A DNA stretch of 64,000 nucleotides from assembly GCF_020859565.1 (NCBI RefSeq), contig NZ_JAJHUO010000004.1, positions 277,842 to 341,841 of the forward strand. The letters run 5' to 3'. Under the pieces are notes generated by a model. The model saw only the letters and a list, made by a program, of their open reading frames with translations, did not search any database and was not told the DNA's origin. This DNA comes from Saccharothrix luteola (GTDB taxonomy: Bacteria; Actinomycetota; Actinomycetes; Mycobacteriales; Pseudonocardiaceae). Both the position numbers and the translations under genes were made by a program. Positions 1 to 64,000 of the stretch are shown in pieces. Each line of letters opens with the position of its first letter. Position 1 is the first letter of the stretch.

Positions 1-362
1 AGCCTCGGCCCGCCCGCCGACATCAGCGCCGACAGCTCGAACTCCGCGCCGACCGCCTCGGACGTGGACGTGGTCGTGCCGTTGTCCGGGTCGGCGACCG
101 CGGTGGTGCACGACGACGTGCCCGCGCCGAACCGGACGCCCGTGCGGCTCACCGCCTCGGACTTGTTCGACGTCGTGCCGTCGACCGCGCACGGCGCCAG
201 CGGCGCGACGGTGACCCGAGTGCCCGCCTTGGTGAACTCGGCGGAGCCGACGGACGCCACCCCCGCCGGGTTGGCCGCCGACGCCGGTGGCGCGGCGGTG
301 ACCAGGCCGAGCACCAGCGCCGCGGTCACGGCGCCCACCCGGCGCGCTCCGTTCTGCTTCAT
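1..362 (-). CDS. Secreted surface protein, N-terminal part only
   Basis: The gene runs off the left edge of the window, so only the first 120 codons are visible. The ATG at 362-360 has a GGAGGG ribosome site seven bases upstream. The product starts with a basic MKQNGARR segment, a hydrophobic run at about residues 9-24 and an ASA cleavage motif near residue 29, so it is a Sec-exported protein. The mature part is rich in Thr, Ser and Ala and has two cysteines near residues 59 and 82. Its style resembles the choice-of-anchor P protein at 1639-2415, but the family cannot be settled from this fragment. No function is claimed. Confidence 0.75.
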   Translation of the reverse strand, partial: MKQNGARRVGAVTAALVLGLVTAAPPASAANPAGVASVGSAEFTKAGTRVTVAPLAPCAVDGTTSNKSEAVSRTGVRFGAGTSSCTTAVADPDNGTTTSTSEAVGAEFELSALMSAGGPR

Positions 363-487
363 CGTGTCGCCCTCCTGCTATTCGCGGTCGTGAGGACTAT
401 CGAACTCCGGCGGACACGACCCGATGATCTCGCGCGTACATCACCCGCTAGAGGAAAACCGATACCTGTTCGAGTGACAGAACGCGG

Positions 488-1642
488 TCAGCACGGAATG
501 CGCACCGGCAGCGACGCGCCGGCGAAATCACTCGGCAGACCGACGAGCCGCTCCAACGCGCCGCGCACCCGGATCGCCGCGCGGCCGTCGCCGAACGGGT
601 TGCGCCCCCGCGGCAGCCGCAGCCGCGCGCCGAGCACCCAGCCCGCCTCGGCGATGATCCGGATCGGGTCGGTGCCGACCAGCCACGCCCCGCCCGCCTC
701 CACCGCGGACACCCGCTCGGTCGTGTCCCGCAGCACCAGCACCGGCACGCCGAACGTGGGCGCCTCCTCCTGGATGCCGCCGGAGTCGGTGAGCACGAGC
801 GCGGACCGGCGCAGCGCGCGCACGAGGTCCGAGTAGTCCAACGGCCCGGTCACCACGATCCGCTCGTGCCCGCCGAGCAGGGCCCGTGCCGCCGCACGCA
901 CCCGCGGGTCCGAGTGCACGGGCAGCAGCACGCGCACGTCGGGGTGCCGGTCGGCGATCGCCCGCACGGCGTGCAGCACCCGCGTCAACGGCTTGCCCCA
1001 CGACTCGCGCCGGTGCACCGTGACCAGCACCAGGCGTTCGGAGCGCTCGTCGAGCACGGTTTCGAGCACCGCGAGGTCGGCGTCGCGGGCGGGCAGGTCG
1101 GCGGCGGCGATTCGCTGCACGGCGTCGACAACGGTGTTGCCGGTGACCACGATCCGGCGGTCCGCCAGGCCCTCTCGGACGAGCGCGGCGGCGTCGTCGT
1201 CGGTCGGCGCGAGGTGCAGGGTGGCGATCCGGGCGATCATCCGCCGGGCGCCCTCCTCGGGGAACGGCCCGGCGGTGCCCGGGCCGGCTTCGAGGTGCGC
1301 GACCGGGATGCCGCGCCAGAACGCGGCGAGCGCGCCGGCCAGCGCGGTGGTGGTGTCGCCCGGCACGAGGACGACGGCCGGGTCGCGACCGCGCAGCATG
1401 CGGTCGAACTCCGCGACCAGGCGGGCCGGCAGTTCGTCCCGGCCGCCGGTGGCCCGCGGCACGTCCAGGTCGACGTCCACGAGCAGGCCGAACGAGCTCA
1501 GCACCTGCTCGACCACGCCGTTGCGCTGTCCACTGTGGATGATCACGGGCCGGAGCACCGGGTGGTCGGCGAGCGCCAGCGCCACCGGCGCGACCTTCAC
1601 CGCTTCGGATCGGGTGCCCGCGAGCAGCACGACTTCCTTCAC
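488..1642 (-). CDS. UDP-N-acetylglucosamine 2-epimerase (non-hydrolysing) family protein
   Basis: A 384-residue protein of the WecB/MnaA family, which interconverts UDP-GlcNAc and UDP-ManNAc for surface polysaccharides in the cytosol. Seen: GTRSEAVKVAPV at the N-terminus, VPGDTTT near residue 97, HLEAG, PFPEE, VHRRES and the C-terminal SGGIQEEAP and LRDTTERVSAVEAG blocks. The catalytic Asp, both Glu and the His of the family are kept. Odd points: the usual GTRPEA is GTRSEA, HxGQH is HSGQR, and the normal AGLRTG loop is replaced by AGPGTAG and is shorter. The GTG start at 1642 has an AAGGGAG site and forms a GTGA overlap with the stop of the upstream surface-protein gene, so the two are translationally coupled. 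Strict 2-epimerase activity is likely but not certain. Confidence 0.85.
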   Translation of the reverse strand: MKEVVLLAGTRSEAVKVAPVALALADHPVLRPVIIHSGQRNGVVEQVLSSFGLLVDVDLDVPRATGGRDELPARLVAEFDRMLRGRDPAVVLVPGDTTTALAGALAAFWRGIPVAHLEAGPGTAGPFPEEGARRMIARIATLHLAPTDDDAAALVREGLADRRIVVTGNTVVDAVQRIAAADLPARDADLAVLETVLDERSERLVLVTVHRRESWGKPLTRVLHAVRAIADRHPDVRVLLPVHSDPRVRAAARALLGGHERIVVTGPLDYSDLVRALRRSALVLTDSGGIQEEAPTFGVPVLVLRDTTERVSAVEAGGAWLVGTDPIRIIAEAGWVLGARLRLPRGRNPFGDGRAAIRVRGALERLVGLPSDFAGASLPVRIPC

Positions 1643-2415
1643 CTTGCTCCCTTCACAGCGGTGCGGACGGGCGCGGGTTCGTGTCGGCGGCGCAACGCCG
1701 CGGCGCCCACGGGCACGCCGAACAGGGCGAGCAGGCCGAGCCCGACGCACAGTCCGGCGCCGGACGCCATCGGGATCGGCAGACCGGCCGGACCGCAGGT
1801 GACGGACGAGAGCACCAGGTCACCGGTGCCCGGCGCGCCGCCGCCCAGGGTCACGTGGACGGCGTTGACGGTGAGGCTGCCGTCGGCGTTGCGCACCTGC
1901 TCGTTGAACACCACCTCCGCGCCGGGGAGGCCGACGTCGATCGTGGTGTCGGGCGCGGGTCGCGCGTCGACCTCACCGAGCCCGCCGAGGTCCAGACCGA
2001 CGAGGTCGGTCCTGCCCACCACGCCCTTCTGGGTGGCCGCGCACTCGGCTCCGACCAGTTCGGCGGACACGCCGCCGGTCGCGGTCGGGAGCAGGTCGAG
2101 CCGGACGTCGGCGGTGCTCGCCCGGGAGCCGACGCCGCCGGTCTTGTCGTCGCGCGACGTGGACGCGCTGATCACACCGGTCTTCAGGGTGTTCGGCAGG
2201 TCCACGCCCGCGAACGTGGCGGTGGTGGGGCCGTTCGCGTCGGCGGCGGCGAAGGGGCCGGCGGACACCGCGGCACGGCCCGGCAGCGACAGGTCGACCC
2301 TCGCGCCGTCGGCCGAGGCGTCCCCGGGCGCCGCCGAGGCCGGTGTGGCTCCGACGACCAGCGCCGCGGCGGCGAGCCCGGCAGCCGCGGCGTGACGCGT
2401 CACTGGCACACGCAT
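1639..2415 (-). CDS. Choice-of-anchor P-like secreted membrane-anchored protein
   Basis: A 258-residue exported protein. The ATG at 2415 is chosen over an upstream in-frame start because an AAAGGGG site lies just before it. It has a signal peptide (about residues 1-27, ending TPASA), a Gly/Ala/Val-rich beta domain with two cysteines (AECAAT and VTCGP), and a C-terminal membrane helix at about 218-240 followed by RRRHE. It therefore stays anchored with its domain outside. The layout fits the actinobacterial choice-of-anchor P proteins; their function is unknown. Its stop overlaps the epimerase start by four bases, which suggests that its making is tied to surface sugar supply. A promoter-like WhiG/FliA match lies upstream (2455-2481). 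Confidence 0.65.
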   Translation of the reverse strand: MRVPVTRHAAAAGLAAAALVVGATPASAAPGDASADGARVDLSLPGRAAVSAGPFAAADANGPTTATFAGVDLPNTLKTGVISASTSRDDKTGGVGSRASTADVRLDLLPTATGGVSAELVGAECAATQKGVVGRTDLVGLDLGGLGEVDARPAPDTTIDVGLPGAEVVFNEQVRNADGSLTVNAVHVTLGGGAPGTGDLVLSSVTCGPAGLPIPMASGAGLCVGLGLLALFGVPVGAAALRRRHEPAPVRTAVKGAR

Positions 2416-2454
2416 GGGACCCCTTTCACGAAACGTCCGGTCGGGCAAATGCCC

Positions 2455-2481
2455 CTATCGGCGTTCCTCCCGCCGCATTGA
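2455..2481 (-). promoter_or_regulatory. WhiG/FliA-type promoter candidate
   Basis: Read on the minus strand, this is TCAA, 15 bases, then GCCGATAG. The known WhiG/FliA consensus is TAAA, 15 bases, GCCGATAA, so 10 of 12 positions match with exact spacing. A transcript would start about 33 bases before the 2415 start codon and include its ribosome site. Sigma-factor use is inferred. Confidence 0.45.
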
Positions 2482-2643
2482 GGGTTGCTGACCGTAAAGA
2501 GGGACAACCGCCACTCGAACCGCCCAATCACCGCCACTGAACGTGGGCGAACAGCCCGAAAGCACTTCGCGTTTTCACTCGTTCCGGGGGTGAGGTTCGC
2601 CGTATGCACACCCGATGACCACCAAGCAGCCCTAATCGGGCGA

Positions 2644-2659
2644 TCCCTCGATCGAGGGA
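2644..2659. repeat. Perfect 16-bp palindrome
   Basis: TCCCTCGATCGAGGGA reads the same on both strands. It lies in the middle of the gap between two divergent genes, so it may be an operator. It is 14/16 identical to a sequence at 12121-12136 upstream of a LAxTG gene, which may be chance. Confidence 0.4.
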
Positions 2660-2750
2660 AGGCCTCAGGCAGCTCGGCCCGACGGTGAGCGCGTCGGCGG
2701 GACGGCCGCACACCACTGGCACGTCGGCTCGTCCCGCGTGAGATGGCCAA

Positions 2751-2771
2751 CTTTGTAGAGCTTCGACAAAG
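2751..2771. promoter_or_regulatory. Imperfect palindrome upstream of bioY, candidate operator
   Basis: Arms CTTTGT and ACAAAG flank a centre in which GA and TC also pair; 16 of 21 positions are symmetric. It sits about 22 bases before a TAACCT -10-like hexamer and 59 bases before the bioY start, a plausible position for a regulator site. It is unlike the corynebacterial BioQ site, so the regulator is unknown. Confidence 0.4.
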
Positions 2772-2829
2772 ACCGAACGAGTGATCGCCGGTTAACCTCC
2801 CGGTGAGTCGATCCTCTGGGAGGTCCCAA

Positions 2830-3405
2830 GTGTCCGTCCTCGCCGTTCCCGGCCGTCGCGCGGTGCTCGCCGACCTGGTCCCGGGCGCTCTCGCGCGTGA
2901 CATCGCCCTGGTCGTCGCGGGCGCCGGGTTGACCGGCCTGGCCGCCCAGGTCGCGCTGCCGGTGCCGGGCAGCCCCGTGCCGCTGACCGGCCAGACGTTC
3001 GCCGCCCTGCTGGTGGGCGCGGCGCTCGGGTGGCAGCGCGGTGGCGCGTCGATGGTCCTGTACCTGATCGCCGGCGTGGCCGGTGTGCCGTGGTTCCAGG
3101 GCGGATCGTCGGGCACGCCCGCGTCGCTCGGGTACGTGGTCGGGTTCGTGTTCGCCGGCGCGCTGGTCGGCCACCTCGCCGCCCGCGGCGGTGACCGGAC
3201 GCCGTTGCGGACCGTCGGCACGATGGCGGTGGGCAACCTGGCGATCTACGCGTGCGGCGTGCCGTGGCTGATGGCCGCGGCGGGCGTCGGCTTCGGCAAG
3301 GCGTTGCAGCTGGGCGTGACGCCGTTCCTGCTGGGCGACGCGCTGAAGATCGCCCTGGCCGCCGGTCTCCTGCCCGCGACCTGGGCCCTGGTCAACCGCA
3401 AGTAA
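2830..3405 (+). CDS. bioY: BioY-type biotin transporter substrate-binding component
   Basis: A 191-residue integral membrane protein of the BioY family, the biotin-binding S-component of an energy-coupling factor importer. The GTG at 2830 is chosen because GGGAGG lies seven bases before it; an upstream in-frame GTG at 2803 lacks such a site. Family blocks are clear: PLTGQTFAALLVGAALGWQRG, AGVAGVPWFQGG and a C-terminal FLLGDALKIALAAGL, within about six hydrophobic segments. No ecfA or ecfT genes adjoin it, so it must share them from elsewhere or act alone, as some BioY proteins can. Its stop is followed at once by the first 22-bp repeat array. A candidate operator lies at 2751-2771. Confidence 0.92.
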   Translation: MSVLAVPGRRAVLADLVPGALARDIALVVAGAGLTGLAAQVALPVPGSPVPLTGQTFAALLVGAALGWQRGGASMVLYLIAGVAGVPWFQGGSSGTPASLGYVVGFVFAGALVGHLAARGGDRTPLRTVGTMAVGNLAIYACGVPWLMAAAGVGFGKALQLGVTPFLLGDALKIALAAGLLPATWALVNRK

Positions 3406-3411
3406 CCGCGC

Positions 3412-3512
3412 GAGTCCTACGTCCAGGACGCGCGAGTCCTACGTCCGGAACACGCGTGTCCTACGTTCGGAACACGCGTGTCCTACGTTCGGAACACCCG
3501 AGTTCAACGCTC
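3412..3512 (+). repeat. 22-bp-period intergenic repeat array, five cores
   Basis: Five 13-bp cores start at 3412, 3434, 3456, 3478 and 3500, exactly 22 bp apart and separated by 9-bp linkers. The core variants in order are GAGTCCTACGTCC twice, GTGTCCTACGTTC twice and GAGTTCAACGCTC once. The array starts six bases after the bioY stop codon. The same order of variants, inverted, occurs on the far side of dinG. See the findings for the family. Confidence 0.9.
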
Positions 3513-3556
3513 GGGACGCGTTGGGGTGTCCGGCCCGCGGTGACGGGGTGGGCGGG

Positions 3557-3562
3557 TACGGT
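3557..3562 (+). promoter_or_regulatory. -10 element TACGGT, leaderless start of dinG
   Basis: TACGGT ends seven bases before the GTG at 3570, and no ribosome site is visible. This is the usual geometry of an actinobacterial leaderless transcript. The start point itself is inferred. Confidence 0.45.
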
Positions 3563-3569
3563 CTTCGCC

Positions 3570-5597
3570 GTGCCCGCCACCACCGCGATCCCCGACACCA
3601 GGACGTTGCTCGCCGTTGCCGTGGAGGCGGTGGGCGGCGCCGAACGCCAGGGCCAGGTCGACATGGCGGAGGCCGTCGAGCGGTCGATCCGGACCGGCGA
3701 GCACCTGGCCGTCCAGGCGGGCACCGGCACGGGCAAGTCGCTGGCCTACCTGGTGCCCGCGCTGCGGCACGCGGTGGCCGAGGAGACGACGGTCGTCATC
3801 TCCACCGCCACCATCGCGCTGCAACGCCAGCTCGTGGACCGCGACCTGCCCCGGCTCGCCAAGGCGTTGCGCAAGGAGCTGGGGCGCGAGCCGAGGTTCG
3901 CGATCCTCAAGGGTCGGCGCAACTACCTGTGCATGCACCGCCTGCACACGGGAGCACCGGACGAGCCGGAGGACGCGGGCCTGTTCGACCCGTTCGCGGT
4001 GTCCAAGATGGGCCGGGAGATCAAGCGCCTGCACGAGTGGTCGTCCGAGACCGAGACCGGTGACCGGGACGAGCTCGTGCCGGGCGTCACGGACCAGGCG
4101 TGGCGACAGGTCTCGGTGACCGCGCGCGAGTGCCTCGGCGTGAACAAGTGCCCGATCGGCGTGGACTGCTTCGCCGAGAAGGCCCGGGCCGAGGCGGGCA
4201 AGGCGGACGTCGTGGTGACCAACCACGCGATGCTCGCCGTGGACGCGCTGGAGGGCTACCAGGTCCTGCCCGACCACGACGTCGTGGTGATCGACGAGGC
4301 GCACGACCTGGTCGACCGCGTCACGTCGGTGGCGACGGAGGAGCTGAGCGCGTCCCTGGTCGCCACGGCCGCGCGGCGCTGCGGGCGGCTGATCGACCAG
4401 ACCGTGGCCGACCGGATGGCCGAGGCGAGCGACGGCCTGGCGATGATCCTGGAGGAGGTGCCGGCCGGTCGGCTGGACAGCCTGCCGCAGGCGTTGGCCG
4501 GTGCGTTGCGGGCGACCAAGGACGCGGCGCACGCGTGCATCACGTCGTTGGGGCCGGAGCGCAAGGAGGACGTGGACGGCGCCACGTCGCGCAAGTTGGC
4601 GATGTCGCTGCTGGACGACGTGCACGACTGCGCCACGCGGATCCTGGAGGCGTTCGACTCCGACCACGACGTGGTCTGGGTGTCCGGTGATTTCGCCGAC
4701 CGCAACAAGCCGCCGTCGTTGCGGGTCGCGCCGTTGGGCGTGGGCGGGTTGCTGCGGGAGCGGCTGTTCGGGAAGCGGACCACGGTCCTGACCTCGGCGA
4801 CGTTGACGTTGGGCGGCACGTTCGACACGTTGGCGCGGCAGTGGGGGCTGCCGGCGGCGTCGGGGGTGCGGAAGGCCGAGGGGACGGCGACGGACAAGGA
4901 GCCGCCGTCGGACCTGAGCGCGCCGCGGTGGAGCGGGCTGGACGTCGGCTCGCCGTTCTCGCACGGGAGCGCCGGGATCCTGTACGTGGCGCGGCACCTG
5001 CCCCCGCCGGGGCGCGACGGGCTGCCACCGTCCTATGTGGACGAGATCGAGGGTCTGGTCAACGCGGCGGGCGGGCGCACGTTGGGGCTGTTCTCGTCGA
5101 TGCGTGCGGCGAAGGCGGCGGCGGAGGCGTTGCGGGACAAGGTGGACTACCCCGTGCTGTGCCAGGGTGACGACGCCACGGGGCAGTTGGTGAAGCGGTT
5201 CGCCGAGGACGCGCAGACGTGCCTGTTCGGCACGTTGTCGTTGTGGCAGGGCGTGGACGTGCCGGGGCCGGCGCTGTCGCTGGTGGTGATGGACCGCATC
5301 CCGTTCCCGCGGCCGGACGACCCGTTGGCGTCGGCGCGGCAGAAGGCGGTGGAGTCGCGCGGCGGCAACGGTTTCCTCACCGTGGCGGCTACTCACGCGG
5401 CGCTGTTGCTGGCGCAGGGGGCCGGGCGGCTGCTGCGTTCGATGAACGACAAGGGCGTGGTGGCGATCCTCGACCCGCGCCTGGCGACGGCCCGTTACGG
5501 CGGGTTCCTGCGCGCCTCGCTGCCGCCGTTCTGGACGACGTACGACCCGGAGGTCGTGCGGGCGGCGCTCAAGCGGCTCGACGCGGCGAACAACTGA
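3570..5597 (+). CDS. dinG: DinG/YoaA-type ATP-dependent DNA helicase with Fe-S domain
   Basis: A 675-residue superfamily 2 helicase of the XPD/DinG group, acting on DNA in repair or recombination. Seen in order: Walker A GTGTGKS near residue 51; four cysteines of the Fe-S domain (NYLC, RECLG, NKCPIG, DCF, about residues 121-200); the DEAH box VIDEAHDLVD near 241; and C-terminal helicase motifs including LWQGVDVPG and the arginine-rich QGAGRLLRS. The GTG at 3570 is chosen because the protein then begins just before the conserved helicase region and a TACGGT element sits seven bases upstream. Length is normal for the YoaA/DinG class. It is flanked by two inverted 22-bp repeat arrays, so it looks like a cassette inside a palindromic element. 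Confidence 0.93.
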   Translation: MPATTAIPDTRTLLAVAVEAVGGAERQGQVDMAEAVERSIRTGEHLAVQAGTGTGKSLAYLVPALRHAVAEETTVVISTATIALQRQLVDRDLPRLAKALRKELGREPRFAILKGRRNYLCMHRLHTGAPDEPEDAGLFDPFAVSKMGREIKRLHEWSSETETGDRDELVPGVTDQAWRQVSVTARECLGVNKCPIGVDCFAEKARAEAGKADVVVTNHAMLAVDALEGYQVLPDHDVVVIDEAHDLVDRVTSVATEELSASLVATAARRCGRLIDQTVADRMAEASDGLAMILEEVPAGRLDSLPQALAGALRATKDAAHACITSLGPERKEDVDGATSRKLAMSLLDDVHDCATRILEAFDSDHDVVWVSGDFADRNKPPSLRVAPLGVGGLLRERLFGKRTTVLTSATLTLGGTFDTLARQWGLPAASGVRKAEGTATDKEPPSDLSAPRWSGLDVGSPFSHGSAGILYVARHLPPPGRDGLPPSYVDEIEGLVNAAGGRTLGLFSSMRAAKAAAEALRDKVDYPVLCQGDDATGQLVKRFAEDAQTCLFGTLSLWQGVDVPGPALSLVVMDRIPFPRPDDPLASARQKAVESRGGNGFLTVAATHAALLLAQGAGRLLRSMNDKGVVAILDPRLATARYGGFLRASLPPFWTTYDPEVVRAALKRLDAANN

Positions 5598-5623
5598 CGC
5601 CGTTTCCGCAGGTCGCGTGTTCT

Positions 5624-5724
5624 GAGCGTTGAACTCGGGGGTCCTGAACGTAGGACACGCGGGTCCTGAACGTAGGACACGCGGGACGCGAACGTAGGAC
5701 TCACGCGACGTGGAGGTAGGACTC
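5624..5724 (-). repeat. 22-bp-period intergenic repeat array, five cores, inverted
   Basis: Five cores start at 5624, 5646, 5668, 5690 and 5712 in the opposite orientation to the array at 3412. Read on the minus strand, the variants are GAGTCCTACCTCC, GAGTCCTACGTTC, GTGTCCTACGTTC twice and GAGTTCAACGCTC. This is the same order as on the other side of dinG, so the GAGTTCAACGCTC unit is innermost on both sides. The array lies between the convergent dinG and phospholipase D genes and ends eight bases before the latter's stop codon. Confidence 0.9.
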
Positions 5725-5732
5725 TCGCGGGG

Positions 5733-7142
5733 TCAGCCGTCGACGAGCAGGCCGCGGAGGGGACCTTGGAGGCGGCCGGCGCGGCGGGAGACGCCCGGGA
5801 GGGCGGTCAGGCGGTGCTTGCCCGGGGCGGTCAGGGTGGGGCGCCAGAGGCGGTCGACGACGTCGTGGGCGGGGCCGGTGACGTCGGACAGCGGGCGTTG
5901 CAGGTGTTCGGACCAGAGGCGCAGCCGGGTGTCGCGCGCGACATCGGGGTCGTCGGTGACGACGTTGACCTCGGTGTCGTTGAACAGGGAGTGCTCGTTC
6001 AGGTTGGCCGAGCCGATGCTCAGCCAGCGGTCGTCCACGATGGCCAGTTTGGCGTGCACGTAGACCGACGAGGACGTCGCGCCGTCGTGCGAGGACAGGG
6101 TGGCGGCGACCAGGCGGTGGTTGCCGTCGTCGGCGTCCAGCAGACGTCCCAGCTGGCCGCGGGTGGTGTCGGCGCCGTTGCTCGGCTTGCGCGGCAGCAC
6201 GAGGACCGTGCGGAAGTCCGGGTGGGGCGGGTTGCGGAGCTTGTCGATCAGGACCTCGGTGATCTCGGGTGACCAGAGGAACTGGTTCTCGAGGTAGATC
6301 AGGCTCCTCGCCGCGCGCAGGGCGCGGAGGTAGGAGTCGAGCAGGCTGAACTCGCCGCGGGCCGCGAAGTCGTAGGTGCGCTCCGGGATCGTCCGCACGA
6401 GCTGGGCCGAGGACGGGCCGGCGGGCGCGGGCGGCGTCGCCGCGGGCAGCTGCTCGCCGGCGATCTCCTGCCAACGACTGCGGAAGTGGTCGGCCACGTC
6501 CGCGACGATCGGCCCGTGCAGGCGCGTCCCGATGTCGTGCCAGCCCAGCGGTTCACGGGGCGGGTGCTCGGCGGTGTCGTGGCGGTCGCCCTCCACCGCG
6601 GTCAGGTCCATGCCCCCGACGAACGCCACCTCGTCGTCCACCACGACGATCTTCTCGTGGTGGCAGTGCAGCGTCCGCTCCCGCGCGTCGATCTCGCACC
6701 GGACCGCGCTGTCGCGCGTGAACTCGCGCTGCGCCGCCAGCACGCGCTTGCGGGTCGGCTCGAACATCGGCACCGGCGGCCCCGCCCACAGCAGCACGCG
6801 CACCGGCACCCGGGACGCGGCCGACGCCAGCAGCTCGCGCAACGTCGGCGAGCCCGGTTCACGGGTCAGCCGGAAGTCCGGGCTCGCGCACCACCCGGCC
6901 AGGTGCACCGACCGGCGTGCCGACGAGATCGCCGACGCGATGGCGGGCAGCACCTCGTGCCCGTCCACCAGCACCTCGACCCGGTTGCCGGTCCGCACCG
7001 GCCGTCGCGGCGTCCACCAGCCGGCCTCCGAGCCGAAGGCCGAACCCCACCCCAGTTTGCGCAACCGTCTCGCGTGGTGCGCGCACAGCAAGCTCTCCAG
7101 CCCGTCACCGAGCTTGGCGTCCAGCACGTCCAACAGGCCCAC
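5733..7142 (-). CDS. Phospholipase D family protein (cardiolipin synthase-like)
   Basis: About 469 residues with two HKD catalytic motifs: HHEKIVVVDD near residue 160 and VHAKLAIVDD near 363, each followed by the usual GG/GSxN segment (FVGGMDL, IGSANLN). The family hydrolyses or transfers phosphodiester head groups of phospholipids; the two-HKD layout fits cardiolipin synthase or phospholipase D. There is no clear signal peptide or strong membrane helix, so it probably acts at the inner membrane face. The start is uncertain: GTG at 7142 is the first in-frame start after the upstream pth2-like stop, but it has no good ribosome site. It follows serB and the Pth2 gene on the same strand and is probably co-transcribed with them. 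Its stop abuts a repeat array. Confidence 0.8.
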   Translation of the reverse strand: MGLLDVLDAKLGDGLESLLCAHHARRLRKLGWGSAFGSEAGWWTPRRPVRTGNRVEVLVDGHEVLPAIASAISSARRSVHLAGWCASPDFRLTREPGSPTLRELLASAASRVPVRVLLWAGPPVPMFEPTRKRVLAAQREFTRDSAVRCEIDARERTLHCHHEKIVVVDDEVAFVGGMDLTAVEGDRHDTAEHPPREPLGWHDIGTRLHGPIVADVADHFRSRWQEIAGEQLPAATPPAPAGPSSAQLVRTIPERTYDFAARGEFSLLDSYLRALRAARSLIYLENQFLWSPEITEVLIDKLRNPPHPDFRTVLVLPRKPSNGADTTRGQLGRLLDADDGNHRLVAATLSSHDGATSSSVYVHAKLAIVDDRWLSIGSANLNEHSLFNDTEVNVVTDDPDVARDTRLRLWSEHLQRPLSDVTGPAHDVVDRLWRPTLTAPGKHRLTALPGVSRRAGRLQGPLRGLLVDG

Positions 7143-7167
7143 GCCGGGGATGGTTACCGCAAATCGG

Positions 7168-9107
<1,940 letters not shown>

Positions 9108-9123
9108 CTATGCCAGACAGCGA

Positions 9124-9174
9124 CGAGCCCCGAGACCGCGGTCCGAGGGATCGGACGCTGGTCGTCGGGGCTCG
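9124..9174 (-). terminator. Terminator hairpin after ctaD
   Basis: CGAGCCCCGA at 9124-9133 pairs with TCGGGGCTCG at 9165-9174, and an inner GTCCGA/TCGGAC stem lengthens the structure. It lies 30 bases past the ctaD stop and before serB on the same strand, so it separates the two transcripts. No U-run follows, as is common at high GC. Confidence 0.75.
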
Positions 9175-9203
9175 CCGTTGAACCTGCGCTCAGGTTACAA
9201 GCG

Positions 9204-10991
9204 CTACTTGTGGTCGCCCTCGGTGTCCTCCGAGGCTGTGCCCGATTGCACAGCGGCGGCGGCCACCTCCGACGGCGCGGGCTTCGCGTCCTCGTGCGCG
9301 ATGGCCTTGCCGGTGAACGTCACGTGCGCCTCGCTGTGCAGCCGCTCGATCATGTGCGGGTAGTGCAGCTCGAACGCCGGGCGCGCCGAGCGGATGCGCG
9401 GCAGCTCGGTGAAGTTGTGCCGCGGCGGCGGGCACGAGGTCGCCCACTCCAGCGAGTTGCCGAAGCCCCACGGGTCGTCCACCTTCACGGTCTCGCCGTA
9501 CCGGTAGGACTTGAAGATGTTCCAGATGAACGGCAGCGTGGACGCGCCGAGGATGTACGCGCCGATCGTCGAGATCGTGTTCAGCGTGGTGAAGCCGTCG
9601 CTGGGCAGGTAGTCCGCGTACCGGCGCGGCATGCCCTCGTTGCCCAGCCAGTGCTGCACCAGGAACGTCGCGTGGAAGCCGAGGAACGTGGTCCAGAAGT
9701 GGAGCTTGCCCAGCGGCTCGTCCATCATCCGGCCGGTGATCTTCGGGAACCAGAAGTAGATGCCCGCGAACGTGGCGAACACGATCGTGCCGTAGAGCAC
9801 GTAGTGGAAGTGCGCGACGACGAAGTACGTGTCGGACACGTGGAAGTCGATCGCCGGCGCGGCCAGCAGGATGCCGGACAGACCGCCGAAGAGGAACGTG
9901 ACGATGAAGCCGATGCTGAACAGCATCGGTGTCTCGAACGTCAGCTGCCCCTTCCACATCGTGCCGATCCAGTTGAAGAACTTGATGCCGGTGGGCACCG
10001 CGATCAGGAACGTCATGAACGCGAAGAACGGCAGCAGCACCGCGCCGGTGGCGTACATGTGGTGCGCCCACACGGCCACGGACAGCGCCGCGATGCCCAG
10101 CGTCGCGTAGACCAGGCCGTTGTAGCCGAAGATCGGCTTGCGGCTGAACACCGGGAAGATCTCCGACACGATGCCGAAGAACGGCAGCGCGACGATGTAG
10201 ACCTCGGGGTGGCCGAAGAACCAGAACAGGTGCTGCCACAGGATCACGCCGCCGTTGGCGGGGTCGAACACGTGCGCGCCCAGGTGGCGGTCGGCCAGCA
10301 GGCCCAGCAGCGCGGCGGTCAGGATCGGGAACGCCAGGAGCACCAGCACGGACGTCACCAGGATGTTCCAGGTGAAGATCGGCATGCGGAACATGGTCAT
10401 GCCGGGCGCCCGCAGGCAGACCACGGTGGTGATCATGTTGACCGCGCCGAGGATGGTGCCGAGACCACCGACGACCAGGCCGGAGATCCACAGGTCGGCG
10501 CCGACGCCGGGCGAGTGGATGGCGTTCGACAGCGGGGTGTAGGCGAACCAGCCGAAGTCGGCCGCGCCGCCCGGCGTGAGGAAGCCCGCCATCACGATCA
10601 GGCCGCCGAACAGGTACAGCCAGTACGAGAAGGCGTTGAGCCGCGGGAACGCGACGTCCGGCGAACCGATCTGCAGCGGCAGGATGAAGTTGGCGAAGCC
10701 GAACACGATGGGCGTCGCGTAGAGCAGCAGCATCACCGTGCCGTGCATGGTGAACAGCTGGTTGAACTGCTCCTGGGACAGGAACTGCATGCCCGGTCGT
10801 GCCAGCTCGGTCCTCATCAGCATGGCCATCGCGCCGCCCACCATGAAGAAGGCGAACGACGTGACCAGGTACATGATGCCGATTTGCTTGTGGTCCGTGG
10901 TGCGGAACATCCGCAGCAGGAACGAACCCTTGACCGCGTCGCGAGTCCCGAAGGGCCGCGTCGCGATCGGCTGCGGGGCTACGGCCGTCAC
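9204..10991 (-). CDS. ctaD: Cytochrome c oxidase subunit I (aa3 type)
   Basis: A 595-residue membrane protein, the catalytic subunit of the respiratory haem-copper oxidase. It contains the twelve-helix core with MHGTVMLLL (haem ligand His), [11 protein letters not shown] with the cross-linked His-Tyr region, AHHMYATG (CuB histidines) and [10 protein letters not shown] (haem a and a3 ligands). The GTG at 10991 is chosen because GGAGG lies four to five bases upstream; the longer frame from 11048 lacks this and adds a basic leader. A hydrophilic tail of about 60 residues is typical of actinobacteria. It stands alone here, as ctaD often does in this phylum, with ctaC and ctaE expected elsewhere. 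A large inverted repeat lies upstream (11155-11254). Confidence 0.96.
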
Positions 10992-11154
10992 GGTGCCTCC
11001 TGCACTGTCTGGTTCTGGCTTCGCCGGTGGGTGGCGCCGCCGGCTCATCGGATCGTAGACGGCGGTGTTCCGGGTGGTGCGGCTGGGCTGCCCCCTGGAT
11101 CAAGTGAGGTAGCGCAGGTCACAGGATTGGATGGCCGCTGCTCCGCAGACGGCG

Positions 11155-11254
11155 GCGAGGTCGCCGGGAAGTCGATCGTTCGCGCCCTGATTCTCCGACG
11201 ATCGAAAGCGTGATCTCCGGAGAATGAGGACGCGAACGATCGACGCGACCTCGC
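11155..11254. repeat. Long imperfect inverted repeat upstream of ctaD
   Basis: The left arm 11155-11196 and right arm 11219-11254 are complementary except for a six-base insertion in the left arm and two mismatches. The core GTCGATCGTTCGCG at 11171-11184 pairs perfectly with 11231-11244. The loop is about 22 bases. It could be an RNA fold in the ctaD leader or a regulator site. Confidence 0.7.
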
Positions 11255-11312
11255 GGGGTCGGCGTGATCGGAGTGGTGAAGCAGGGGGTGGGGCGGGGGT
11301 GGGGTAGCACGA

Positions 11313-11340
11313 GGGCCGCTCCCGGGGGTGGGAGCGGCCC
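11313..11340 (-). terminator. Terminator hairpin of the LAxTG gene
   Basis: GGGCCGCTCCC at 11313-11323 and GGGAGCGGCCC at 11330-11340 form a perfect 11-bp stem with a six-base loop. It begins 23 bases past the stop codon of the minus-strand gene ending at 11364. Confidence 0.85.
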
Positions 11341-11363
11341 TGTGGGTGAGGTGGGTGCTGGGG

Positions 11364-12065
11364 TTAGCGGCGCAGGAGGTTGCGCAGCTTCGGTGAGGCG
11401 ACGAAGGCGGCGCCGGCGGCGACCAGGGCGAGGCCCACGATCAGCATCCAGCCGCCGTCGTAGCCGGTGTTGGCCAGGTCGCCGTCGTTGGTGCCGTCGG
11501 CCACGGCGGGCGCCGAGGTGGTGGTCGGGGTGGTCGCGACGGACTCCGTGGTGGTCGTCGGGGTCACCTCGGTGGTGGTCGCCGGGGTGGACGGCGTGGT
11601 GCTGTCCGGGGTGGACGGCGTCGTGGTGACCGTGGCGTCCTGCTCGGCGCAGACGAACCAGTGGCTGATTCCCGCGGGGCCGCCGCTGGAGTTGACCGGC
11701 GGGTGCAGGTCTTCCCAGGCCAGGTCGCCGAGGTCCGCGGCGTCGTAGACGTTGTAGGCGCTGCCGCCCTTCACGACGACACCGGTGACGGTGTAGCCCT
11801 CGGGGTGGGCGGTGATGGTGATGTTGACGCCTTCGGTGGTGAAGGTGCCCGCCGGCATGGTCATCTCGTCGCCGGGCAGGCCGACGACGTCGCACGCGTT
11901 ACCGGGCTGGCCGATGTCGACGTTGCCGTCGACCACGGTGGCGCGGTCGTCGCCCGACTCGAGGGGGGTGCCGGGCGAGGCCGAGGCGGTGCCGCCCAGC
12001 AGGCCGGTGGCGCTCAGGGCGAGCAGGGCGGCTGCTCCGACTAGGCGGCGGGTGGTGATGCGCAT
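11364..12065 (-). CDS. LAxTG-anchored cell-surface protein
   Basis: A 233-residue exported protein. It has a signal peptide (residues 1-29, basic MRITTRR, then a hydrophobic run to SAS), a globular domain of about 110 residues with two cysteines (NACDVV and FVCAEQ), a Thr/Pro stalk at about 146-185, and a C-terminal sorting signal LANTG, a hydrophobic helix and a basic tail RNLLRR. LAxTG is the class E sortase motif of GC-rich actinobacteria, so the protein should be linked to the cell wall. It is a paralogue of the neighbour at 12209-12997 through the shared GVVVKGGxAYNVY, LHxPxN and PAGISHWFVC segments. A terminator follows directly. The function of the domain is unknown. Confidence 0.82.
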   Translation of the reverse strand: MRITTRRLVGAAALLALSATGLLGGTASASPGTPLESGDDRATVVDGNVDIGQPGNACDVVGLPGDEMTMPAGTFTTEGVNITITAHPEGYTVTGVVVKGGSAYNVYDAADLGDLAWEDLHPPVNSSGGPAGISHWFVCAEQDATVTTTPSTPDSTTPSTPATTTEVTPTTTTESVATTPTTTSAPAVADGTNDGDLANTGYDGGWMLIVGLALVAAGAAFVASPKLRNLLRR

Positions 12066-12125
12066 GGGTGCTGCTCCGCGGGTTCGAGGGCTGACCGGGT
12101 GGATCGAACTACACCGGGCATCCCT

Positions 12126-12144
12126 CTATCGAGGTAGCCCATTC
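12126..12144 (-). promoter_or_regulatory. Element conserved upstream of both LAxTG genes (copy 1)
   Basis: The sequence CTATCGnGnTAnCCCnTTC occurs 61-79 bases before the start at 12065. A 15/19 match lies at nearly the same distance before the paralogue at 12997. On the minus strand it reads GAAyGGG, a short gap and CGATAG, so it may be a shared promoter or operator. Confidence 0.5.
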
Positions 12145-12208
12145 AGACGAAGCGGGTTGGAGTGCATTTGTTATGAGTCGGTGATCTCAACGTTCGGTAA
12201 CGACCGTT

Positions 12209-12997
12209 TCACCGACGGAGGAACTTGCGGAGCTTCGGCGAGGCGAGGAACGCGGCGCCGGCGGCGAGGAGCGACAGGCCGGCGACGATCAGCCACCAGC
12301 CGTCGAAGCCGGTGCTCGCCAGACCGTCGTTCGACTTGGGGACGATGATCGCGCCGGCGGCTTTGGTGGTGGTGGTGGTCGGGACGGCCACGATCAAGGC
12401 TGGTTGCGTGGTGGTGGTGGTTGTCGGGACGGTGGTGGTGGTCGGCGTGGTGGTCGACGGCGTGGTGGTGGTGGTGGTGGTGACGGTGGTCGTGGTGGTC
12501 ACGGCCGAGGTGGTGGTGGCTGTCGTTGTGGTGGGAGCGGTGGTGGTCGTGGTGGTTGTTGTCGTGGTGGTCGTGGTGGTGGTCAGGCAGACGAACCAGT
12601 GGCTGATGCCCGCCGGGGTGCCGTTCTCGTTCAGTGGTGAGTGCAGGTCGAGCCACGGCAGGGAGCCGAGAGCGGGGTAGACGTTGTAGGCGTTGCCGCC
12701 CTTGACGACGACTCCCGTGATCACGAAGCCGGACGGGTGGGCGGTGATGTCGATGTAGGTGCTGTCGGCCGAGAAGCCGCCGGACAGGGTCGCCTCGGTG
12801 CCCGGCAGGCCCACGGCGGCACACGCGTTGCCCTGCTGGTCGATGGCGATGTTGCCGGTGAAGGCGGTCGCGCGGCTGTCGCCCGGCAGGGGTGGGTCCT
12901 GGTTCGGCTGGGCGGACGCGCCGGTGGCGAGGAGACCGGCTGCGATCACGGCGAGCAACGAGACTGCTCCGAACGTGGTGCGACTTGTCGTGCTCAT
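12209..12997 (-). CDS. LAxTG-anchored surface protein with long threonine stalk
   Basis: A 262-residue paralogue of the 11364-12065 product. It has a signal peptide (1-30), the same globular domain with VVVKGGNAYNVY, LHSPLN and PAGISHWFVC, and then a stalk of about 70 residues that is mostly threonine, a likely O-glycosylated spacer. It ends with the LASTG sorting signal, a membrane helix and SPKLRKFLRR, which closely matches the other protein's tail. The ATG at 12997 has a GGAG site. The two genes are a tandem duplication on the same strand, and most of the difference lies in stalk length and sequence. Role unknown; wall display is the safe inference. Confidence 0.82.
   Translation of the reverse strand: MSTTSRTTFGAVSLLAVIAAGLLATGASAQPNQDPPLPGDSRATAFTGNIAIDQQGNACAAVGLPGTEATLSGGFSADSTYIDITAHPSGFVITGVVVKGGNAYNVYPALGSLPWLDLHSPLNENGTPAGISHWFVCLTTTTTTTTTTTTTTTAPTTTTATTTSAVTTTTTVTTTTTTTPSTTTPTTTTVPTTTTTTQPALIVAVPTTTTTKAAGAIIVPKSNDGLASTGFDGWWLIVAGLSLLAAGAAFLASPKLRKFLRR
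12365..12583. repeat. Trinucleotide-rich threonine stalk coding repeat
   Basis: About 220 bases built from GTG/GTC-like triplets (ACC and ACG threonine codons on the coding strand). Such runs can gain or lose triplets without shifting the frame, so stalk length probably varies between strains. Confidence 0.75.
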
Positions 12998-13055
12998 GGG
13001 GCTCTCCGCATGGCTCGATGTGGCGTTCGGCGGATCGGACTGCTCCGTCGCTGCT

Positions 13056-13074
13056 CTATCGCGTTAACCCGTTC
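13056..13074 (-). promoter_or_regulatory. Element conserved upstream of both LAxTG genes (copy 2)
   Basis: CTATCGCGTTAACCCGTTC lies 59-77 bases before the 12997 start and matches the element at 12126-12144 at 15 of 19 positions. The shared distance from the start codon suggests a kept promoter rather than chance. Confidence 0.5.
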
Positions 13075-13221
13075 GTATGATGCAGGCCGAGACCGAGTCG
13101 TTATGCGAAGCGGCCTGGAATGGGCCGGATCTCCCCCGTGGCGGGGATGCGGGCGGCCTTTACCGAACCCGAACACGCTCGTGGCCCTGCCCGCCGCCGG
13201 CCCCGTGCCACGATTCCCGGC

Positions 13222-13890
13222 GTGCAGGGACTCGTGCTGGTCGTGGAGGACGAACGGGCCATCGCCGACCTGATCTGCCTCTACCTGCGGCGGGACGGGT
13301 TCGGGGTGCACGTGGAGGCGGACGGGCACGCGGCCTTGGCGGCGGTGCGGCGGTTGCGGCCGGTGGCGGTGCTGCTGGACGTCGGCCTGCCCGGGATGGA
13401 CGGGGTCGAGGTGTGCCGGGCGCTGCGCGCGGCGGGCGACTGGACGCCGGTGCTGTTCGTGACCGCGCGCGACGACGAGGTGGACCGCGTGCTCGGGCTG
13501 GAGCTGGGCGCGGACGACTACGTGACCAAGCCGTTCAGCCCGCGTGAGCTGGTGGCCAGGGTGCGCACCGTGCTGCGCCGGGGAACGCCGCAGGTCAACC
13601 CGGTGCACGTGGTCGGCGACGTGAAGCTGGACGGTGACCGGCGGCGGGTGTGGGCGGGTGAGGTCGAGGTGGCGTTGACGTCGACGGAGTTCGAGCTGTT
13701 GGCGCACCTGATGCGGCACCCCGGCCGGGTGTTCGCGCGCGAGCAGCTGTTGAGCGCGGTGTGGGGTTACGCGGCGGCGGCGGGCACGCGGACGGTGGAC
13801 GTGCACGTGGCGCAGTTGCGGGCGAAGCTCGGCGACCGCAGTCCGATCAGGACCGTGCGCGGGGTCGGCTACTCGGTCGAGGCGTCGTGA
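13222..13890 (+). CDS. OmpR-family response regulator
   Basis: A 222-residue two-component regulator. The receiver domain (residues 1-120) has the acidic pair VVEDE, the phospho-acceptor Asp53 in LLDVGLPGMDG, the conserved Thr in FVTARD and the Lys in VTKPF. The C-terminal winged-helix DNA-binding domain shows ALTSTEFELLAHLMRHPGRV and TVDVHVAQLRAKLGD, then the RTVRGVGY end. The GTG at 13222 is chosen because the receiver domain begins there; upstream extension adds only low-quality residues. It overlaps the kinase gene by four bases (GTGA), so the pair is made together. The target genes are unknown. Confidence 0.93.
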   Translation: MQGLVLVVEDERAIADLICLYLRRDGFGVHVEADGHAALAAVRRLRPVAVLLDVGLPGMDGVEVCRALRAAGDWTPVLFVTARDDEVDRVLGLELGADDYVTKPFSPRELVARVRTVLRRGTPQVNPVHVVGDVKLDGDRRRVWAGEVEVALTSTEFELLAHLMRHPGRVFAREQLLSAVWGYAAAAGTRTVDVHVAQLRAKLGDRSPIRTVRGVGYSVEAS

Positions 13891-15173
13891 CGCGCACCAG
13901 CCTGGCGTTCCGGATCACGGCGTTGTGCCTGGCCGTGGCCGGTGTGGCGGTCGTGGTGGCGGGTCTGGTGTCGGCCCGGCTGGTGCTGACCGCGGCACGC
14001 GAGGTGAGCCGCGAGGCGTTGGCCGACCAGGCCGACGTGGTGGCCGGGCAGCTCGACGGTGGTCGGGCCGGGCGGCTGCGGGTGGTCGAGGTGCTGCGCG
14101 GGCAGGGCATCGCCGTGGTCCTGATCGGGCCGGACGGCGGGTTGACCGGTGATCCGCAGGCCGTGCGCGCGGTCCGGGAGGCCCGGGTCAGGTCGGGCGT
14201 CGCCGGGACGCGGCTGGTCGAGGTGCGCGACGGGGTCGCGCTGGTGCAGGAGACGGGGCTCGGCAACGGGCCGGGGCGCAAGCTGCTGCGCAACATCGCG
14301 TTCGCGCTGCTCGTCGGGTTGCTGGTCGCGGCGGTGGCCGGGTTGTTGCTGGGCAAGCTGGTCGCGCGCCCGTTGCGGCGGACGGCGGCGGTCGCGCGCA
14401 CCATGAGCGGCGGTCGGCGTGACCTGCGGGCGCCCGAGCAGGGGCCGGCGGAGGTCGCCGAGGTCGGCGGCGCGGTGAACGCCCTGGCCGACGCGTTGGC
14501 GCGCAGCGAGGCCAGGCAGCGGGAGTTCCTGCTGTCGGTCTCGCACGAGCTGCGCACGCCGTTGACCGCGGTGAGCGGGTTCGCCGAGTCGCTGGCCGAC
14601 GGTGTGGTGTCAGGGCCGGAGGTGCCGTCGGTCGGCCGCACGATCTCCGAGGAGGCGCACCGGCTCGACCGACTGGTGACGGACCTGTTGGACCTGGCCA
14701 GGCTGGGTGCGGACGACTTCCGCGTCGACCTCGCCCCGGTGGACCTGACCGAGGTCGTCACGGCCGCCGCCGAGGTGTGGCGGGCCCGGTGCGCGGCGAA
14801 GGGGGTCGAGTTCCGGCTGGAGGCGCCGTCGCGGCCGACCGTGCGGACGACGGACGCCCGGCGGGTGCGGCAGGTGCTGGACGGGCTGCTGGAGAACGCG
14901 CTGCGCCTCACGCCCGCCGGTCGGCCGGTGGTGTTGGCGCTGCACGACGTGCTCCAGGTGCGCGACGGCGGTCCGGGGCTGTCCGAGGAGGACTACCGGG
15001 TCGCGTTCCGGAAGGGAGCGCTGCACGCCAAGTACGAGCGCTCCCGGCCGGTCGGCACGGGTCTGGGACTCGCGCTGGTGCACGGTCTGGTGACCCGGCT
15101 GGGTGGCACGATCGAGGCCGGTCCCGCGCCCGAGGGCGGCGCGGCGTTCACGGTGAGGTTGCCCGATGCGTGA
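13887..15173 (+). CDS. Sensor histidine kinase (HAMP/HisKA/HATPase)
   Basis: A 428-residue membrane kinase, partner of the regulator just before it. Seen: TM1 at about residues 6-33, an outside loop of about 100 residues, TM2 at about 135-160, a HAMP linker (ARPLRRTAAVARTMSGG), the H-box SVSHELRTPL with the phospho-accepting His220, the N-box LLENALRLTPAG and the G-boxes RDGGPGL and GTGLGLALVHGL. It autophosphorylates and passes the phosphate to Asp53 of the regulator. The GTG start overlaps the regulator stop as GTGA. The signal sensed by the outside loop is unknown. Confidence 0.93.
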   Translation: MTRTSLAFRITALCLAVAGVAVVVAGLVSARLVLTAAREVSREALADQADVVAGQLDGGRAGRLRVVEVLRGQGIAVVLIGPDGGLTGDPQAVRAVREARVRSGVAGTRLVEVRDGVALVQETGLGNGPGRKLLRNIAFALLVGLLVAAVAGLLLGKLVARPLRRTAAVARTMSGGRRDLRAPEQGPAEVAEVGGAVNALADALARSEARQREFLLSVSHELRTPLTAVSGFAESLADGVVSGPEVPSVGRTISEEAHRLDRLVTDLLDLARLGADDFRVDLAPVDLTEVVTAAAEVWRARCAAKGVEFRLEAPSRPTVRTTDARRVRQVLDGLLENALRLTPAGRPVVLALHDVLQVRDGGPGLSEEDYRVAFRKGALHAKYERSRPVGTGLGLALVHGLVTRLGGTIEAGPAPEGGAAFTVRLPDA

Positions 15174-15774
15174 GCTGGAAGCGCGGTGGCACGACGCGGT
15201 CCGGGTGCTGGGTGGCGCGCACGGACCGGGTGACCTCGCCGAACGGTACGCCGAACCGCACCGCGGCTACCACAACGCCGAGCACGTGCTGGCCGTCGTC
15301 CGGGACGTGAACGCCCTGGCCGTCGATCACACGGCACGTGAGCGCGCTGTGCTGACGCTCGCGGCGCTGGCGCACGACGTGATCTACGACGGCGTGCCGG
15401 GCGAGGACGAGCGGCGCAGCGCCGAGTGGGCCCGGGAACGGCTGACCGGCCTGCCCGAGGCCGACGCGGTGGCCGAGCTCGTGCTGGCCACCGCGGACCA
15501 CGCCTCGGACGACCCGCTGACGTGCCTGCTCCTGGACGCCGACCTGGCCGTGCTCGGCTCCGACCCGGCCACCTACGAGCGCTACCGCACGGCCGTGCGC
15601 GCCGAGTACGCGCACGTGCCGGACGACGCGTGGCGGGTGGGGCGGGCGGGCGTCCTGCACGCGCTGGCCCGGCGCGATCCGCTGTACGTCACGCCGCACG
15701 CGCGTGCGCGGTGGGAGGTCCGCGCCAAGGCCAACCTCGCCGGCGAGCTCAGCTCGCTCGGTGACCCGCCATGA
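15166..15774 (+). CDS. Predicted HD-superfamily metal-dependent phosphohydrolase
   Basis: A 202-residue cytosolic protein of the COG4339-type HD family. Seen: HRGYHNAEHVLAVV near residue 32, the HD pair in LAALAHDVIYDG near 65, LATADHASDD near 109 and LLDADLAVLG near 127, which together supply metal ligands. The substrate is unknown for the family. The ATG at 15166 overlaps the end of the kinase gene by eight bases, so it is the third gene of the two-component operon. Its last 26 bases overlap the end of the convergent mtnD gene, so the two transcripts must run into each other. Confidence 0.8.
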   Translation: MRELEARWHDAVRVLGGAHGPGDLAERYAEPHRGYHNAEHVLAVVRDVNALAVDHTARERAVLTLAALAHDVIYDGVPGEDERRSAEWARERLTGLPEADAVAELVLATADHASDDPLTCLLLDADLAVLGSDPATYERYRTAVRAEYAHVPDDAWRVGRAGVLHALARRDPLYVTPHARARWEVRAKANLAGELSSLGDPP

Positions 15775-16321
15775 GCGCGTCGTACGTCGGGAACGCCTTG
15801 GCGATCTCGCTGCCGGTGAAGTTGCCGACCCAGCCGTCGTCGTCGTGGAAGAACCGGATCGACACGTAGTCCGGCCGGGTGCCCATGTCGAACCAGTGCG
15901 TGGTGTTCTCGGGCACGCTCAGCAGGTCGCCCGCCTCGCACAGCACCGCGTACACGCGCCCCTCGACGTGCAGGTAGAACACGCCGGAGCCGCGCGCGAA
16001 GTACCGGTCCTCGTCGTCGTCGTGGGTGTGCTCGGCCAGGAACTTCAGCCGCGCCTGCCCGGCCGACGCGAGCCACTCCGGGTCGTCCGACGGGGTCATC
16101 TCGGTCGCGTCGACCAGGACGTAGCCCTCGGTCTCGGTGACGCGGGCGACCTGCTCGGCGTACACCTCCAAGGCGTTCTCGGCGGTCACACCCGGCACGA
16201 CCGGCCACTGCTCGTACCGGACGCCCAGCTGCTTCAGCTCGGCCGCGATCTCGGCGGGGTCGGCGGTGCGCACCAGAGCGGTCTCCGGGTCGGTGTCCGA
16301 CCACACGGTCAGCAACGTCAT
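15749..16321 (-). CDS. mtnD: Acireductone dioxygenase
   Basis: A 190-residue cupin enzyme of methionine salvage. It oxidises acireductone to the keto acid precursor of methionine and formate (Fe form) or to methylthiopropionate, formate and CO (Ni form). The metal motif HTHDDDEDRYF (about residues 90-100) and the fourth ligand in NTTHWFDMG are present. The ATG at 16321 has a GGAGG site. It is the last gene of the mtn operon, five bases after mtnB. Confidence 0.95.
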   Translation of the reverse strand: MTLLTVWSDTDPETALVRTADPAEIAAELKQLGVRYEQWPVVPGVTAENALEVYAEQVARVTETEGYVLVDATEMTPSDDPEWLASAGQARLKFLAEHTHDDDEDRYFARGSGVFYLHVEGRVYAVLCEAGDLLSVPENTTHWFDMGTRPDYVSIRFFHDDDGWVGNFTGSEIAKAFPTYDALMAGHRAS

Positions 16322-16326
16322 CGCGC

Positions 16327-16926
16327 CTACCTCCTGTAGGTCTCGGCTTTGAAGCGCAACAGCCACTCCAAGCACTCCAGCCGGTGCCGGGCCTGGTAGA
16401 GGTCGTCACCCCAGACGTACACCCCGTGGCGGGCGACGAGCAAGGCGGGCACGTCCGCGCGGAAACCGGCCTCGAACGCGTCGCCGAGCTCGGTCATGTC
16501 CTGGCTGTTCGGGACCACGGGGACGACGACGGTCTCGTGCGCCTGCCGCCCGAAGCCCTTGAGCATCTCCAGGTCGCGCAGCTCGACGCCGTCGGGCCAG
16601 AGCTCGGCCGCGACCACGGGCGCCAGGGCGTGCACGTGGACCACCGCGCCGGCGCCGGACACCGCCGCGATCCGCCCGTGCAGGCCCGCTTCGGCCGACG
16701 GCACGCGCACCGGGTCGTCCGTGCGGCCCTCGGCGTCGACGACCACCACGTCGTCCGGCGCGAGTTCGCCCTTGTCCTTGCCGCTGACGGTCACCGCGAG
16801 CCGCAGGGGGTCGCGGCCCACGACCACGGAGAGGTTGCCGGACGTGCCGCGCATCCACCCCATCGCGGTGTACCGGGCGCACTCGGCGGCCAGCGCCTCA
16901 CCGGGTGTCACAGAGCCGGTTCTCAC
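16327..16926 (-). CDS. mtnB: Methylthioribulose-1-phosphate dehydratase
   Basis: A 199-residue class II aldolase-fold enzyme that dehydrates 5-methylthioribulose-1-phosphate to the diketo intermediate. Seen: MRGTSGNLSV, the zinc ligands VHVHALAP, and the third His in LLVARHGVYVWG. Two GTG starts are possible. The one at 16926 forms a GTGA overlap with the mtnC stop and is preferred; the other at 16911 has no ribosome site either. It lies between mtnC and mtnD, matching the reaction order. Confidence 0.93.
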   Translation of the reverse strand: MRTGSVTPGEALAAECARYTAMGWMRGTSGNLSVVVGRDPLRLAVTVSGKDKGELAPDDVVVVDAEGRTDDPVRVPSAEAGLHGRIAAVSGAGAVVHVHALAPVVAAELWPDGVELRDLEMLKGFGRQAHETVVVPVVPNSQDMTELGDAFEAGFRADVPALLVARHGVYVWGDDLYQARHRLECLEWLLRFKAETYRR

Positions 16927-17588
16927 AGGGCCTGCACCGTCCGGTGTGGACCGAAGTCCGCGTCGCCGTACGGCTCGCCGGGGCGGGCGACGCCGACCGT
17001 CCGCCAGCCCGCCTCGGCGGCGGCGTGCAGCTCGGCGGGGACGTCGGAGTAGAAGGTGATGTCGGTCGAGCCGAGCACGGAGGCGATCTTGAGGTACGAC
17101 GAGGCCTCTCGCTTGGGGCCCGCGTTCACGGTGTCGAAGTGGAACTCGAACAACGAGGTGAGGTCGCCGTCCGTGGTGTGGGCGAAGAACGCCACCTGAC
17201 CGGCCACCGAACCCGAGGAGAACACGGCCAGCTTCGTGCCCTCCGCGTGCCACTCGCGCAGCGCGGGCACGACGTCCGGGAAGAACTCGGCCACCAGGTC
17301 GCCCTCGGCGTACCCGCGCTGCCAGATCAGGCCCTGCAACGTCTTCAGCGGCGTGACCTTCTGATCGGCGTCCATCCAGCCGTGCAGCACGCGCACCAGC
17401 TCGTCCGTGCCGCCGTCCACACCGGACAGCTCGCGGATCTGCGCCACGGCCTCGGCGACGGCCGGGTCGTCACCGTGCTGGTCGATCCACGGCCCCAGGC
17501 GCGGCCGGGCGTAGTCGTACAGCGTGACCAGGACCTGGTCGGTGGCGCTGAGCGTGCCTTCGATGTCCAGCACTACCCACTCACTCAT
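16923..17588 (-). CDS. mtnC: Enolase-phosphatase E1
   Basis: A 221-residue HAD-family bifunctional enzyme. It enolises the diketo phosphate and then removes the phosphate to give acireductone. Seen: the catalytic LDIEGT at residues 6-11, the FSSGSVAGQ segment, and DTVNAGPKREASSY with the conserved Lys, then YSDVPAEL. The ATG at 17588 lies inside the last codons of the mtnA-like gene (eight-base overlap). Length is normal for MtnC/MasA. Confidence 0.94.
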   Translation of the reverse strand: MSEWVVLDIEGTLSATDQVLVTLYDYARPRLGPWIDQHGDDPAVAEAVAQIRELSGVDGGTDELVRVLHGWMDADQKVTPLKTLQGLIWQRGYAEGDLVAEFFPDVVPALREWHAEGTKLAVFSSGSVAGQVAFFAHTTDGDLTSLFEFHFDTVNAGPKREASSYLKIASVLGSTDITFYSDVPAELHAAAEAGWRTVGVARPGEPYGDADFGPHRTVQAL

Positions 17589-18588
17589 GAACGTCCCCAA
17601 CGTAGTAATCGGCCAAACCGCCCGGAGCGTACGCACCGCGGTCGGTCACCACCGTCGTGACGAACCGCGGCGGCGTGACGTCGAACGCCGGGTACAGGCC
17701 CCGCGCCCGGTCGGTGGCCGTGCGGCGGCCGAGCGTGTGCAGCACGTCGTCGCCCGGCCGGTACTCGATCGGCACGTCGGCGGCGGTCGGCGCCAGGCGG
17801 TCCGGGGCCTGCACCATGGCCAGGAACGGCACGTCGAACGCGTGCGCCGCGATGGCGAGGCCGAGCGTGCCGACCTTGTTGACCACGTGCCCGTCCATGG
17901 TGACGCGGTCGGCGGCGGTCAGCAGCACGTCCACGTCGCCGGTCGACATGACGGCCGCGCCCATGCCGTCGGTGATCAGGGTCGTGTCGACGCCCATCTC
18001 CCCCAGCGTCTCCGCGGTCAGGCGGGCGCCCTGGAGGTACGGGCGGGTCTCGGTGCAGAGGAACCGCAAACGCTTGCCCATCGCCTGAGCAGCGGCGACG
18101 GTCTCGGTCAGGTAGAGGTCGGCCCAGCAGTGCGTGAGCACCGCGGCCCCGTCCGGCAGCAGCTCGGCGGTGTGCGCGCCGAGGCTGCGGCTGCGGCTGC
18201 GGTAGCGCTCGTCCCCCGCCTTCGCGCCTTCCAGCGCGCCGGCTTGGAGGTCGTCGTTCGCGTCGACGCCCGCCAGCACCGCGGCCACGGCCTTGCGCAG
18301 GTGGTTGTTGGTGCGGCGGGTGGCGATCAGGAGCTGCCCGGCCCGGTCGAGGTGGGCGCGGGCCTCGTCGCGCGGCAGGCCGCGGGCCTCGCGGGCGGCC
18401 AGCACCATGCCCCACAGCGCGGCGAAGTACGGGCCGGAGGACTGGGTGACCATGTCCTCGATGGCCTTGGCGACCTCGGCGACCGTGCCGCAGCGCACCC
18501 ACGTCTTCTCGAACGGGAAGTTGCGCCGGTCCAGGATGTGCACGCCGTCGTCCTCGAGGCGCACGCTGCGCGCCAGCAACGGCTCCAT
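17581..18588 (-). CDS. Methylthioribose-1-phosphate isomerase-like protein (eIF2B alpha family)
   Basis: A 335-residue protein of the eIF2B alpha/beta/delta family, placed where mtnA belongs. MtnA converts methylthioribose-1-phosphate to methylthioribulose-1-phosphate. Seen: THCWADLY with the catalytic Cys near residue 152, TETRPYLQGARLTAETL, LITDGMGAAVM, TAADRVTMDGHVVNKVGT with the catalytic Asp near 226, and VPIEYR. It is clearly divergent: typical MtnA has THCNAG, GADR and NGDxANKIGT. Context supports MtnA function; a related ribose-1,5-bisphosphate isomerase-type activity cannot be excluded from sequence alone. The start ATG shares one base with the stop of the upstream monooxygenase gene (TGATG). 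Confidence 0.78.
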   Translation of the reverse strand: MEPLLARSVRLEDDGVHILDRRNFPFEKTWVRCGTVAEVAKAIEDMVTQSSGPYFAALWGMVLAAREARGLPRDEARAHLDRAGQLLIATRRTNNHLRKAVAAVLAGVDANDDLQAGALEGAKAGDERYRSRSRSLGAHTAELLPDGAAVLTHCWADLYLTETVAAAQAMGKRLRFLCTETRPYLQGARLTAETLGEMGVDTTLITDGMGAAVMSTGDVDVLLTAADRVTMDGHVVNKVGTLGLAIAAHAFDVPFLAMVQAPDRLAPTAADVPIEYRPGDDVLHTLGRRTATDRARGLYPAFDVTPPRFVTTVVTDRGAYAPGGLADYYVGDVHE

Positions 18589-19736
18589 CAGCTGTACCCG
18601 GTGAACGGCGCGTGCTCGCCGGTGAGGTAGTACGCGCCGACCTCGCGCGCCTTGTACGACACGGGGTCGTGCAGGGTGAGGGTGCGGGCGTTGCGCCAGA
18701 ACCGGTCGAAGGCGTAGCCGGCGGCGGTGGCCCGTGCGCCGCACAGCTCGAACACCCGGCTGGTGGTCTGGTTGGCGACCTTGGTGGCGACGACCTTGGC
18801 CGACGAGATGGCGGCGGCGGTCTCGGCGCGTTCGGTCCGGGTCAGGTCGGCGCCGCGCCGGGAGGCCTGGTCGAGCTCGGCCGAGGCGTGGTCGGTGAGG
18901 AAGCCGGCGGCCTGCGTGTCGGCGACGAGCTCCCCGTAGGTCCCGAGGACGTACGGGTCGGCGGTGGCCGTGTCGACGCCGCTGAGGAACCACGGTCGGG
19001 TGGTCGTGCGGGTGTACTGGGCGGCTTCGGCCAGCGCGCCCTCGGCCATCGCCACGTACAGCTGGGCTAGCACGAGCTGGAAGCCGAGGGCGGCCAGCGA
19101 GAGGCGCGGGCTGTTCTCGTCGTGCGCGCCGAGGACCTGGTCGGACGGCACGTGCACGTGGTCGAACACCACGCCGCCGCTGGCGGTGAGGCGTTGGCCG
19201 ATGTTGTCCCAGTCACCGGCGTAGGTGATGCCGTCGGCCTTGGCGTCGAGGGTGAAGGTGATCTTGGCGCCGGTCTCGGCGTGGGTGGCGCTGACCACGA
19301 GCCGGTCGGCCACCGACGCGCCGGTGGCGAACGTCTTGCGGCCCGTGACCTCGAACCCGCCGTCGACGGGCCGCAGCTCCAGGGCGGCGTCGAGCGGGTT
19401 GCTCACGCCTGCCCAGAAGAGGTCGGCACCGGAGAGGTCGGCACCGGAGAGGTCGGGTAGGTGGCGCGGGTTGTCGAACAGGCCGCTGCGCCAGACCTGC
19501 AGGTAGTGGTAGCCGAGGAGGTGGCCGATGTTGGCGTCCGCCGCGCCGACGACCCTGGTCACCGCCTGCTGCGTGGCCCAGTCGTCGACCTTGAGCAGCC
19601 CGGACCGCCGCAACGCCCCGACCTCGGCCGAGGGCTCCGCACCGCGCCGGTCGCGCTCCGCCGCGTCGACCCGCAACGCCGCGGCCAGCTCCTCGGCGAC
19701 GGTCAGCCACTTCTGCCGACCATCGGTGCTCGTCAT
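18588..19736 (-). CDS. Acyl-CoA dehydrogenase-fold flavoprotein, DszC/SfnB-like monooxygenase
   Basis: A 382-residue flavoprotein. It has the N-terminal helical domain (LRRSGLLKVDDW), the middle beta domain (GRKTFATGASVADRLVVSA) and the C-terminal helical domain (FELCGARATAAGYAFDRFWRNARTLTLHDP), which ends in the pattern of the DszC/SfnB group rather than beta-oxidation dehydrogenases. Members use reduced flavin to oxygenate sulfur compounds or aid sulfur scavenging. The ATG at 19736 has a GGAGGG site. As the first gene of a tightly overlapping mtn operon it probably feeds or diverts a sulfur metabolite. There is no flavin reductase in the operon; one lies at 29260. The substrate is unknown. 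Confidence 0.8.
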   Translation of the reverse strand: MTSTDGRQKWLTVAEELAAALRVDAAERDRRGAEPSAEVGALRRSGLLKVDDWATQQAVTRVVGAADANIGHLLGYHYLQVWRSGLFDNPRHLPDLSGADLSGADLFWAGVSNPLDAALELRPVDGGFEVTGRKTFATGASVADRLVVSATHAETGAKITFTLDAKADGITYAGDWDNIGQRLTASGGVVFDHVHVPSDQVLGAHDENSPRLSLAALGFQLVLAQLYVAMAEGALAEAAQYTRTTTRPWFLSGVDTATADPYVLGTYGELVADTQAAGFLTDHASAELDQASRRGADLTRTERAETAAAISSAKVVATKVANQTTSRVFELCGARATAAGYAFDRFWRNARTLTLHDPVSYKAREVGAYYLTGEHAPFTGYS

Positions 19737-19824
19737 GCGCCCTCCTACCGTCTGCGTCCCAGCAGGGGAGCCTAATCGCCGGCGCGCGCCGCGGACTGAG
19801 CGTTCCGCCACATGGGAGGCGTGC

Positions 19825-20961
19825 TCAGCGGGCGACGTAGGCGGCGTGACCGACCAGGCCCAGCTCCGTCACCGCGCCGCGCAACCCGACCGTGCCGCCG
19901 GGGAAGGTCGCGACGTGCGCCGCCCACGTGCGCCGGTCCTGGGCGAGCGCCTTGAGGTACCGCACGCACAGCGACGGCGGGATGGCTTCGCAGCGCTTGC
20001 GCGCGGCGCGCAGGGCGATCTCCATCCGCAACGCCTCGTCGTCACGCCGTCCCCGTGACCTGATCCGGTCGAGGATGCTGTCGATCAGGGCGATCCGGCC
20101 GTGCAGGAACTCGGTCCAGTAACCCTCGTCCGCCGCCGCCTCGAAGCCGCCGTCGTCGTCCAGCAGCGCGAACACCCCTTCGGCGAGGCAGTCGCCGAAC
20201 TCCTCCACCTGCGCCCGCGACTCGTTGGCGAACGGGTCGTACGGCTTCTGCTCCACCTTGCCCGTGATCGCCGAGCGGCGCAGGCCCGCGTCGTCGAGCA
20301 GGAAGAACCAGTCCTCGTTGTAGATCGTCGGGAAGAACGAGGTCATCGACTCGCGACCGACGACCAGCGCGCCGCCGCCGATGAACGTGCCCTGGTCGCC
20401 GCCGGTCTCTCGGTGCGCGTGGCAGACCACGGAGTTGTCCGGGAAGCCGCCGACCTCCAGCCCGACGGCCGCGTAGCCCTCCGAGACGAGGCCCGCGGCG
20501 GCGTCGAGGTCGGACGGCGTCGGCACGGTGATGTCGTCGTCCAGGAACGCCACCCGCTCCCAGCCGACCACCCGGGACACCAGCAGGCCGAGGTTGCGCT
20601 TGAAGCTGGTGTCGGTGTGCCGCATGAACTCCGTGGGGCCCAACACCTTCGTGGTGGCCGACTGGCGGGGCATGAGCGAGGAGGGCAGCGCGCTGACGTC
20701 GACCACCAGCATCTCGACGCCCCTGGTGCGGGCCAGTTTCGCGGCCCGGTCGGGTGCGGCGGCGCCGCTGGTGAGCACGACCAGCGGCCGGTCGAGCTCG
20801 GCGGCGACGTCGGCCGCCGTGCCGAGGTAGCTCCACGGGCGGTTGGTCGGCACGATGATCGCGTCGACGGCCCCCTGCGGGCAGTCTCGGACGTCCACTG
20901 TGGTCAGCAGCTTGCCGTGCGACGCGTGGTGCTCCACGAGCGCAGGGGCGGTGGCGTTCAA
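19825..20961 (-). CDS. GT-A-type glycosyltransferase-like protein coupled to an HTH gene
   Basis: A 378-residue cytosolic protein. It opens with VDAIIVPTNRPW, followed by LVVLTSG and MLVVDV strands of a nucleotide-sugar-binding fold, then VAFLDDDITVP (an Asp triad that could bind a metal), GTFIGGGALVVG and YNEDWFFLLDD, the usual order in GT-A transferases. Neither donor nor acceptor can be named. The start is probably TTG at 20961: GGAGGG lies six bases upstream and TTGA overlaps the stop of the HTH gene. An ATG at 20979 is in frame but has no ribosome site. The coupling argues that the two proteins work together. Confidence 0.7.
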   Translation of the reverse strand: MNATAPALVEHHASHGKLLTTVDVRDCPQGAVDAIIVPTNRPWSYLGTAADVAAELDRPLVVLTSGAAAPDRAAKLARTRGVEMLVVDVSALPSSLMPRQSATTKVLGPTEFMRHTDTSFKRNLGLLVSRVVGWERVAFLDDDITVPTPSDLDAAAGLVSEGYAAVGLEVGGFPDNSVVCHAHRETGGDQGTFIGGGALVVGRESMTSFFPTIYNEDWFFLLDDAGLRRSAITGKVEQKPYDPFANESRAQVEEFGDCLAEGVFALLDDDGGFEAAADEGYWTEFLHGRIALIDSILDRIRSRGRRDDEALRMEIALRAARKRCEAIPPSLCVRYLKALAQDRRTWAAHVATFPGGTVGLRGAVTELGLVGHAAYVAR

Positions 20962-22052
20962 CCCGGGCCCTCCGGCCATTCGACGAGGCGGGATTCGGGC
21001 AGGTTCCAGTCCGGCGTCACGACCCGGCCGTTCACCACTTGCACCCTCGTGAGGACGCTGTAGGCGTTCGCGCCCGCGAAGCGGGACTCCAGGTACGCGC
21101 CGTTGCGGTCGCGGAACCTGCTGTCCGTCAGAGCCCGCACGACACCGAGGGTGCCCCTGCCGTACTGGCCGTTGCAGATCGTCACCGTCCGCTTGTGGTT
21201 GAACGGGTTGGTGCCGCGGTAGAAGTGGCCGACGTCCTCGAGCAGGACCTCGTGGCCGCGGTGGTTGCCGAGCTTCGGCGCGAAGAGGCGTTCGCGGCCT
21301 TCGCGGTCGCGCACCACGAACCCGCCCGCTTCGGCCTCGTCGTGCCGCGCCACCTGCGTGATCGGCAGGTCGACGCGGTCGAGCAGCTCGCGGGTGACGA
21401 GGTTCCAGTCGACGCCGCCGAGCAGCACGAGGTGCGTGGTGTAGTCGTCGGGCGCCAGGTCGGAGGCGATGCGGAAGTTGACCTGGCTGCGCGGGTTGAG
21501 CGCGCGGATGTGGCCGTGCAGCTCGATCAGGGCGTCGAGGTCGGCGTAGGTGTAGAGCTCGACGTAGTCCGGCTGCGTGGGGTCGGAGTAGGGCATCTTC
21601 GCCCGCATGTCGGCCGGGAGCTGGGCGACGACGATCGTGATGTCGTACCGGTCGTCGAAGTACCAGAAGCCCCGGTCGGCGCGGTCCTGGGCCGGGGTCG
21701 CGCCGTCCTCGCGTTCGACGGCGGCGCGCAGGTCGGCCAGTTCGCGCAGCAGTTCTTCCCGGTGGCGCAGCTCGTCGGGGGTCAGCTCCTCCACCGGGAT
21801 CAGCCGGTAGGGGCGGGCGGCGACGGAGCGCCTGGTGGCGAAGAACGTGGCGTAGGCGGCGAGGCGGTTCAGCGGCGGCGTCTTGGGCTTGCTGCGGCTC
21901 TCCCAGGACGACAGCAGGGGCACGCTGGCCGGCTTCTCGGCACTGAACGCTTGCGCCAGGTCGCTCTGCGTGATCGTCACGTCGGGCCACCGCTCTTCAC
22001 GCAGCGCCCGAAGGCGGTGCGCCAGCAAGTGGGAGTCCTCCGCAACGACCAC
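20958..22052 (-). CDS. HTH protein with large C-terminal domain of unknown function
   Basis: About 364 residues. The N-terminus (AHRLRALREERW, ITQSDLAQAFS, VPLLSSWESR) is an XRE-type helix-turn-helix. The remaining 250 residues form a separate alpha/beta domain with YDITIVVAQLP near 130, a YTYADLDALIELHGHIRALNP segment, HLVLLGGVDWN near 215 and ICNGQYGRGTLGVVRALTD near 300. From memory, this pairing recurs in actinobacteria without a described role. The GTG at 22052 is chosen because the HTH begins there and GAAGGG lies upstream; an ATG at 22103 is the alternative. Twin 17-bp repeats in the divergent promoter region are likely operator sites, possibly for this protein itself. Confidence 0.7.
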   Translation of the reverse strand: MVVAEDSHLLAHRLRALREERWPDVTITQSDLAQAFSAEKPASVPLLSSWESRSKPKTPPLNRLAAYATFFATRRSVAARPYRLIPVEELTPDELRHREELLRELADLRAAVEREDGATPAQDRADRGFWYFDDRYDITIVVAQLPADMRAKMPYSDPTQPDYVELYTYADLDALIELHGHIRALNPRSQVNFRIASDLAPDDYTTHLVLLGGVDWNLVTRELLDRVDLPITQVARHDEAEAGGFVVRDREGRERLFAPKLGNHRGHEVLLEDVGHFYRGTNPFNHKRTVTICNGQYGRGTLGVVRALTDSRFRDRNGAYLESRFAGANAYSVLTRVQVVNGRVVTPDWNLPESRLVEWPEGPG

Positions 22053-22064
22053 GTCCGCGCGCCC

Positions 22065-22081
22065 TTCAGTGAACTTCAGCG
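22065..22081 (+). promoter_or_regulatory. 17-bp direct repeat, copy 1
   Basis: TTCAGTGAACTTCAGCG holds two TTCAG half-sites 10 bp apart, one helical turn. It matches the copy at 22192-22208 at 15 of 17 positions. It lies just before the HTH gene start, where binding would block its transcription. Confidence 0.55.
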
Positions 22082-22191
22082 TAACAGCTGAAGCGTGAAA
22101 CATACACGATTGCGGAGAAAAGTCACGAGTCGCTACGCCCATCAGGGGCTTGTCAGTCCGGTACACCGCACTTACGCTCAAGTTACTGAGG

Positions 22192-22208
22192 TTCAGTCAA
22201 CTTCAGTG
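22192..22208 (+). promoter_or_regulatory. 17-bp direct repeat, copy 2
   Basis: TTCAGTCAACTTCAGTG is the second copy of the paired TTCAG element, 127 bp from the first and 43 bases before the small membrane-protein gene. An inverted relative (GGTGAAGTTCAC) follows at 22216. Confidence 0.55.
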
Positions 22209-22250
22209 AGTAGAGGTGAAGTTCACCCAGGAAGCCATCCGGGGGTCATC

Positions 22251-22487
22251 ATGAACATGCTCACCGCGTTAGCTCAAACGTCCGAGACCACCGAGTGGAC
22301 GCCGCTGGTGGTGATGATCATGGTCGGCGCGATGGCGCTGGTCATGGGCCTGGCCAAGCTCCTGCGCCGAGTGCTCGGCATGCTCACCCGGGTCCTGCTG
22401 TCGGCCGGTGCGGCGATGACCGGGATCGCCACGATGCTCGCCCTCTGCACCGTGCTGACCACCGTTCTGCTGGTCTACGCGCGCTGA
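22251..22487 (+). CDS. Small two-helix membrane protein
   Basis: A 78-residue protein with two hydrophobic segments (about residues 18-35 and 50-75) joined by a basic loop KLLRRVLG. The ATG at 22251 is preceded by GGGGG six bases upstream; longer readings of the same frame add polar sequence without a good start. I do not recognise a family. It faces the HTH/GT gene pair across a promoter region holding the twin 17-bp repeats, so it may belong to the same system. Confidence 0.55.
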   Translation: MNMLTALAQTSETTEWTPLVVMIMVGAMALVMGLAKLLRRVLGMLTRVLLSAGAAMTGIATMLALCTVLTTVLLVYAR

Positions 22488-22554
22488 ACCGCCACGTGCG
22501 GCCCACCCCCTTCGACTACGGTATGCGGGCCCGCATCGAAGGGGGAGTCGCACG

Positions 22555-23379
22555 ATGGACCTGTCGCGCAGATCGTTCTCCGGGGGAACCGCCGTCGCCG
22601 CACCGGCGACCGCGACCCCCGGGACGACCGCCGCGTCGGCCCGGACGCCGCGTCCACACCGGCCGTCCACACCGCACCTGCTGGAAGCCGAGCACCTGGT
22701 CGGCTACCTGTCGTTGCCGACGTGCCCGTTGGCCAACAACACCTACAAGGAGCCGGACCAGCCGAACGTGGTCCGGTGGGGCTCGCCCGGTGACGCGTCC
22801 GGGTGGGTCAACCAGAGCCAGTGCGCGTCGTTCCTGACCGCCGTGCTGAAGCGCACGTACAAGTGGGCGACTTCAGGGTTCTTCAGCGCCCACTTCGGCG
22901 TGGCGAGCCCGTTCGCGCGGGACTACCGGGCGGCGTTCGCGGAGCGGGAGATCCCGCACTTCGAGCGCGTCACCAGGGTGGCGGACCTTCGTCCGGGTGA
23001 CCTGATCGCCGTCGACTACCGCAACGACCAGGACACCAACACCGGGCACGTGGTGATGGTGCGTTCGGTGAAGGGCGTCTACACCGCGCCGACCCGGGCC
23101 CTGAACTTCCCCGGTGAGACGCAGTACGCGGTGGAGGTCGTGGACTGCACGTCCGAGCCGCACGGCGTGTACGGGGTGGGCAACTACTTCCGGTTCCCGG
23201 ACAACCGGATCTTCAACGCCACCGCCGCGACGGACGGCGCGGGGTACGGGCACATGATGTTCTACGCGTCCGACGCCACCGGCGAGTTCAGCCGGTACCG
23301 GTGGAGCGTGAACACGTCGTCCGCGCGGACGTTCCCGGTGTCGGACCGTCCGGTCTCCGCCGCCCGCGTCGTGTCCTGA
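22555..23379 (+). CDS. Secreted cysteine amidase/peptidase-like protein (NlpC/CHAP-like layout)
   Basis: A 274-residue protein starting MDLSRRSFSGG, a twin-arginine-like motif, followed by an Ala/Thr-rich leader to about residue 28. The mature part has NQSQCASFLTAVLKRTY (Cys near 89) and, about 70 residues later, DLRPGDLIAVDY and NTGHVVMVRSV with a His. This Cys-then-His order with a GDLI strand is the layout of NlpC/P60 and CHAP amidases that cut cell-wall peptides. I cannot assign the exact family. The ATG at 22555 has a GGGGGAG site. Its stop codon overlaps the first core of a 22-bp repeat array. Confidence 0.6.
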   Translation: MDLSRRSFSGGTAVAAPATATPGTTAASARTPRPHRPSTPHLLEAEHLVGYLSLPTCPLANNTYKEPDQPNVVRWGSPGDASGWVNQSQCASFLTAVLKRTYKWATSGFFSAHFGVASPFARDYRAAFAEREIPHFERVTRVADLRPGDLIAVDYRNDQDTNTGHVVMVRSVKGVYTAPTRALNFPGETQYAVEVVDCTSEPHGVYGVGNYFRFPDNRIFNATAATDGAGYGHMMFYASDATGEFSRYRWSVNTSSARTFPVSDRPVSAARVVS

Positions 23380-23539
23380 CCGTTGAACTCGGGGTCCCTG
23401 AACGTAGGACACGCGGGACCCGAACGTTCGACACACGGGGCCCGGACGTTCGACACGCGCGGGTTTCAGGTTTGCGTCGGGGTGGTCGAACACTCAGGTC
23501 CCCCGTGTCGAACACTCAGGGCCCGTGAGTTCTACGTTC
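23378..23539. repeat. 22-bp-period repeat array, four inverted and three direct cores
   Basis: Cores in inverted orientation start at 23378, 23400, 23422 and 23444, then three in direct orientation at 23483, 23505 and 23527. Within each group the spacing is exactly 22 bp. Variants include GTGTCGAACGTTC and GTGTCGAACACTC beside the GTGTCCTACGTTC type. The array fills the whole space between two convergent genes, from the last base of one stop region to four bases before the other. Confidence 0.85.
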
Positions 23540-23542
23540 GGG

Positions 23543-25300
23543 TCAGAGGCGTTGCCAGAGGGCCGGGACGTTCGGTGGTTCCCAGCCGGGTAGCGAGGTG
23601 TGCGACTGGCGGCACTGGTAGGTGACGCCGTTGTAGGTGACTTGGGTGCCCGCCGTGTACGCGCGGTTAGGGGCCCAGGTGCCGGATGGTTGGGTGGTGG
23701 TGGTCGTGGTGGTGGTGCCGTTGTCGGCCCAGGGGACTTGGGGTGAGCGGTAGAAGTCGATGCCCATCGCGGCCCAGCGCGGTGCTTGGGCGCCGAGGCG
23801 GAGGCGGAACGCGTCCCAGTTGTGGGTCGACCACGGTGACCACGCCAGCTCGGCGATCGCGGACAGGCGCGGGAACGCCATGTGGTCGATGTGGGCCGGT
23901 GTCACGATCGTTTCCGTCCACAGTGGAGCTTCCACGCCGCGGACGGCGGATTCCGGGACGCCGCTGACGTGCGTGCCGGGGTTCCAGTCGTAGGCGTCGC
24001 GGACTTCGACGAAACCCGCCCAGCTCAGGCCGAGGGGCGTCCCGGAGTGGTACTTCATGTCCAGGTAGGCCTTGTTCGCGGGCGACATCACGATCTTCTG
24101 CCCACGCGCGGCGGCGTTCTGGACGACCGCGTTGGACGTCGTCGTGCCCCAGTACTGCGCGACAGCGCCCGTGTCCGCGGTCGTCTTGACGAACTCGTGC
24201 CAGCCCATGGGCTTCTTGCCGTACTTGCCGACCAGCGGCAGCACGCGGCTCATGAACGCCTGGTACTCCTGGTCCGTGGTCGCGTTCGCCTCGTCGCCGC
24301 CGATGTGGAAGTACGGGCCGGGCGTCAACGCGGCGATCTCGCGGATCACGTCCTCCACGAACGTGTAGGTGATCTCCTTGGACACGCAGAGGGACGAGTA
24401 GCCCACCGCGATGTCCGTGCGCAACGCGGGCGCGACGCCATTGCAGTTCAGCTCGGCGTAGGAGGCCAGCGCCGCGTTGGTGTGGCCGGGGAGGTCGACC
24501 TCGGGCACGACGGTGATGTGCCGGGCGGCGGCGTACGCGACGATCTCCTGGTACTGCGCCTTGGTGTAGTACCCGCCCGGCCCGCCGCCGACCTGCGTGC
24601 TGCCGCCGTGCGTCGCCAGCCGGGGCCAGCTGTCGACGACGATGCGCCAGCCCTGGTCGTCGGTCAGGTGCAGGTGGAAGTAGTTCACCTTGTAGAGGGC
24701 GAGCTGGTCGAGGTACCGCTTGACCGCGGCGACGGGGTGGAAGTGCCGCGCCACGTCGAGCATCGCGCCGCGGTGGGCGAAGCGCGGGTGGTCGGTGATC
24801 GTCACGCCCGGCACGGTCCACGGGCCCGGCTGCGCGGTCCGGCTCTCGACCTTGGCGGGCAGCAGTTGGCGCAACGTCTGCACACCCGCGAACAGGCCCG
24901 CCGCCGTATTGGCCCGCAGCTGCACGGCCGCGGACGTCACGGTGAGCTGGTAGCCCTGGTCGCCGACGGACGCCGGCGCGCCGCCGAGGAGCAGCGCGAT
25001 GCCGTCGGCCGGGACGCCGGTGGTGTCCGCGACCGGCAGGGCGTAGCCGGTCGACGGGCGGAGCAGGGCGGCCAGGTGGTCTCCGACGCCGTGCGCGGCG
25101 GCCGTGGTGTGGATCCGGGTGTCGGCCGTGATCGCGTGCGTGACGCCGGCGGCGGGCTGCACCGAGACCGGCACGGGGACGAGGCTGTTCAGGGGCTCGG
25201 CGGCCGAGGCCGTGGTGGTGCCGGTGTTCCAGGCGACGATCGCGCCGGACACCATCACCAGGGCGGCGAGCGCTCGCGCCGTCCTCGCTGGGGGTTTCAC
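23543..25300 (-). CDS. Secreted beta-N-acetylhexosaminidase (GH20) with chitin-binding module
   Basis: A 585-residue exported enzyme that removes terminal GlcNAc/GalNAc from chitin fragments and glycans. Parts in order: signal peptide (1-33), GH20 N-terminal domain, catalytic TIM barrel with FHLHLTDDQGWRI, the acid pair Asp335-Glu336 in HIGGDEAN, and WNPGTH. A Thr linker and a C-terminal module with WAPNRAYTAGTQVTYNG and YQCRQSH follow, a family 5/12 carbohydrate-binding domain. The GTG at 25300 has AGGAGG upstream; a longer frame to 25393 is not needed. A DasR-type dre site lies 71-86 bases before the start, so GlcNAc-responsive control is expected. Confidence 0.93.
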   Translation of the reverse strand: MKPPARTARALAALVMVSGAIVAWNTGTTTASAAEPLNSLVPVPVSVQPAAGVTHAITADTRIHTTAAAHGVGDHLAALLRPSTGYALPVADTTGVPADGIALLLGGAPASVGDQGYQLTVTSAAVQLRANTAAGLFAGVQTLRQLLPAKVESRTAQPGPWTVPGVTITDHPRFAHRGAMLDVARHFHPVAAVKRYLDQLALYKVNYFHLHLTDDQGWRIVVDSWPRLATHGGSTQVGGGPGGYYTKAQYQEIVAYAAARHITVVPEVDLPGHTNAALASYAELNCNGVAPALRTDIAVGYSSLCVSKEITYTFVEDVIREIAALTPGPYFHIGGDEANATTDQEYQAFMSRVLPLVGKYGKKPMGWHEFVKTTADTGAVAQYWGTTTSNAVVQNAAARGQKIVMSPANKAYLDMKYHSGTPLGLSWAGFVEVRDAYDWNPGTHVSGVPESAVRGVEAPLWTETIVTPAHIDHMAFPRLSAIAELAWSPWSTHNWDAFRLRLGAQAPRWAAMGIDFYRSPQVPWADNGTTTTTTTTQPSGTWAPNRAYTAGTQVTYNGVTYQCRQSHTSLPGWEPPNVPALWQRL

Positions 25301-25370
25301 CGTTGGTCCTCCTAGGGCAAGGCGGCGGCCGGCTGCCGTCAAGCGTGCGTACGCCCGGGAGGAGATGTCA

Positions 25371-25386
25371 ATGGGTCTAGACCAGT
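25371..25386. promoter_or_regulatory. DasR dre-type operator
   Basis: The site matches the consensus ACTGGTCTAGACCAGT at 14 of 16 positions, including the whole GGTCTAGACC core. DasR represses chitin and aminosugar genes in actinomycetes and is released by GlcNAc-derived phosphates. The placement before a hexosaminidase gene fits that regulon. Confidence 0.75.
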
Positions 25387-25402
25387 TGGCCACCCCGGTC
25401 GG

Positions 25403-28267
25403 CTACGCGAGGGCGAGCTTGCCGAGTTCCACCCGCGACGTGACGCCGAGCTTCGGGTACGCCTTGTAGAGGTGGTAGCCGACCGTGCGCGGGCTCAGGA
25501 ACAGCTGCGCGCCGATGTCCCGGTTGCTCAGGCCCTCCGCGGCCAGCCGCACGACCTGCAGTTCCTGTGGGGTGAGGGCGCTGAGCGGGTCCGGCCCCGG
25601 CACGGCGCGGCTCTCGCCGGTGGCGCGCAGCTCGGTGCGGGCGCGGGCGGCCCACGGTGTCGCGCCGAGCCGTTCGAACACCTCCGACGCCGACCGCAGG
25701 TGCGTTCGGGCGTCGGCCTTGCGGCGGGCCCGGCGCAGCCACTCCCCGTACAGCAGCTCGGTGCGGGCGCGTTCGAACGGGCGGCTGTCGTCGACGCGGT
25801 GCAGGTCGACGGCCTTCGAGTACCACTGCTCGTCGTTGGTGAGCAGGGCGCGGCAGCGCGCGGAGACGGCGAGCGCCCACGGTTGGCCGGTGCTCGACGC
25901 CCACTCGTCGTACCAGCGGGCGGCGTCGTCGTGCGGCCTGCCCAGCCGGGCGGACGCCTCCACCACGTCGGGCAGGCTGGTGACGGAGTAGAGCCGGTGC
26001 GCGCCCGCGGCGACGTCGGCCAACCGGTCCAGCACGGCCTCGTGCCTGCCGAGGCCCAGGTCCAGCAACGCCAACGCGCACGCGGCCCGCACGGACTGGG
26101 GCGCGCCGCCGACCAACGTCGTCACCAGCTCCTCGCACCTGGTCTCGTCACCCTCGATGGCGGCCAGTTCGGCGAGCACGGCGGCCAGGTAACCGACGCT
26201 GAACTCCTGGCCGATGTCCGCGGCGATGCGGAGCCCTTCCTCGGCGGTGGCGCGCGCGTCGCGGTGGTGGCCGAGGTGCAGGCGGCCGCGGGCCAGGTAG
26301 GCGAGGGCTCGGGGCAGCACGCCGAGAGCGCCTTGGGCGCGTGACTGGCGTTCCAGGTCGAACGCCCAGGCGTGGGCCGCTTGGTCGTCGCCGAGGACGA
26401 GGTTCCACCAGGCGGTGACCGCGTTGCCGGGCCCGCCGACGTACGGGGAGTCGAGGAGCTTGCGCAACGCGGCCATGCCGCCGGGGACGTCCTCGCCTTC
26501 CAGGCCGAGGGCGGCCTTGGCGACGCCCCGGGTGTCGTCGGCGCCGGGCAGGCCCTCGGCACGTGCCACGACGTCCCGGAGCAGGTCGAAGTCGCGGCCG
26601 GCCCACGCGTTGTTGGCGGCGTGGAACAGCATCTCCCCCGCCAGCTCGGGATCGGCGTGCCGGGCGCACGTGACGGCGCGGGCGAGTTGCGCCGCGGCCT
26701 CCGCCGGCCGTCCCTGCTCGGCGGCCAACCTCGCCTGGATGCGTGCCACCCGCGCGCCGTCCAACGTGTCGGTCACGAGGTGCCACGCCTGGTCGGCGAG
26801 CGCGACCGCGCGGTCGAACTGGCCCGCCGCGCCGGCCGCGCCCGCTGCCGCCGCCAGCCGGTGGCCGCGTTCGGTCGGGTCCGGGGTGAGTTCGGCGGCG
26901 CGGTGGTAGGCGGAGGCGACGGCGACGTAGCCGCCCCGGTTGCGGGCGTCCTCGGCGGTGCGGGCGAGGGCTTGGGCGACGTCCTCGTCGGGCGCGGTGG
27001 TGGCGGCGGCCAGGTGCCAGGCGCTGCGGTGGGCGTCGTCCAGCACCTCGGCGAGTGCTTTGTGGACGGTGAGGCGGTGCTTGAGCGGCGCGCTCTGGTA
27101 GGCGGCGGCGCGGATCAGGGGGTGGCGGAAGGTCAGCCGGCCGTCGTCGGAGCGCAGGAGTTGGCGTTGTTCGGCGATTTCGAGGTCGTCGACGGACGCG
27201 CCCAGCAGTTCCGCGGCCGCGAACACCGCGGCCGGGTCGCCGGTGTCGTCGGCGGCGGCTACCAGGAGGAGGGTGCGGGTGCGTTCGGGGAGCGTGCCGA
27301 TGCGGTCGGCGAAGGTCTGCTGGATGCGGCTGTGGGTGGGCAGGGCGGCGACGCGGTAGGCGTGGGCGGCAGGCAGGTGGCCTTCGCGTTGGGCGGCGGG
27401 GAGTTCGAGCAGCGCCAACGGGTTGCCGCGGGCTTCGTCTGCGATCTGGTCGCGGACGTAGCGGGGCAGGTCGGCGGCGTGCTCTTCGAGGAGGGCGGCG
27501 GCGTGCTCCGGGGTGAGGCCGGTGAGGCGGAGTTCGGGCAGGCCGGGTGCGGGGAACGGCGGTGCGTGCAGGTCGCGGGCGGCGAAGATCATCGCGATGC
27601 CCTCGGCGTGGAGGCGGCGTGCGGCGAAGACGAGCGCTCGGGCGGAGCCCTGGTCCAGCCAGTGCGCGTCGTCGACCAGGCAGAGGACGGGGTGCTGGTC
27701 GGCGAGGTCGGCGAGGAGGGTGAGGACGGCCAGGCCGACGAGGTGGTGGTCGCCGCCTTCGGGCGGGGCGAGGCCGAGGGCGGCGCGCAGTGCGGTGGCC
27801 TGGTTGGGCGGCAGGGCGTCGACCCGGTCCACGACCGTGCCGAGGAGGAGGTTGAGGCCGGCGAACGGCACGACCGACTCGGACTCCACCGCCGTGCCGC
27901 GCAGGACCAGGAACCCGGCATTGGTCGGGGTCCGGTTGTCGCCGGCCGGGGTCCGGTTGTCGCCGATCGCGGTGCGGTTCTCGCCGGCTTGCGCGCGGTT
28001 GTCGCCGGCTGGGATGCCGTTGTCGCGGGCGGTGCCGGGTGGTCGCTGCGCAGGGGTACCCGCCAGGGGGTCCCCTGCTTTCATTCTGCCAAAGGGGTCT
28101 GACAATTCCGGTGGGGGCGAGGTTGCCCGGGTGGCGGCGTGGGACAGCAGGGCCGATTTGCCGATGCCCGCCTCACCGCGCACCACGAGCACGCCGCTGC
28201 GACCGGCGCGGGCGGCGGACAAGAGACCGTCCACCACGGCCAGCTCGGCGGACCTCCCGTGCAGCAC
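25403..28267 (-). CDS. Large ATP-binding LuxR-family regulator (LAL type)
   Basis: A 954-residue regulator. It opens with a STAND-type ATPase: Walker A GEAGIGKSALL at residues 31-41, the ESxVPFAGLNLLL block near 130 and Walker B LCLVDDAHWLDQG. A long helical repeat region follows, and the LuxR HTH closes it (LTPQELQVVRLAAEGLSNRD and SPRTVGYHLYKAYPKLGV). Such proteins activate pathway genes when a ligand binds. Odd: about 65 low-complexity residues with a (x)GDNRTPx heptapeptide repeat interrupt the ATPase domain right after Walker A. The GTG at 28267 has a TAGGGT element seven bases upstream that overlaps the stop of the preceding gene. Confidence 0.88.
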   Translation of the reverse strand: MLHGRSAELAVVDGLLSAARAGRSGVLVVRGEAGIGKSALLSHAATRATSPPPELSDPFGRMKAGDPLAGTPAQRPPGTARDNGIPAGDNRAQAGENRTAIGDNRTPAGDNRTPTNAGFLVLRGTAVESESVVPFAGLNLLLGTVVDRVDALPPNQATALRAALGLAPPEGGDHHLVGLAVLTLLADLADQHPVLCLVDDAHWLDQGSARALVFAARRLHAEGIAMIFAARDLHAPPFPAPGLPELRLTGLTPEHAAALLEEHAADLPRYVRDQIADEARGNPLALLELPAAQREGHLPAAHAYRVAALPTHSRIQQTFADRIGTLPERTRTLLLVAAADDTGDPAAVFAAAELLGASVDDLEIAEQRQLLRSDDGRLTFRHPLIRAAAYQSAPLKHRLTVHKALAEVLDDAHRSAWHLAAATTAPDEDVAQALARTAEDARNRGGYVAVASAYHRAAELTPDPTERGHRLAAAAGAAGAAGQFDRAVALADQAWHLVTDTLDGARVARIQARLAAEQGRPAEAAAQLARAVTCARHADPELAGEMLFHAANNAWAGRDFDLLRDVVARAEGLPGADDTRGVAKAALGLEGEDVPGGMAALRKLLDSPYVGGPGNAVTAWWNLVLGDDQAAHAWAFDLERQSRAQGALGVLPRALAYLARGRLHLGHHRDARATAEEGLRIAADIGQEFSVGYLAAVLAELAAIEGDETRCEELVTTLVGGAPQSVRAACALALLDLGLGRHEAVLDRLADVAAGAHRLYSVTSLPDVVEASARLGRPHDDAARWYDEWASSTGQPWALAVSARCRALLTNDEQWYSKAVDLHRVDDSRPFERARTELLYGEWLRRARRKADARTHLRSASEVFERLGATPWAARARTELRATGESRAVPGPDPLSALTPQELQVVRLAAEGLSNRDIGAQLFLSPRTVGYHLYKAYPKLGVTSRVELGKLALA
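27923..28027. repeat. 21-bp tandem repeat coding for GDNRTPA heptapeptides
   Basis: Five degenerate 21-bp units code for residues 81-115 of the LuxR-family regulator, with consensus AGDNRTP. The length in codons lets copy number change without breaking the frame. Confidence 0.8.
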
Positions 28268-28274
28268 GTCCCCG

Positions 28275-28280
28275 ACCCTA
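28275..28280 (-). promoter_or_regulatory. -10 element TAGGGT before the LuxR gene
   Basis: TAGGGT on the minus strand ends seven bases before the GTG start at 28267, and its TAG is the stop codon of the quinone reductase gene. It may give the regulator its own leaderless transcript. Confidence 0.35.
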
Positions 28281-29258
28281 GCCGGCGTCCGGCAGCAGGA
28301 CGACCTTGCCGACTGTGCGCCTGGTCTCCATCGCCTCGTGCGCCCGCCCCGCCTCCGCCAGCGGGAACGCCTGGACGAACGGCGTCAGCCGGTGGGTCGC
28401 GGCGGCGGCCAGGGCACGTGCCTCCAGCGCACGCAGCCCGCCCGACCGCTTCGCCACCTGCGGGCCGACGGCGACGGTCGCGGTCAGCGCGCGGGCGAAC
28501 AAGTCCTGCGAGGTCAGGTGCACCAGCTCGCCGGACGACGACCCGAACATCACGACCCGCCCGCCCGGCGCGAGCAGGTCGACCGCGCCACGACCCAGCG
28601 CACCCCCGACACCGTCCAGCACCACCGTCACCTCCCGTCCACCGAGTCGAGCGCGCACCTGCTGCTGCCACCCCTCCACCAGGTAGTCGACGGACACCGC
28701 CGCACCCGCCCGCAACGCCACCCGCCGCTTCTCCTCGCCACCCGCCAGGCCCACCACCAGCGCACCCGCCCGGACCGCGCCCTGCACCAGCACGGTCCCC
28801 ATCCCACCGGCGGCGGCCGTCACGACCACCACGTCGCCCGGCGCCGGGGCCGCCGCGTCCACCACGCCCAACGCCGTGCCGCCGGTGCAGATCATCGCCA
28901 CGGCCGCCGGGAAGTCGAGCCCGACCGGGATCACGTGCAGCGCCCCCACCTCCCGCACCACCAGCTCGGCGTACCCCCCGCCGGCGAGGCCGAGCTGCGT
29001 CACCACCCGCTCCCCCAGCCACGCCTCGTCCACGTCACGGCCGACCGCGTCCACCACCCCGGCCACCTCGGAACCCAGCACCGCGGGCAGCTCCGGCAAC
29101 GGCACGCAGTCCTCGCGGCCACGCCGGATCACCCCGTCCACCAGGTGCACGCCCGCCGCGCGCACCGCGATCCGCACCTGGCCCGGCCCCGGCGACGGGT
29201 CCTCGACCTCCTCGCACCGCAGGGCCGAGCCGAACGCGTGCAGCCGCACGGCCAGCAC
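28278..29258 (-). CDS. Quinone oxidoreductase-type MDR protein
   Basis: A 326-residue medium-chain reductase of the zinc-free quinone oxidoreductase group. Seen: the N-terminal GroES-like fold (GVHLVDGVIRRG, PAVLGSEVAGVV), TGGTALGV and the NADPH loop TAAAGGMGTVLVQ near residue 150, then VLDGVGG. It reduces quinones with NADPH in the cytosol. The zinc-binding cysteines of alcohol dehydrogenases are absent. The GTG start lies one base after the stop of the FMN reductase gene, so the two form an operon for quinone or redox stress. Confidence 0.88.
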   Translation of the reverse strand: MLAVRLHAFGSALRCEEVEDPSPGPGQVRIAVRAAGVHLVDGVIRRGREDCVPLPELPAVLGSEVAGVVDAVGRDVDEAWLGERVVTQLGLAGGGYAELVVREVGALHVIPVGLDFPAAVAMICTGGTALGVVDAAAPAPGDVVVVTAAAGGMGTVLVQGAVRAGALVVGLAGGEEKRRVALRAGAAVSVDYLVEGWQQQVRARLGGREVTVVLDGVGGALGRGAVDLLAPGGRVVMFGSSSGELVHLTSQDLFARALTATVAVGPQVAKRSGGLRALEARALAAAATHRLTPFVQAFPLAEAGRAHEAMETRRTVGKVVLLPDAG

Positions 29259-29259
29259 G

Positions 29260-29829
29260 TCAGGCCCCGTAAGGCCGCTTGGCGCGGGCCTCCTTGAGCG
29301 CCGTACCCCACCAGACCACCTGGTCGAGCACGGCGGTGGCGGCCTTGTTCACCTCGTCGGCCTCGACCGGCTCGCCCGCGTCGTCGAACCGCGACCACGC
29401 GCCGTGGAAGCTCACGGTGTCGCGCACGGTGACCGCGTGCAGCTCGGCGAAGACCTGCCGCAACTGCTCCACCGCCCGCAACCCGCCGCCGAGGCCGCCG
29501 TAGGAGACGAACCCGACCGGCTTGGCCTGCCACTCGGTGAAGTGCCAGTCGATGGCGCTCTTCAACGGTGCGGGGAAGCTGTGGTTGTACTCGGGCGTGA
29601 CGACGATGAACGCGTCCGCGTCGCGCAGGCGCGGCGAGACCAGCGCGACCTCCGGCGCCGGGTCCTCGCCGAAGCCGTGCAGCCGGTCCGGCAGGTCGAG
29701 GTCGTCGAGGTCGAGCACGTCCACGCTCAGGTCGTCGCGCTGCTTGGCCCGGTCGGCGAACCAGTTCGCCACCACCGGCGCGAACCTGCCGCGCCGGGTG
29801 CTGCCGACGATGATCGCTAGCTTGATCAC
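29260..29829 (-). CDS. NADPH-dependent FMN reductase family protein
   Basis: A 189-residue flavodoxin-fold reductase. The FMN-binding loop GSTRRGRFAP (residues 9-18), TPEYNHSFPAPLKSAID and VSYGGLGGGLRA are the family's signature blocks. It supplies reduced flavin or reduces quinones by two electrons. The GTG at 29829 has GGAGGG upstream. It is the first gene of an operon with the quinone reductase and is divergent from an MFS exporter; a perfect palindrome lies between them. It could also serve the flavin monooxygenase at 18588, but this is a guess. Confidence 0.88.
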   Translation of the reverse strand: MIKLAIIVGSTRRGRFAPVVANWFADRAKQRDDLSVDVLDLDDLDLPDRLHGFGEDPAPEVALVSPRLRDADAFIVVTPEYNHSFPAPLKSAIDWHFTEWQAKPVGFVSYGGLGGGLRAVEQLRQVFAELHAVTVRDTVSFHGAWSRFDDAGEPVEADEVNKAATAVLDQVVWWGTALKEARAKRPYGA

Positions 29830-29892
29830 GGGTGTTCCCTCCCTCGGTTGTGTCGGTGTCGACGCTAGGAGCGGGGTGGGGCACGGGCATCT

Positions 29893-29914
29893 GTCAGGTG
29901 ACTGGTCACCTGAC
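29893..29914. promoter_or_regulatory. Perfect 22-bp palindromic operator
   Basis: Arms GTCAGGTGAC and GTCACCTGAC surround a two-base centre. It lies between the divergent FMN reductase and MFS genes, 64 bases from the first and 40 from the second, so one dimeric repressor could control both. No small regulator gene of the MarR, TetR or HxlR type is nearby. Confidence 0.7.
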
Positions 29915-29940
29915 GGATTCGAGCGGTCGACGGGCGGTCG

Positions 29941-29946
29941 TAGCGT
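29941..29946 (+). promoter_or_regulatory. -10 element TAGCGT, leaderless MFS gene
   Basis: TAGCGT ends seven bases before the ATG at 29954, and no ribosome site is visible. The palindrome at 29893-29914 overlaps the expected -35 region. Confidence 0.5.
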
Positions 29947-29953
29947 CGCCGGC

Positions 29954-31264
29954 ATGACACGAGAAGCGCAGGTCAGGACGCGTTGGGCGCCGGTGGTGGC
30001 GTTGGCGGCGGCGATGTTGGTGGTGACCACCGAGATGACGGTGGCGGCGGTGGCGCTGCCGAGTCTCGGCGGCGAACTGGACGTGGGACCGGCGGCCACG
30101 GCGTGGGTGCTGCTGGCCTACACGCTGCCGATGGCGGCGATCGCGATCCCGGCGGGACGGTGGGTGGACCGGGCGGACGTGCGGTCGGCGTTCCTGCTCG
30201 CGATGGCCGGTGTCGCGGTGGCGAGCGTGCTCACGGCGGTCGCGCCGTCGTTCTGGGTGTTGGTGGTGGGTCGGGTGCTGCAAGGCGTGGCCGGGTCGCT
30301 GGTGCTGGCCGGGTACATGCCGATCGTGGTCGCGGCGGTGGCGGCGGAGCAGCGCGGGCGGGCGATCGGGTACGTGATCACGATCATGACGGTCGGCGGG
30401 CTGGCCGGCGCGCCGCTGGGCGGGTTGGTGGCGGGTGCGTTCGGGTGGCGTGCGGTGTTCCTGATGAAGCTGCCGGTGTTGGCGGTCGCGTTGTGGCTGG
30501 GGTGGCGGGCGCTGCGCGGTGACGGGCGCGGGCTGCCCGTGCCCGACCGGGGGTTGGTGCTGGAAACCGTGCTGCTGGGCGGTGCGGTGACGTCGGTGCT
30601 GCTGGCGTTCGAGGACCTGGCGTGGCTGCTCGTGGTGGCTGCCGTGACGGCGGTGTGGTGGGCGCGGCTGCCGGGGTCGCGGCCGGTGCTCGCGCTGGTG
30701 CGGCGGAGGGTGTTCGGGCTGCCGCTGCTGACGTTGTCGCTGGTGTCGACGTTGGGCGGGGTGATGTTCTTCCTGGTGCCCTACCACGTGACGGACGTGC
30801 TGGGCGGTTCGCCGGAGGACGTCGGGGTGGCGCTGCTGGTGTTCGTGGCCGGGGTGGCGGCGCTGGCGCTGGTGTCGGGTTCGCTGACCGACCGGTACGG
30901 GCCGTGGCCCGTGGCGATGGCCGGGTCGGTGGTGAGTGCGCTCGGGTTGGGGTTGCTCATGGTGCCGGTGACGGGGTTGGTCGACCTGTGCTGGCGGCTC
31001 GGCGTGCTCGGTGTCGGTCAGGGGCTGTTCAACACGGCGATGAACACGCTGGTCATGGCCGGTGCGCCGGAAGGGGCGGAAGGCGCGGCGGGCGGGTTGA
31101 GCGCGACCGCGCGGATGGTCGGCACGACGGTGGGTCCCGCGGTGGCGGCGCTGGCGGCGGGCTTGGCGGGCGGTGGTGACGCCGGGTTCCGCACGGGTGT
31201 CGCGGTGTTGGCGGCGGTGGCCGTGGCGGGGGTCGTGGTGCTGACCGGTGGTAGGCCGCGGTGA
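29954..31264 (+). CDS. MFS transporter (drug/quinone exporter-like)
   Basis: A 436-residue membrane protein with 12 or more hydrophobic segments. It has the DHA-family motif A equivalent IPAGRWVDRADVRSAF between TM2 and TM3, LQGVAGSLVLAGYMPI, and motif C-like GLAGAPLGGLVAGAFGWRAVF. It probably exports a small hydrophobic compound with proton counterflow. It is divergent from FMN reductase and quinone reductase and shares their palindrome, so the three may form one detoxification unit. Its stop lies seven bases from the stop of the convergent lipase gene. Confidence 0.85.
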   Translation: MTREAQVRTRWAPVVALAAAMLVVTTEMTVAAVALPSLGGELDVGPAATAWVLLAYTLPMAAIAIPAGRWVDRADVRSAFLLAMAGVAVASVLTAVAPSFWVLVVGRVLQGVAGSLVLAGYMPIVVAAVAAEQRGRAIGYVITIMTVGGLAGAPLGGLVAGAFGWRAVFLMKLPVLAVALWLGWRALRGDGRGLPVPDRGLVLETVLLGGAVTSVLLAFEDLAWLLVVAAVTAVWWARLPGSRPVLALVRRRVFGLPLLTLSLVSTLGGVMFFLVPYHVTDVLGGSPEDVGVALLVFVAGVAALALVSGSLTDRYGPWPVAMAGSVVSALGLGLLMVPVTGLVDLCWRLGVLGVGQGLFNTAMNTLVMAGAPEGAEGAAGGLSATARMVGTTVGPAVAALAAGLAGGGDAGFRTGVAVLAAVAVAGVVVLTGGRPR

Positions 31265-31271
31265 GCGGCTA

Positions 31272-32165
31272 TCAGGGGACGTGCGGCTCGGGTTTCGACG
31301 CGGCCATGCACGCGCCCATCCCCTGGTTGACGGGCGCGGTGGGGTTGAACAGGGCGTAGGAGTAGGAGCAGCACGGGTTGTGGCGTTCTTCCTCGGAGCC
31401 GTAGTCGGCGCCGAAGGGCGCCTCCACGCCGACAGCCGCGTAGGGCGGCGGCGGTGACTTCGGCACGCTGTCGTAGGTGTTCACCAGCCGGAACGTCGTC
31501 ACGTCCAGGCTGTCGTAGTAGCTCTGGAAACCCTGGTCGCCGACCCGGGGGCTGGCCTGGTTGTACTGGAGGGTGTTCGCGCCGGCGATCCCGTTGGCGC
31601 GCGCCAGTGGCACGGCCAGGGTGGCCAGGGCCGAACCGAGGCTGTGCCCGCTCACGATCAGCCGGGTGCCGGCGGCCGAAGCCGTCAGGAACAACCGGTC
31701 CAGGAATCCTCGGTCGATCCCGCTGAACACGCCGTAGAACCCGCGCTCCACCTTGACGCCGCCGGCGGTCGGCGTCGTGGGCGGCGGGTAGTCCACCAGC
31801 TCGACCTGGAGGTCCATCCGCGTGTCGGCGTCCGTCTGCGAGCCGCGGAAGGCGAGGTGGAGGGTCTGCGGATCGCTCGCGCTGCGGGCCAGGACGCCGA
31901 ACGGCTCGCTGACCACCGCGGCGTCCAGGATGAAGTTGCTCCAGATCGGGCCGGAGAAGGTGAAGTCGCCGACGTCGAACACCGAGTTGGTGACGGGGCA
32001 GGTGTCCACGGGCTGCCACTGGAAGAAGCCGGCGGGCGGGCAGCCGGCCGCCTTCCACTGCTCGCACATGTCGCAGGCGACGTTGACCACGAACGAGCAA
32101 GTCCGGGCGATGTCGAGGTCGTAGCCGGGAGGTACCTGCAGTGGCGTGCCGGTCCCGTTGGACAT
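31272..32165 (-). CDS. Class 3 lipase family protein
   Basis: A 297-residue alpha/beta hydrolase. The nucleophile elbow SGHSLGSALA (Ser near residue 175) and an oxyanion region LHLAFRGSQTDAD match lipase class 3; NTYDSVPKSPPP carries the likely catalytic Asp. It has eight or so cysteines, three of them early (CSFVVNVACDMC), which suggests disulfides, yet no signal peptide is seen at the chosen start. The ATG at 32165 has a TACGAT element six bases upstream, so a leaderless start is likely. The substrate is unknown. An export route other than Sec, or a cytosolic role, must be assumed. Confidence 0.75.
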   Translation of the reverse strand: MSNGTGTPLQVPPGYDLDIARTCSFVVNVACDMCEQWKAAGCPPAGFFQWQPVDTCPVTNSVFDVGDFTFSGPIWSNFILDAAVVSEPFGVLARSASDPQTLHLAFRGSQTDADTRMDLQVELVDYPPPTTPTAGGVKVERGFYGVFSGIDRGFLDRLFLTASAAGTRLIVSGHSLGSALATLAVPLARANGIAGANTLQYNQASPRVGDQGFQSYYDSLDVTTFRLVNTYDSVPKSPPPPYAAVGVEAPFGADYGSEEERHNPCCSYSYALFNPTAPVNQGMGACMAASKPEPHVP

Positions 32166-32171
32166 CGGAGA

Positions 32172-32177
32172 ATCGTA
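32172..32177 (-). promoter_or_regulatory. -10 element TACGAT, leaderless lipase gene
   Basis: TACGAT on the minus strand ends six bases before the ATG at 32165, with no ribosome site between. Confidence 0.45.
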
Positions 32178-32242
32178 TGGTCGGCCTGCCGATGCCGCCG
32201 GTGACCGGACGAGGAGCACTCGATCGGGTGGCGCAGCGGCGA

Positions 32243-34885
32243 TCAGGTCAGCAACGCCCGGACTTCGTCGGCGTCCTCGACGCGGCCCTGGGCGCGGAAG
32301 AGGGTGAGGGCTCGTTGCCGTGCGTCGCGCGCTTCGTCGTGCCGGCCCACGGCGGCGAGCACGTCGCCGAAGTGCCGCAGCACGGTGGCCTCCTCGTAGG
32401 AGTTGTCCAGTTGCCGGTAGAGCTTCAACGCGTGCCGGTAGTGCTCCACGGCGTCCGCGTCGCGCCCGTGGTGGTGGGCGATGAAGCCGAGGCTGTCCGA
32501 AGTGGCCGCTTCGCCTTCGACGTGGCCCAGTTCCTCGTTGAGCGCCAACGCTTCCCGGCAGTGCGCCTCGGCTCCCGCGTAGTCGCCGAGCCGTGCCATC
32601 CGGTAGCCGACGTCGTTGAGCGCCTCCGCGATGCGGACCGGGATGCCGAGCGCGCGGAACCGCTCCAGCTGCGCCTGCGCGTGCTCCAACGCCCCGGCGA
32701 CGTCACCCCGGCGTTCCATCGCCCACGCCATGGCGCGGTGCGCCGACGCTTTGCCGTAGTCGTCCTCCACCAGCTCCAACGCCTGGCGCAGGTGGTGGTC
32801 GCCCTCGTCGTGGCGGCCGAAGTCGGTCAACGCCATGCCGAGGAACTTGTGCGCCGTGACCTGCTTGAACCGGTCGCCCAACGCGTCCGCGGCGTCCAGC
32901 GCGAGCCGCCAGACGACGTCGTCGGCGGCGTGCCCCCGGCGCAGGTGGTAGTTCGTCAACGCCCACGCCAGGTGCCAGGCGACGTCGTGCCACCGGTGGT
33001 CGCCGGCCAGGCGTTGGGCGGCCAGCAGCGACTCGTGCTCGGCGTCGAACCAGTCCATCGCGGCGGTGACGTCGGCCAACGGCGCCGGGTAGCCCTCCGG
33101 GGCCGGGATCGGGGGGCGGTGCGGCTCGATGAGCATGTCGCCGTGGTGCGCGGTCGCGGCGAAGTAGCCGATGAACGCCTTGAGGTTGGCGTCGGCGTGC
33201 GCGGGCGCGACCTCGGCGGCATAGAGGCGGACGAGGTCGTGCATGCGGTAGCGCCCGACCCGGTGCTGCTGCACCAGGTGGGCGGCTTCGAGTTCCCGGA
33301 GCAGGCGGCGGGTGTCGGCGCGGCCGGTGAGGGCGGTGATCGCCTTCAGGCCCAGGTCCGGCGCGGAGGTCAGGCCGATCAGCCCGAACAGCTCCGTCGC
33401 GGCGGGGGTGAGGACCCGTAACGAGCAGGCGAACACCGTGCGCAGGTCGGCGCTGAGGTCGTCCAGCGCGTCGAGCCGCTGGTCCTTCAGCTCCTCGGTG
33501 AGCGCGGACAGCGGCAGGTCCGGCTGCGTCACCGCACGAGCCGCGATGATGCTCAACGCCAGCGGCAGGCCGCCGCACAGCACCAGCAGCTCGCGGGTGA
33601 CGTCCGGCTCGGCCTCGACCCGTTGCGCGCCGAGTCGGGCGACCAGGAAATCACGGGACTCGTGCTCGTCCAGGACGTCCAACGCGACCGAACGCGCGCC
33701 GTGCGCCGTGAGCAGGCCGAGGAGCTGCAAGCGGCTGGTGATCAGCACGGTGCAGCGCGCGCCGCCGGGCAGCAGGGGCGTGACCTGGGTGGTGTCGCGG
33801 GCGTTGTCCAGGACGACGAGCATCCGCTTGTCCGCGACCAGGCTGCGGTAGAGGGCGGCCTGGGCGTCGAGGTCGGCGGGCGGGTCGTCGACGCCGAGGG
33901 CTTCGAGGAAGCCGCGCAGCGCTTGCTGGGGCGTGACGGGGTCGCCGACCGGGTCGAAGCCGCGCAGGTTGACGTAGAGCTGGCCGTCCGGGAAGTCGTC
34001 CACGTGCTGGTGGGCCCAGTGCAGCGCGAGGGCCGTCTTGCCGATGCCGCCCGCGCCGCCGATCGCGGTGATCACGACCGTGGCCGATGGCTCCGTGAGG
34101 TCGGCGATCTCCTTCGCCCGGCCGGTGAACCAGCGTTGCGGCGCGGGCAGCTGCCGGGGCACGGCCGGGGCGTCCTGGGACGCCTGCTGACCTAGAAGTC
34201 GCAGGTAGAGGTCTTGCAGCGGCTTGCCGGGGTCGGTGCCCAGCTCGTCGGCGAGCGTGCGGCGCAACGCGTCGTAGTGCTGCAACGCCTCCGACGACCG
34301 GCCGCTGCGGTGCAGGGCGAGCACGAGCTGACCGGCGAGGCGTTCGTCCAGCGGGTCGGCCTGGGTCGCGTCACGGAGGGCCGGCAGGAGGGCCGCGTGC
34401 CTGCCGAGCCTGATCGCCACGTCGTTGCGGTCCAGCTCGACGGCCGTCCGCTCGGCCCGCAAGGCGTCCCTGACCTGGGCGAACCACGGCGAGTCGAGGC
34501 CGTCCAACGCCTCACCGCGCCACCGCCGCAACGCCTGGTCGTACAGCTCGGCGGCCCGCTCGTCGTCGGCCTCGGCGCGGGCCCGCTCGGCGAGGGCGCG
34601 GAACTCGACCAGGTCGACCCGGTCGGTCTCCAGCACGTAGCCGCCCGGCCGGCGCTGGATGTCGATCCCGGCGGACCGCAGCTTGGAGACGTACCCGTAC
34701 AGCGTCTCCTTGGCCCGCAGCGGCGGCCGGCCGCCCCAGACGCGGTCGACGAGCCGTTCCGCGGGCACCGGGCGCCCCGCCTCCAGCAGCAACGCCGCCA
34801 GCACGCTCCGCCGGCGGGTGTGGCCGATGTCGAGGTCGTCGCCGCCGACCCGGGCGCGGACACCGCCCAGCAGCGAGAAGTCCAC
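32243..34885 (-). CDS. AfsR/SARP-family regulator with NB-ARC and TPR domains
   Basis: An 880-residue transcription activator. The N-terminal winged helix (GHTRRRSVLAALLLEAGRPV, ETLYGYVSKLRSAG) and the bacterial transcriptional activation domain (residues 95-240) form the SARP part. An NB-ARC ATPase follows with Walker A GGAGGIGKTALAL near 275 and LVVLDNARD, then GGLPLALSII. The last 300 residues are TPR-like repeats. Such proteins act on secondary-metabolite or development genes. The GTG start has GAAGGGG upstream. The neighbours (lipase, sialidase) are possible targets only by position. GGTTC direct repeats lie just before it. Confidence 0.92.
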   Translation of the reverse strand: MDFSLLGGVRARVGGDDLDIGHTRRRSVLAALLLEAGRPVPAERLVDRVWGGRPPLRAKETLYGYVSKLRSAGIDIQRRPGGYVLETDRVDLVEFRALAERARAEADDERAAELYDQALRRWRGEALDGLDSPWFAQVRDALRAERTAVELDRNDVAIRLGRHAALLPALRDATQADPLDERLAGQLVLALHRSGRSSEALQHYDALRRTLADELGTDPGKPLQDLYLRLLGQQASQDAPAVPRQLPAPQRWFTGRAKEIADLTEPSATVVITAIGGAGGIGKTALALHWAHQHVDDFPDGQLYVNLRGFDPVGDPVTPQQALRGFLEALGVDDPPADLDAQAALYRSLVADKRMLVVLDNARDTTQVTPLLPGGARCTVLITSRLQLLGLLTAHGARSVALDVLDEHESRDFLVARLGAQRVEAEPDVTRELLVLCGGLPLALSIIAARAVTQPDLPLSALTEELKDQRLDALDDLSADLRTVFACSLRVLTPAATELFGLIGLTSAPDLGLKAITALTGRADTRRLLRELEAAHLVQQHRVGRYRMHDLVRLYAAEVAPAHADANLKAFIGYFAATAHHGDMLIEPHRPPIPAPEGYPAPLADVTAAMDWFDAEHESLLAAQRLAGDHRWHDVAWHLAWALTNYHLRRGHAADDVVWRLALDAADALGDRFKQVTAHKFLGMALTDFGRHDEGDHHLRQALELVEDDYGKASAHRAMAWAMERRGDVAGALEHAQAQLERFRALGIPVRIAEALNDVGYRMARLGDYAGAEAHCREALALNEELGHVEGEAATSDSLGFIAHHHGRDADAVEHYRHALKLYRQLDNSYEEATVLRHFGDVLAAVGRHDEARDARQRALTLFRAQGRVEDADEVRALLT

Positions 34886-34906
34886 GCTCAGCCCCTTCGA
34901 ACAGCC

Positions 34907-34939
34907 GGTTCAAGGTTCATCCTAGGTTCGCTCACGTTC
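34907..34939. promoter_or_regulatory. GGTTC direct repeats, possible SARP binding site
   Basis: GGTTC occurs at 34907, 34914 and 34925 and CGTTC at 34935, spaced 7, 11 and 10 bases. SARP proteins bind short direct repeats with a period of about 11 bp, so this may be an autoregulatory site for the gene starting at 34885. Confidence 0.35.
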
Positions 34940-34982
34940 GGCCCAGCAGGGTGTACCCATGACCGCGGATAGATGAAGGACC

Positions 34983-35120
34983 CCGGCGGAGTGCCCCACA
35001 CCCCCGCCGGAGACGAGGGGTCGACGTCCCGACCGGTGCTCCGCCCTGCCGGTTGGGACGCCGCGGTGTGCCCGCCCCGTGCTCACGAGGACGGCCGACC
35101 TGGGGGCGGCCGTTCTCGTG
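34983..35120 (+). ncRNA. Candidate structured RNA with three stem-loops
   Basis: Three hairpins follow each other: CCGGCGG/CCGCCGG (34983-35010), GTCCCGACCGG with CCGGTTGGGAC (35026-35059, 11 pairs with one G-U) and a 14-pair stem with one wobble (35084-35097 with 35107-35120) that looks like a terminator. They lie in the 321-base gap between divergent SARP and sialidase genes, where no terminator is needed for either. The plus strand is favoured because the strongest stem is at that end. I match it to no known RNA class. Confidence 0.35.
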
Positions 35121-35159
35121 CCCGGACGTTCCCGTGCCCAGACGCTCTCGTGCCCGGCG
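35112..35159 (+). repeat. Three tandem 16-bp repeats
   Basis: Units start at 35112, 35128 and 35144; the first is GTTCTCGTGCCCGGAC, and the others differ at two to four positions. The first overlaps the right arm of the terminator-like stem. Use unknown. Confidence 0.6.
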
Positions 35160-35194
35160 AAGTGGCGTGGAAGTCCGTTGGAAGCGGGGCCGCC

Positions 35195-35200
35195 TAACCT
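35195..35200 (+). promoter_or_regulatory. -10 element TAACCT, leaderless sialidase gene
   Basis: TAACCT ends six bases before the GTG at 35207, with no ribosome site between. Confidence 0.5.
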
Positions 35201-35206
35201 GCGCCG

Positions 35207-38170
35207 GTGAGACGACTTCTGGGGTTCGCGCTGGTCCTGGCGCTGGTGGCGCCGGTACCGGCTTGGGGTAGCGGCACGGCGGCGTCGCCGTCGTCCATCG
35301 GTGTCGAGCACCTGCTGTTCAAGGGCGGGACCGGCGGGTACGGGTGTTATCGCATCCCGGCGCTGGTCCGGACGTCGGCGGACACGTTGCTGGCGTTCGC
35401 GGAGGCACGCGAGTCGCCCTCGTGCGCCGACCGCGGTGACATCGACATCGTCGTGCGGCGGTCCACCAACGACGGTCGTACGTGGGGTCCCGCCCGGGTG
35501 GTGCTGAGCGGGGTGCCCGAAGACCTGGAGAGGCCGTTCACCAGGGGGAACCCGGCACCGGTCGTGGATCGGGAGACCGGGCGGGTGTTCCTGCTGTCCA
35601 CGTCGAACGAGGCCCTGCCCGGTGGCGTGCGGCTGCCGTGGGTTCAGCACAGCGACGACGACGGGGTGACCTGGTCGGCGGCACGGCAGATCCCGGCGTC
35701 GTTCGACGGGACCACGCGCGGCTGGTTCGCCACCGGGCCGTCGCACGGCGTGCAGCTGCGCAGCGGGCGGCTGGTCGTGGGCGCGCACCAGGCCGTGGGC
35801 AACGTCGTGCGGGCCGGCGTCCTCTACAGCTCCGACCACGGCGAGACCTGGCAGGCGAGCCAGACGCCCGACTCGTTCGTCGAGGGCAAGGTCACGCCCG
35901 GCGAGATGTCGGTGGCCGAGCTGCCCAACGGCGACGTCTTGGTGCTGGGCCGCAACGACATCGCCACCGGGCACCACCGCACCCGCGCCATCAGCACGGA
36001 CGGCGGCACGACGGTGTCCGCCTCCACCCCGATCCCGAGCCTGGTCACGCCGGCCGTGCAGGGCGCGGTGCTGGCGCTGCGCAACGGCGTGCTGCTGTTC
36101 TCCGGCCCGTCCGACCCGCAGGACCGCGAGCTCATGCGCATCCGGTACTCGACCGACGGCGGCGTCACGTGGGGCGCGGGCGGCCTGATCCACGCGAGCC
36201 GGGCCGGGTACTCGGACCTGGCCGAGCTGTCCACCGGCGAGATCGGGTTGCTGTACGAGGGCGGCCAGTCGTTCTCGGCGGACGAGATCCGGTTCAACCG
36301 GTTCACCACGCAGCAGGCGCAGATCCCCGGCGGCACGAACCCGTCCGCCGAGGCGACCCCGGCCGCCGGTCCCACGTCGCCGGACACGACGGCCCAGGCC
36401 AACGACGCCTACGTGCGCGGTTCGGTGAACGCCGGGCTGACCGGCCAGGCCGACGTGCCGTACTCGCGGTCGCTGGACGTCGGCGCGCAGGACTTCACCG
36501 TCGAGACCTCGTTCCGGCACGGCGGTTCGACCGCCGCCCAGGCGTTGTTCTGGGGGTTCGGCCAGGGCGTGGAGGTGCCGCAGGTGTGGGCGCGGATCCA
36601 GTCCGGACGCCTGGTCGCCTGGGTGAGGGGGACGACGAGCGGCGCCACCGTGTCGTTGGACGGCACTTTCGCCGACAACGCCTGGCACGAGCTGACGCTG
36701 GCCCGCGTCGGCAACCGGGTCACCCTCACCGTGGACGGGGTGTCGGCGTCGGCGACGGGGGTGGAGGGCGCGGTGACGAAGACGCGCACCGGGCTGCGGC
36801 TGGGCTCGCGGCTGGACGGCGCGGACCCGTTCTCCGGGGTGCTGAAGGACTTCGTCGTGCGCAAGGCGGGCGTCGCGGTGCTGAACCTGCCGTTCCAGGT
36901 GGTGGACGGTGCGGTGACGCCGACCCGCACGAAGGTCGCGCTGACCGACGACCTCACCGGGCACTGCCTGGCCGGCACGTTGCTCGGCGGGCACCGACCG
37001 TTGGTCGCGGGGAAGGCCGGGACGGCCCTGGACGTCGACGCCACGCGTCCGGGGGTGGAGGTGCCGTACTCGCCGGCGCTCGACCCCGGTGCGGGTGACT
37101 TCGCGTTCTCGCTGTGGTTCCAGCGCCAAGGCACGGCGAACCAGGCGTTGCTGTGGGCGTACGGGGCGACGACGGGCAAGCCGTCGGTGTGGGTGCGGGC
37201 CCAGCCCGGCTCGGACCGGCTGTTCGGGTGGGTCGAGACCGATGCCGGGCACGTGTCCGTGGCGGTGACCGACACCTCGGCGGCCACGGCCTTCGGCGAC
37301 GGCGCCTGGCACCAGTTGTCGCTGCGCCGGATCGGTGACCGGGTGGAGATGAGCGTCGACGGCGGTGCCCCGGCCGTGGCGACCGGGTTGACCGGGTCGG
37401 TGTCCAGCACGCTCGGCGTGCGCGTCGGGTCGAAGCCGGACGGGACGGACGTGCTGGACGGGCGGCTGGACGACGTCCGGCTGACCGTGGGCACGCGGCC
37501 GGCGCTGTGGTGGGGCTTCGAGCACCAGAACACGCAGGCGCACGACGCCGTCCGCACCCCGCTCGGCCCGGCGACCGCCGACGTGTCCGAGCACTGCCAC
37601 CACTCGGCCGTGCAAGGCGGCGCCGTCACGACCACCGGCGTGAGCGGGCGCGGCTTGGCGTTCGACGGCGTGGACGACTCGGTCGTCGTGCCCTACCAGG
37701 CGTTGGACGGCGACTTCTCGATCGACTTCCGGATGCGGTACGTCGCGGGCACGGCCGACCAGGTCTTGGTGTGGGCCTACGACGTCGGTGCGACGGAGCG
37801 CTCGCTGTGGTTGCGCGCGCAGCCCAGCCAGGGTCGGCTGCTGGCCCGGGTGCAGACGGATGCCGGGCCGACGTCGGTCGCGTCGGTGGGCGCGTTCGGG
37901 GACGGCCAGTGGCACCACGTCGTGCTGCGCCGGGTCGGCGGCACGCTGGAACTGCTGGTCGACGGTGCGGTTCGCGGCAGTGCGGCGATCAAGGGCTCGC
38001 TGACGCACGGCGACACGTTCGCGGTGGACGGCCTGCGACTGGGCGCCAGGCCGGACGGCGCCGACCGGTTCAAGGGCACGTTGGACGAGTTCCGGGTCCA
38101 GCGCGGTGGCACGACGATCACCCACCTGCCGTTCGAGGTGGTGACACCGGGACCGTTCGCCCGGGGTTGA
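35207..38170 (+). CDS. Secreted exo-alpha-sialidase with three LamG-like domains
   Basis: A 987-residue exported enzyme that removes terminal sialic acids. The signal peptide spans about residues 1-24. The six-bladed sialidase propeller (about 30-370) has the arginine motif CYRIPALV near 46, the FAEARES acid region and Asp-boxes STNDGRTW, SDDDGVTW, SSDHGETW and STDGGVTW. Three concanavalin/LamG-like domains follow at about 400-565, 590-760 and 780-985, each with WHxL/V and VxLxVDG patterns, likely for glycan binding. The GTG at 35207 is backed by a -10 element six bases before it. Its stop touches the stop of the convergent small gene without any gap. Confidence 0.9.
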   Translation: MRRLLGFALVLALVAPVPAWGSGTAASPSSIGVEHLLFKGGTGGYGCYRIPALVRTSADTLLAFAEARESPSCADRGDIDIVVRRSTNDGRTWGPARVVLSGVPEDLERPFTRGNPAPVVDRETGRVFLLSTSNEALPGGVRLPWVQHSDDDGVTWSAARQIPASFDGTTRGWFATGPSHGVQLRSGRLVVGAHQAVGNVVRAGVLYSSDHGETWQASQTPDSFVEGKVTPGEMSVAELPNGDVLVLGRNDIATGHHRTRAISTDGGTTVSASTPIPSLVTPAVQGAVLALRNGVLLFSGPSDPQDRELMRIRYSTDGGVTWGAGGLIHASRAGYSDLAELSTGEIGLLYEGGQSFSADEIRFNRFTTQQAQIPGGTNPSAEATPAAGPTSPDTTAQANDAYVRGSVNAGLTGQADVPYSRSLDVGAQDFTVETSFRHGGSTAAQALFWGFGQGVEVPQVWARIQSGRLVAWVRGTTSGATVSLDGTFADNAWHELTLARVGNRVTLTVDGVSASATGVEGAVTKTRTGLRLGSRLDGADPFSGVLKDFVVRKAGVAVLNLPFQVVDGAVTPTRTKVALTDDLTGHCLAGTLLGGHRPLVAGKAGTALDVDATRPGVEVPYSPALDPGAGDFAFSLWFQRQGTANQALLWAYGATTGKPSVWVRAQPGSDRLFGWVETDAGHVSVAVTDTSAATAFGDGAWHQLSLRRIGDRVEMSVDGGAPAVATGLTGSVSSTLGVRVGSKPDGTDVLDGRLDDVRLTVGTRPALWWGFEHQNTQAHDAVRTPLGPATADVSEHCHHSAVQGGAVTTTGVSGRGLAFDGVDDSVVVPYQALDGDFSIDFRMRYVAGTADQVLVWAYDVGATERSLWLRAQPSQGRLLARVQTDAGPTSVASVGAFGDGQWHHVVLRRVGGTLELLVDGAVRGSAAIKGSLTHGDTFAVDGLRLGARPDGADRFKGTLDEFRVQRGGTTITHLPFEVVTPGPFARG

Positions 38171-38404
38171 TCAGGCGGCCCGTTCCTTGAGGGCGGCGAG
38201 GCCCTCGGTCAGCTTGCCGAGCAGCTGGCCGAGGGCGTCCTCGCCGAGCACGAGCGTGACGCCGTTGGTCACGCCGAGGACTTCGCTGCGCTCGCCGACG
38301 AACACCTCGACCTGGTCGTCCAGCAGCAGTTCGACGCTCACCTCCGAGACCGAGGCGACGTCCACGTAGGTGTGGCTGTAGACCGAGCTGTCACTGATGT
38401 GCAT
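38171..38404 (-). CDS. Small acidic protein of unknown function, divergent from WhiJ-like gene
   Basis: A 77-residue acidic protein (MHISDSSVYSHTYVDVASVSEV...) with a beta-rich first half and a helical, amphipathic end (LGQLLGKLTEGLAALKERAA). I do not recognise a family. It is supported as a gene by a TAGCGT element placed six bases before its ATG, giving a leaderless start, and by lying divergently from an XRE/DUF397 pair. Such pairs in actinomycetes often carry an extra small partner, so it may interact with them. Confidence 0.6.
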   Translation of the reverse strand: MHISDSSVYSHTYVDVASVSEVSVELLLDDQVEVFVGERSEVLGVTNGVTLVLGEDALGQLLGKLTEGLAALKERAA

Positions 38405-38410
38405 GTCAGG

Positions 38411-38416
38411 ACGCTA
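38411..38416 (-). promoter_or_regulatory. -10 element TAGCGT for the small gene
   Basis: On the minus strand TAGCGT ends six bases before the ATG at 38404. The same hexamer serves the divergent WhiJ-like gene at 38480. Confidence 0.5.
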
Positions 38417-38419
38417 TCG

Positions 38420-38431
38420 GTAGACATCTAC
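38420..38431. promoter_or_regulatory. 12-bp palindrome in the WhiJ divergent promoter
   Basis: GTAGACATCTAC has perfect five-base arms and lies between the two divergent leaderless promoters. It is a reasonable operator for the XRE regulator. Confidence 0.4.
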
Positions 38432-38479
38432 TGAGCACCATTACACGATTGAGCGATATACGGCTGGCGAGACGTTGGC

Positions 38480-38485
38480 TAGCGT
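38480..38485 (+). promoter_or_regulatory. -10 element TAGCGT, leaderless WhiJ-like gene
   Basis: TAGCGT ends seven bases before the ATG at 38493, with no ribosome site between. Confidence 0.5.
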
Positions 38486-38492
38486 TGATCAC

Positions 38493-39332
38493 ATGTTCGA
38501 GTTGGCCGCGCCATCGGCGCTCCAGTGGTTGATCGGCGTGGAGATCGCGCGCTACCGGAACGAGGCCGGCCTCTCGCTGACGCAACTGGCGGAGACCACC
38601 GGTATCGGTCGCCCCAAGCTCGGGCACATGGAGACCGGCCGCTCGGTGCAGTACCCGGCCGACATCCGCAAGGTCCTCAAGGCTTGCCAGGTCGACAAGG
38701 AGCACATCGACCGCATCGTGCAGCTGACCACGCGGGTGGACGAGGCTTCCTGGTTGGGCGCGTGGTCCGATGTCATGTCGGACTGGCTGCGCACCTTCGC
38801 GGGCCTGGAAGCCCTGGCACAGCGGGAGTTCGTCTTCGAACCGATCCTGCTGCCGGGCCTGCTCCAGACCGAGGACTACGCACGAGAGCTCACGAACGCG
38901 GCCATCAGGGTCCGACCGGACCATGCCGAACGACTGGTGGAGTTCCGCTTGCAGCGCAGCCGCCAACTCTTCAAGAACAACCCACTGCAATTGCATGCGA
39001 TCTTCAACGAACAAGCCCTGCGGCTTCGGGTCGGCTCACGCGAGGTCTTGAACGACCAGTACCGCCACCTGCTGAAGATGGCGGAGTTGCCCAACATCAC
39101 CTTGCAGGTGGTGCGCGCCGAGGCCGGACCCCACTCGGCGGTCAACGGGCAGTTCGTCCTGCTGGACTTCCGTGACGCGAGGCCGATCGTGTACGTGGAA
39201 CTGCAGGACGCGGCGGTCTTCGTCGACGACTCGGTCCGCGTGCGTACGTATACCCTCAGTACGCAGAGCCTGGAGCGGGTCGCGCTGTCACCCGGTGAGA
39301 GCGCGACCTTGATCGAATCGTTGATCACGTAG
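38493..39332 (+). CDS. WhiJ-like XRE regulator (HTH plus DUF5753)
   Basis: A 279-residue protein. The N-terminal helix-turn-helix (IARYRNEAGLSLTQLAETTGI, RPKLGHMETGRS) is followed by the C-terminal DUF5753 region with FEPILLPGLLQTEDYAREL, RQLFKNNPLQLHAIFNEQALR, HLLKMAELPNITLQVV and GPHSAVNGQFVLLDF. Streptomyces WhiJ proteins of this type act in the switch to aerial growth and sporulation together with small DUF397 proteins, one of which follows nine bases downstream. The ATG at 38493 is favoured by the -10 element before it. The direct targets are unknown. Confidence 0.92.
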   Translation: MFELAAPSALQWLIGVEIARYRNEAGLSLTQLAETTGIGRPKLGHMETGRSVQYPADIRKVLKACQVDKEHIDRIVQLTTRVDEASWLGAWSDVMSDWLRTFAGLEALAQREFVFEPILLPGLLQTEDYARELTNAAIRVRPDHAERLVEFRLQRSRQLFKNNPLQLHAIFNEQALRLRVGSREVLNDQYRHLLKMAELPNITLQVVRAEAGPHSAVNGQFVLLDFRDARPIVYVELQDAAVFVDDSVRVRTYTLSTQSLERVALSPGESATLIESLIT

Positions 39333-39341
39333 GAGTCCGCC

Positions 39342-39503
39342 GTGTGGCGTACGAGCAGTTACAGCGGGGAGAACGGCAGCTGTGTGGCCGTCAAGTTCCC
39401 GGTCGCCGGACCCGTTGGCGTCCGGGATTCCAAGAACCCGACCGGGCCGCGGCTCGCCTTCCCGGCGAGTGTCTGGGCCGAGTTCGTCAAGCGCAGCAAG
39501 TGA
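39342..39503 (+). CDS. DUF397 small protein
   Basis: A 53-residue protein with the complete DUF397 pattern: WRTSSYSGENGSCVAV, VGVRDSKNPTGPRLAFP and a C-terminal AEFVKRSK. The GTG at 39342 has GGAG eight bases upstream. It follows the WhiJ-like gene closely and is almost surely co-transcribed; in Streptomyces such small proteins counteract or tune the partner HTH protein. A strong bidirectional terminator comes next. Confidence 0.92.
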   Translation: MWRTSSYSGENGSCVAVKFPVAGPVGVRDSKNPTGPRLAFPASVWAEFVKRSK

Positions 39504-39506
39504 GAA

Positions 39507-39534
39507 CGGGCCGGGGCGCAAGTGCCCCGGCCCG
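39507..39534. terminator. Bidirectional terminator
   Basis: CGGGCCGGGGC (39507-39517) and GCCCCGGCCCG (39524-39534) form a perfect 11-bp stem with a six-base loop. It lies four bases past the DUF397 stop and 14 before the stop of the convergent propeller gene, so it can serve both. Confidence 0.9.
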
Positions 39535-39548
39535 ATTCCACGAAACGG

Positions 39549-41789
39549 CTAGATCCTGCGGTCGATGAACCTCGGGGTGCCGTTCGGGCTGCGGAAGGTC
39601 ACCAGCCACGATTCGCCGTTGGCGTTGGCGAACGGCACCGCGCTCGGGTCGGTGGCCGACGGGTCCGAGATGCCGTCGATCAACCACGACCACTCGCTCC
39701 ACGTGTTGGAGCCCGTGGCGGTCTCCCACACCCGGTAGATCTCGTTGTCCGAGCCTCGGACCACCACGGCCACCCGGCCCAGGGCCGGATCGAGCACGGC
39801 GGCCGGAGCGCCGGCCGGTGCCACCGCACCGGTGCCGACCTCCGACCAGTCGGCCGGCCACGTGCCGCCGGCGTCCTGGAGCTTGGTGACGACCTTGCCC
39901 GCGCCGTCACGCACGAAGACCTGGAGCTGGTACCCGGGCCGCACGACCACGGCAGGTGCGCCGGACGAGCCGGAGCCGCCCAGGTTGGTCCACGGGGACA
40001 GCGAACCGTCGTGGTAGAACTGGACGGTCTTCACCACGCCCGCGCCGTCCAGGCCGAAGACCCGCACGCCGTCGCGCACCGCCACCACCGTCAAGCCGCC
40101 GACCAGGTTCTGGTCGCCCAGGTTCCGCCAGAACGGCACCGAGCCCTTCTGCTGGTACACCCACAGCTTGCCGTCGACGTCGACCGCGAACTGCGCCAAC
40201 GTCCCGTCGGACAGCTTCGCCACCGACGGCGCCGCCGCCATCGAACCGCCGAAGTCCTTCCACGCGCCCCACGTCACCGCGCCGGCCGCCGTCTGGGTCA
40301 CCGCCCAGATGTCGCCGTCACGGCGCTGTGCCGTCACCTGGATCCGCCCGTCGGACAGCTGCGCGATGGCAGGCTGCCCGGTGAACGCCTCGTTGCCCGA
40401 GATCACCGTCCACTGGACCGACCCGAAGTTGTCCACATCGGACTGGTGGCCGTAGACGACCCGGCCCGCGTTGTCGGTGTAGGCGTACTCCAGCGTGCCG
40501 ACGCGCGCACCGGCCACCGGGGCGGCCTGGAACACCGTCGTGCGGCTGTTCGGCACCACCGGCACGGTGGGCAGCGGCTCGGCGAACCAGCCCTGGAGGT
40601 CCACGATCAGGTGCGTGCTGTCGGAGCTGCCGTTGCGGATGCGGATCTTGCCGTCGGTGCCCGGCTTGAGCACGATCGAGTTGGTCCGGCGGCTGATGCC
40701 GTGGTCCATCATCGTCAGCCCCGGCTCGGCCTCGCCCAGCGGCCACGCCTTGACGTAACCAGCGGCCTCCGAGGTCGTGGTGATCGACAGCAACGCGCCC
40801 GCGATGCCCCGCGTCGGCAGCCCGAACGTGCCGCCGACCTGCACGTCGATGGTGCTGTTCGCGGCCATCGGCACGCCCGCGCCCACCGACCGGGTGTTGA
40901 TCAGGCGGCCGTCACCGGACCGGAAGCCGCTGCCCGTGGTGGCCGAGCCGGTGAAGTAGCCCTCGACGTTCAGCATGAAGTGCACGGCGGCGGTGCCCTT
41001 GTTGGTGAAGGTCACCTTGCCGTCCGCGCTCAGCTGCACGACCGCGGCCTGCTGCGTGGTGCCGTTCATGTAGTTCATGACCGGCCGGGTGGCCAGGCCC
41101 GACGGCGCGTACGCCAGCCAGCCCTTCGCCGACGCGCCCGGCACGGCCAGGTTCACGTACGCGGCCGACGCGCCGGTGGGGATGAGCCCGCCGGTCAGCG
41201 TCACGGTCCGGGTGCCGCCCGCCGGGATGGTCCCGGTGGACACGCCGAGCCCGCTGCGCGTGTCGATCATCCGGCTGTGCGCCAAGGGCACGAAGCCGCC
41301 GCCGTTGGTGCCCTGCGCGGACTTGAAGTAGCCGTGCACCTCGACCACGACGTGCGCCTTGCCCGCCGCCTGGTACACCGCGATCTTGCCGTTCGCGCCG
41401 ACCTTCACCGCGACGAACGCGGACAGGTCCTCGCCCGGCCGTGCGGTGACGGCGGTGCCGTCCGACGTCCGGGGCGTGCCGTCGGGCCACAGCTCCAGCC
41501 ACGTCTCCGCGGTCGGCGCGAGGACCGCCACCCGCACCATGACCGTGCCGACGCCGCTGGTCGGCACGCCGCCGACGCCGAGCACCGGGAACGTCGTGGT
41601 GCTCTCCGGGCCGCGCTGCCCGGTGACGCCGCCCGTGCCGTCACGGGTGTCCAGCACGTGCGCGTGCCCGTTCAGCGAGACGTAGTCACCGCCACCGCCG
41701 GACGAGTCCGCCTGGGCCGGTGGTGCGACCACCATCGCGAGCACTGCGGCGGCGACCGCCAGCAAGCCCACGCCGGATCTCTTGGACAA
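39549..41789 (-). CDS. Secreted DTR-repeat and beta-propeller (lectin-like) protein
   Basis: A 746-residue exported protein. After a signal peptide (1-27) come three beta-sandwich repeats of about 110-130 residues marked by HVLDTRDGTGG, RMIDTRSGLG and RLINTRSVGAG. A linker follows and then a propeller of about 300 residues with repeated motifs such as PAIAQLSDGRIQV, PSVAKLSDGTLAQFAV and WxxLG, as in PLL-type sugar-binding propellers. It probably binds surface glycans; no enzyme motif is seen. The start is probably TTG at 41789, with AGGGGA upstream; a GTG at 41804 is the alternative. It lies 47 bases after the Rhs gene on the same strand, the position where an immunity gene would be expected. 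Confidence 0.72.
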   Translation of the reverse strand: MSKRSGVGLLAVAAAVLAMVVAPPAQADSSGGGGDYVSLNGHAHVLDTRDGTGGVTGQRGPESTTTFPVLGVGGVPTSGVGTVMVRVAVLAPTAETWLELWPDGTPRTSDGTAVTARPGEDLSAFVAVKVGANGKIAVYQAAGKAHVVVEVHGYFKSAQGTNGGGFVPLAHSRMIDTRSGLGVSTGTIPAGGTRTVTLTGGLIPTGASAAYVNLAVPGASAKGWLAYAPSGLATRPVMNYMNGTTQQAAVVQLSADGKVTFTNKGTAAVHFMLNVEGYFTGSATTGSGFRSGDGRLINTRSVGAGVPMAANSTIDVQVGGTFGLPTRGIAGALLSITTTSEAAGYVKAWPLGEAEPGLTMMDHGISRRTNSIVLKPGTDGKIRIRNGSSDSTHLIVDLQGWFAEPLPTVPVVPNSRTTVFQAAPVAGARVGTLEYAYTDNAGRVVYGHQSDVDNFGSVQWTVISGNEAFTGQPAIAQLSDGRIQVTAQRRDGDIWAVTQTAAGAVTWGAWKDFGGSMAAAPSVAKLSDGTLAQFAVDVDGKLWVYQQKGSVPFWRNLGDQNLVGGLTVVAVRDGVRVFGLDGAGVVKTVQFYHDGSLSPWTNLGGSGSSGAPAVVVRPGYQLQVFVRDGAGKVVTKLQDAGGTWPADWSEVGTGAVAPAGAPAAVLDPALGRVAVVVRGSDNEIYRVWETATGSNTWSEWSWLIDGISDPSATDPSAVPFANANGESWLVTFRSPNGTPRFIDRRI

Positions 41790-41836
41790 CTTGATTCCCC
41801 TCACTCGGAGCCACCTGGGGCAACTCGGCTGCTTGG

Positions 41837-44800
41837 CTACTTGGGCTTGTAGGTGGGCCAGGCGTCGTGGGTCATGTTGACCGCGCACGCCATCGTCGAG
41901 CCGACCATCGCGCCGAGGGTGACGGCGGTGTTGTCGACCGTGGTCGACGCGCCCGTCACCGCGACCGGGAGCGCGATGCACTTGAGGAAGAACCGGGCCG
42001 GGTTGAGCGCGATGTAGTACCCGGTCCGCTTGCCGATGATCCGCGCGTGCATGCCGAGCCACCGGCCGGCGGACGCGACCCCGCGGCCGACCGCCTGCAC
42101 GCCCCGACCGACGGCACGGGCGCCGCTCGCGACCGCCTTCGCGCCGCTGACCACGCCGTTCTTCACCGCGGTCGCGCCCGCGCGCACCTTGGCCAGCGCC
42201 TTGCCGCACCTGCCCGCGTTGTGCACGAGCACGTCCGCGTCACCGGCCACGACCTGGAAGGTGTGCACGGTGTCGACGGTCAGGTTGTGGACGGTCCGCT
42301 GCTCGGTCCACGACCGGACGCCGACGACCGTGCCCTCCGAGAGCCGTTGCCCGGCCACGAGGTCGCCTGCCTCGGCCCACGCGCCGTCCGCCCAGAACGG
42401 GTGGCCGTCGGTGGTCGTGAGGGTGGACGTGCGGCCCTCGGCCTCCACCGTCACCTCGACCATCTGCTTGACGCCGGCACGAGTGATCAGGTCGGTCACG
42501 GTGAAGGCACCGGACTCGCCGGTCGTCGGATCGGTCGCCGCGACCTGGTCACCGACGTGGACGTCCTCGATCCGCTTGGTCGAGCCGTCGCCCATGCGCA
42601 CCGCCGTGTCACCGGTGAAGCTGTTGGACGCGACCAGCGCGCACGCCGCGCCCACGAGCTCGTCGGCGTGCTTGGCGCCCATCCGCACGCCCTTGGCCGC
42701 ACGCACCGCGCCGACGCCGTACGGTCCGGCGAACAGCGACAGCACCGACACCCCGGCCCAGATGCAGCTCTCCACGTCGCCCTCGGTGACGCACCGCTTG
42801 CCGTCGTTGTAGCCGCTGATCTCGGCGAGGCCGTTCAGCAGGGCCTTGCCCTCGGCCTTCCAGCCCTGCCACTTCGGCCACTTCCACGCGAAGCCGCCGC
42901 CACCGGCGCCGGACTTGCTCGCCGCGGACGTGTTGCTCACCGGGTTGCCGGCCTTCTGCACGGCAGCGTCGTAGATCTTGTCCGTGCCGCGCTTGGCGTC
43001 GGCCACCACGTCGCGGTTCGCCCCGACCTGGTTCGCGGGCAGCTTCGGGTCGGAGGACACCGTCTTGGGCATGTTCGTCACCGGCGCGTGCGCCGCGCCC
43101 GACACGGTCCTGGGCGTGTGCCGCGCCGAGTACTGCGCCGCCGCCTTGGCCTGCGCGGTCACCCGCCGCTTGCGCTCGTGCTCCGCCCGCCGGGCCGCCT
43201 CGGCGCGTTCCGCCGCGGTGGGGCCGCCGCCACCCCTCTTGTAGCAACTGCCGCAGCTGCCGCCGCCGCCCGGACCCGAGTACGCCGGGCCGCGCGCGTA
43301 GTCCGGGTAGGTGCCGCTCGCGCCCGGCGACTTCTTCCGCTTCTTGCCCGACAGGTTGTCCGCCTGCTGGCGGATCAACCACGACAGGTCGGAGGCGTAG
43401 TCGCAGAAGACGATGCACTCGTAGGTCTCGACCCACTGGGACGGACCGTCGTCATCGTCGTCGTCGAACCAGTCCCACGGCCACGACCAGTGACCGTCCG
43501 GGTCGACCTGGCCGACCGGGTCGCCCGCGCCGTAGGTGTAGCGGTTGGCGCGGATGCCGTCGCCGCCCTGGAACGGGATGTCGTCACGCGAGGTGAAGAC
43601 GCCGGCCGACGGGTCGTACCACCGCGCGCCCATGTCGACCTGGCCGGTCGCCGGGTCGGTCCAGTCGCCCTGGTAGCCGAGCGGACCGGTGTCGCCGGTC
43701 TTCGCGGTGACCTCGCCGAACGGGTCGTAGGAGGTCCGGTCGGACAGCGCCTGGCCGTCCGGGGCGATCGCGCCGATCACGTCGCCGTGGCCGTTGGCCA
43801 CCGGCACGCGTGACGTTTCGCCCTTCCGGGTGGCCAGCAGCTCGTCACCCGGGCCGCGGGCGAACGTGGCGGCGCCGTCGGACACCACCTCGTCGTCCAG
43901 GCCCGCGTAGGTGAACGCGGCGCCGTTGCGGGTGGCGACCCGGTCCAGGCCGTCGTAGGTGAAGGTCTGGCCCGCCGCGCCCACCATCCGGTCGAACGCG
44001 TCGAACGCGAACGGCTCGGTGTGCCCGGAGCTGGTGCGGCTCGCCGTCGTGCCGCGCGGGCTGTAGGCGTAGGTGTAGTCGCCGTCGGACAGCAGGCGGT
44101 TGCGCTCGTCGTAGGTCGAGGTCTTCGCGCCCGCCTTGGTGCGGTTGCCCGCCGCGTCCCACTCGTACGGCGTGGTGACGCCGCCCGTGGTGGCGGTCTT
44201 CAGCCGGCCGACCGCGTCGTAGGTGTAGGTGGTCTCGACGCCGTTCTCGGTCTTGCTCGACACCAGGTCCAGCTCATCGCGCTTGTATGCGGTTGACGAA
44301 ATGCTCTGCCCCGCCGAGCCCGCCAGGACGTCCGTGTGCAGTCGACCGTGGTCGTCATACGAGAGCGTTCGGGTGCGGCCCGCGCCGTAGCCGATCGTCT
44401 TCAGCGCGCCGGCCGCGTCGTAGCCGTAGGTCCGGGTGACGCCCGCCAGTCCTTCGGCGACTGCGTGCAATCGCCCCTTGAGGTAGCTGTAGGTGGCGGT
44501 GCCGGCCGCGTCGCGGCGGGTGGTCGGGTTGCCGTCGGCGTCGTAGCCGAACTCCGCCGCGCCGCCCGGACCGGCCGTGGTGAGCAGGTTGCCGCGGTCG
44601 TCGTAGGAGTAGGTGTCGGAGCCGACGCGGATCGCTCGGCCCACCACGTCGTAGGCGATGTCCCGAGCGGTGGTGGGCTGCTCGGCTCCGCTGCCGGTCT
44701 CGGCGGTGAGCTGGTCGGCCGGGTCGTGGGTCCGGGTCCGGACCACGCCGCCGGGCGCGGTCAGCTTCACCTCGTTGCCGTTCGCGTCGTACTCCGAAGT

Positions 44801-47800
44801 CCACGTCCGGTCGGTCGGGTGCGCCGCGGTGGCGGGCTCGATCACCTTCTCCGGCAGGCCCCACGCGTTGTAGGTGGTGATCGTGCGGTGCCCGCGCGGG
44901 TCGGTGTAGCGGGTCAGGTTGCCCGCCGCGTCGTAGCCGAACTCCTGCGTGACGCCTTCCGGCTCGACCTGCCTGACCAGCCGGTCGCCCGCGTCGAACT
45001 CGAACGTCGTGGTGTTCAGCTTGGCGTCGGTGACGGTGGTCGTGTTGCCCGCCGGGTCGTGGCCGAACCTCGTGGTGCGCAGGACCGTGCCGTCGGGCTT
45101 GAGCTCGGACTTCGCCACCTGGTCGCCGAACAGGTCGTAGGCGAGGCGGGTGGTGCGACCGAGGCCGTCGGTGACCCGCACGGCGTTGCCCGCCGCGTCG
45201 TAGCCGCGGTGCGTCGGCACGCCCGCCGGGTCGGTCTCCTTGATCAGCTGCCCGAGCGTGTCGTAGGTGAACGCCGCGGCGGCGCCGGAGGGCGCGACGG
45301 CCGAGGTCACGTTGCCCAGGTCGTCGTAGCGCTGCCACGCGGTGAACGTGCCGGTGGTGGGCTTGCGCTCGTACTGGGTCGCGGTGACCGGGCGGTCGAG
45401 GTCGTCGTAGGTCGACTCGGTCCGCGCGCCGTCCGGCAGGGTGGTGGAGAGCACCTGGCCGGACCGGGTGAACGCGTAGCGCGTGACGGCCCGGCCGGTG
45501 GTGGCGGGCTCGTCCCAGGTGACCACGCGGTCCAGCTGGTCGTAGGCGAGCCTGGTGGCGTGACCGCGGGCGTTGACGATCTCGGTGACGTTGCCGTTGC
45601 CGTCGTAGGACGTCTTCACGGTCGGCGTGACGCCCTGGTGCGTCGGCGAGCTCGCCGCGACCACGCGACCGAGGCGGTCGTACTCGGCGGTGGACACGTT
45701 GCCCAGCGCGTCGGCCGTGGCCACGACGTCGTCGAACGTGTTGTAGCCGGTCTTCGTGGTCGGCTTGGTGGTCGTCGGCGCGCCGCCGTCGCGTTCCACC
45801 GACACGGCCGCGCCGGTGGCCGTGACCTGGCGGCCCAGCTCGTCGAAGCCGTACGTGGCGGTGTTCAGGCGCGGGTCGGTGACCGACGTCTGGTGGCCGC
45901 GCTGGTCGTAGGTGAACTTCGTGACCCGGTCGGTGATGCCGTCGGTGACGGTCTCCTCGACCACGTTGCCCACGTCGTCGTGCCGGTAGCTCACCGCCTC
46001 CGGCGCCGCGGACACCTCCCACGGCGCGTTGGACGCCTTGCCGCCGGTGACCGCGCGGGTGACGTTGTCGCCGCCGTCGTAGGAGTAGGTGGTGGTGCGG
46101 CGCAGGCCCGTCGGGTCCACCACGACCGTCGCGAGCCGGCCGAGCCGGTCGTGGGTGTGCTCGGTGACGGACTTGCCGTTGGCGGCGACCTTGCGGGTCA
46201 GGTTGCCCGCGCCGTCGTAGGTGTTGTCCTCCAGCACGAAGTCGCGCTTGCTGCCGTCGGGGTTGCGCAAGTCCTTGAGCACCTTGCGGCGCAGCAGGCC
46301 GTCACCCCAGTACTGGAACTCCGTGCGGCGGCCCATCGCGTCGGTCTCGCTCGCGAGCCTGCCCGCGAAGTCGTAGGACAGCGACGCGAGGAGCAGGTAG
46401 CCGTTGGCCGGCGCGGGCACGCCCGCCGGGTCGCTGCGCCAGTCGCGCAGCCGCACCTCGGCGAGGCTGCCGCGGCTGGTGTGGGCGAAGTCGAACCGGT
46501 TGCCGTTCGGGTCGGTCTCCGAGGTCCGCTGCCCGAACGCGTCGTGCTCGTAGGACGTCTCGCCGCCCTCGGCGTCGGTCTCTCGGGCGAGGCGGTTGTG
46601 CTGGTCGTAGTCGTACTTGGTGACGCGCGGCGCGTCGTTGCCCTGGGCGTCGGCCTCCTCGACCTGGGTGATGTTGCCGTCGACGTCGAACGTGTTCGTG
46701 GTCCGCCGCTGGTGCTTCTCGCCGCTGACGGCGTCCGCGGTGAGCTGGCCGGTGGTGGTCCGGAGCCTCGACATGGCGTCGTAGGAGAACGTGGTGGTGA
46801 CGCCGGCGGGGAAGCTGTCGGAGATCTCCTTGACCGTCACGCGGCGGCCCAGGTTGTCGTAGGTGTACTCGGTGACCAGGCCGTTCGGCGCGGTGACGCG
46901 GGCCAGGTCGCCGTTGTTGTAGTAGGCGTAGCGGGTCGTCCTGCCCCGTGCGTCCATTGTGGACGCGAGCAGGGCGGCGGGCGGTGAGCCGCCGTTGACG
47001 GCCGCCTCCGCGCCGTTGGTGTACGTGTGCTTGACGAAGCTGCCGTCCGGCGCGGTCTCCTGGACGAGCTGGCCGGTCGGGTGGTAGCCGAACGTGGTGC
47101 GGTAGGTGTTGTCGGTCGCGCTCGCCGAGCGGCCGTCACGCGACTCCAGCGGCAGGAAGTTGCGCGGGTCGTACTCGTCGGTGACGGTCGTCGGGTACGT
47201 CTCGTAGGTGGTGTGGCACTCGGTCGCGGTGCGGCAGGTCTTCTTCGAGGTGATGTTGCCGCGCGCGTCGTAGCCGAGGGTGACCGTGTCGCCGTTCTCG
47301 TCGGTGACGACGGTGAGCTGCCCCTTGTCGTCGTAGGAGTACGAGCGGATGCTCATGCCCTCCGCGCCGTAGCGGACGAACACCGGGCCGCCGGAGCCGT
47401 TCGGGATCGTGGTGCAGAACGACGGGTCGTTCGGGTCGGGCTTGCCGCACGTCTCCGCGGGTGGTGCGGGTGTGGAGGTCGGCTCGCCCGGCCGGTCCTC
47501 GGGGCGTGCCTCCAGGCCCAGCGGCTGGCCGAGGCGCAGCAGCCAGCCGCCCAGGGCGTCGTACTCGTACAGGCTCGGCCGGTTCGCCGGGTCGAGCACC
47601 TCGACCGTGCGGCGCAGGTCGTCGTCACCGCCGTAGACGGCGGGCGGGCCGACGCGCCACGTGCCGCCGTTGTCGTCGGTGTGCTCCTTCACGCGGTCGC
47701 GGGTGGTGTCGTAGGTGGTGGTGGCGGCGACCTTGCCGCTGGGCAGGGTGATCTTCGCCAGCTGGTCGGCCTGGTTGTTGGCGGCGCGGTGCGCGGTGGT

Positions 47801-50800
47801 GGTCGTCGGGCCGACCGGGCCGGCGTAGACGGCGACCTCGTCGATCACGCCCGAGAAGTGGCGCTGCGGCGTCGTGCCCCAGGCGGGCCACGTGCCGGTC
47901 GCGTAGGCCGCGCCGACCTGGTTGAACGTCAGCTTCTCGTGGTCGACCTGCTTGCCGGTGAGCTCGCCGACCTTCGCGCCGTCGAGGAACAACGTCTGGG
48001 TGGCGCCCATCGAGCTGAGCACGACGTGGTGCCACTTGCCGTCGTTGACCAGGACGCCGCTGGTGATCGGGCTGACCGAGCCGACGCCGAACTGGCCGCG
48101 CAGCTTGCCGTCCGTGCCGACGTACAGGATCGGTACGCCGGTGGTGGACGCGCTGCCGAGCGCCTTGTCCTGGTAGCCGAGCAGCGGACCGCCCGAGCCC
48201 GTGACCGAGGACTTGAACCACAGCTCGACCGCGCCGTCACGGCTCTTCTTCAGCGTGCCCTTGGGCAGGTCGACGGCGGACGTCGTGCCGTTGAAGGACG
48301 CGGCGGTGTCGGTGGCGTTGATGCCCGGGGTGTTGAGGGTGATGTTCTTGTAGGTGCCGACGTCCTTGCCGAGGTTGACGGCCACCTCGCTGGCGGCGGC
48401 CGTGCCCTCGGGCTCGCCGAGCCGCCAGTAGGACTCGGGGCGCGAGTCGAGCACGGTGGTGCGGTAGTGCGAGCCGGCGGTGTACTCGTAGCCGGTGCAG
48501 GCGGTGCCCACGCACGCCTTGGTGAGCAGGTCGCCGGTGTAGGTGTAGCTCCACGTCGTCTGGTCGGCCTTGACGGCGGTCACGCGGTCGCCGGTCCAGG
48601 TGAACGTGATGAACCGGCCGGCGGTGTTGGTCTGGCTGTTGGACACCTGGGCTTTCTGGAGCTTGCCGGTGGTGGTGTCGTAGGTCAGCACGACCGCGCG
48701 GTTGGCGCTGTCGGTGATCCGGTTCAGCCTGCCGTTGAGGGAGAACTGGTAGGTGGTGCCGGACAGGTCGAGCAGCCGCCACGCGGTCGTGTCGACGGTG
48801 AGCTTGGCCTGGCGGCCGAACGGCGCGGCGAACGTGCCGTCGGCGTTGCGGCCGAAGCGGACCTGTTGGCCGTCCGGGTAGGTGACCACGACGTTGCCGG
48901 AGCCGTCGTCGTCCGGGACGACCTTCATGTCGTAGCGGGTGGACCAGCCGGCGCCGAAGATGCCGTCCCGGCGCGGGTCCAGGCTGTTGTAGGTGCGGAC
49001 CACGCGCAGCTCCGGGCCGACCGTGGTGACCGAGGCGTCAACGGCGGCGGTGGAGTAGTTGCCCGTCTGCGGGTCGAACTCCTGGTCCTTCGTGCCGTAC
49101 GGGCCGCCCGCGAGGCGTGAGGTGATCTCCGGCTGCGGGACGCTGGTCAGGACCGTGGAGTAGGGCGAGATGATCTCGTTGGTGGCGTCCTTGACGTACG
49201 CGCGCCAGTCGTAAGCCTTGCTCCACTTGAGCGTGCCCGCCGGGACGGTCCAGGCGGTCTTCGCCTGGTAGCCCGAGTTCACGCAGTTGACCGGCTTGTT
49301 CGCGGCGTCGCGTTCGCAGACCTCGAACTTGAACTGCATGGTGACGCTCGGCGGCGCGTCGACGTCCAGCGCGCGTGCCCAGAGCTGCGGGGTGAGGGTG
49401 CGCGCCTGGTAGCCGTTCGGCGGGTACAGCTCCTGCACGACCGGCGGGATGTCGAAGACTTCCAGCACGATCCGGCCGGGCGGGACCTGGTGGTCGGTGA
49501 ACACCGGACCGCCGGTCTTGACCATGGTGAAGTCGAGGAAGTACTTGCCCGGCGGCAGGGCCTTGATCGTGGCGTCGAGGGTGACGCGCTGGTTGCGGTT
49601 CACGGTGGCAGTGAGGTTGGCCGAGCGCTGCTGGACGACCGACGCGCCGGTCTTGGCGTTGTACGCGCGGTAGGCCAGGTAGTAGTCGCCGGGGGCCCAG
49701 GCGGCGGCACTCTTGTTGGTGACCGCGATCTTCACCTTGCCGTCCTGGTTCTGCAGCACGGGCGGGTTCGGCACCGGGTTGGCCAGCGCGTACGTCGCGT
49801 TGTACGGGCTGTGGGTGACGTAGAGGCGTGGCGGGTTGGCGGTGGCGGGGCCGGTGAACTTCTTGCCGGAGCCGTCGCCGCTCGCGCGCAGGGAGATGCC
49901 GTTGTCGGCCTGCGTGCCGTCGACCCACTTCTGCACCAGGTCGCGTCCGCCGCCGCCGAGGTTGATCAGCTCGCCGGCGGTGGGGCAGTTGGAGGACGAC
50001 TGGCCGAACGCGATGTGGCCGTGGGCGAAGGAGCGTTCGGCGAGTTGGCGGCCGGTGCTCGGGCCGGGGAAGTCGACGTCGTCGCTGGACGCCCAGCTCT
50101 GCGTGACCGGGTGGACGGTGACGTTGCGCGGCTTGCACGAGTCGGCGTCGTAGTTCACCAGCCACAGCTGCGCGCCGAAGATCGTGTGGTGGCGGAGCTT
50201 GTCGACCAGGCCGCCGAAGCGGAGGTAGGAGGCGGCGTTGGGGCCGACCATCAGGGTGTTGCCGCCGGGGGACGACGAGGTGCCGTTGACGTAGAGGCTG
50301 CTGTCGGCGGCTTCGCCGGTGACCGGGAGCTGGACGGTCGGGTCGACCGCGACGGGGTAGGCGGCCTGGGCCAGCCAGGTCCCGTCCAGGGTGAGCCGGA
50401 GGGCTTGGCGGCCGTTGTGGCTGGTCAGGGTGTAGGTGACGGCGGTGGAGCGGACGCCGTTGGCGTCGACCATGTCGCCGGGCGGGATGACGGCCCTGGT
50501 CGTGTCGGTGCGGTCCTTGAGCAGGACCTGGTTGTGCTCGACGTGCGCGGTGAGGTTCTTGAGGGTGAGCGGGAACGTGAAGTCGGTGGGGCCGGGGCGG
50601 GTGAGGACCAGGGTCTCCTTCACGCCGCCCGGCTGCGACTCCAGCCGCAGGTCGACGCCCGGCTGGACCCCGGGGTAGGTGGCCGTGCTGCCGTTCGCGG
50701 CGCCGTCGACCTCGTTGGCGCCGGCGAGGCCGTAGGAGACCTCGTGGTCGGCGTCGACGGTGAGGGTGGTGAGGCGTTCGGCGTCGGCGTGGCGGGCCAG

Positions 50801-51349
50801 GCGGACGTCCACCTCGTCGGCGGCGTTGTGCCAGCCTTGGTCGTCCGGGACGAGCCGCGGCTCGATCGGCTTCCACTGGTCGCCGTCGCGGTAGTGGACG
50901 GGACCGGCGGAGAACTCGGTGGTCTCGGTGCCGTCCGGGTTCGTGTAGACCTTCTCGTGCTTGGTGCGCGCCTCGGGCTTCTCCTGGCTCTTGCCCTCTT
51001 CGAAGCCCTTGGTCTCGGTGGCGGGCGGCGTTTCCACCGAGGCGGTGTTGTGCGGATGGACGTCCCACTCGACCTTGGGGTAGCGGGATCTCAGCGAGTC
51101 GGGGACGGTGTGGTTGTCCGGCGCGCCGTCGAGGTGGTCGGGGTCGGCTTGCGCTTCACCCCACCGTTGGCCGGGTCCCGGCACGACCTCCGTGTCCGCC
51201 GCGTGGGTCTCCGACCGCCCCCACCCGTCGACCGCGTCCCCGCCGCTGGTCGCGGTGACGGCCAGCACCACGGCGACGGCGACCACCTTGGCCGGGCCGG
51301 ACGCCCACAGCGCTCCGAGCAGCCCGGCTTTGCGCACACGCGACGACAT
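41837..51349 (-). CDS. Giant Rhs/YD-repeat protein with Hint domain and unknown C-terminal tip
   Basis: A 3,170-codon gene. Parts in order: signal/membrane segment (about residues 12-35), a DNRLRE-type domain (about 336-517), a beta domain, the Rhs entry segment VRTYNSLDPRRDG (about 800), an inserted LamG domain (about 956-1190), dozens of YD repeats to about 2540, and the Rhs core end GARWYDPSAGVFTSRD (about 2580). A Gly/Cys-rich linker, a pretoxin Hint domain with TTDGHPFW and VLVHN (about 2905-3045) and a 125-residue tip follow. The layout is that of a polymorphic toxin: a Rhs cage with a self-cleaving release module. The tip has a repeated GxxAVxxG amphipathic segment and two hydrophobic stretches, and no nuclease motif is seen. 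The ATG at 51349 has GGGGGAG upstream. Confidence 0.9.
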   Translation of the reverse strand: MSSRVRKAGLLGALWASGPAKVVAVAVVLAVTATSGGDAVDGWGRSETHAADTEVVPGPGQRWGEAQADPDHLDGAPDNHTVPDSLRSRYPKVEWDVHPHNTASVETPPATETKGFEEGKSQEKPEARTKHEKVYTNPDGTETTEFSAGPVHYRDGDQWKPIEPRLVPDDQGWHNAADEVDVRLARHADAERLTTLTVDADHEVSYGLAGANEVDGAANGSTATYPGVQPGVDLRLESQPGGVKETLVLTRPGPTDFTFPLTLKNLTAHVEHNQVLLKDRTDTTRAVIPPGDMVDANGVRSTAVTYTLTSHNGRQALRLTLDGTWLAQAAYPVAVDPTVQLPVTGEAADSSLYVNGTSSSPGGNTLMVGPNAASYLRFGGLVDKLRHHTIFGAQLWLVNYDADSCKPRNVTVHPVTQSWASSDDVDFPGPSTGRQLAERSFAHGHIAFGQSSSNCPTAGELINLGGGGRDLVQKWVDGTQADNGISLRASGDGSGKKFTGPATANPPRLYVTHSPYNATYALANPVPNPPVLQNQDGKVKIAVTNKSAAAWAPGDYYLAYRAYNAKTGASVVQQRSANLTATVNRNQRVTLDATIKALPPGKYFLDFTMVKTGGPVFTDHQVPPGRIVLEVFDIPPVVQELYPPNGYQARTLTPQLWARALDVDAPPSVTMQFKFEVCERDAANKPVNCVNSGYQAKTAWTVPAGTLKWSKAYDWRAYVKDATNEIISPYSTVLTSVPQPEITSRLAGGPYGTKDQEFDPQTGNYSTAAVDASVTTVGPELRVVRTYNSLDPRRDGIFGAGWSTRYDMKVVPDDDGSGNVVVTYPDGQQVRFGRNADGTFAAPFGRQAKLTVDTTAWRLLDLSGTTYQFSLNGRLNRITDSANRAVVLTYDTTTGKLQKAQVSNSQTNTAGRFITFTWTGDRVTAVKADQTTWSYTYTGDLLTKACVGTACTGYEYTAGSHYRTTVLDSRPESYWRLGEPEGTAAASEVAVNLGKDVGTYKNITLNTPGINATDTAASFNGTTSAVDLPKGTLKKSRDGAVELWFKSSVTGSGGPLLGYQDKALGSASTTGVPILYVGTDGKLRGQFGVGSVSPITSGVLVNDGKWHHVVLSSMGATQTLFLDGAKVGELTGKQVDHEKLTFNQVGAAYATGTWPAWGTTPQRHFSGVIDEVAVYAGPVGPTTTTAHRAANNQADQLAKITLPSGKVAATTTYDTTRDRVKEHTDDNGGTWRVGPPAVYGGDDDLRRTVEVLDPANRPSLYEYDALGGWLLRLGQPLGLEARPEDRPGEPTSTPAPPAETCGKPDPNDPSFCTTIPNGSGGPVFVRYGAEGMSIRSYSYDDKGQLTVVTDENGDTVTLGYDARGNITSKKTCRTATECHTTYETYPTTVTDEYDPRNFLPLESRDGRSASATDNTYRTTFGYHPTGQLVQETAPDGSFVKHTYTNGAEAAVNGGSPPAALLASTMDARGRTTRYAYYNNGDLARVTAPNGLVTEYTYDNLGRRVTVKEISDSFPAGVTTTFSYDAMSRLRTTTGQLTADAVSGEKHQRRTTNTFDVDGNITQVEEADAQGNDAPRVTKYDYDQHNRLARETDAEGGETSYEHDAFGQRTSETDPNGNRFDFAHTSRGSLAEVRLRDWRSDPAGVPAPANGYLLLASLSYDFAGRLASETDAMGRRTEFQYWGDGLLRRKVLKDLRNPDGSKRDFVLEDNTYDGAGNLTRKVAANGKSVTEHTHDRLGRLATVVVDPTGLRRTTTYSYDGGDNVTRAVTGGKASNAPWEVSAAPEAVSYRHDDVGNVVEETVTDGITDRVTKFTYDQRGHQTSVTDPRLNTATYGFDELGRQVTATGAAVSVERDGGAPTTTKPTTKTGYNTFDDVVATADALGNVSTAEYDRLGRVVAASSPTHQGVTPTVKTSYDGNGNVTEIVNARGHATRLAYDQLDRVVTWDEPATTGRAVTRYAFTRSGQVLSTTLPDGARTESTYDDLDRPVTATQYERKPTTGTFTAWQRYDDLGNVTSAVAPSGAAAAFTYDTLGQLIKETDPAGVPTHRGYDAAGNAVRVTDGLGRTTRLAYDLFGDQVAKSELKPDGTVLRTTRFGHDPAGNTTTVTDAKLNTTTFEFDAGDRLVRQVEPEGVTQEFGYDAAGNLTRYTDPRGHRTITTYNAWGLPEKVIEPATAAHPTDRTWTSEYDANGNEVKLTAPGGVVRTRTHDPADQLTAETGSGAEQPTTARDIAYDVVGRAIRVGSDTYSYDDRGNLLTTAGPGGAAEFGYDADGNPTTRRDAAGTATYSYLKGRLHAVAEGLAGVTRTYGYDAAGALKTIGYGAGRTRTLSYDDHGRLHTDVLAGSAGQSISSTAYKRDELDLVSSKTENGVETTYTYDAVGRLKTATTGGVTTPYEWDAAGNRTKAGAKTSTYDERNRLLSDGDYTYAYSPRGTTASRTSSGHTEPFAFDAFDRMVGAAGQTFTYDGLDRVATRNGAAFTYAGLDDEVVSDGAATFARGPGDELLATRKGETSRVPVANGHGDVIGAIAPDGQALSDRTSYDPFGEVTAKTGDTGPLGYQGDWTDPATGQVDMGARWYDPSAGVFTSRDDIPFQGGDGIRANRYTYGAGDPVGQVDPDGHWSWPWDWFDDDDDDGPSQWVETYECIVFCDYASDLSWLIRQQADNLSGKKRKKSPGASGTYPDYARGPAYSGPGGGGSCGSCYKRGGGGPTAAERAEAARRAEHERKRRVTAQAKAAAQYSARHTPRTVSGAAHAPVTNMPKTVSSDPKLPANQVGANRDVVADAKRGTDKIYDAAVQKAGNPVSNTSAASKSGAGGGGFAWKWPKWQGWKAEGKALLNGLAEISGYNDGKRCVTEGDVESCIWAGVSVLSLFAGPYGVGAVRAAKGVRMGAKHADELVGAACALVASNSFTGDTAVRMGDGSTKRIEDVHVGDQVAATDPTTGESGAFTVTDLITRAGVKQMVEVTVEAEGRTSTLTTTDGHPFWADGAWAEAGDLVAGQRLSEGTVVGVRSWTEQRTVHNLTVDTVHTFQVVAGDADVLVHNAGRCGKALAKVRAGATAVKNGVVSGAKAVASGARAVGRGVQAVGRGVASAGRWLGMHARIIGKRTGYYIALNPARFFLKCIALPVAVTGASTTVDNTAVTLGAMVGSTMACAVNMTHDAWPTYKPK

Positions 51350-51435
51350 ACCGCTCCCCCAGTCGACTGAGCAGGCCGTCGCGGACGCTAGGCAACTTCA
51401 CTTCCACCTCACTTCCCTTCCACTTCCACCCGCGA

Positions 51436-51569
51436 GAGTCCTACGTCCAGTGCGCGAGAGTCCTACGTTCAGGCAACCCGAGTTCAACGCTCAGCACAGC
51501 CGGCGGTGTGCTGAGCGTTGAACTCAGGGGTTCTGAACGTAGGACTCTCGAGGGCTGAAGGTAGGACTC
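51436..51569. repeat. 22-bp-period repeat palindrome, three direct and three inverted cores
   Basis: Direct cores start at 51436, 51458 and 51480; inverted ones at 51513, 51535 and 51557, all 22 bp apart within each half. The two 63-base halves are inverted copies. The centre is a perfect 19-bp inverted repeat, GAGTTCAACGCTCAGCACA at 51480-51498 with its complement at 51507-51525, around an eight-base loop. It ends five bases before the stop of the second SARP gene and lies 86 bases before the Rhs start. Confidence 0.9.
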
Positions 51570-51574
51570 TCGGG

Positions 51575-54361
51575 TTAGGTGAGGGTGGTGTGGAGGGCGG
51601 TTTCGGCTTCGGTCAGTTGCCAGGGGGAGCACCAGCGACGGGCGAGGGTGACGGCTTGGCGGTGGTGGAGTTCGGCGTCGAGGTGGTGGCCGGCGGCTGA
51701 TTCGGCGTAGCCCAGGGCGATGAGGGCGCCCACCTCGGTCTCGCGGTTCTCCTCGCGGCGGGCGACGGCCAGGGCGTCGGTGGCGTGGGACAGGGCGCAG
51801 GCGAGGTCGCCGTGGTCGGTGGCGATCAGGCTCAGACCGGTCAACGCCGACGCCTCGCCGTAGCGGTTGCCCAAGTGCCGGTGCAGGGCGCACGCCGCCA
51901 TGAAGTGCCCCCGAGCGCCGGCGAGGTCACCGCGTGACCTCAGCACGTGACCCAGGTTCACCCGCGCCACGGCCTCGCCCCACTGGGAGCCGTCCTCCGT
52001 GCTGATGGCCAACGCGCGGGTCAGGTGCTCAAGGGCCTTGTCCAGGCGGCCGGACTGGCGTTCGGCGAACCCCAGGTTGTTCAACGCCATCATCCGGTCG
52101 GTCCGAGTCCCCGCGTCCAACGACCGGGTGAACAAGTCACTCGCCTCGGTGAACCTGCCGGACGCCAGCAACGCGATGCCCAGGCTGTTCGCCGTCGCCG
52201 CCTCACCCTCCGGCCAGTCGGCCTCGCGGTGCGCCAGCAACGCCGCCTCCAAGTGCCGGATCGCCTCGTCACGCCGCCCGAGGTGCACGCACGCCGCACC
52301 GATGCCCTGCCGCATCAACGCCTCCACGCGCGGCACGCCGCGGGCCGCCTCCAGCACCGGGAACGCGACCTCCAGCCACTCCGCCCGCAGCCCGCGGTGC
52401 AGGAACACCGACCGGATCACGTCCGCCAGGTACCACGCCGCCGGGTGCGGACCGTGCACGGCGGCGTGCCGCAGCACGGCGGTCAGGTTGTCGTGCTCCG
52501 CCTCCAACCACGCCACCGCCTCGGCGGACGACGCGAAGTCCACCTGGAGCACGGGGTCGACGTCGCGCGGCAGCCGCAGCGGGTGGCGGCTGAAGTGCCG
52601 GTCCACCGCGTCCGCCGACGCCAGGCAGTACTCCACCAGCCGGTCCCACGCGCCCGACTCCGCGCCGAACGTGCGCGCGTAGTCGCGCACCAGGTCGTGG
52701 AACCGGAACCGGTCCGGCCCGTGCCGCTCCACCAGGTGCGCGGCGGCCAGCCGGTTCAGCAACCGTCCCGCCTCGGCGGGCGGCACGTCCAGCAACGCCG
52801 CCGCCACCCCGGGCGTGAAATCGGCGCCCGGCACCAGCCCGAGCAGCCGGAACAACCGCTGCGCACCGGGCGTCAGCGCCGCGTACGACACGTCGAACGC
52901 CCTGGTCAGCAAGCTCTCGTCGGCGCCGTCCACGGTCAGCCCGGTCAACGGGTCGGCCCGCAGCTCGGTCACCAAGTCCTCGATCCGCGCCTGCGGCCCG
53001 AGGTTCGCCGCGGCGATGCGCAACGCCAGGGGTAAGTGGCCGCACAGGCGCGCCAGCTCGTCCAGCGCGTCGGACGACTCGACGCCCAGCACCCCCGTGA
53101 GCAGGGCGCGCGAGTCGGCGGCGGGCAGCACGGACAGCGGCAGCGACCGCGCGCCGGTCCGCGCGACCAGGTCGCCGAGCCGGTGCCGACTGGTCACCAG
53201 GACCATCCCGGACGGCGGCAGCAGCGGCGCCACCTGGTCGGAATCCCGCGCGTTGTCCAGCAGCACCACCACGTCCCGGTCCGCCAGCACGGTCCGGTAC
53301 AGCGCGGCCAGCTCGGCCACGTCGGACGGCAACCGCTGCTGCCCCAACGCCCGCAGCAGCTGCGCCAGGGCCGCGGCGGGCGGCACGGGCTCGTGGTCGG
53401 CGTCGAACCCGCGCAGGTCCACGTACAGCTGCCCGTCCGGGAACCGGTCGCGCGCCCGCCGCGCCCAGCGCACGGCCAACGCCGTCTTCCCGACGCCCGC
53501 CGCACCGGTGATCACCCAGATCCCGGCGTCGTCCAACCGCGCCAGTTCCGCGTGCCGCCCGGCGAACCCGCGCACGTCGTGCGGCAGTTGGGCGGGACGC
53601 GCCACCGGCACGGGCGCGGGCTCCTCGCCCTGCAACACCTGGACGTGCAGCTCCTGCAGCTCACGCCCCGGCTCGATGCCCAGCTCCGCGGTGAACCGCC
53701 GCCGCGTCTCCGCGTACACCGCCAACGCCTCGGACGTGCGGCCCGACCGGTGCAGGGCGAGCATCAACGCGCCCTGGAGCCGTTCCCGGAACGGGTACTC
53801 GCCGCCCGCCCGGCGCAGCTCGCCGATCACGTCCGCGTGCCGCCCGGCGCGCAGCTCGGCGTCGAACAGGTCCTCCACGGCGGCCAGCCGCCGTTCGTCG
53901 AGCAACCGGCTCTCCCGGTCCTGCAACGCCTCGGTCACCCCGCCGAGCACGGGGCCCTCCCACAACGCCAGCGCGTCCCGCAGCCGGGTGACGCCCGCGT
54001 CCACCCGTTCCTCGGCCAGGTCGGCGCGGGCCGCCGCGACCGCGTCGCCGAACACCTGGAGGTCCAACTGCCCCGGCGCGACCTCGATCAGGTAACCGGG
54101 CGAGCGGCGCACGATCGCGGACCGACCGAGGAGCTTGCGCAGCTCCCAGATCCGCACCTGGAGCTGACCGCGGGCGCTGGTCGGCGGCTCGCCGTCCCAG
54201 ACGAGCCCGATCAGCTGCTCTTCGGAGACGACGCGGTTGGCGTTGAGCAGCAGGGCGGCGAGCACCGCGCGCTGCTTGGGCCCGCCGAGCCGCACCGGCT
54301 CGCCGTCGAGGTGTGCCGCCACCGGGCCCAGCAACCGGTAGCGGACTCCCCCCTCGACCAC
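51575..54361 (-). CDS. AfsR/SARP-family regulator with NB-ARC and TPR domains (second copy)
   Basis: A 928-residue SARP protein. The N-terminal winged helix (GPKQRAVLAALLLNANRVV, GQLQVRIWELRKLLG) and activation domain span about residues 1-250. An NB-ARC ATPase follows with Walker A GAAGVGKTALAV near 285, VVLLDNARDSDQ and GHLPLALRIAA, then about 350 residues of TPR repeats (NSLGIALLASGRF, NNLGFAERQSGRL). It is similar in plan to the protein at 32243-34885. It lies between the geosmin synthase gene and the Rhs gene on the same strand; a role for either is only a positional guess. The GTG at 54361 lacks a strong ribosome site, and a later start is possible. Confidence 0.9.
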   Translation of the reverse strand: MVEGGVRYRLLGPVAAHLDGEPVRLGGPKQRAVLAALLLNANRVVSEEQLIGLVWDGEPPTSARGQLQVRIWELRKLLGRSAIVRRSPGYLIEVAPGQLDLQVFGDAVAAARADLAEERVDAGVTRLRDALALWEGPVLGGVTEALQDRESRLLDERRLAAVEDLFDAELRAGRHADVIGELRRAGGEYPFRERLQGALMLALHRSGRTSEALAVYAETRRRFTAELGIEPGRELQELHVQVLQGEEPAPVPVARPAQLPHDVRGFAGRHAELARLDDAGIWVITGAAGVGKTALAVRWARRARDRFPDGQLYVDLRGFDADHEPVPPAAALAQLLRALGQQRLPSDVAELAALYRTVLADRDVVVLLDNARDSDQVAPLLPPSGMVLVTSRHRLGDLVARTGARSLPLSVLPAADSRALLTGVLGVESSDALDELARLCGHLPLALRIAAANLGPQARIEDLVTELRADPLTGLTVDGADESLLTRAFDVSYAALTPGAQRLFRLLGLVPGADFTPGVAAALLDVPPAEAGRLLNRLAAAHLVERHGPDRFRFHDLVRDYARTFGAESGAWDRLVEYCLASADAVDRHFSRHPLRLPRDVDPVLQVDFASSAEAVAWLEAEHDNLTAVLRHAAVHGPHPAAWYLADVIRSVFLHRGLRAEWLEVAFPVLEAARGVPRVEALMRQGIGAACVHLGRRDEAIRHLEAALLAHREADWPEGEAATANSLGIALLASGRFTEASDLFTRSLDAGTRTDRMMALNNLGFAERQSGRLDKALEHLTRALAISTEDGSQWGEAVARVNLGHVLRSRGDLAGARGHFMAACALHRHLGNRYGEASALTGLSLIATDHGDLACALSHATDALAVARREENRETEVGALIALGYAESAAGHHLDAELHHRQAVTLARRWCSPWQLTEAETALHTTLT

Positions 54362-54464
54362 GGGATCATCCTGCCACCGAATTCGCCGAATTCAGGAGGG
54401 AAAAGTCTCGTAAATCACCTCAGGTCATTGTTCGACATTCCGACGATTCCCATTCAGATTGCAG
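54362..54464. other. AT-richer gap with a GAATTC inverted repeat
   Basis: This 103-base gap upstream of the second SARP gene is clearly less GC-rich than its surroundings. It holds GAATTC twice, at 54379-54384 and 54388-54393, forming a 15-bp palindrome with a GCC centre. A SARP promoter or operator is likely here. Confidence 0.4.
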
Positions 54465-57369
<2,905 letters not shown>

Positions 57370-57441
57370 TCTTGCTTGCGCTGCGTTACCGAATAGGCCG
57401 AGAAGTGCAGTAGATCACGGCCATATGGGTGATACTGGACA

Positions 57442-57460
57442 TTAGGTTAGGCTCCCCTCA
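57442..57460 (+). promoter_or_regulatory. IdeR/DmdR iron box
   Basis: TTAGGTTAGGCTCCCCTCA matches the actinobacterial iron-box consensus TTAGGTTAGGCTCACCTAA at 17 of 19 positions. It overlaps a TAGGCT -10 element (57448-57453) and the first base of the ATG at 57460, so bound IdeR/DmdR would block transcription when iron is plentiful. Confidence 0.88.
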
Positions 57461-58278
57461 TGTCTAAGGGAGACGCGCTGCTCGCCGGTGAGGGACTGGT
57501 CCTGGCGCACCACGACCGCGCGGTGGTGCACGGTGTCTCGCTCGGACTCCGCGCCGGCGCCGTGACGGCGCTCGTCGGGCCGAACGGGTCCGGCAAGTCG
57601 ACCGTCCTGCGGTCGCTGGCGCGGCTGCACCGGCCGCGCGAGGGGAACGTCCGGGTGGGCGAGCGGTCCGTCTGGGGCCACTCCCCCCTGTCCGGCAAGG
57701 AGTTCGCCCGCAACGTCACCCTGCTCACCCAGCAGCGGCCGACGCCGTCCGGCGTCTCGGTGCGCGACGTGGTCTCCTACGGCCGGTACCCGTACCGGAC
57801 CGGGTGGCGCGGGGTGGACCTGGAGGGCGGCGCCGCCGTCGAGCGCGCCATGGAGCTGACCGGCGTGACCGCGATGGCCGACCGCGGCGTGGACGAGCTG
57901 TCCGGCGGCGAGTTGCAGCGCGTGTGGCTGGCGTCGTGCCTGGCGCAGCAGACCTCCGTGCTCCTGCTCGACGAGCCGACCAACCACCTGGACCTGCGCT
58001 ACCAGGTCGAGGTGCTCGACGTGGTGCGCGACCTGGCGAACGACCACGACGTCGCGGTCGGCGTCGTGCTGCACGACCTCGACCACGCGGCGATCATCGC
58101 CGACGAGGTCGTGCTGCTGAGCGAGGGCAAGGTCGTCGCGGCCGGCGGGGTCCGCGACGTCCTCACGGGTGAGCACCTGACCCACGCCTACGGCGTCACG
58201 GTGCACGTCGCCGACGACCCGGTGACCGGCGCGATCCACTGCCGCCCCCTCGGCAGGCACACCCCGCGACCGGTCTGA
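57460..58278 (+). CDS. Iron-siderophore ABC transporter, ATP-binding protein
   Basis: A 272-residue FecE/FhuC-type ATPase. Seen: Walker A GPNGSGKST near residue 44, Q-loop LLTQQRP, signature LSGGELQRVWLA near 147, Walker B VLLLDEPTNHLD and the switch His in VLHDLDHA. It powers uptake of a ferric siderophore from the inner membrane face. The ATG at 57460 has no ribosome site, and the -10 element TAGGCT lies six bases before it, so it is probably translated from a leaderless message. It is the first gene of a three-gene iron-controlled operon. Confidence 0.93.
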   Translation: MSKGDALLAGEGLVLAHHDRAVVHGVSLGLRAGAVTALVGPNGSGKSTVLRSLARLHRPREGNVRVGERSVWGHSPLSGKEFARNVTLLTQQRPTPSGVSVRDVVSYGRYPYRTGWRGVDLEGGAAVERAMELTGVTAMADRGVDELSGGELQRVWLASCLAQQTSVLLLDEPTNHLDLRYQVEVLDVVRDLANDHDVAVGVVLHDLDHAAIIADEVVLLSEGKVVAAGGVRDVLTGEHLTHAYGVTVHVADDPVTGAIHCRPLGRHTPRPV

Positions 58279-58309
58279 TCCCTTCCCTTCACCCTGAGAG
58301 GTACCAGCG

Positions 58310-59275
58310 ATGCGCTTGCTCGCCCCTGCCCTCGTGACGGCGGCCGTGCTGCTGTCCGCCTGCGGCACGACCGAGACCCCCACGTCCACGCCGACCGAGT
58401 CCGCCGGCGGGCCGGTCACCGTGACCGACGCCCGCGGCAAGGAGGTCAAGCTCGACGCCCCGGCCAAGAAGGTCGTCACGCTGGAGTGGGCCGAGACCGA
58501 AACCATCGCCTCACTGGGTGTCATGCCGGTGGGTGTCGCGGACGCAGCCGGTTACAAGACGTGGGACGCGTCGGTGCCGCTCGCCGCCGACGTGAAGGAC
58601 GTCGGCAAGCGCAACGAGCCCAGCGTCGACTCGATCGTCGCGCTCGACCCCGACCTGGTGATCATGGCCAAGGGCCGGGACGAGACGCTGGCGAACCAGC
58701 TGGAGAAGTACGTCCCCGTGGTCGTCACCCAGGCCAGCGACGCCTCCCGCAACCTCGACCGGCTGCGCGAGGACACCAAGCTGATCGCGCGGGCGATCGG
58801 CAAGTCCGCCGAGGGCGACAAGCTGCTGTCCGAACTGGACACCGCACTGGCCGACGGCAAGAAGGCCGTAGAGGCCAAGGGTGCGACCGGCACGCCGTTC
58901 GTCATGGCCGACGGCTGGCTCGAGGGCAGCACGGTCAACATCCGCCCGTTCGGCAAGGGCTCGCTGGTGTCCGACGCCGCCGAGGCCGTCGGCCTGAAGA
59001 ACGCGTGGACCGGCGAGGTCGACCCGCAGTGGGGCCTCGGCGCCACCGACGTCGAGGGCCTGACCGCGCTCACCGACCCGAAGACCGTGCTGTTCTACAG
59101 CGCTTCCGAGGACGACGTGTTCACCACCGGCCTCGCCGCGAACCCGGTGTGGCAGCGGCTGCCGTTCGTGGTGAGCAAGAAGGTCGTCAAGCTGGAGCCG
59201 GGCACGTGGACGTTCGGCGGGCCGAAGTCGGTCGTCCACGTCGCCGAGCAGTTCGTGAAGGCTGCCACCGCCTGA
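58310..59275 (+). CDS. Iron-siderophore ABC transporter, substrate-binding lipoprotein
   Basis: A 321-residue class III solute-binding lipoprotein. A signal with lipobox LSAC places the lipidated Cys at residue 18; a Thr/Pro linker follows. The core shows KKVVTLEWAETETIASLGVMPVGVAD, VGKRNEPSVDSIVALDPDLVIM and GLTALTDPKTVLFY, typical of FepB/FhuD-like binding proteins. It captures the ferric siderophore outside the membrane. The ATG has GAGAGG upstream. Its stop overlaps the permease start (TGATG). Confidence 0.92.
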   Translation: MRLLAPALVTAAVLLSACGTTETPTSTPTESAGGPVTVTDARGKEVKLDAPAKKVVTLEWAETETIASLGVMPVGVADAAGYKTWDASVPLAADVKDVGKRNEPSVDSIVALDPDLVIMAKGRDETLANQLEKYVPVVVTQASDASRNLDRLREDTKLIARAIGKSAEGDKLLSELDTALADGKKAVEAKGATGTPFVMADGWLEGSTVNIRPFGKGSLVSDAAEAVGLKNAWTGEVDPQWGLGATDVEGLTALTDPKTVLFYSASEDDVFTTGLAANPVWQRLPFVVSKKVVKLEPGTWTFGGPKSVVHVAEQFVKAATA

Positions 59276-61308
59276 TGATGCGCACCGCCGCCGTGACGGC
59301 GGGGATCGTGGCGCTCATCGCCGTGCTCTCCGCCGTCCACCTCACCCAGGGCACCGCGTCGACCGGTGTGCTCGACGTGCTCAACGCCCTGGTGGGCAAC
59401 GGGGACGCGCAGACCCTCGCCGTGCTGGAGGGCTCGCGCGTGCCGCGCCTGCTGGCCGCGTTGCTGCTCGGCGTCGCGCTCGGCGTGGCCGGCGCGGGCA
59501 TGCAGTCGGTCGCGCGCAACCCGTTGGCCTCACCGGACACGCTCGCCGTGAACGCGGGCTCGCACCTGGCCGTGGTCGCGATCGCGGCGTTCGGGCTGAG
59601 CCTGCCCACGCTGCCCGCGGGCGCGGCGGCGTTCGTCGGCGGGCTCGCGGCGTCGGTCGTCGTGCTCGGGCTGTCCGGCGGGGGTTCGACCAGCCCGCGG
59701 CTGGTGCTCGTCGGCTCGGCGGTCATGTTGACGCTCCAGTCGGCGACGGTCCTGCTCCTGCTGATGTACGAGCAGGAGACGACCGGGCTGTTCGCCTGGG
59801 GCTCCGGTTCGCTGACCGTGAGCGACCTGAACGCGACCGCGCAGATGACGCCGGTCGTGGTGGTCGCGGTGGCGGCGCTGCTGGTGATGGGCCGGTCGCT
59901 CGACATCCTGGCCCTGGGTGACGACAACGCGACCGTGCTGGGGTTGAAGGTGCGGCGCACGCGCGTGGGCGCGGTGCTGCTGACCGTGGCGTTGACGGCG
60001 GCGGCGGTGACGGTCGCGGGGCCGATCGGGTTCGTCGGGCTGAGCGCGCCGGTGATCACCCGGCTGCTGACGCCGTTCGTGCCCGGGTTGGGCAAGCACC
60101 GCGTGTTGCTGCCGTTCTCCGGGCTCGTCGGCGTGGTGATCGTGCTCGGCGCGGACGTGCTGCTGCGGGCCGTCATGGGCTCGGCGGCGGCCGTCCGGGT
60201 GCCGACCGGGGTGATGACCACGGTCCTGGGCGCGGTCGTGCTGATCTGGCTGGCGCGACGGGGGCGGTCCGGCGGGACGCCACGGCAGGCGCCGGCCGGA
60301 CGGGTCGGCGTGGCGGGGTCGTCGCGCCGGCTCGTGGTGACGTCGGTGGTGCTGGGCGTGCTGCTGGTCGCGACGCCGACGGTGGGCCTCATGCTCGGGG
60401 ACCGGTTGGTGCTGCTGGGCGACCTGGCGAACTGGTTCGCGGGGCGGACGGGCACCGCGCTGACGTTCGTGCTCGACCAGCGGCTGCCGCGCGTGCTGGC
60501 GGCGTTGGTGGCGGGCGCGGCGCTGGCGGTGGCCGGGTGCGGCATCCAGTCGGTGAGCCGCAACCCGCTGGCGGAACCCGGGCTGCTCGGCATCACGGCG
60601 GGCGCCGGGCTCGCCGCGATCGCGTTGATCACGGCGGTGCCGCTGGCCGGCGCGTGGCACATCGCGGGTGCCGCGGGCGTGGGTGCGATGGTGGCGTTCG
60701 CGCTGGTCTACGGGCTGGCGTGGCGGTCGGGGCTGGATTCGGACCGGCTGGTGGTCATCGGCATCGCGATGTGGTCGGCGGGGATGGCGTTGATCACGCT
60801 GCTGATCGTGACGTCGGACCCGTGGAACACGGCGAAGGCCCTGACGTGGATGTCCGGCTCGACCTACGGGCGGACGTTGGAGCAGGTGGTGCCGACGGCG
60901 CTGGCGCTGGTGCTGCTGACCCCGTTGCTGTGGGCGCGGCACCGCGAGCTCGACCTGCACAGCCTGGACGAGGACACGCCGCGCGTGCTGGGCATGCGGG
61001 TGGAGCGGTCGCGGCTGGTGATCCTGCTGGCGGCCGGTGTGCTGGCGGCGACGGCAGTGTCCGCGATCGGTGTGGTGGCGTTCGTCGGCTTGGTCGCGCC
61101 GCACCTGGCCCGGTCGTTGGTCGGCGGTCGGCACGCGCGCGTGCTGCCGGTCGCGGCGGCGGTGGGCGCGGTGCTCGTGAGCGCGGCGGACACCGTGGGC
61201 CGGACGGTCATCGCACCCGCGCAGGTGCCCGCCGGGCTGGTGATCGCGTTGATCGGCACGCCGTACTTCGTGCTGGTGATGTGGCGGACGCGCGAGATGC
61301 GCACCTGA
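59275..61308 (+). CDS. Iron-siderophore ABC transporter, fused double permease
   Basis: A 677-residue membrane protein made of two FecCD permease halves in one chain (about 1-330 and 350-677), each with about nine or ten membrane helices. Both halves carry the ligand-path motif QSVARNPLASP / QSVSRNPLAEPGLLGI and the ATPase-contact GPIGFVGLSAPVITR / GVVAFVGLVAPHLAR. FhuB has the same fused design. One chain thus replaces the usual two permease subunits. The start shares one base with the binding-protein stop. A perfect terminator follows at once. Confidence 0.93.
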   Translation: MMRTAAVTAGIVALIAVLSAVHLTQGTASTGVLDVLNALVGNGDAQTLAVLEGSRVPRLLAALLLGVALGVAGAGMQSVARNPLASPDTLAVNAGSHLAVVAIAAFGLSLPTLPAGAAAFVGGLAASVVVLGLSGGGSTSPRLVLVGSAVMLTLQSATVLLLLMYEQETTGLFAWGSGSLTVSDLNATAQMTPVVVVAVAALLVMGRSLDILALGDDNATVLGLKVRRTRVGAVLLTVALTAAAVTVAGPIGFVGLSAPVITRLLTPFVPGLGKHRVLLPFSGLVGVVIVLGADVLLRAVMGSAAAVRVPTGVMTTVLGAVVLIWLARRGRSGGTPRQAPAGRVGVAGSSRRLVVTSVVLGVLLVATPTVGLMLGDRLVLLGDLANWFAGRTGTALTFVLDQRLPRVLAALVAGAALAVAGCGIQSVSRNPLAEPGLLGITAGAGLAAIALITAVPLAGAWHIAGAAGVGAMVAFALVYGLAWRSGLDSDRLVVIGIAMWSAGMALITLLIVTSDPWNTAKALTWMSGSTYGRTLEQVVPTALALVLLTPLLWARHRELDLHSLDEDTPRVLGMRVERSRLVILLAAGVLAATAVSAIGVVAFVGLVAPHLARSLVGGRHARVLPVAAAVGAVLVSAADTVGRTVIAPAQVPAGLVIALIGTPYFVLVMWRTREMRT

Positions 61309-61310
61309 CC

Positions 61311-61339
61311 CCTGGTCGGCGCGGTCCGCGCCGACCAGG
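61311..61339. terminator. Bidirectional terminator
   Basis: CCTGGTCGGCGCG (61311-61323) and CGCGCCGACCAGG (61327-61339) form a perfect 13-bp stem with a three-base loop. It fills the whole gap between two convergent genes: two bases after one stop codon and directly before the other. Confidence 0.92.
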
Positions 61340-62818
61340 TCAGCCCAGGAGCTCCCGCAGCAGGTAGGCGGTCTGCTCGTCCAGGCCGACCGCCGCCCGC
61401 TCCAGCAACGCCCGCAAGCCCGGCGCCTCCGCCGCACCCACCTCCAACGGCGCGACGGTCCGCCGGCGCCACGGCACCGACACCAGGGAGTGCGCGATCC
61501 GCACGGCGTCCGCCCGACCGCGCCGCGCCAACCGGACGTGCGAATCACCCACCGCCGTCAACGCCGCGCGCAGCTCGGCGACCCGTCCGAGCCGCCGCGC
61601 CAACCGGTAGCCGGCGGTCCGCACCGCGGGCCGCTCGTCACCCAGCAACTCCCACGGCAACGCCGCCGGCACCGAGCGCAACGCCACCGTCGCCTCACGC
61701 ACCACGACCGACGACGGGTCGCGCAGCAACGGCAGCACCAGGTCGTCGGTCACCTGCTCCAGCACCCGCAACGCCCGCACGGCACGTGCCCGGATCCGGC
61801 CCGTCGGGTGCGCCAGCAACTCCACCAGGTGCCGCCCGTCGCCGCCCACCTCGGCGAACCCGTCGATCGCGCCCGCGGTCACACGCGACCGGTAGTAGGC
61901 GGGCACGTCCACGCCCACCCGTGAAGCCGCCGCCCGCGCCAACGCGCGCACCAGCGACGACTTGTCGTCCAAGTGCGCCACCACCTCCGCGTCACGCCCC
62001 AACCGCACCAGGCCGGTCAACGCCTCCACCCGCACCTCGGCGTGCGGTGACGCGGCCAGCCGCCGCAACACCTCCACCCGCGCGGACCAGACGCAGTCCC
62101 GCGCCGCCGCCTCCGCCGCCGACGACCGCAGCCGCACGTCCGGCGCCGTCAACGCGACCGACACCTTCCGGTCCAGCCGCCACGCCCCGGCCTCGAACGC
62201 GAACGCGCGCACCTCCCGGTCCGGCGATCCCAGCAAGGACTCCAACGGCGCACGGGGATCGGCCGCGGCGGCCCGGAGCTGGTTGCGCACGAACGTGCCC
62301 CGCAGCCGCCCCTCGACCCACAACCCGACCCCCACCGCGGCGGGCAGCATCCGCGCGGGATCGCGGTGCAGCAGCACGGCCAGCCCCGCGCCGGCCCGTT
62401 CGCGGACCTCCGGCACCCAGTCCCCGGTCCGCAGCACCAGGAACGGCACCAACTCCGGCAGCCGCCGCGCGATGATCTGCTCGACCGCACGCTCCCGGAG
62501 CCGCCCGTCGCCGTGCGTGCTGGCCAACGCGACGCCCAACGGCGACCCGTCGCGGCGGGCACGGCCGGCCTTCGTGAGCTGCGGCGGGACATAGCCCTCC
62601 GACACGTGCCACCGCACCCGCCGGGCGGAGGAGTCCAGCAGGATCACCGCTCGCGGCCGACGGGCCAGCGTCGCCAACGCCGCGAGGCCCGCCGCCTCGT
62701 CGCCCGCCGCGTCGATCTCGGTGAGCAGCGCGAGCACGGGGTCCGGCTCGGTCCACCTCGCGCGGTAGGAGTCCAGGAGCCGTTCCAGTTCTTCCACCAG
62801 GGCATGGTGGCGCACCAC
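61340..62818 (-). CDS. HEAT-like repeat protein of unknown function
   Basis: About 492 residues, nearly all helical, with repeated segments such as DWVPEVRERAGAGLAVLL, DVRLRSSAAEAAARDCV, HAEVRVEALTGLVRLGRDAEV, TGRIRARAVRALRVLEQV and RPAVRTAGYRLARRLGR. This is the pattern of HEAT/Armadillo-like protein-binding solenoids. No catalytic motif, signal peptide or membrane helix is seen. The start is uncertain; two adjacent GTG codons at 62818 and 62815 are possible, with a weak GGGAGG farther upstream. It is divergent from the SDR gene and convergent to the siderophore operon, so nothing nearby hints at its partner. Confidence 0.7.
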   Translation of the reverse strand: MVRHHALVEELERLLDSYRARWTEPDPVLALLTEIDAAGDEAAGLAALATLARRPRAVILLDSSARRVRWHVSEGYVPPQLTKAGRARRDGSPLGVALASTHGDGRLRERAVEQIIARRLPELVPFLVLRTGDWVPEVRERAGAGLAVLLHRDPARMLPAAVGVGLWVEGRLRGTFVRNQLRAAAADPRAPLESLLGSPDREVRAFAFEAGAWRLDRKVSVALTAPDVRLRSSAAEAAARDCVWSARVEVLRRLAASPHAEVRVEALTGLVRLGRDAEVVAHLDDKSSLVRALARAAASRVGVDVPAYYRSRVTAGAIDGFAEVGGDGRHLVELLAHPTGRIRARAVRALRVLEQVTDDLVLPLLRDPSSVVVREATVALRSVPAALPWELLGDERPAVRTAGYRLARRLGRVAELRAALTAVGDSHVRLARRGRADAVRIAHSLVSVPWRRRTVAPLEVGAAEAPGLRALLERAAVGLDEQTAYLLRELLG

Positions 62819-62901
62819 CCGTGCTCGTGGCCTCCCTATTACCGAACGGCATCGGCACGGGTCTTGGACACCGCACCCTCCCGCTGCGGACGATCGGAAC
62901 C

Positions 62902-63837
62902 ATGGACGACGGGGACAAGGTGCGCCGACGCACGCTGTTGGCGGGCGCCGGTGTGGCGGGTCTGGTGGCTGCGGGGACGGGCGCTGCGGGCGCCGTGCAA
63001 GGGCAGCCCGGTGGCGAGTTGCGCGGGCAGGTCGCCCTGGTCACCGGCGCGGCGCGCGGCATCGGCCGGGCGACGTGCGTGGCGCTGGCGCGGGCGGGCG
63101 CGGACGTGGTGGCGCTCGACATCGCCTCGCCGAAGGCCATCACGCTCGACTACCCGCTGGGCAGCGCGGAAGAGCTGGACGAGACCGTGCGCGCGGTGCG
63201 TTCGCTCGGACGGCGCGCGGTGGCGGTGAAGGCGGACGTGCGCGACGCCGGGCGGATGCAGGACGTGGCGCGGCAGGCGGTCCGCGAGTTCGGCCGGCTC
63301 GACATCGCGGTCGCCAACGCGGGCATCACCACCTACGCGCCGCTGGACGCGATGTCGCCGCGCCAGTTCGCGGACGTCATCGACGTGAACCTGATCGGCG
63401 TGGCGAACACCATGCGTGCGGTCATCCCGCACCTGGTGGCGCGCAAGAGCGGGTCGATCATCGTGGTGTCGTCCAGCGAGGGCAGGCACGGCGCGCCGCG
63501 GCTCGCCCACTACCAGGCCGCGAAGTGGGGCGTGATCGGCCTGGTCAAGGGCGTGGCGACGGAGGTCGGGCCGGCGGGCGTGCGGGTCAGCGGCGTGGCG
63601 CCGACCGGTGTGCGCACGCCGATGGTGCTCAACGACGCCACCTACGAGTGGGTCGGCGGCACCACGGTCGAAGACCTGGAGCGCGCCCTGCGCGGCTACA
63701 ACACCCAGCCGGTCGGGCTGATCGAGCCCGAGGACGTGGCCGACGCCATCGCGTTCCTCGCCTCGCCGCGCGCCCGGTACGTCTCCGGCACCGTGCTCGA
63801 CGTGACGGCGGGCGCGAGCACCCGTTGGAACAGCTGA
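62902..63837 (+). CDS. Short-chain dehydrogenase with Tat-like leader
   Basis: A 311-residue SDR oxidoreductase. The Rossmann motif VTGAARGIGRA lies at about residues 48-58, NAG near 146, the catalytic Ser in SSSEGRHG, Tyr204 and Lys208 in YQAAK, and GVAPTGVRTPM follows. Its general plan and the insert after the first half resemble mycofactocin-linked SDRs. The first 35 residues (KVRRRTLLAGAGVAGLVAAG) look like a twin-arginine export signal, which is unusual for an NAD(P)-dependent enzyme. The ATG at 62902 is chosen because the leader starts there; a later start would give a normal cytosolic SDR. A small exported protein gene follows 20 bases on. Confidence 0.85.
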   Translation: MDDGDKVRRRTLLAGAGVAGLVAAGTGAAGAVQGQPGGELRGQVALVTGAARGIGRATCVALARAGADVVALDIASPKAITLDYPLGSAEELDETVRAVRSLGRRAVAVKADVRDAGRMQDVARQAVREFGRLDIAVANAGITTYAPLDAMSPRQFADVIDVNLIGVANTMRAVIPHLVARKSGSIIVVSSSEGRHGAPRLAHYQAAKWGVIGLVKGVATEVGPAGVRVSGVAPTGVRTPMVLNDATYEWVGGTTVEDLERALRGYNTQPVGLIEPEDVADAIAFLASPRARYVSGTVLDVTAGASTRWNS

Positions 63838-63857
63838 TCAACCACCAGGAGTGTGAG

Positions 63858-64000
63858 ATGACGGAACACCTGTCCCGGGCCGACGTGCTGCGGGGGCTCG
63901 GCGCGACCGCGGTGGGCGTGGCGGCGGGCTCGCTGCTCGGCACGGGCGGCGCGACGGCCTCGGCCGCCGCCGAGCACCCGAACGTGAGGCTGATCAAGGA
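63858..64000 (+). CDS. Exported protein, N-terminal part only
   Basis: Only 47 codons are in the window. The ATG at 63858 has AGGAG upstream. The product starts with a polar MTEHLSRADVLRGLG and then a hydrophobic Ala/Gly-rich leader to about residue 38, so it seems exported. It lies 20 bases after the SDR gene and probably shares its message. The rest is needed to name it. Confidence 0.65.
   Translation, partial: MTEHLSRADVLRGLGATAVGVAAGSLLGTGGATASAAAEHPNVRLIK

Follow-up and report, generated by a model that had tools for sequence, protein, structure and literature searches.

REP/BIME elements serve as binding sites for gyrase, IHF or Pol I. SARP heptamer repeats, spaced by 11/22 bp, are promoter elements in actinomycetes. 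Each end of a Mu/Tn7-type transposon offers its transposases several binding sites of about 22 bp. To our knowledge, how high-GC actinomycetes end transcription and keep convergent genes apart is poorly understood. By the excerpted accounts of three further systems, GTAG REPs often provide a gene with its stop codon (PMC3733652); the TAACTGA repeats of Beggiatoaceae and cyanobacteria are heptamer intergenic direct repeats that, in the main species, lie mostly just upstream of start codons (PMC4679880); and BldC sites are 9-bp direct repeats (AATTNNNNC), in varying number and either orientation, at promoters, on which this actinobacterial protein is bound head to tail (PMC5859096).

Here, we describe a family of 22-bp repeats in a 64-kb window (the whole stretch of Saccharothrix luteola DNA analysed) and in related genomes. 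As far as the excerpts describe them, REP/BIME/REPIN elements with their RAYTs share with this family a high copy number, shortness, extragenic location, clustering in mixed orientation and the ability to supply stop codons; here, however, one-way arrays hardly fold, the 21/22-bp step is gapless, the last unit is distinct and no Y1 transposase was found in the own genome. The TAACTGA repeats, within their excerpted description, are alike in forming dispersed intergenic sets of 2–6 copies with a patchy spread and no functional neighbour pattern, but the unit here has 22 bp and lies behind stop codons instead of being a heptamer near starts. BldC sites, compared by their partial description, are likewise direct-repeat arrays of variable number, although of 9-bp promoter repeats. 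SARP repeats, too, are direct repeats in helical register, whereas the present arrays are rare between divergent genes.

Arrays in the window and across genomes

The window holds 23 cores of 13 bp at four sites (A to D), including one degenerate core (22 without it), and neighbouring cores of a run lie exactly 22 bp apart, start to start, with a gap of 9 bp. These counts, which the first-pass annotation had reported, were confirmed by direct reading, by a scan and by TRF, which found arrays at the same four sites. A 13-bp PWM, trained partly on the window's own loci, gave 22 hits of at least 14 bits and 15 pairs at 22 bp; the reversed sequence gave 1 hit and no such pair.

Array A (3407–3517, + strand) consists of five direct units (cores 3412–3512) with the terminal unit GAGTTCAACGCTC at 3500; its first core follows, at a distance of 6 nt, the TAA stop codon that ends a gene for a BioY family protein (2830–3405, +), and a helicase gene (Helicase_C_2, DEAD; 3540–5597, +) follows. 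Array B (5619–5729, −; five direct units, cores 5624–5724) lies between convergent genes, and its head adjoins the stop of a gene for a phospholipase D-like protein (5733–7142, −), 8 nt from the outer core. Array C combines a left run of four units (23373–23461, −; cores 23378–23456), whose terminal unit contains the TGA stop of a gene for a 274-aa protein whose weak CHAP match falls short of the Pfam cut-off (22555–23379, +), with a right run (23483–23544, +; cores at 23483, 23505 and 23527), whose tail adjoins the stop of a family 20 glycosyl hydrolase gene (23543–25258, −); the degenerate core, TGGTCGAACACTC at 23483, is kept in the 22-bp register, and the outer cores lie −2 and 3 nt from the nearest stops. 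Array D has three units in its left arm (51431–51497, +; cores 51436–51492) and three in its right arm (51508–51574, −; cores 51513–51569), with a self-complementary centre of 20 bp between both terminal units (AGCACAGCCGGCGGTGTGCT, 51493–51512, unstranded), and its outer core lies 5 nt from the stop of a SARP-type regulator gene (BTAD, Trans_reg_C, TPR; 51575–54361, −). Distances of −2 to 8 nt agree with the earlier claim that arrays usually end within about ten bases of a stop, and the claim that they lie outside genes stands by our own gene calls, save for the first C core, which overlaps a stop codon by two bases.

The excess of the unit is genome-wide, with 511 exact cores in 10.3 Mb compared with 1 for the reversed pattern; arrays are estimated at 150 in about 10 Mb, and 7 of 577 paired units fall wholly within called genes. 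The contamination estimate of this assembly is 8.84. No match to a described repeat class emerged, either from Rfam at gathering score (0 matches within the window) or from the literature searched, which held no earlier description of these arrays. In the genomes sampled, the repeat family is restricted to Pseudonocardiaceae, occurring in 36 of 294 genomes and 11 of 46 genera there and in 0 of 391 genomes of the class outside it. We rejected a diverged equivalent in array-less genomes, since TRF over 54–60 kb of each of five such genomes (G110, G021, G288, G232 and G255) showed no repeated family. Of these five, G110, G288 and G232 contain single, unrelated arrays whose period is 21 or 22.

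Same-strand steps measure exactly 22 bp in 487 of 500 cases, 44 bp in 9 more and an odd distance in 4. The step is 22 bp in this genus, and 21 bp also occurs elsewhere in Pseudonocardiaceae; a 21-bp step likewise amounts to two helical turns. Because conservation is sharp from −5 of the core and fades only past +17, unit footprints tile without a gap. The 9-bp linkers are themselves partly conserved. Outside Actinophytocola, the last unit takes the form GARTTSAACGYTC in 107 of 151 runs, and among 423 earlier units 3 have this form; a distinct last unit was found in 0 of 19 Actinophytocola runs. Facing runs prefer a distance of 19 in '−+' order (18/26) and of 33 or 34 in '+−' order (22/36), and the sequence between facing tails is variable. 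Exact spacing and sharp footprints are seen in several genera. One-way arrays, which make up 62 of 113, have no inverted ends of the kind that mark a MITE. We also discarded an internal dyad of the unit, as every centre had a negative ad hoc score (the best being the CGCG at position −1.5, outside the core), and a CRISPR, as the arrays have partly conserved linkers and mixed orientation rather than identical repeats with unique spacers.

Position relative to genes and variation among relatives

Arrays favour the space between convergent genes and seldom lie between divergent ones. Specifically, 60 of 110 placed arrays are convergent, 43 tandem and 7 divergent (10 of 120 were left out, of which nine lay at the edge of a locus and one mostly within a called gene), compared with about 26, 149 and 131 other intergenic regions, respectively, in loci that were partly picked because they bear arrays, from among the matches listed. 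The link to gene ends is strong: the outer core lies ≤10 nt from a stop in 68 of 103 arrays, compared with a mean of 43 and a maximum of 54 in 2,000 random placements. Where runs were counted relative to gene ends, 18 runs near locus ends were left out. Since 39 of the 43 tandem arrays are closer to the upstream stop than to the next start, and so few arrays are divergent, the arrays do not show the promoter location of a SARP or BldC operator. Behind stops, arrays are oriented in sense in 81 cases and in antisense in 61, and the edge unit itself spells TGA in 20 of the 61 opposite-strand cases. Of the 58 array heads that have a called stop within 15 nt, 47 are preceded by a T(A/G)A motif; the same holds for 0 of 30 heads whose same-strand stop is farther away, 6 of 37 heads lacking one within 400 nt and 25 of 625 random positions. 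Because the motif tracks called stops, the stop belongs to the gene, and we rejected the idea that the element's head includes a stop codon of its own. A TAA excess was observed at array heads.

The window arrays are mostly common to relatives at the same gene ends, with sites A, B and C shared with 6, 8 and 8 of 18 relatives, respectively. Site A ranges from 3 to 7 units among orthologs, is absent in G292 and G240 and has left relics in G261 and G274. G261 and G240 are without site B, and G296 and G127 without site D. By eye, array/no-array comparisons revealed no clear target duplication. The middle triplet of the core differs among species, with some genomes apparently entered twice so that not all rows are independent: CCT dominates in B-16314 (92% of 36 inner units), CCA in ALI-22-I (84% of 31) and CGT in A. 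gossypii (12/12), while our own genome is mixed (CCT 67%, CGA 33% of 43 units), as is G159. Such triplet differences could also stem from copying between arrays.

Trans-acting factors and RNA folding

When 331 flanking proteins were clustered (leaving out flanks >300 nt and proteins <35 aa), no trans-acting factor was found among the best 14 clusters. The largest of these comprises 9 proteins from 7 genomes and is an ABC-transporter ATPase family by Pfam; the other listed clusters are LacI-like (4 from 4 genomes), GntR/FCD (3 from 3) or orthologous sites. We did not take the three families as candidates because they are very large, though LacI and GntR are DNA-binding. A RAYT mobiliser was rejected because the Y1 transposase PF01797 had 0 matches in our own genome and is present in no more than 5 of the 25 genomes of the genus, one of them array-less. 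Likewise, we rejected a Mu/TnsB-type transposase, as PF09299 (Mu-transpos_C) was not found in our own genome; it is found in 5 of the 25, three of them array-less.

Among arrays of at least 3 cores and up to 260 bp, convergent arrays fold strongly (mean z −12.5, n = 28), followed by divergent (−8.5, n = 20) and mixed ones (−6.5, n = 3), whereas one-way arrays have mean z of −1.3 and −1.4 on the two strands, respectively, with z below −2 in 18% and 27%. In shuffles run across species, to which species flavour therefore contributes, the linkers of facing arms matched slightly more than shuffled ones (convergent: 0.561 vs 0.535, reached by 43/1000; divergent: 0.559 vs 0.515, 9/1000), as did the cores (0.905 vs 0.851, 0/1000; 0.840 vs 0.813, 15/1000), and the linker excess therefore leaves room for RNA pairing. 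A simple scan for T-rich intrinsic terminators gave 0 at 3000–6200, 22800–24000 and 51000–52200 (shuffles: 0.8, 0.7 and 0.4); with no hairpin plus U run around the four arrays, and only inverted arrays folding well, an intrinsic terminator was rejected.

Proposed protein-bound boundaries and alternative readings

We tentatively favour, at a confidence short of even, the reading that the arrays are putative clustered recognition sites of a sequence-specific DNA-binding protein that seals gene ends. Such a protein would multimerise head to tail along the DNA, each protein (or dimer) taking up two helical turns, and the arrays at the 3′ ends of genes would most likely serve to bound genes at their ends: bound protein lined up immediately after the stop codon could halt or slow RNA polymerase and shield the neighbour from run-in transcription, above all between convergent genes. 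Arrays in both orientations would serve both strands, and inverted-repeat arrays would add a strong RNA hairpin. We infer protein binding, multimerisation and an effect on transcription from the strict step, 21 bp elsewhere, the gapless footprint, the facing-run distances, the distinct last unit, the weak folding of one-way arrays, the species triplets, the gene-end position and the lack of a T-rich intrinsic terminator around the four arrays. The multimeric DNA-binding protein suggested in the first-pass annotation is favoured by gapless two-turn tiling and directionality, but no such protein appeared among the clustered flanking proteins; arrays are also absent in close relatives without visible harm, unit number varies at site A, and Actinophytocola is without the distinct last unit. 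The mixed triplets of our own genome and G159 are unlike the prediction of a single strict recognition code, and the estimated array number is far too low for a general terminator.

It is rather unlikely, if conceivable, that part of Pseudonocardiaceae possesses a dedicated gene-end system, in which the protein would polymerise directionally on stop-flush arrays as a roadblock or insulator ending transcription without a classical terminator, and would co-evolve with several hundred sites, so that species differ in the middle triplet and genera in the 21- or 22-bp step. Arrayed and array-less relatives at the same gene pairs provide a natural experiment on 3′ ends and read-through.

A close rival to the boundary reading, and a genuine if uncertain possibility, is a selfish REP/BIME-like extragenic repeat, ancestrally spread by a trans-acting enzyme and now recombining, which would be tolerated at 3′ ends because it does least harm there. 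Hundreds of dispersed extragenic copies in mosaic orientation at 3′ ends, edge units that spell TGA as in GTAG REPs, tolerated absence in close relatives and, in G254, larger mosaic copies with shared spacers all point this way, whereas the weak folding of one-way arrays, the scarcity of PF01797 and the exact spacing and sharp footprints across genera point away. Neither a unit palindrome or stem-loop nor a GTAG or CGTC end tag was found; a GTAG does arise inside the core, on one strand, but requires a triplet ending in T, and CCA-dominated sets are without it. If selfish, the family would be REP-like without the REP palindrome or a known REP mobiliser, which raises the question of what spreads it. 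Of the mobile element proposed earlier, dispersal must have happened, but the mostly shared sites and the poor fit of the two mobilisers tested do not support the rest.

That transcribed arrays are RNA elements folding into hairpins that end or protect messages, as also proposed earlier, seems improbable: the idea fits inverted arrays, whose facing arms match above shuffled and whose centres between facing terminal units look partly self-complementary by eye, and strong GC hairpins lie close to arrays in G206, but it hardly suits the 62 one-way arrays, and arrays behind stops in both sense and antisense and the missing T-rich tail in the window speak against it. Neutral slippage, that is, tandem duplication, homogenised by gene conversion, of a motif that used to be frequent at the ends of genes, is very unlikely; ortholog differences in unit number and 44-bp higher-order repeats in some arrays (e.g., L087) would fit it, whereas the strict register with 4 odd steps in 500, the distinct last unit and the preferred opposite-strand distances would not. 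The least credible reading, Mu/Tn7-type transposon ends surviving as small non-autonomous copies, is already weakened by the distribution of PF09299 and the lack of clear target duplication in the comparisons examined, even though the arrays do resemble such ends in their tiled ~22-bp sites, inverted runs and distinct last unit.

Copy number and structure of the repeat unit

The repeat family is real, large and exact. The first-pass annotation had counted 23 copies of a 13-bp core at four intergenic sites, A (3412-3512), B (5624-5724), C (23378-23539) and D (51436-51569), and both direct reading and a scan bore this out, with steps of exactly 22 bp within runs (same-strand series of units) and with a degenerate core at 23483 included in the total. 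Tandem Repeats Finder placed arrays at the same four sites. The genome-wide excess that would be expected of such a family was also found, the pattern GWGTYSWACGYTC occurring 511 times in the 10.3-Mb genome and its backwards version once. Since 14 exact cores of the window fall in four arrays, we estimate that this genome carries about 150 arrays. Across the window and 105 named loci (901,618 bases), a PWM gave 610 matches and 404 pairs at 22 bp versus 4 and 0 in reversed sequence; the PWM was partly trained on these loci, which were chosen for containing arrays, so that only the reversed control is neutral.

Further analysis of 128 arrays revealed that 487 of 500 same-strand steps measured 22 bp, with 9 of 44 bp and 4 of other values. 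Conservation begins sharply 5 bases ahead of the core and fades beyond 5 bases behind it (unit consensus CSCGY-GWGTCCTACGTTC-RGRAC), and adjacent footprints therefore abut without a gap. The unit has direction. Outside Actinophytocola, the last unit read GARTTSAACGYTC in 107 of 151 runs, a form taken by just 3 of 423 earlier units, and the first unit had an ACCTCC ending in 18 of the 151; in Actinophytocola, GARTTSAACGYTC closed none of 19 runs. Facing runs also meet at preferred distances, namely 19 bp at '-+' joints (18/26) and 33 or 34 bp at '+-' joints (22/36). Where terminal units face each other, the 20-21 bp that separate them are variable in sequence and, judged by eye, apparently partly self-complementary. 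An internal dyad within the unit, sought with an ad hoc score, was not detected.

Arrays at gene ends

Genes were called with our own codon-usage program, which leaves start positions rough. The 110 arrays that could be placed (of 120) lay in 60 convergent, 43 tandem and 7 divergent gaps, compared with ~26, 149 and 131, respectively, for the other gaps of 60 bp or longer between genes at these loci, and 259 of the 331 flanking gene ends were 3' ends. Arrays had been described as usually ending near a stop codon, and this link held: among the 103 arrays flanked by a stop on one or both sides, the outer core lay within 10 nt of a stop in 68 and within 25 nt in 87, whereas random placement in the same gaps (2000 trials) gave means of 43 and 59 and maxima of 54 and 70. 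At the level of runs (n = 159, with 18 close to locus ends left out), a same-strand stop lay no more than 25 nt from the head footprint in 67 (modal distance 0), and a stop on the opposite strand no more than 25 nt from the tail in 53 (modal distance -7). When arrays lie antisense behind a stop, the edge unit itself supplies the TGA in 20 of 61 cases. TAA was the stop beside the array head in 21 of 53 cases versus 45 of 732 elsewhere (window and loci L031-L135; Fisher p = 4.6e-11).

The arrays are not an obvious regulon, because their neighbors in the window are diverse (BioY, a helicase, a phospholipase D, a family 20 hydrolase and a SARP-type regulator). Clustering of 331 flanking proteins revealed no convincing gene common to arrays; the largest cluster was an ABC ATPase family (9 proteins from 7 genomes), and others were LacI-like or GntR/FCD. 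Array D adjoins a reading frame of 3170 codons (41837-51349, minus strand), in which a scan confined to the C-terminal part gave a match to a pretoxin HINT domain. A separate intergenic 16-bp tandem repeat, CGGACGTTCTCGTGCC (3.2 copies, 35107-35157), is unrelated to the 22-bp family.

Distribution among genomes and change at shared sites

A two-unit pattern was found in 20 of 297 family genomes and 14 of 25 genus genomes, to which a looser core added one more, G206 (15/25). With the middle triplet of the core left free and a step of 21 or 22 bp, matches extended to 36 of 294 family genomes in 11 of 46 genera, and all reversed controls gave 0. In a class sample of 394 genomes, 391 of them outside the family, the S. 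luteola genome was the sole match. Among the matches listed, those with names were Saccharothrix species, Actinophytocola and one Lentzea; the step was 22 bp in the listed Saccharothrix and Actinophytocola matches and 21 or 22 bp in genera g45, g16 and g26. In other genera, many arrays also begin right behind stops (e.g., TGACCCGCGAGTTATACG in G206), and for some the nearest called stop is farther off. In two genomes the arrays appear clustered within part of the chromosome, with none listed across 2.37-5.12 Mb of 7.35 Mb in G206 and every listed one inside 2.47-8.89 of 11.79 Mb in genome G022. Genome G228 has pairs of inverted runs (C3:16382-16543 and C4:205703-205822) with listed units and linkers identical on both arms; unlike Saccharothrix arrays, these are long inverted repeats.

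The region syntenic with the window was taken from 18 of the 24 other genus genomes. In a tree of 17 orthologs, on which we placed the root at G021 and which leaves out six genus genomes including array-bearing G206, the array-bearing genomes group together in a single clade, with the five genomes that lack any array pattern genome-wide placed outside it. Site A holds arrays in the S. luteola genome (G000), G172, G159, G296, G127 and G215, a degenerate array in G088 and none in G292 and G240; G261 and G274 have a half-unit relic in common that fits deletion between GTCC repeats. Site B is occupied in G000, G172, G159, G088, G274, G296, G292, G215 and G127 and empty in G261 and G240, in both of which CTAG serves as the two overlapping stops. 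G274, the sister of G261, keeps its site B array, interrupted by an insertion sequence of ~0.9 kb with ends GCGTTATTCAGAAG...CTTCTGAATAACGC (L144, L161). Arrays occur at site C in G000, G172, G088, G240, G296, G292, G215, G127 and G224, with a collapsed remnant in G159, and at site D in G000, G159 and G292, with G224 bearing one by the same gene and G296 and G127 having none. Arrays at site A have 3 to 7 units, those at site B 3 to 6. G261, G268 and G143 carry arrays elsewhere in the genome and none in the syntenic region. Array-less G288 has an unrelated ~32-bp tandem repeat behind the same gene as site A (L154, L328).

Seven loci of G206, with cores of GTYATACG or GTYGTACG, were compared with those of other genomes. 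At L211 (counterpart L108) and L219 (counterparts L077 and L075), the array stands at a gene end that also bears one in the main clade; L206 corresponds to L033 and L120, whose matching gap has no array; and the other four had no counterpart among the compared loci. By eye, GC-rich hairpins lie near arrays at L196, L201, L211, L215, L219 and L223 of this genome, some beginning within the last unit, and the third unit is GAAATGTGC in 4 of its 7 loci. Inner-unit triplets differ by species: CCT predominates in B-16314 (92% of 36) and S26 (94% of 35), CCA in ALI-22-I (84% of 31) and an Actinophytocola MAG (8/8), and CGT in A. gossypii (12/12); the S. luteola genome is mixed (CCT 67% and CGA 33% of 43), and mixtures also occur in B-16348 and G159. 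Array positions thus persist while array sequence changes, and this change may reflect either a shifting, putative recognition factor or copying between arrays.

RNA folding, protein binding and known repeat classes

Folding was scored as z against dinucleotide shuffles of the RNA. Mean z was -12.5 for 28 convergent, -8.5 for 20 divergent and -6.5 for 3 mixed arrays. A strong hairpin is not common to all arrays, because the 62 one-way arrays fold only at mean z -1.3 and -1.4 on the two strands (18% and 27% below -2). No T-rich terminator turned up in simple scans of the sequence surrounding the window's four arrays. Linkers of facing arms matched at 0.561 in convergent arrays (0.535 shuffled; reached by 43 of 1000 shuffles) and 0.559 in divergent ones (0.515; 9 of 1000), and cores at 0.905 (0.851; 0 of 1000) and 0.840 (0.813; 15 of 1000), excesses that are inflated by species flavor as the shuffles ran across species. 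Some RNA pairing constraint between facing arms is nevertheless conceivable.

The two-turn step of 21 or 22 bp, gapless footprints and directionality are what is expected of a protein oligomerizing along DNA. The actinobacterial protein BldC, which binds direct repeats head to tail, offers a precedent, although its repeats are 9 bp and AT-rich (PMC5859096). The function of the arrays is one that we infer, and a dedicated protein-based gene-end boundary system is a tentative reading of it that we consider less likely than not.

We file the repeats as extragenic gene-end repeats, a known kind. They resemble REP/BIME elements in copy number, placement and mosaic orientation, and GTAG REPs in being able to supply a stop codon (PMC3733652). 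They depart from REPs in the three features tested, a foldable unit, a terminal tag and a RAYT. TAACTGA repeats are a looser parallel and lie mostly ahead of start codons (PMC4679880). Rfam gave no match in the window. The family appears undescribed within the literature searched, which included two Pseudonocardiaceae genome papers and excluded most subscription journals; core strings turned up in only six papers, unrelated by title.

As for mobilization, the Y1 transposase (PF01797), which mobilizes REPs, was absent from the S. luteola genome; of the 25 genus genomes, 5 have it, including one without arrays. Mu-transpos_C (PF09299) was likewise absent from the S. luteola genome and occurred in 5 of the 25, of which three lack arrays. 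Alongside short stop-flush arrays, genome G254 (L263-L282) carries larger intergenic mosaics that combine 21-bp units and inverted runs with shared spacers, and these mosaics may stand nearer to a mobile form.
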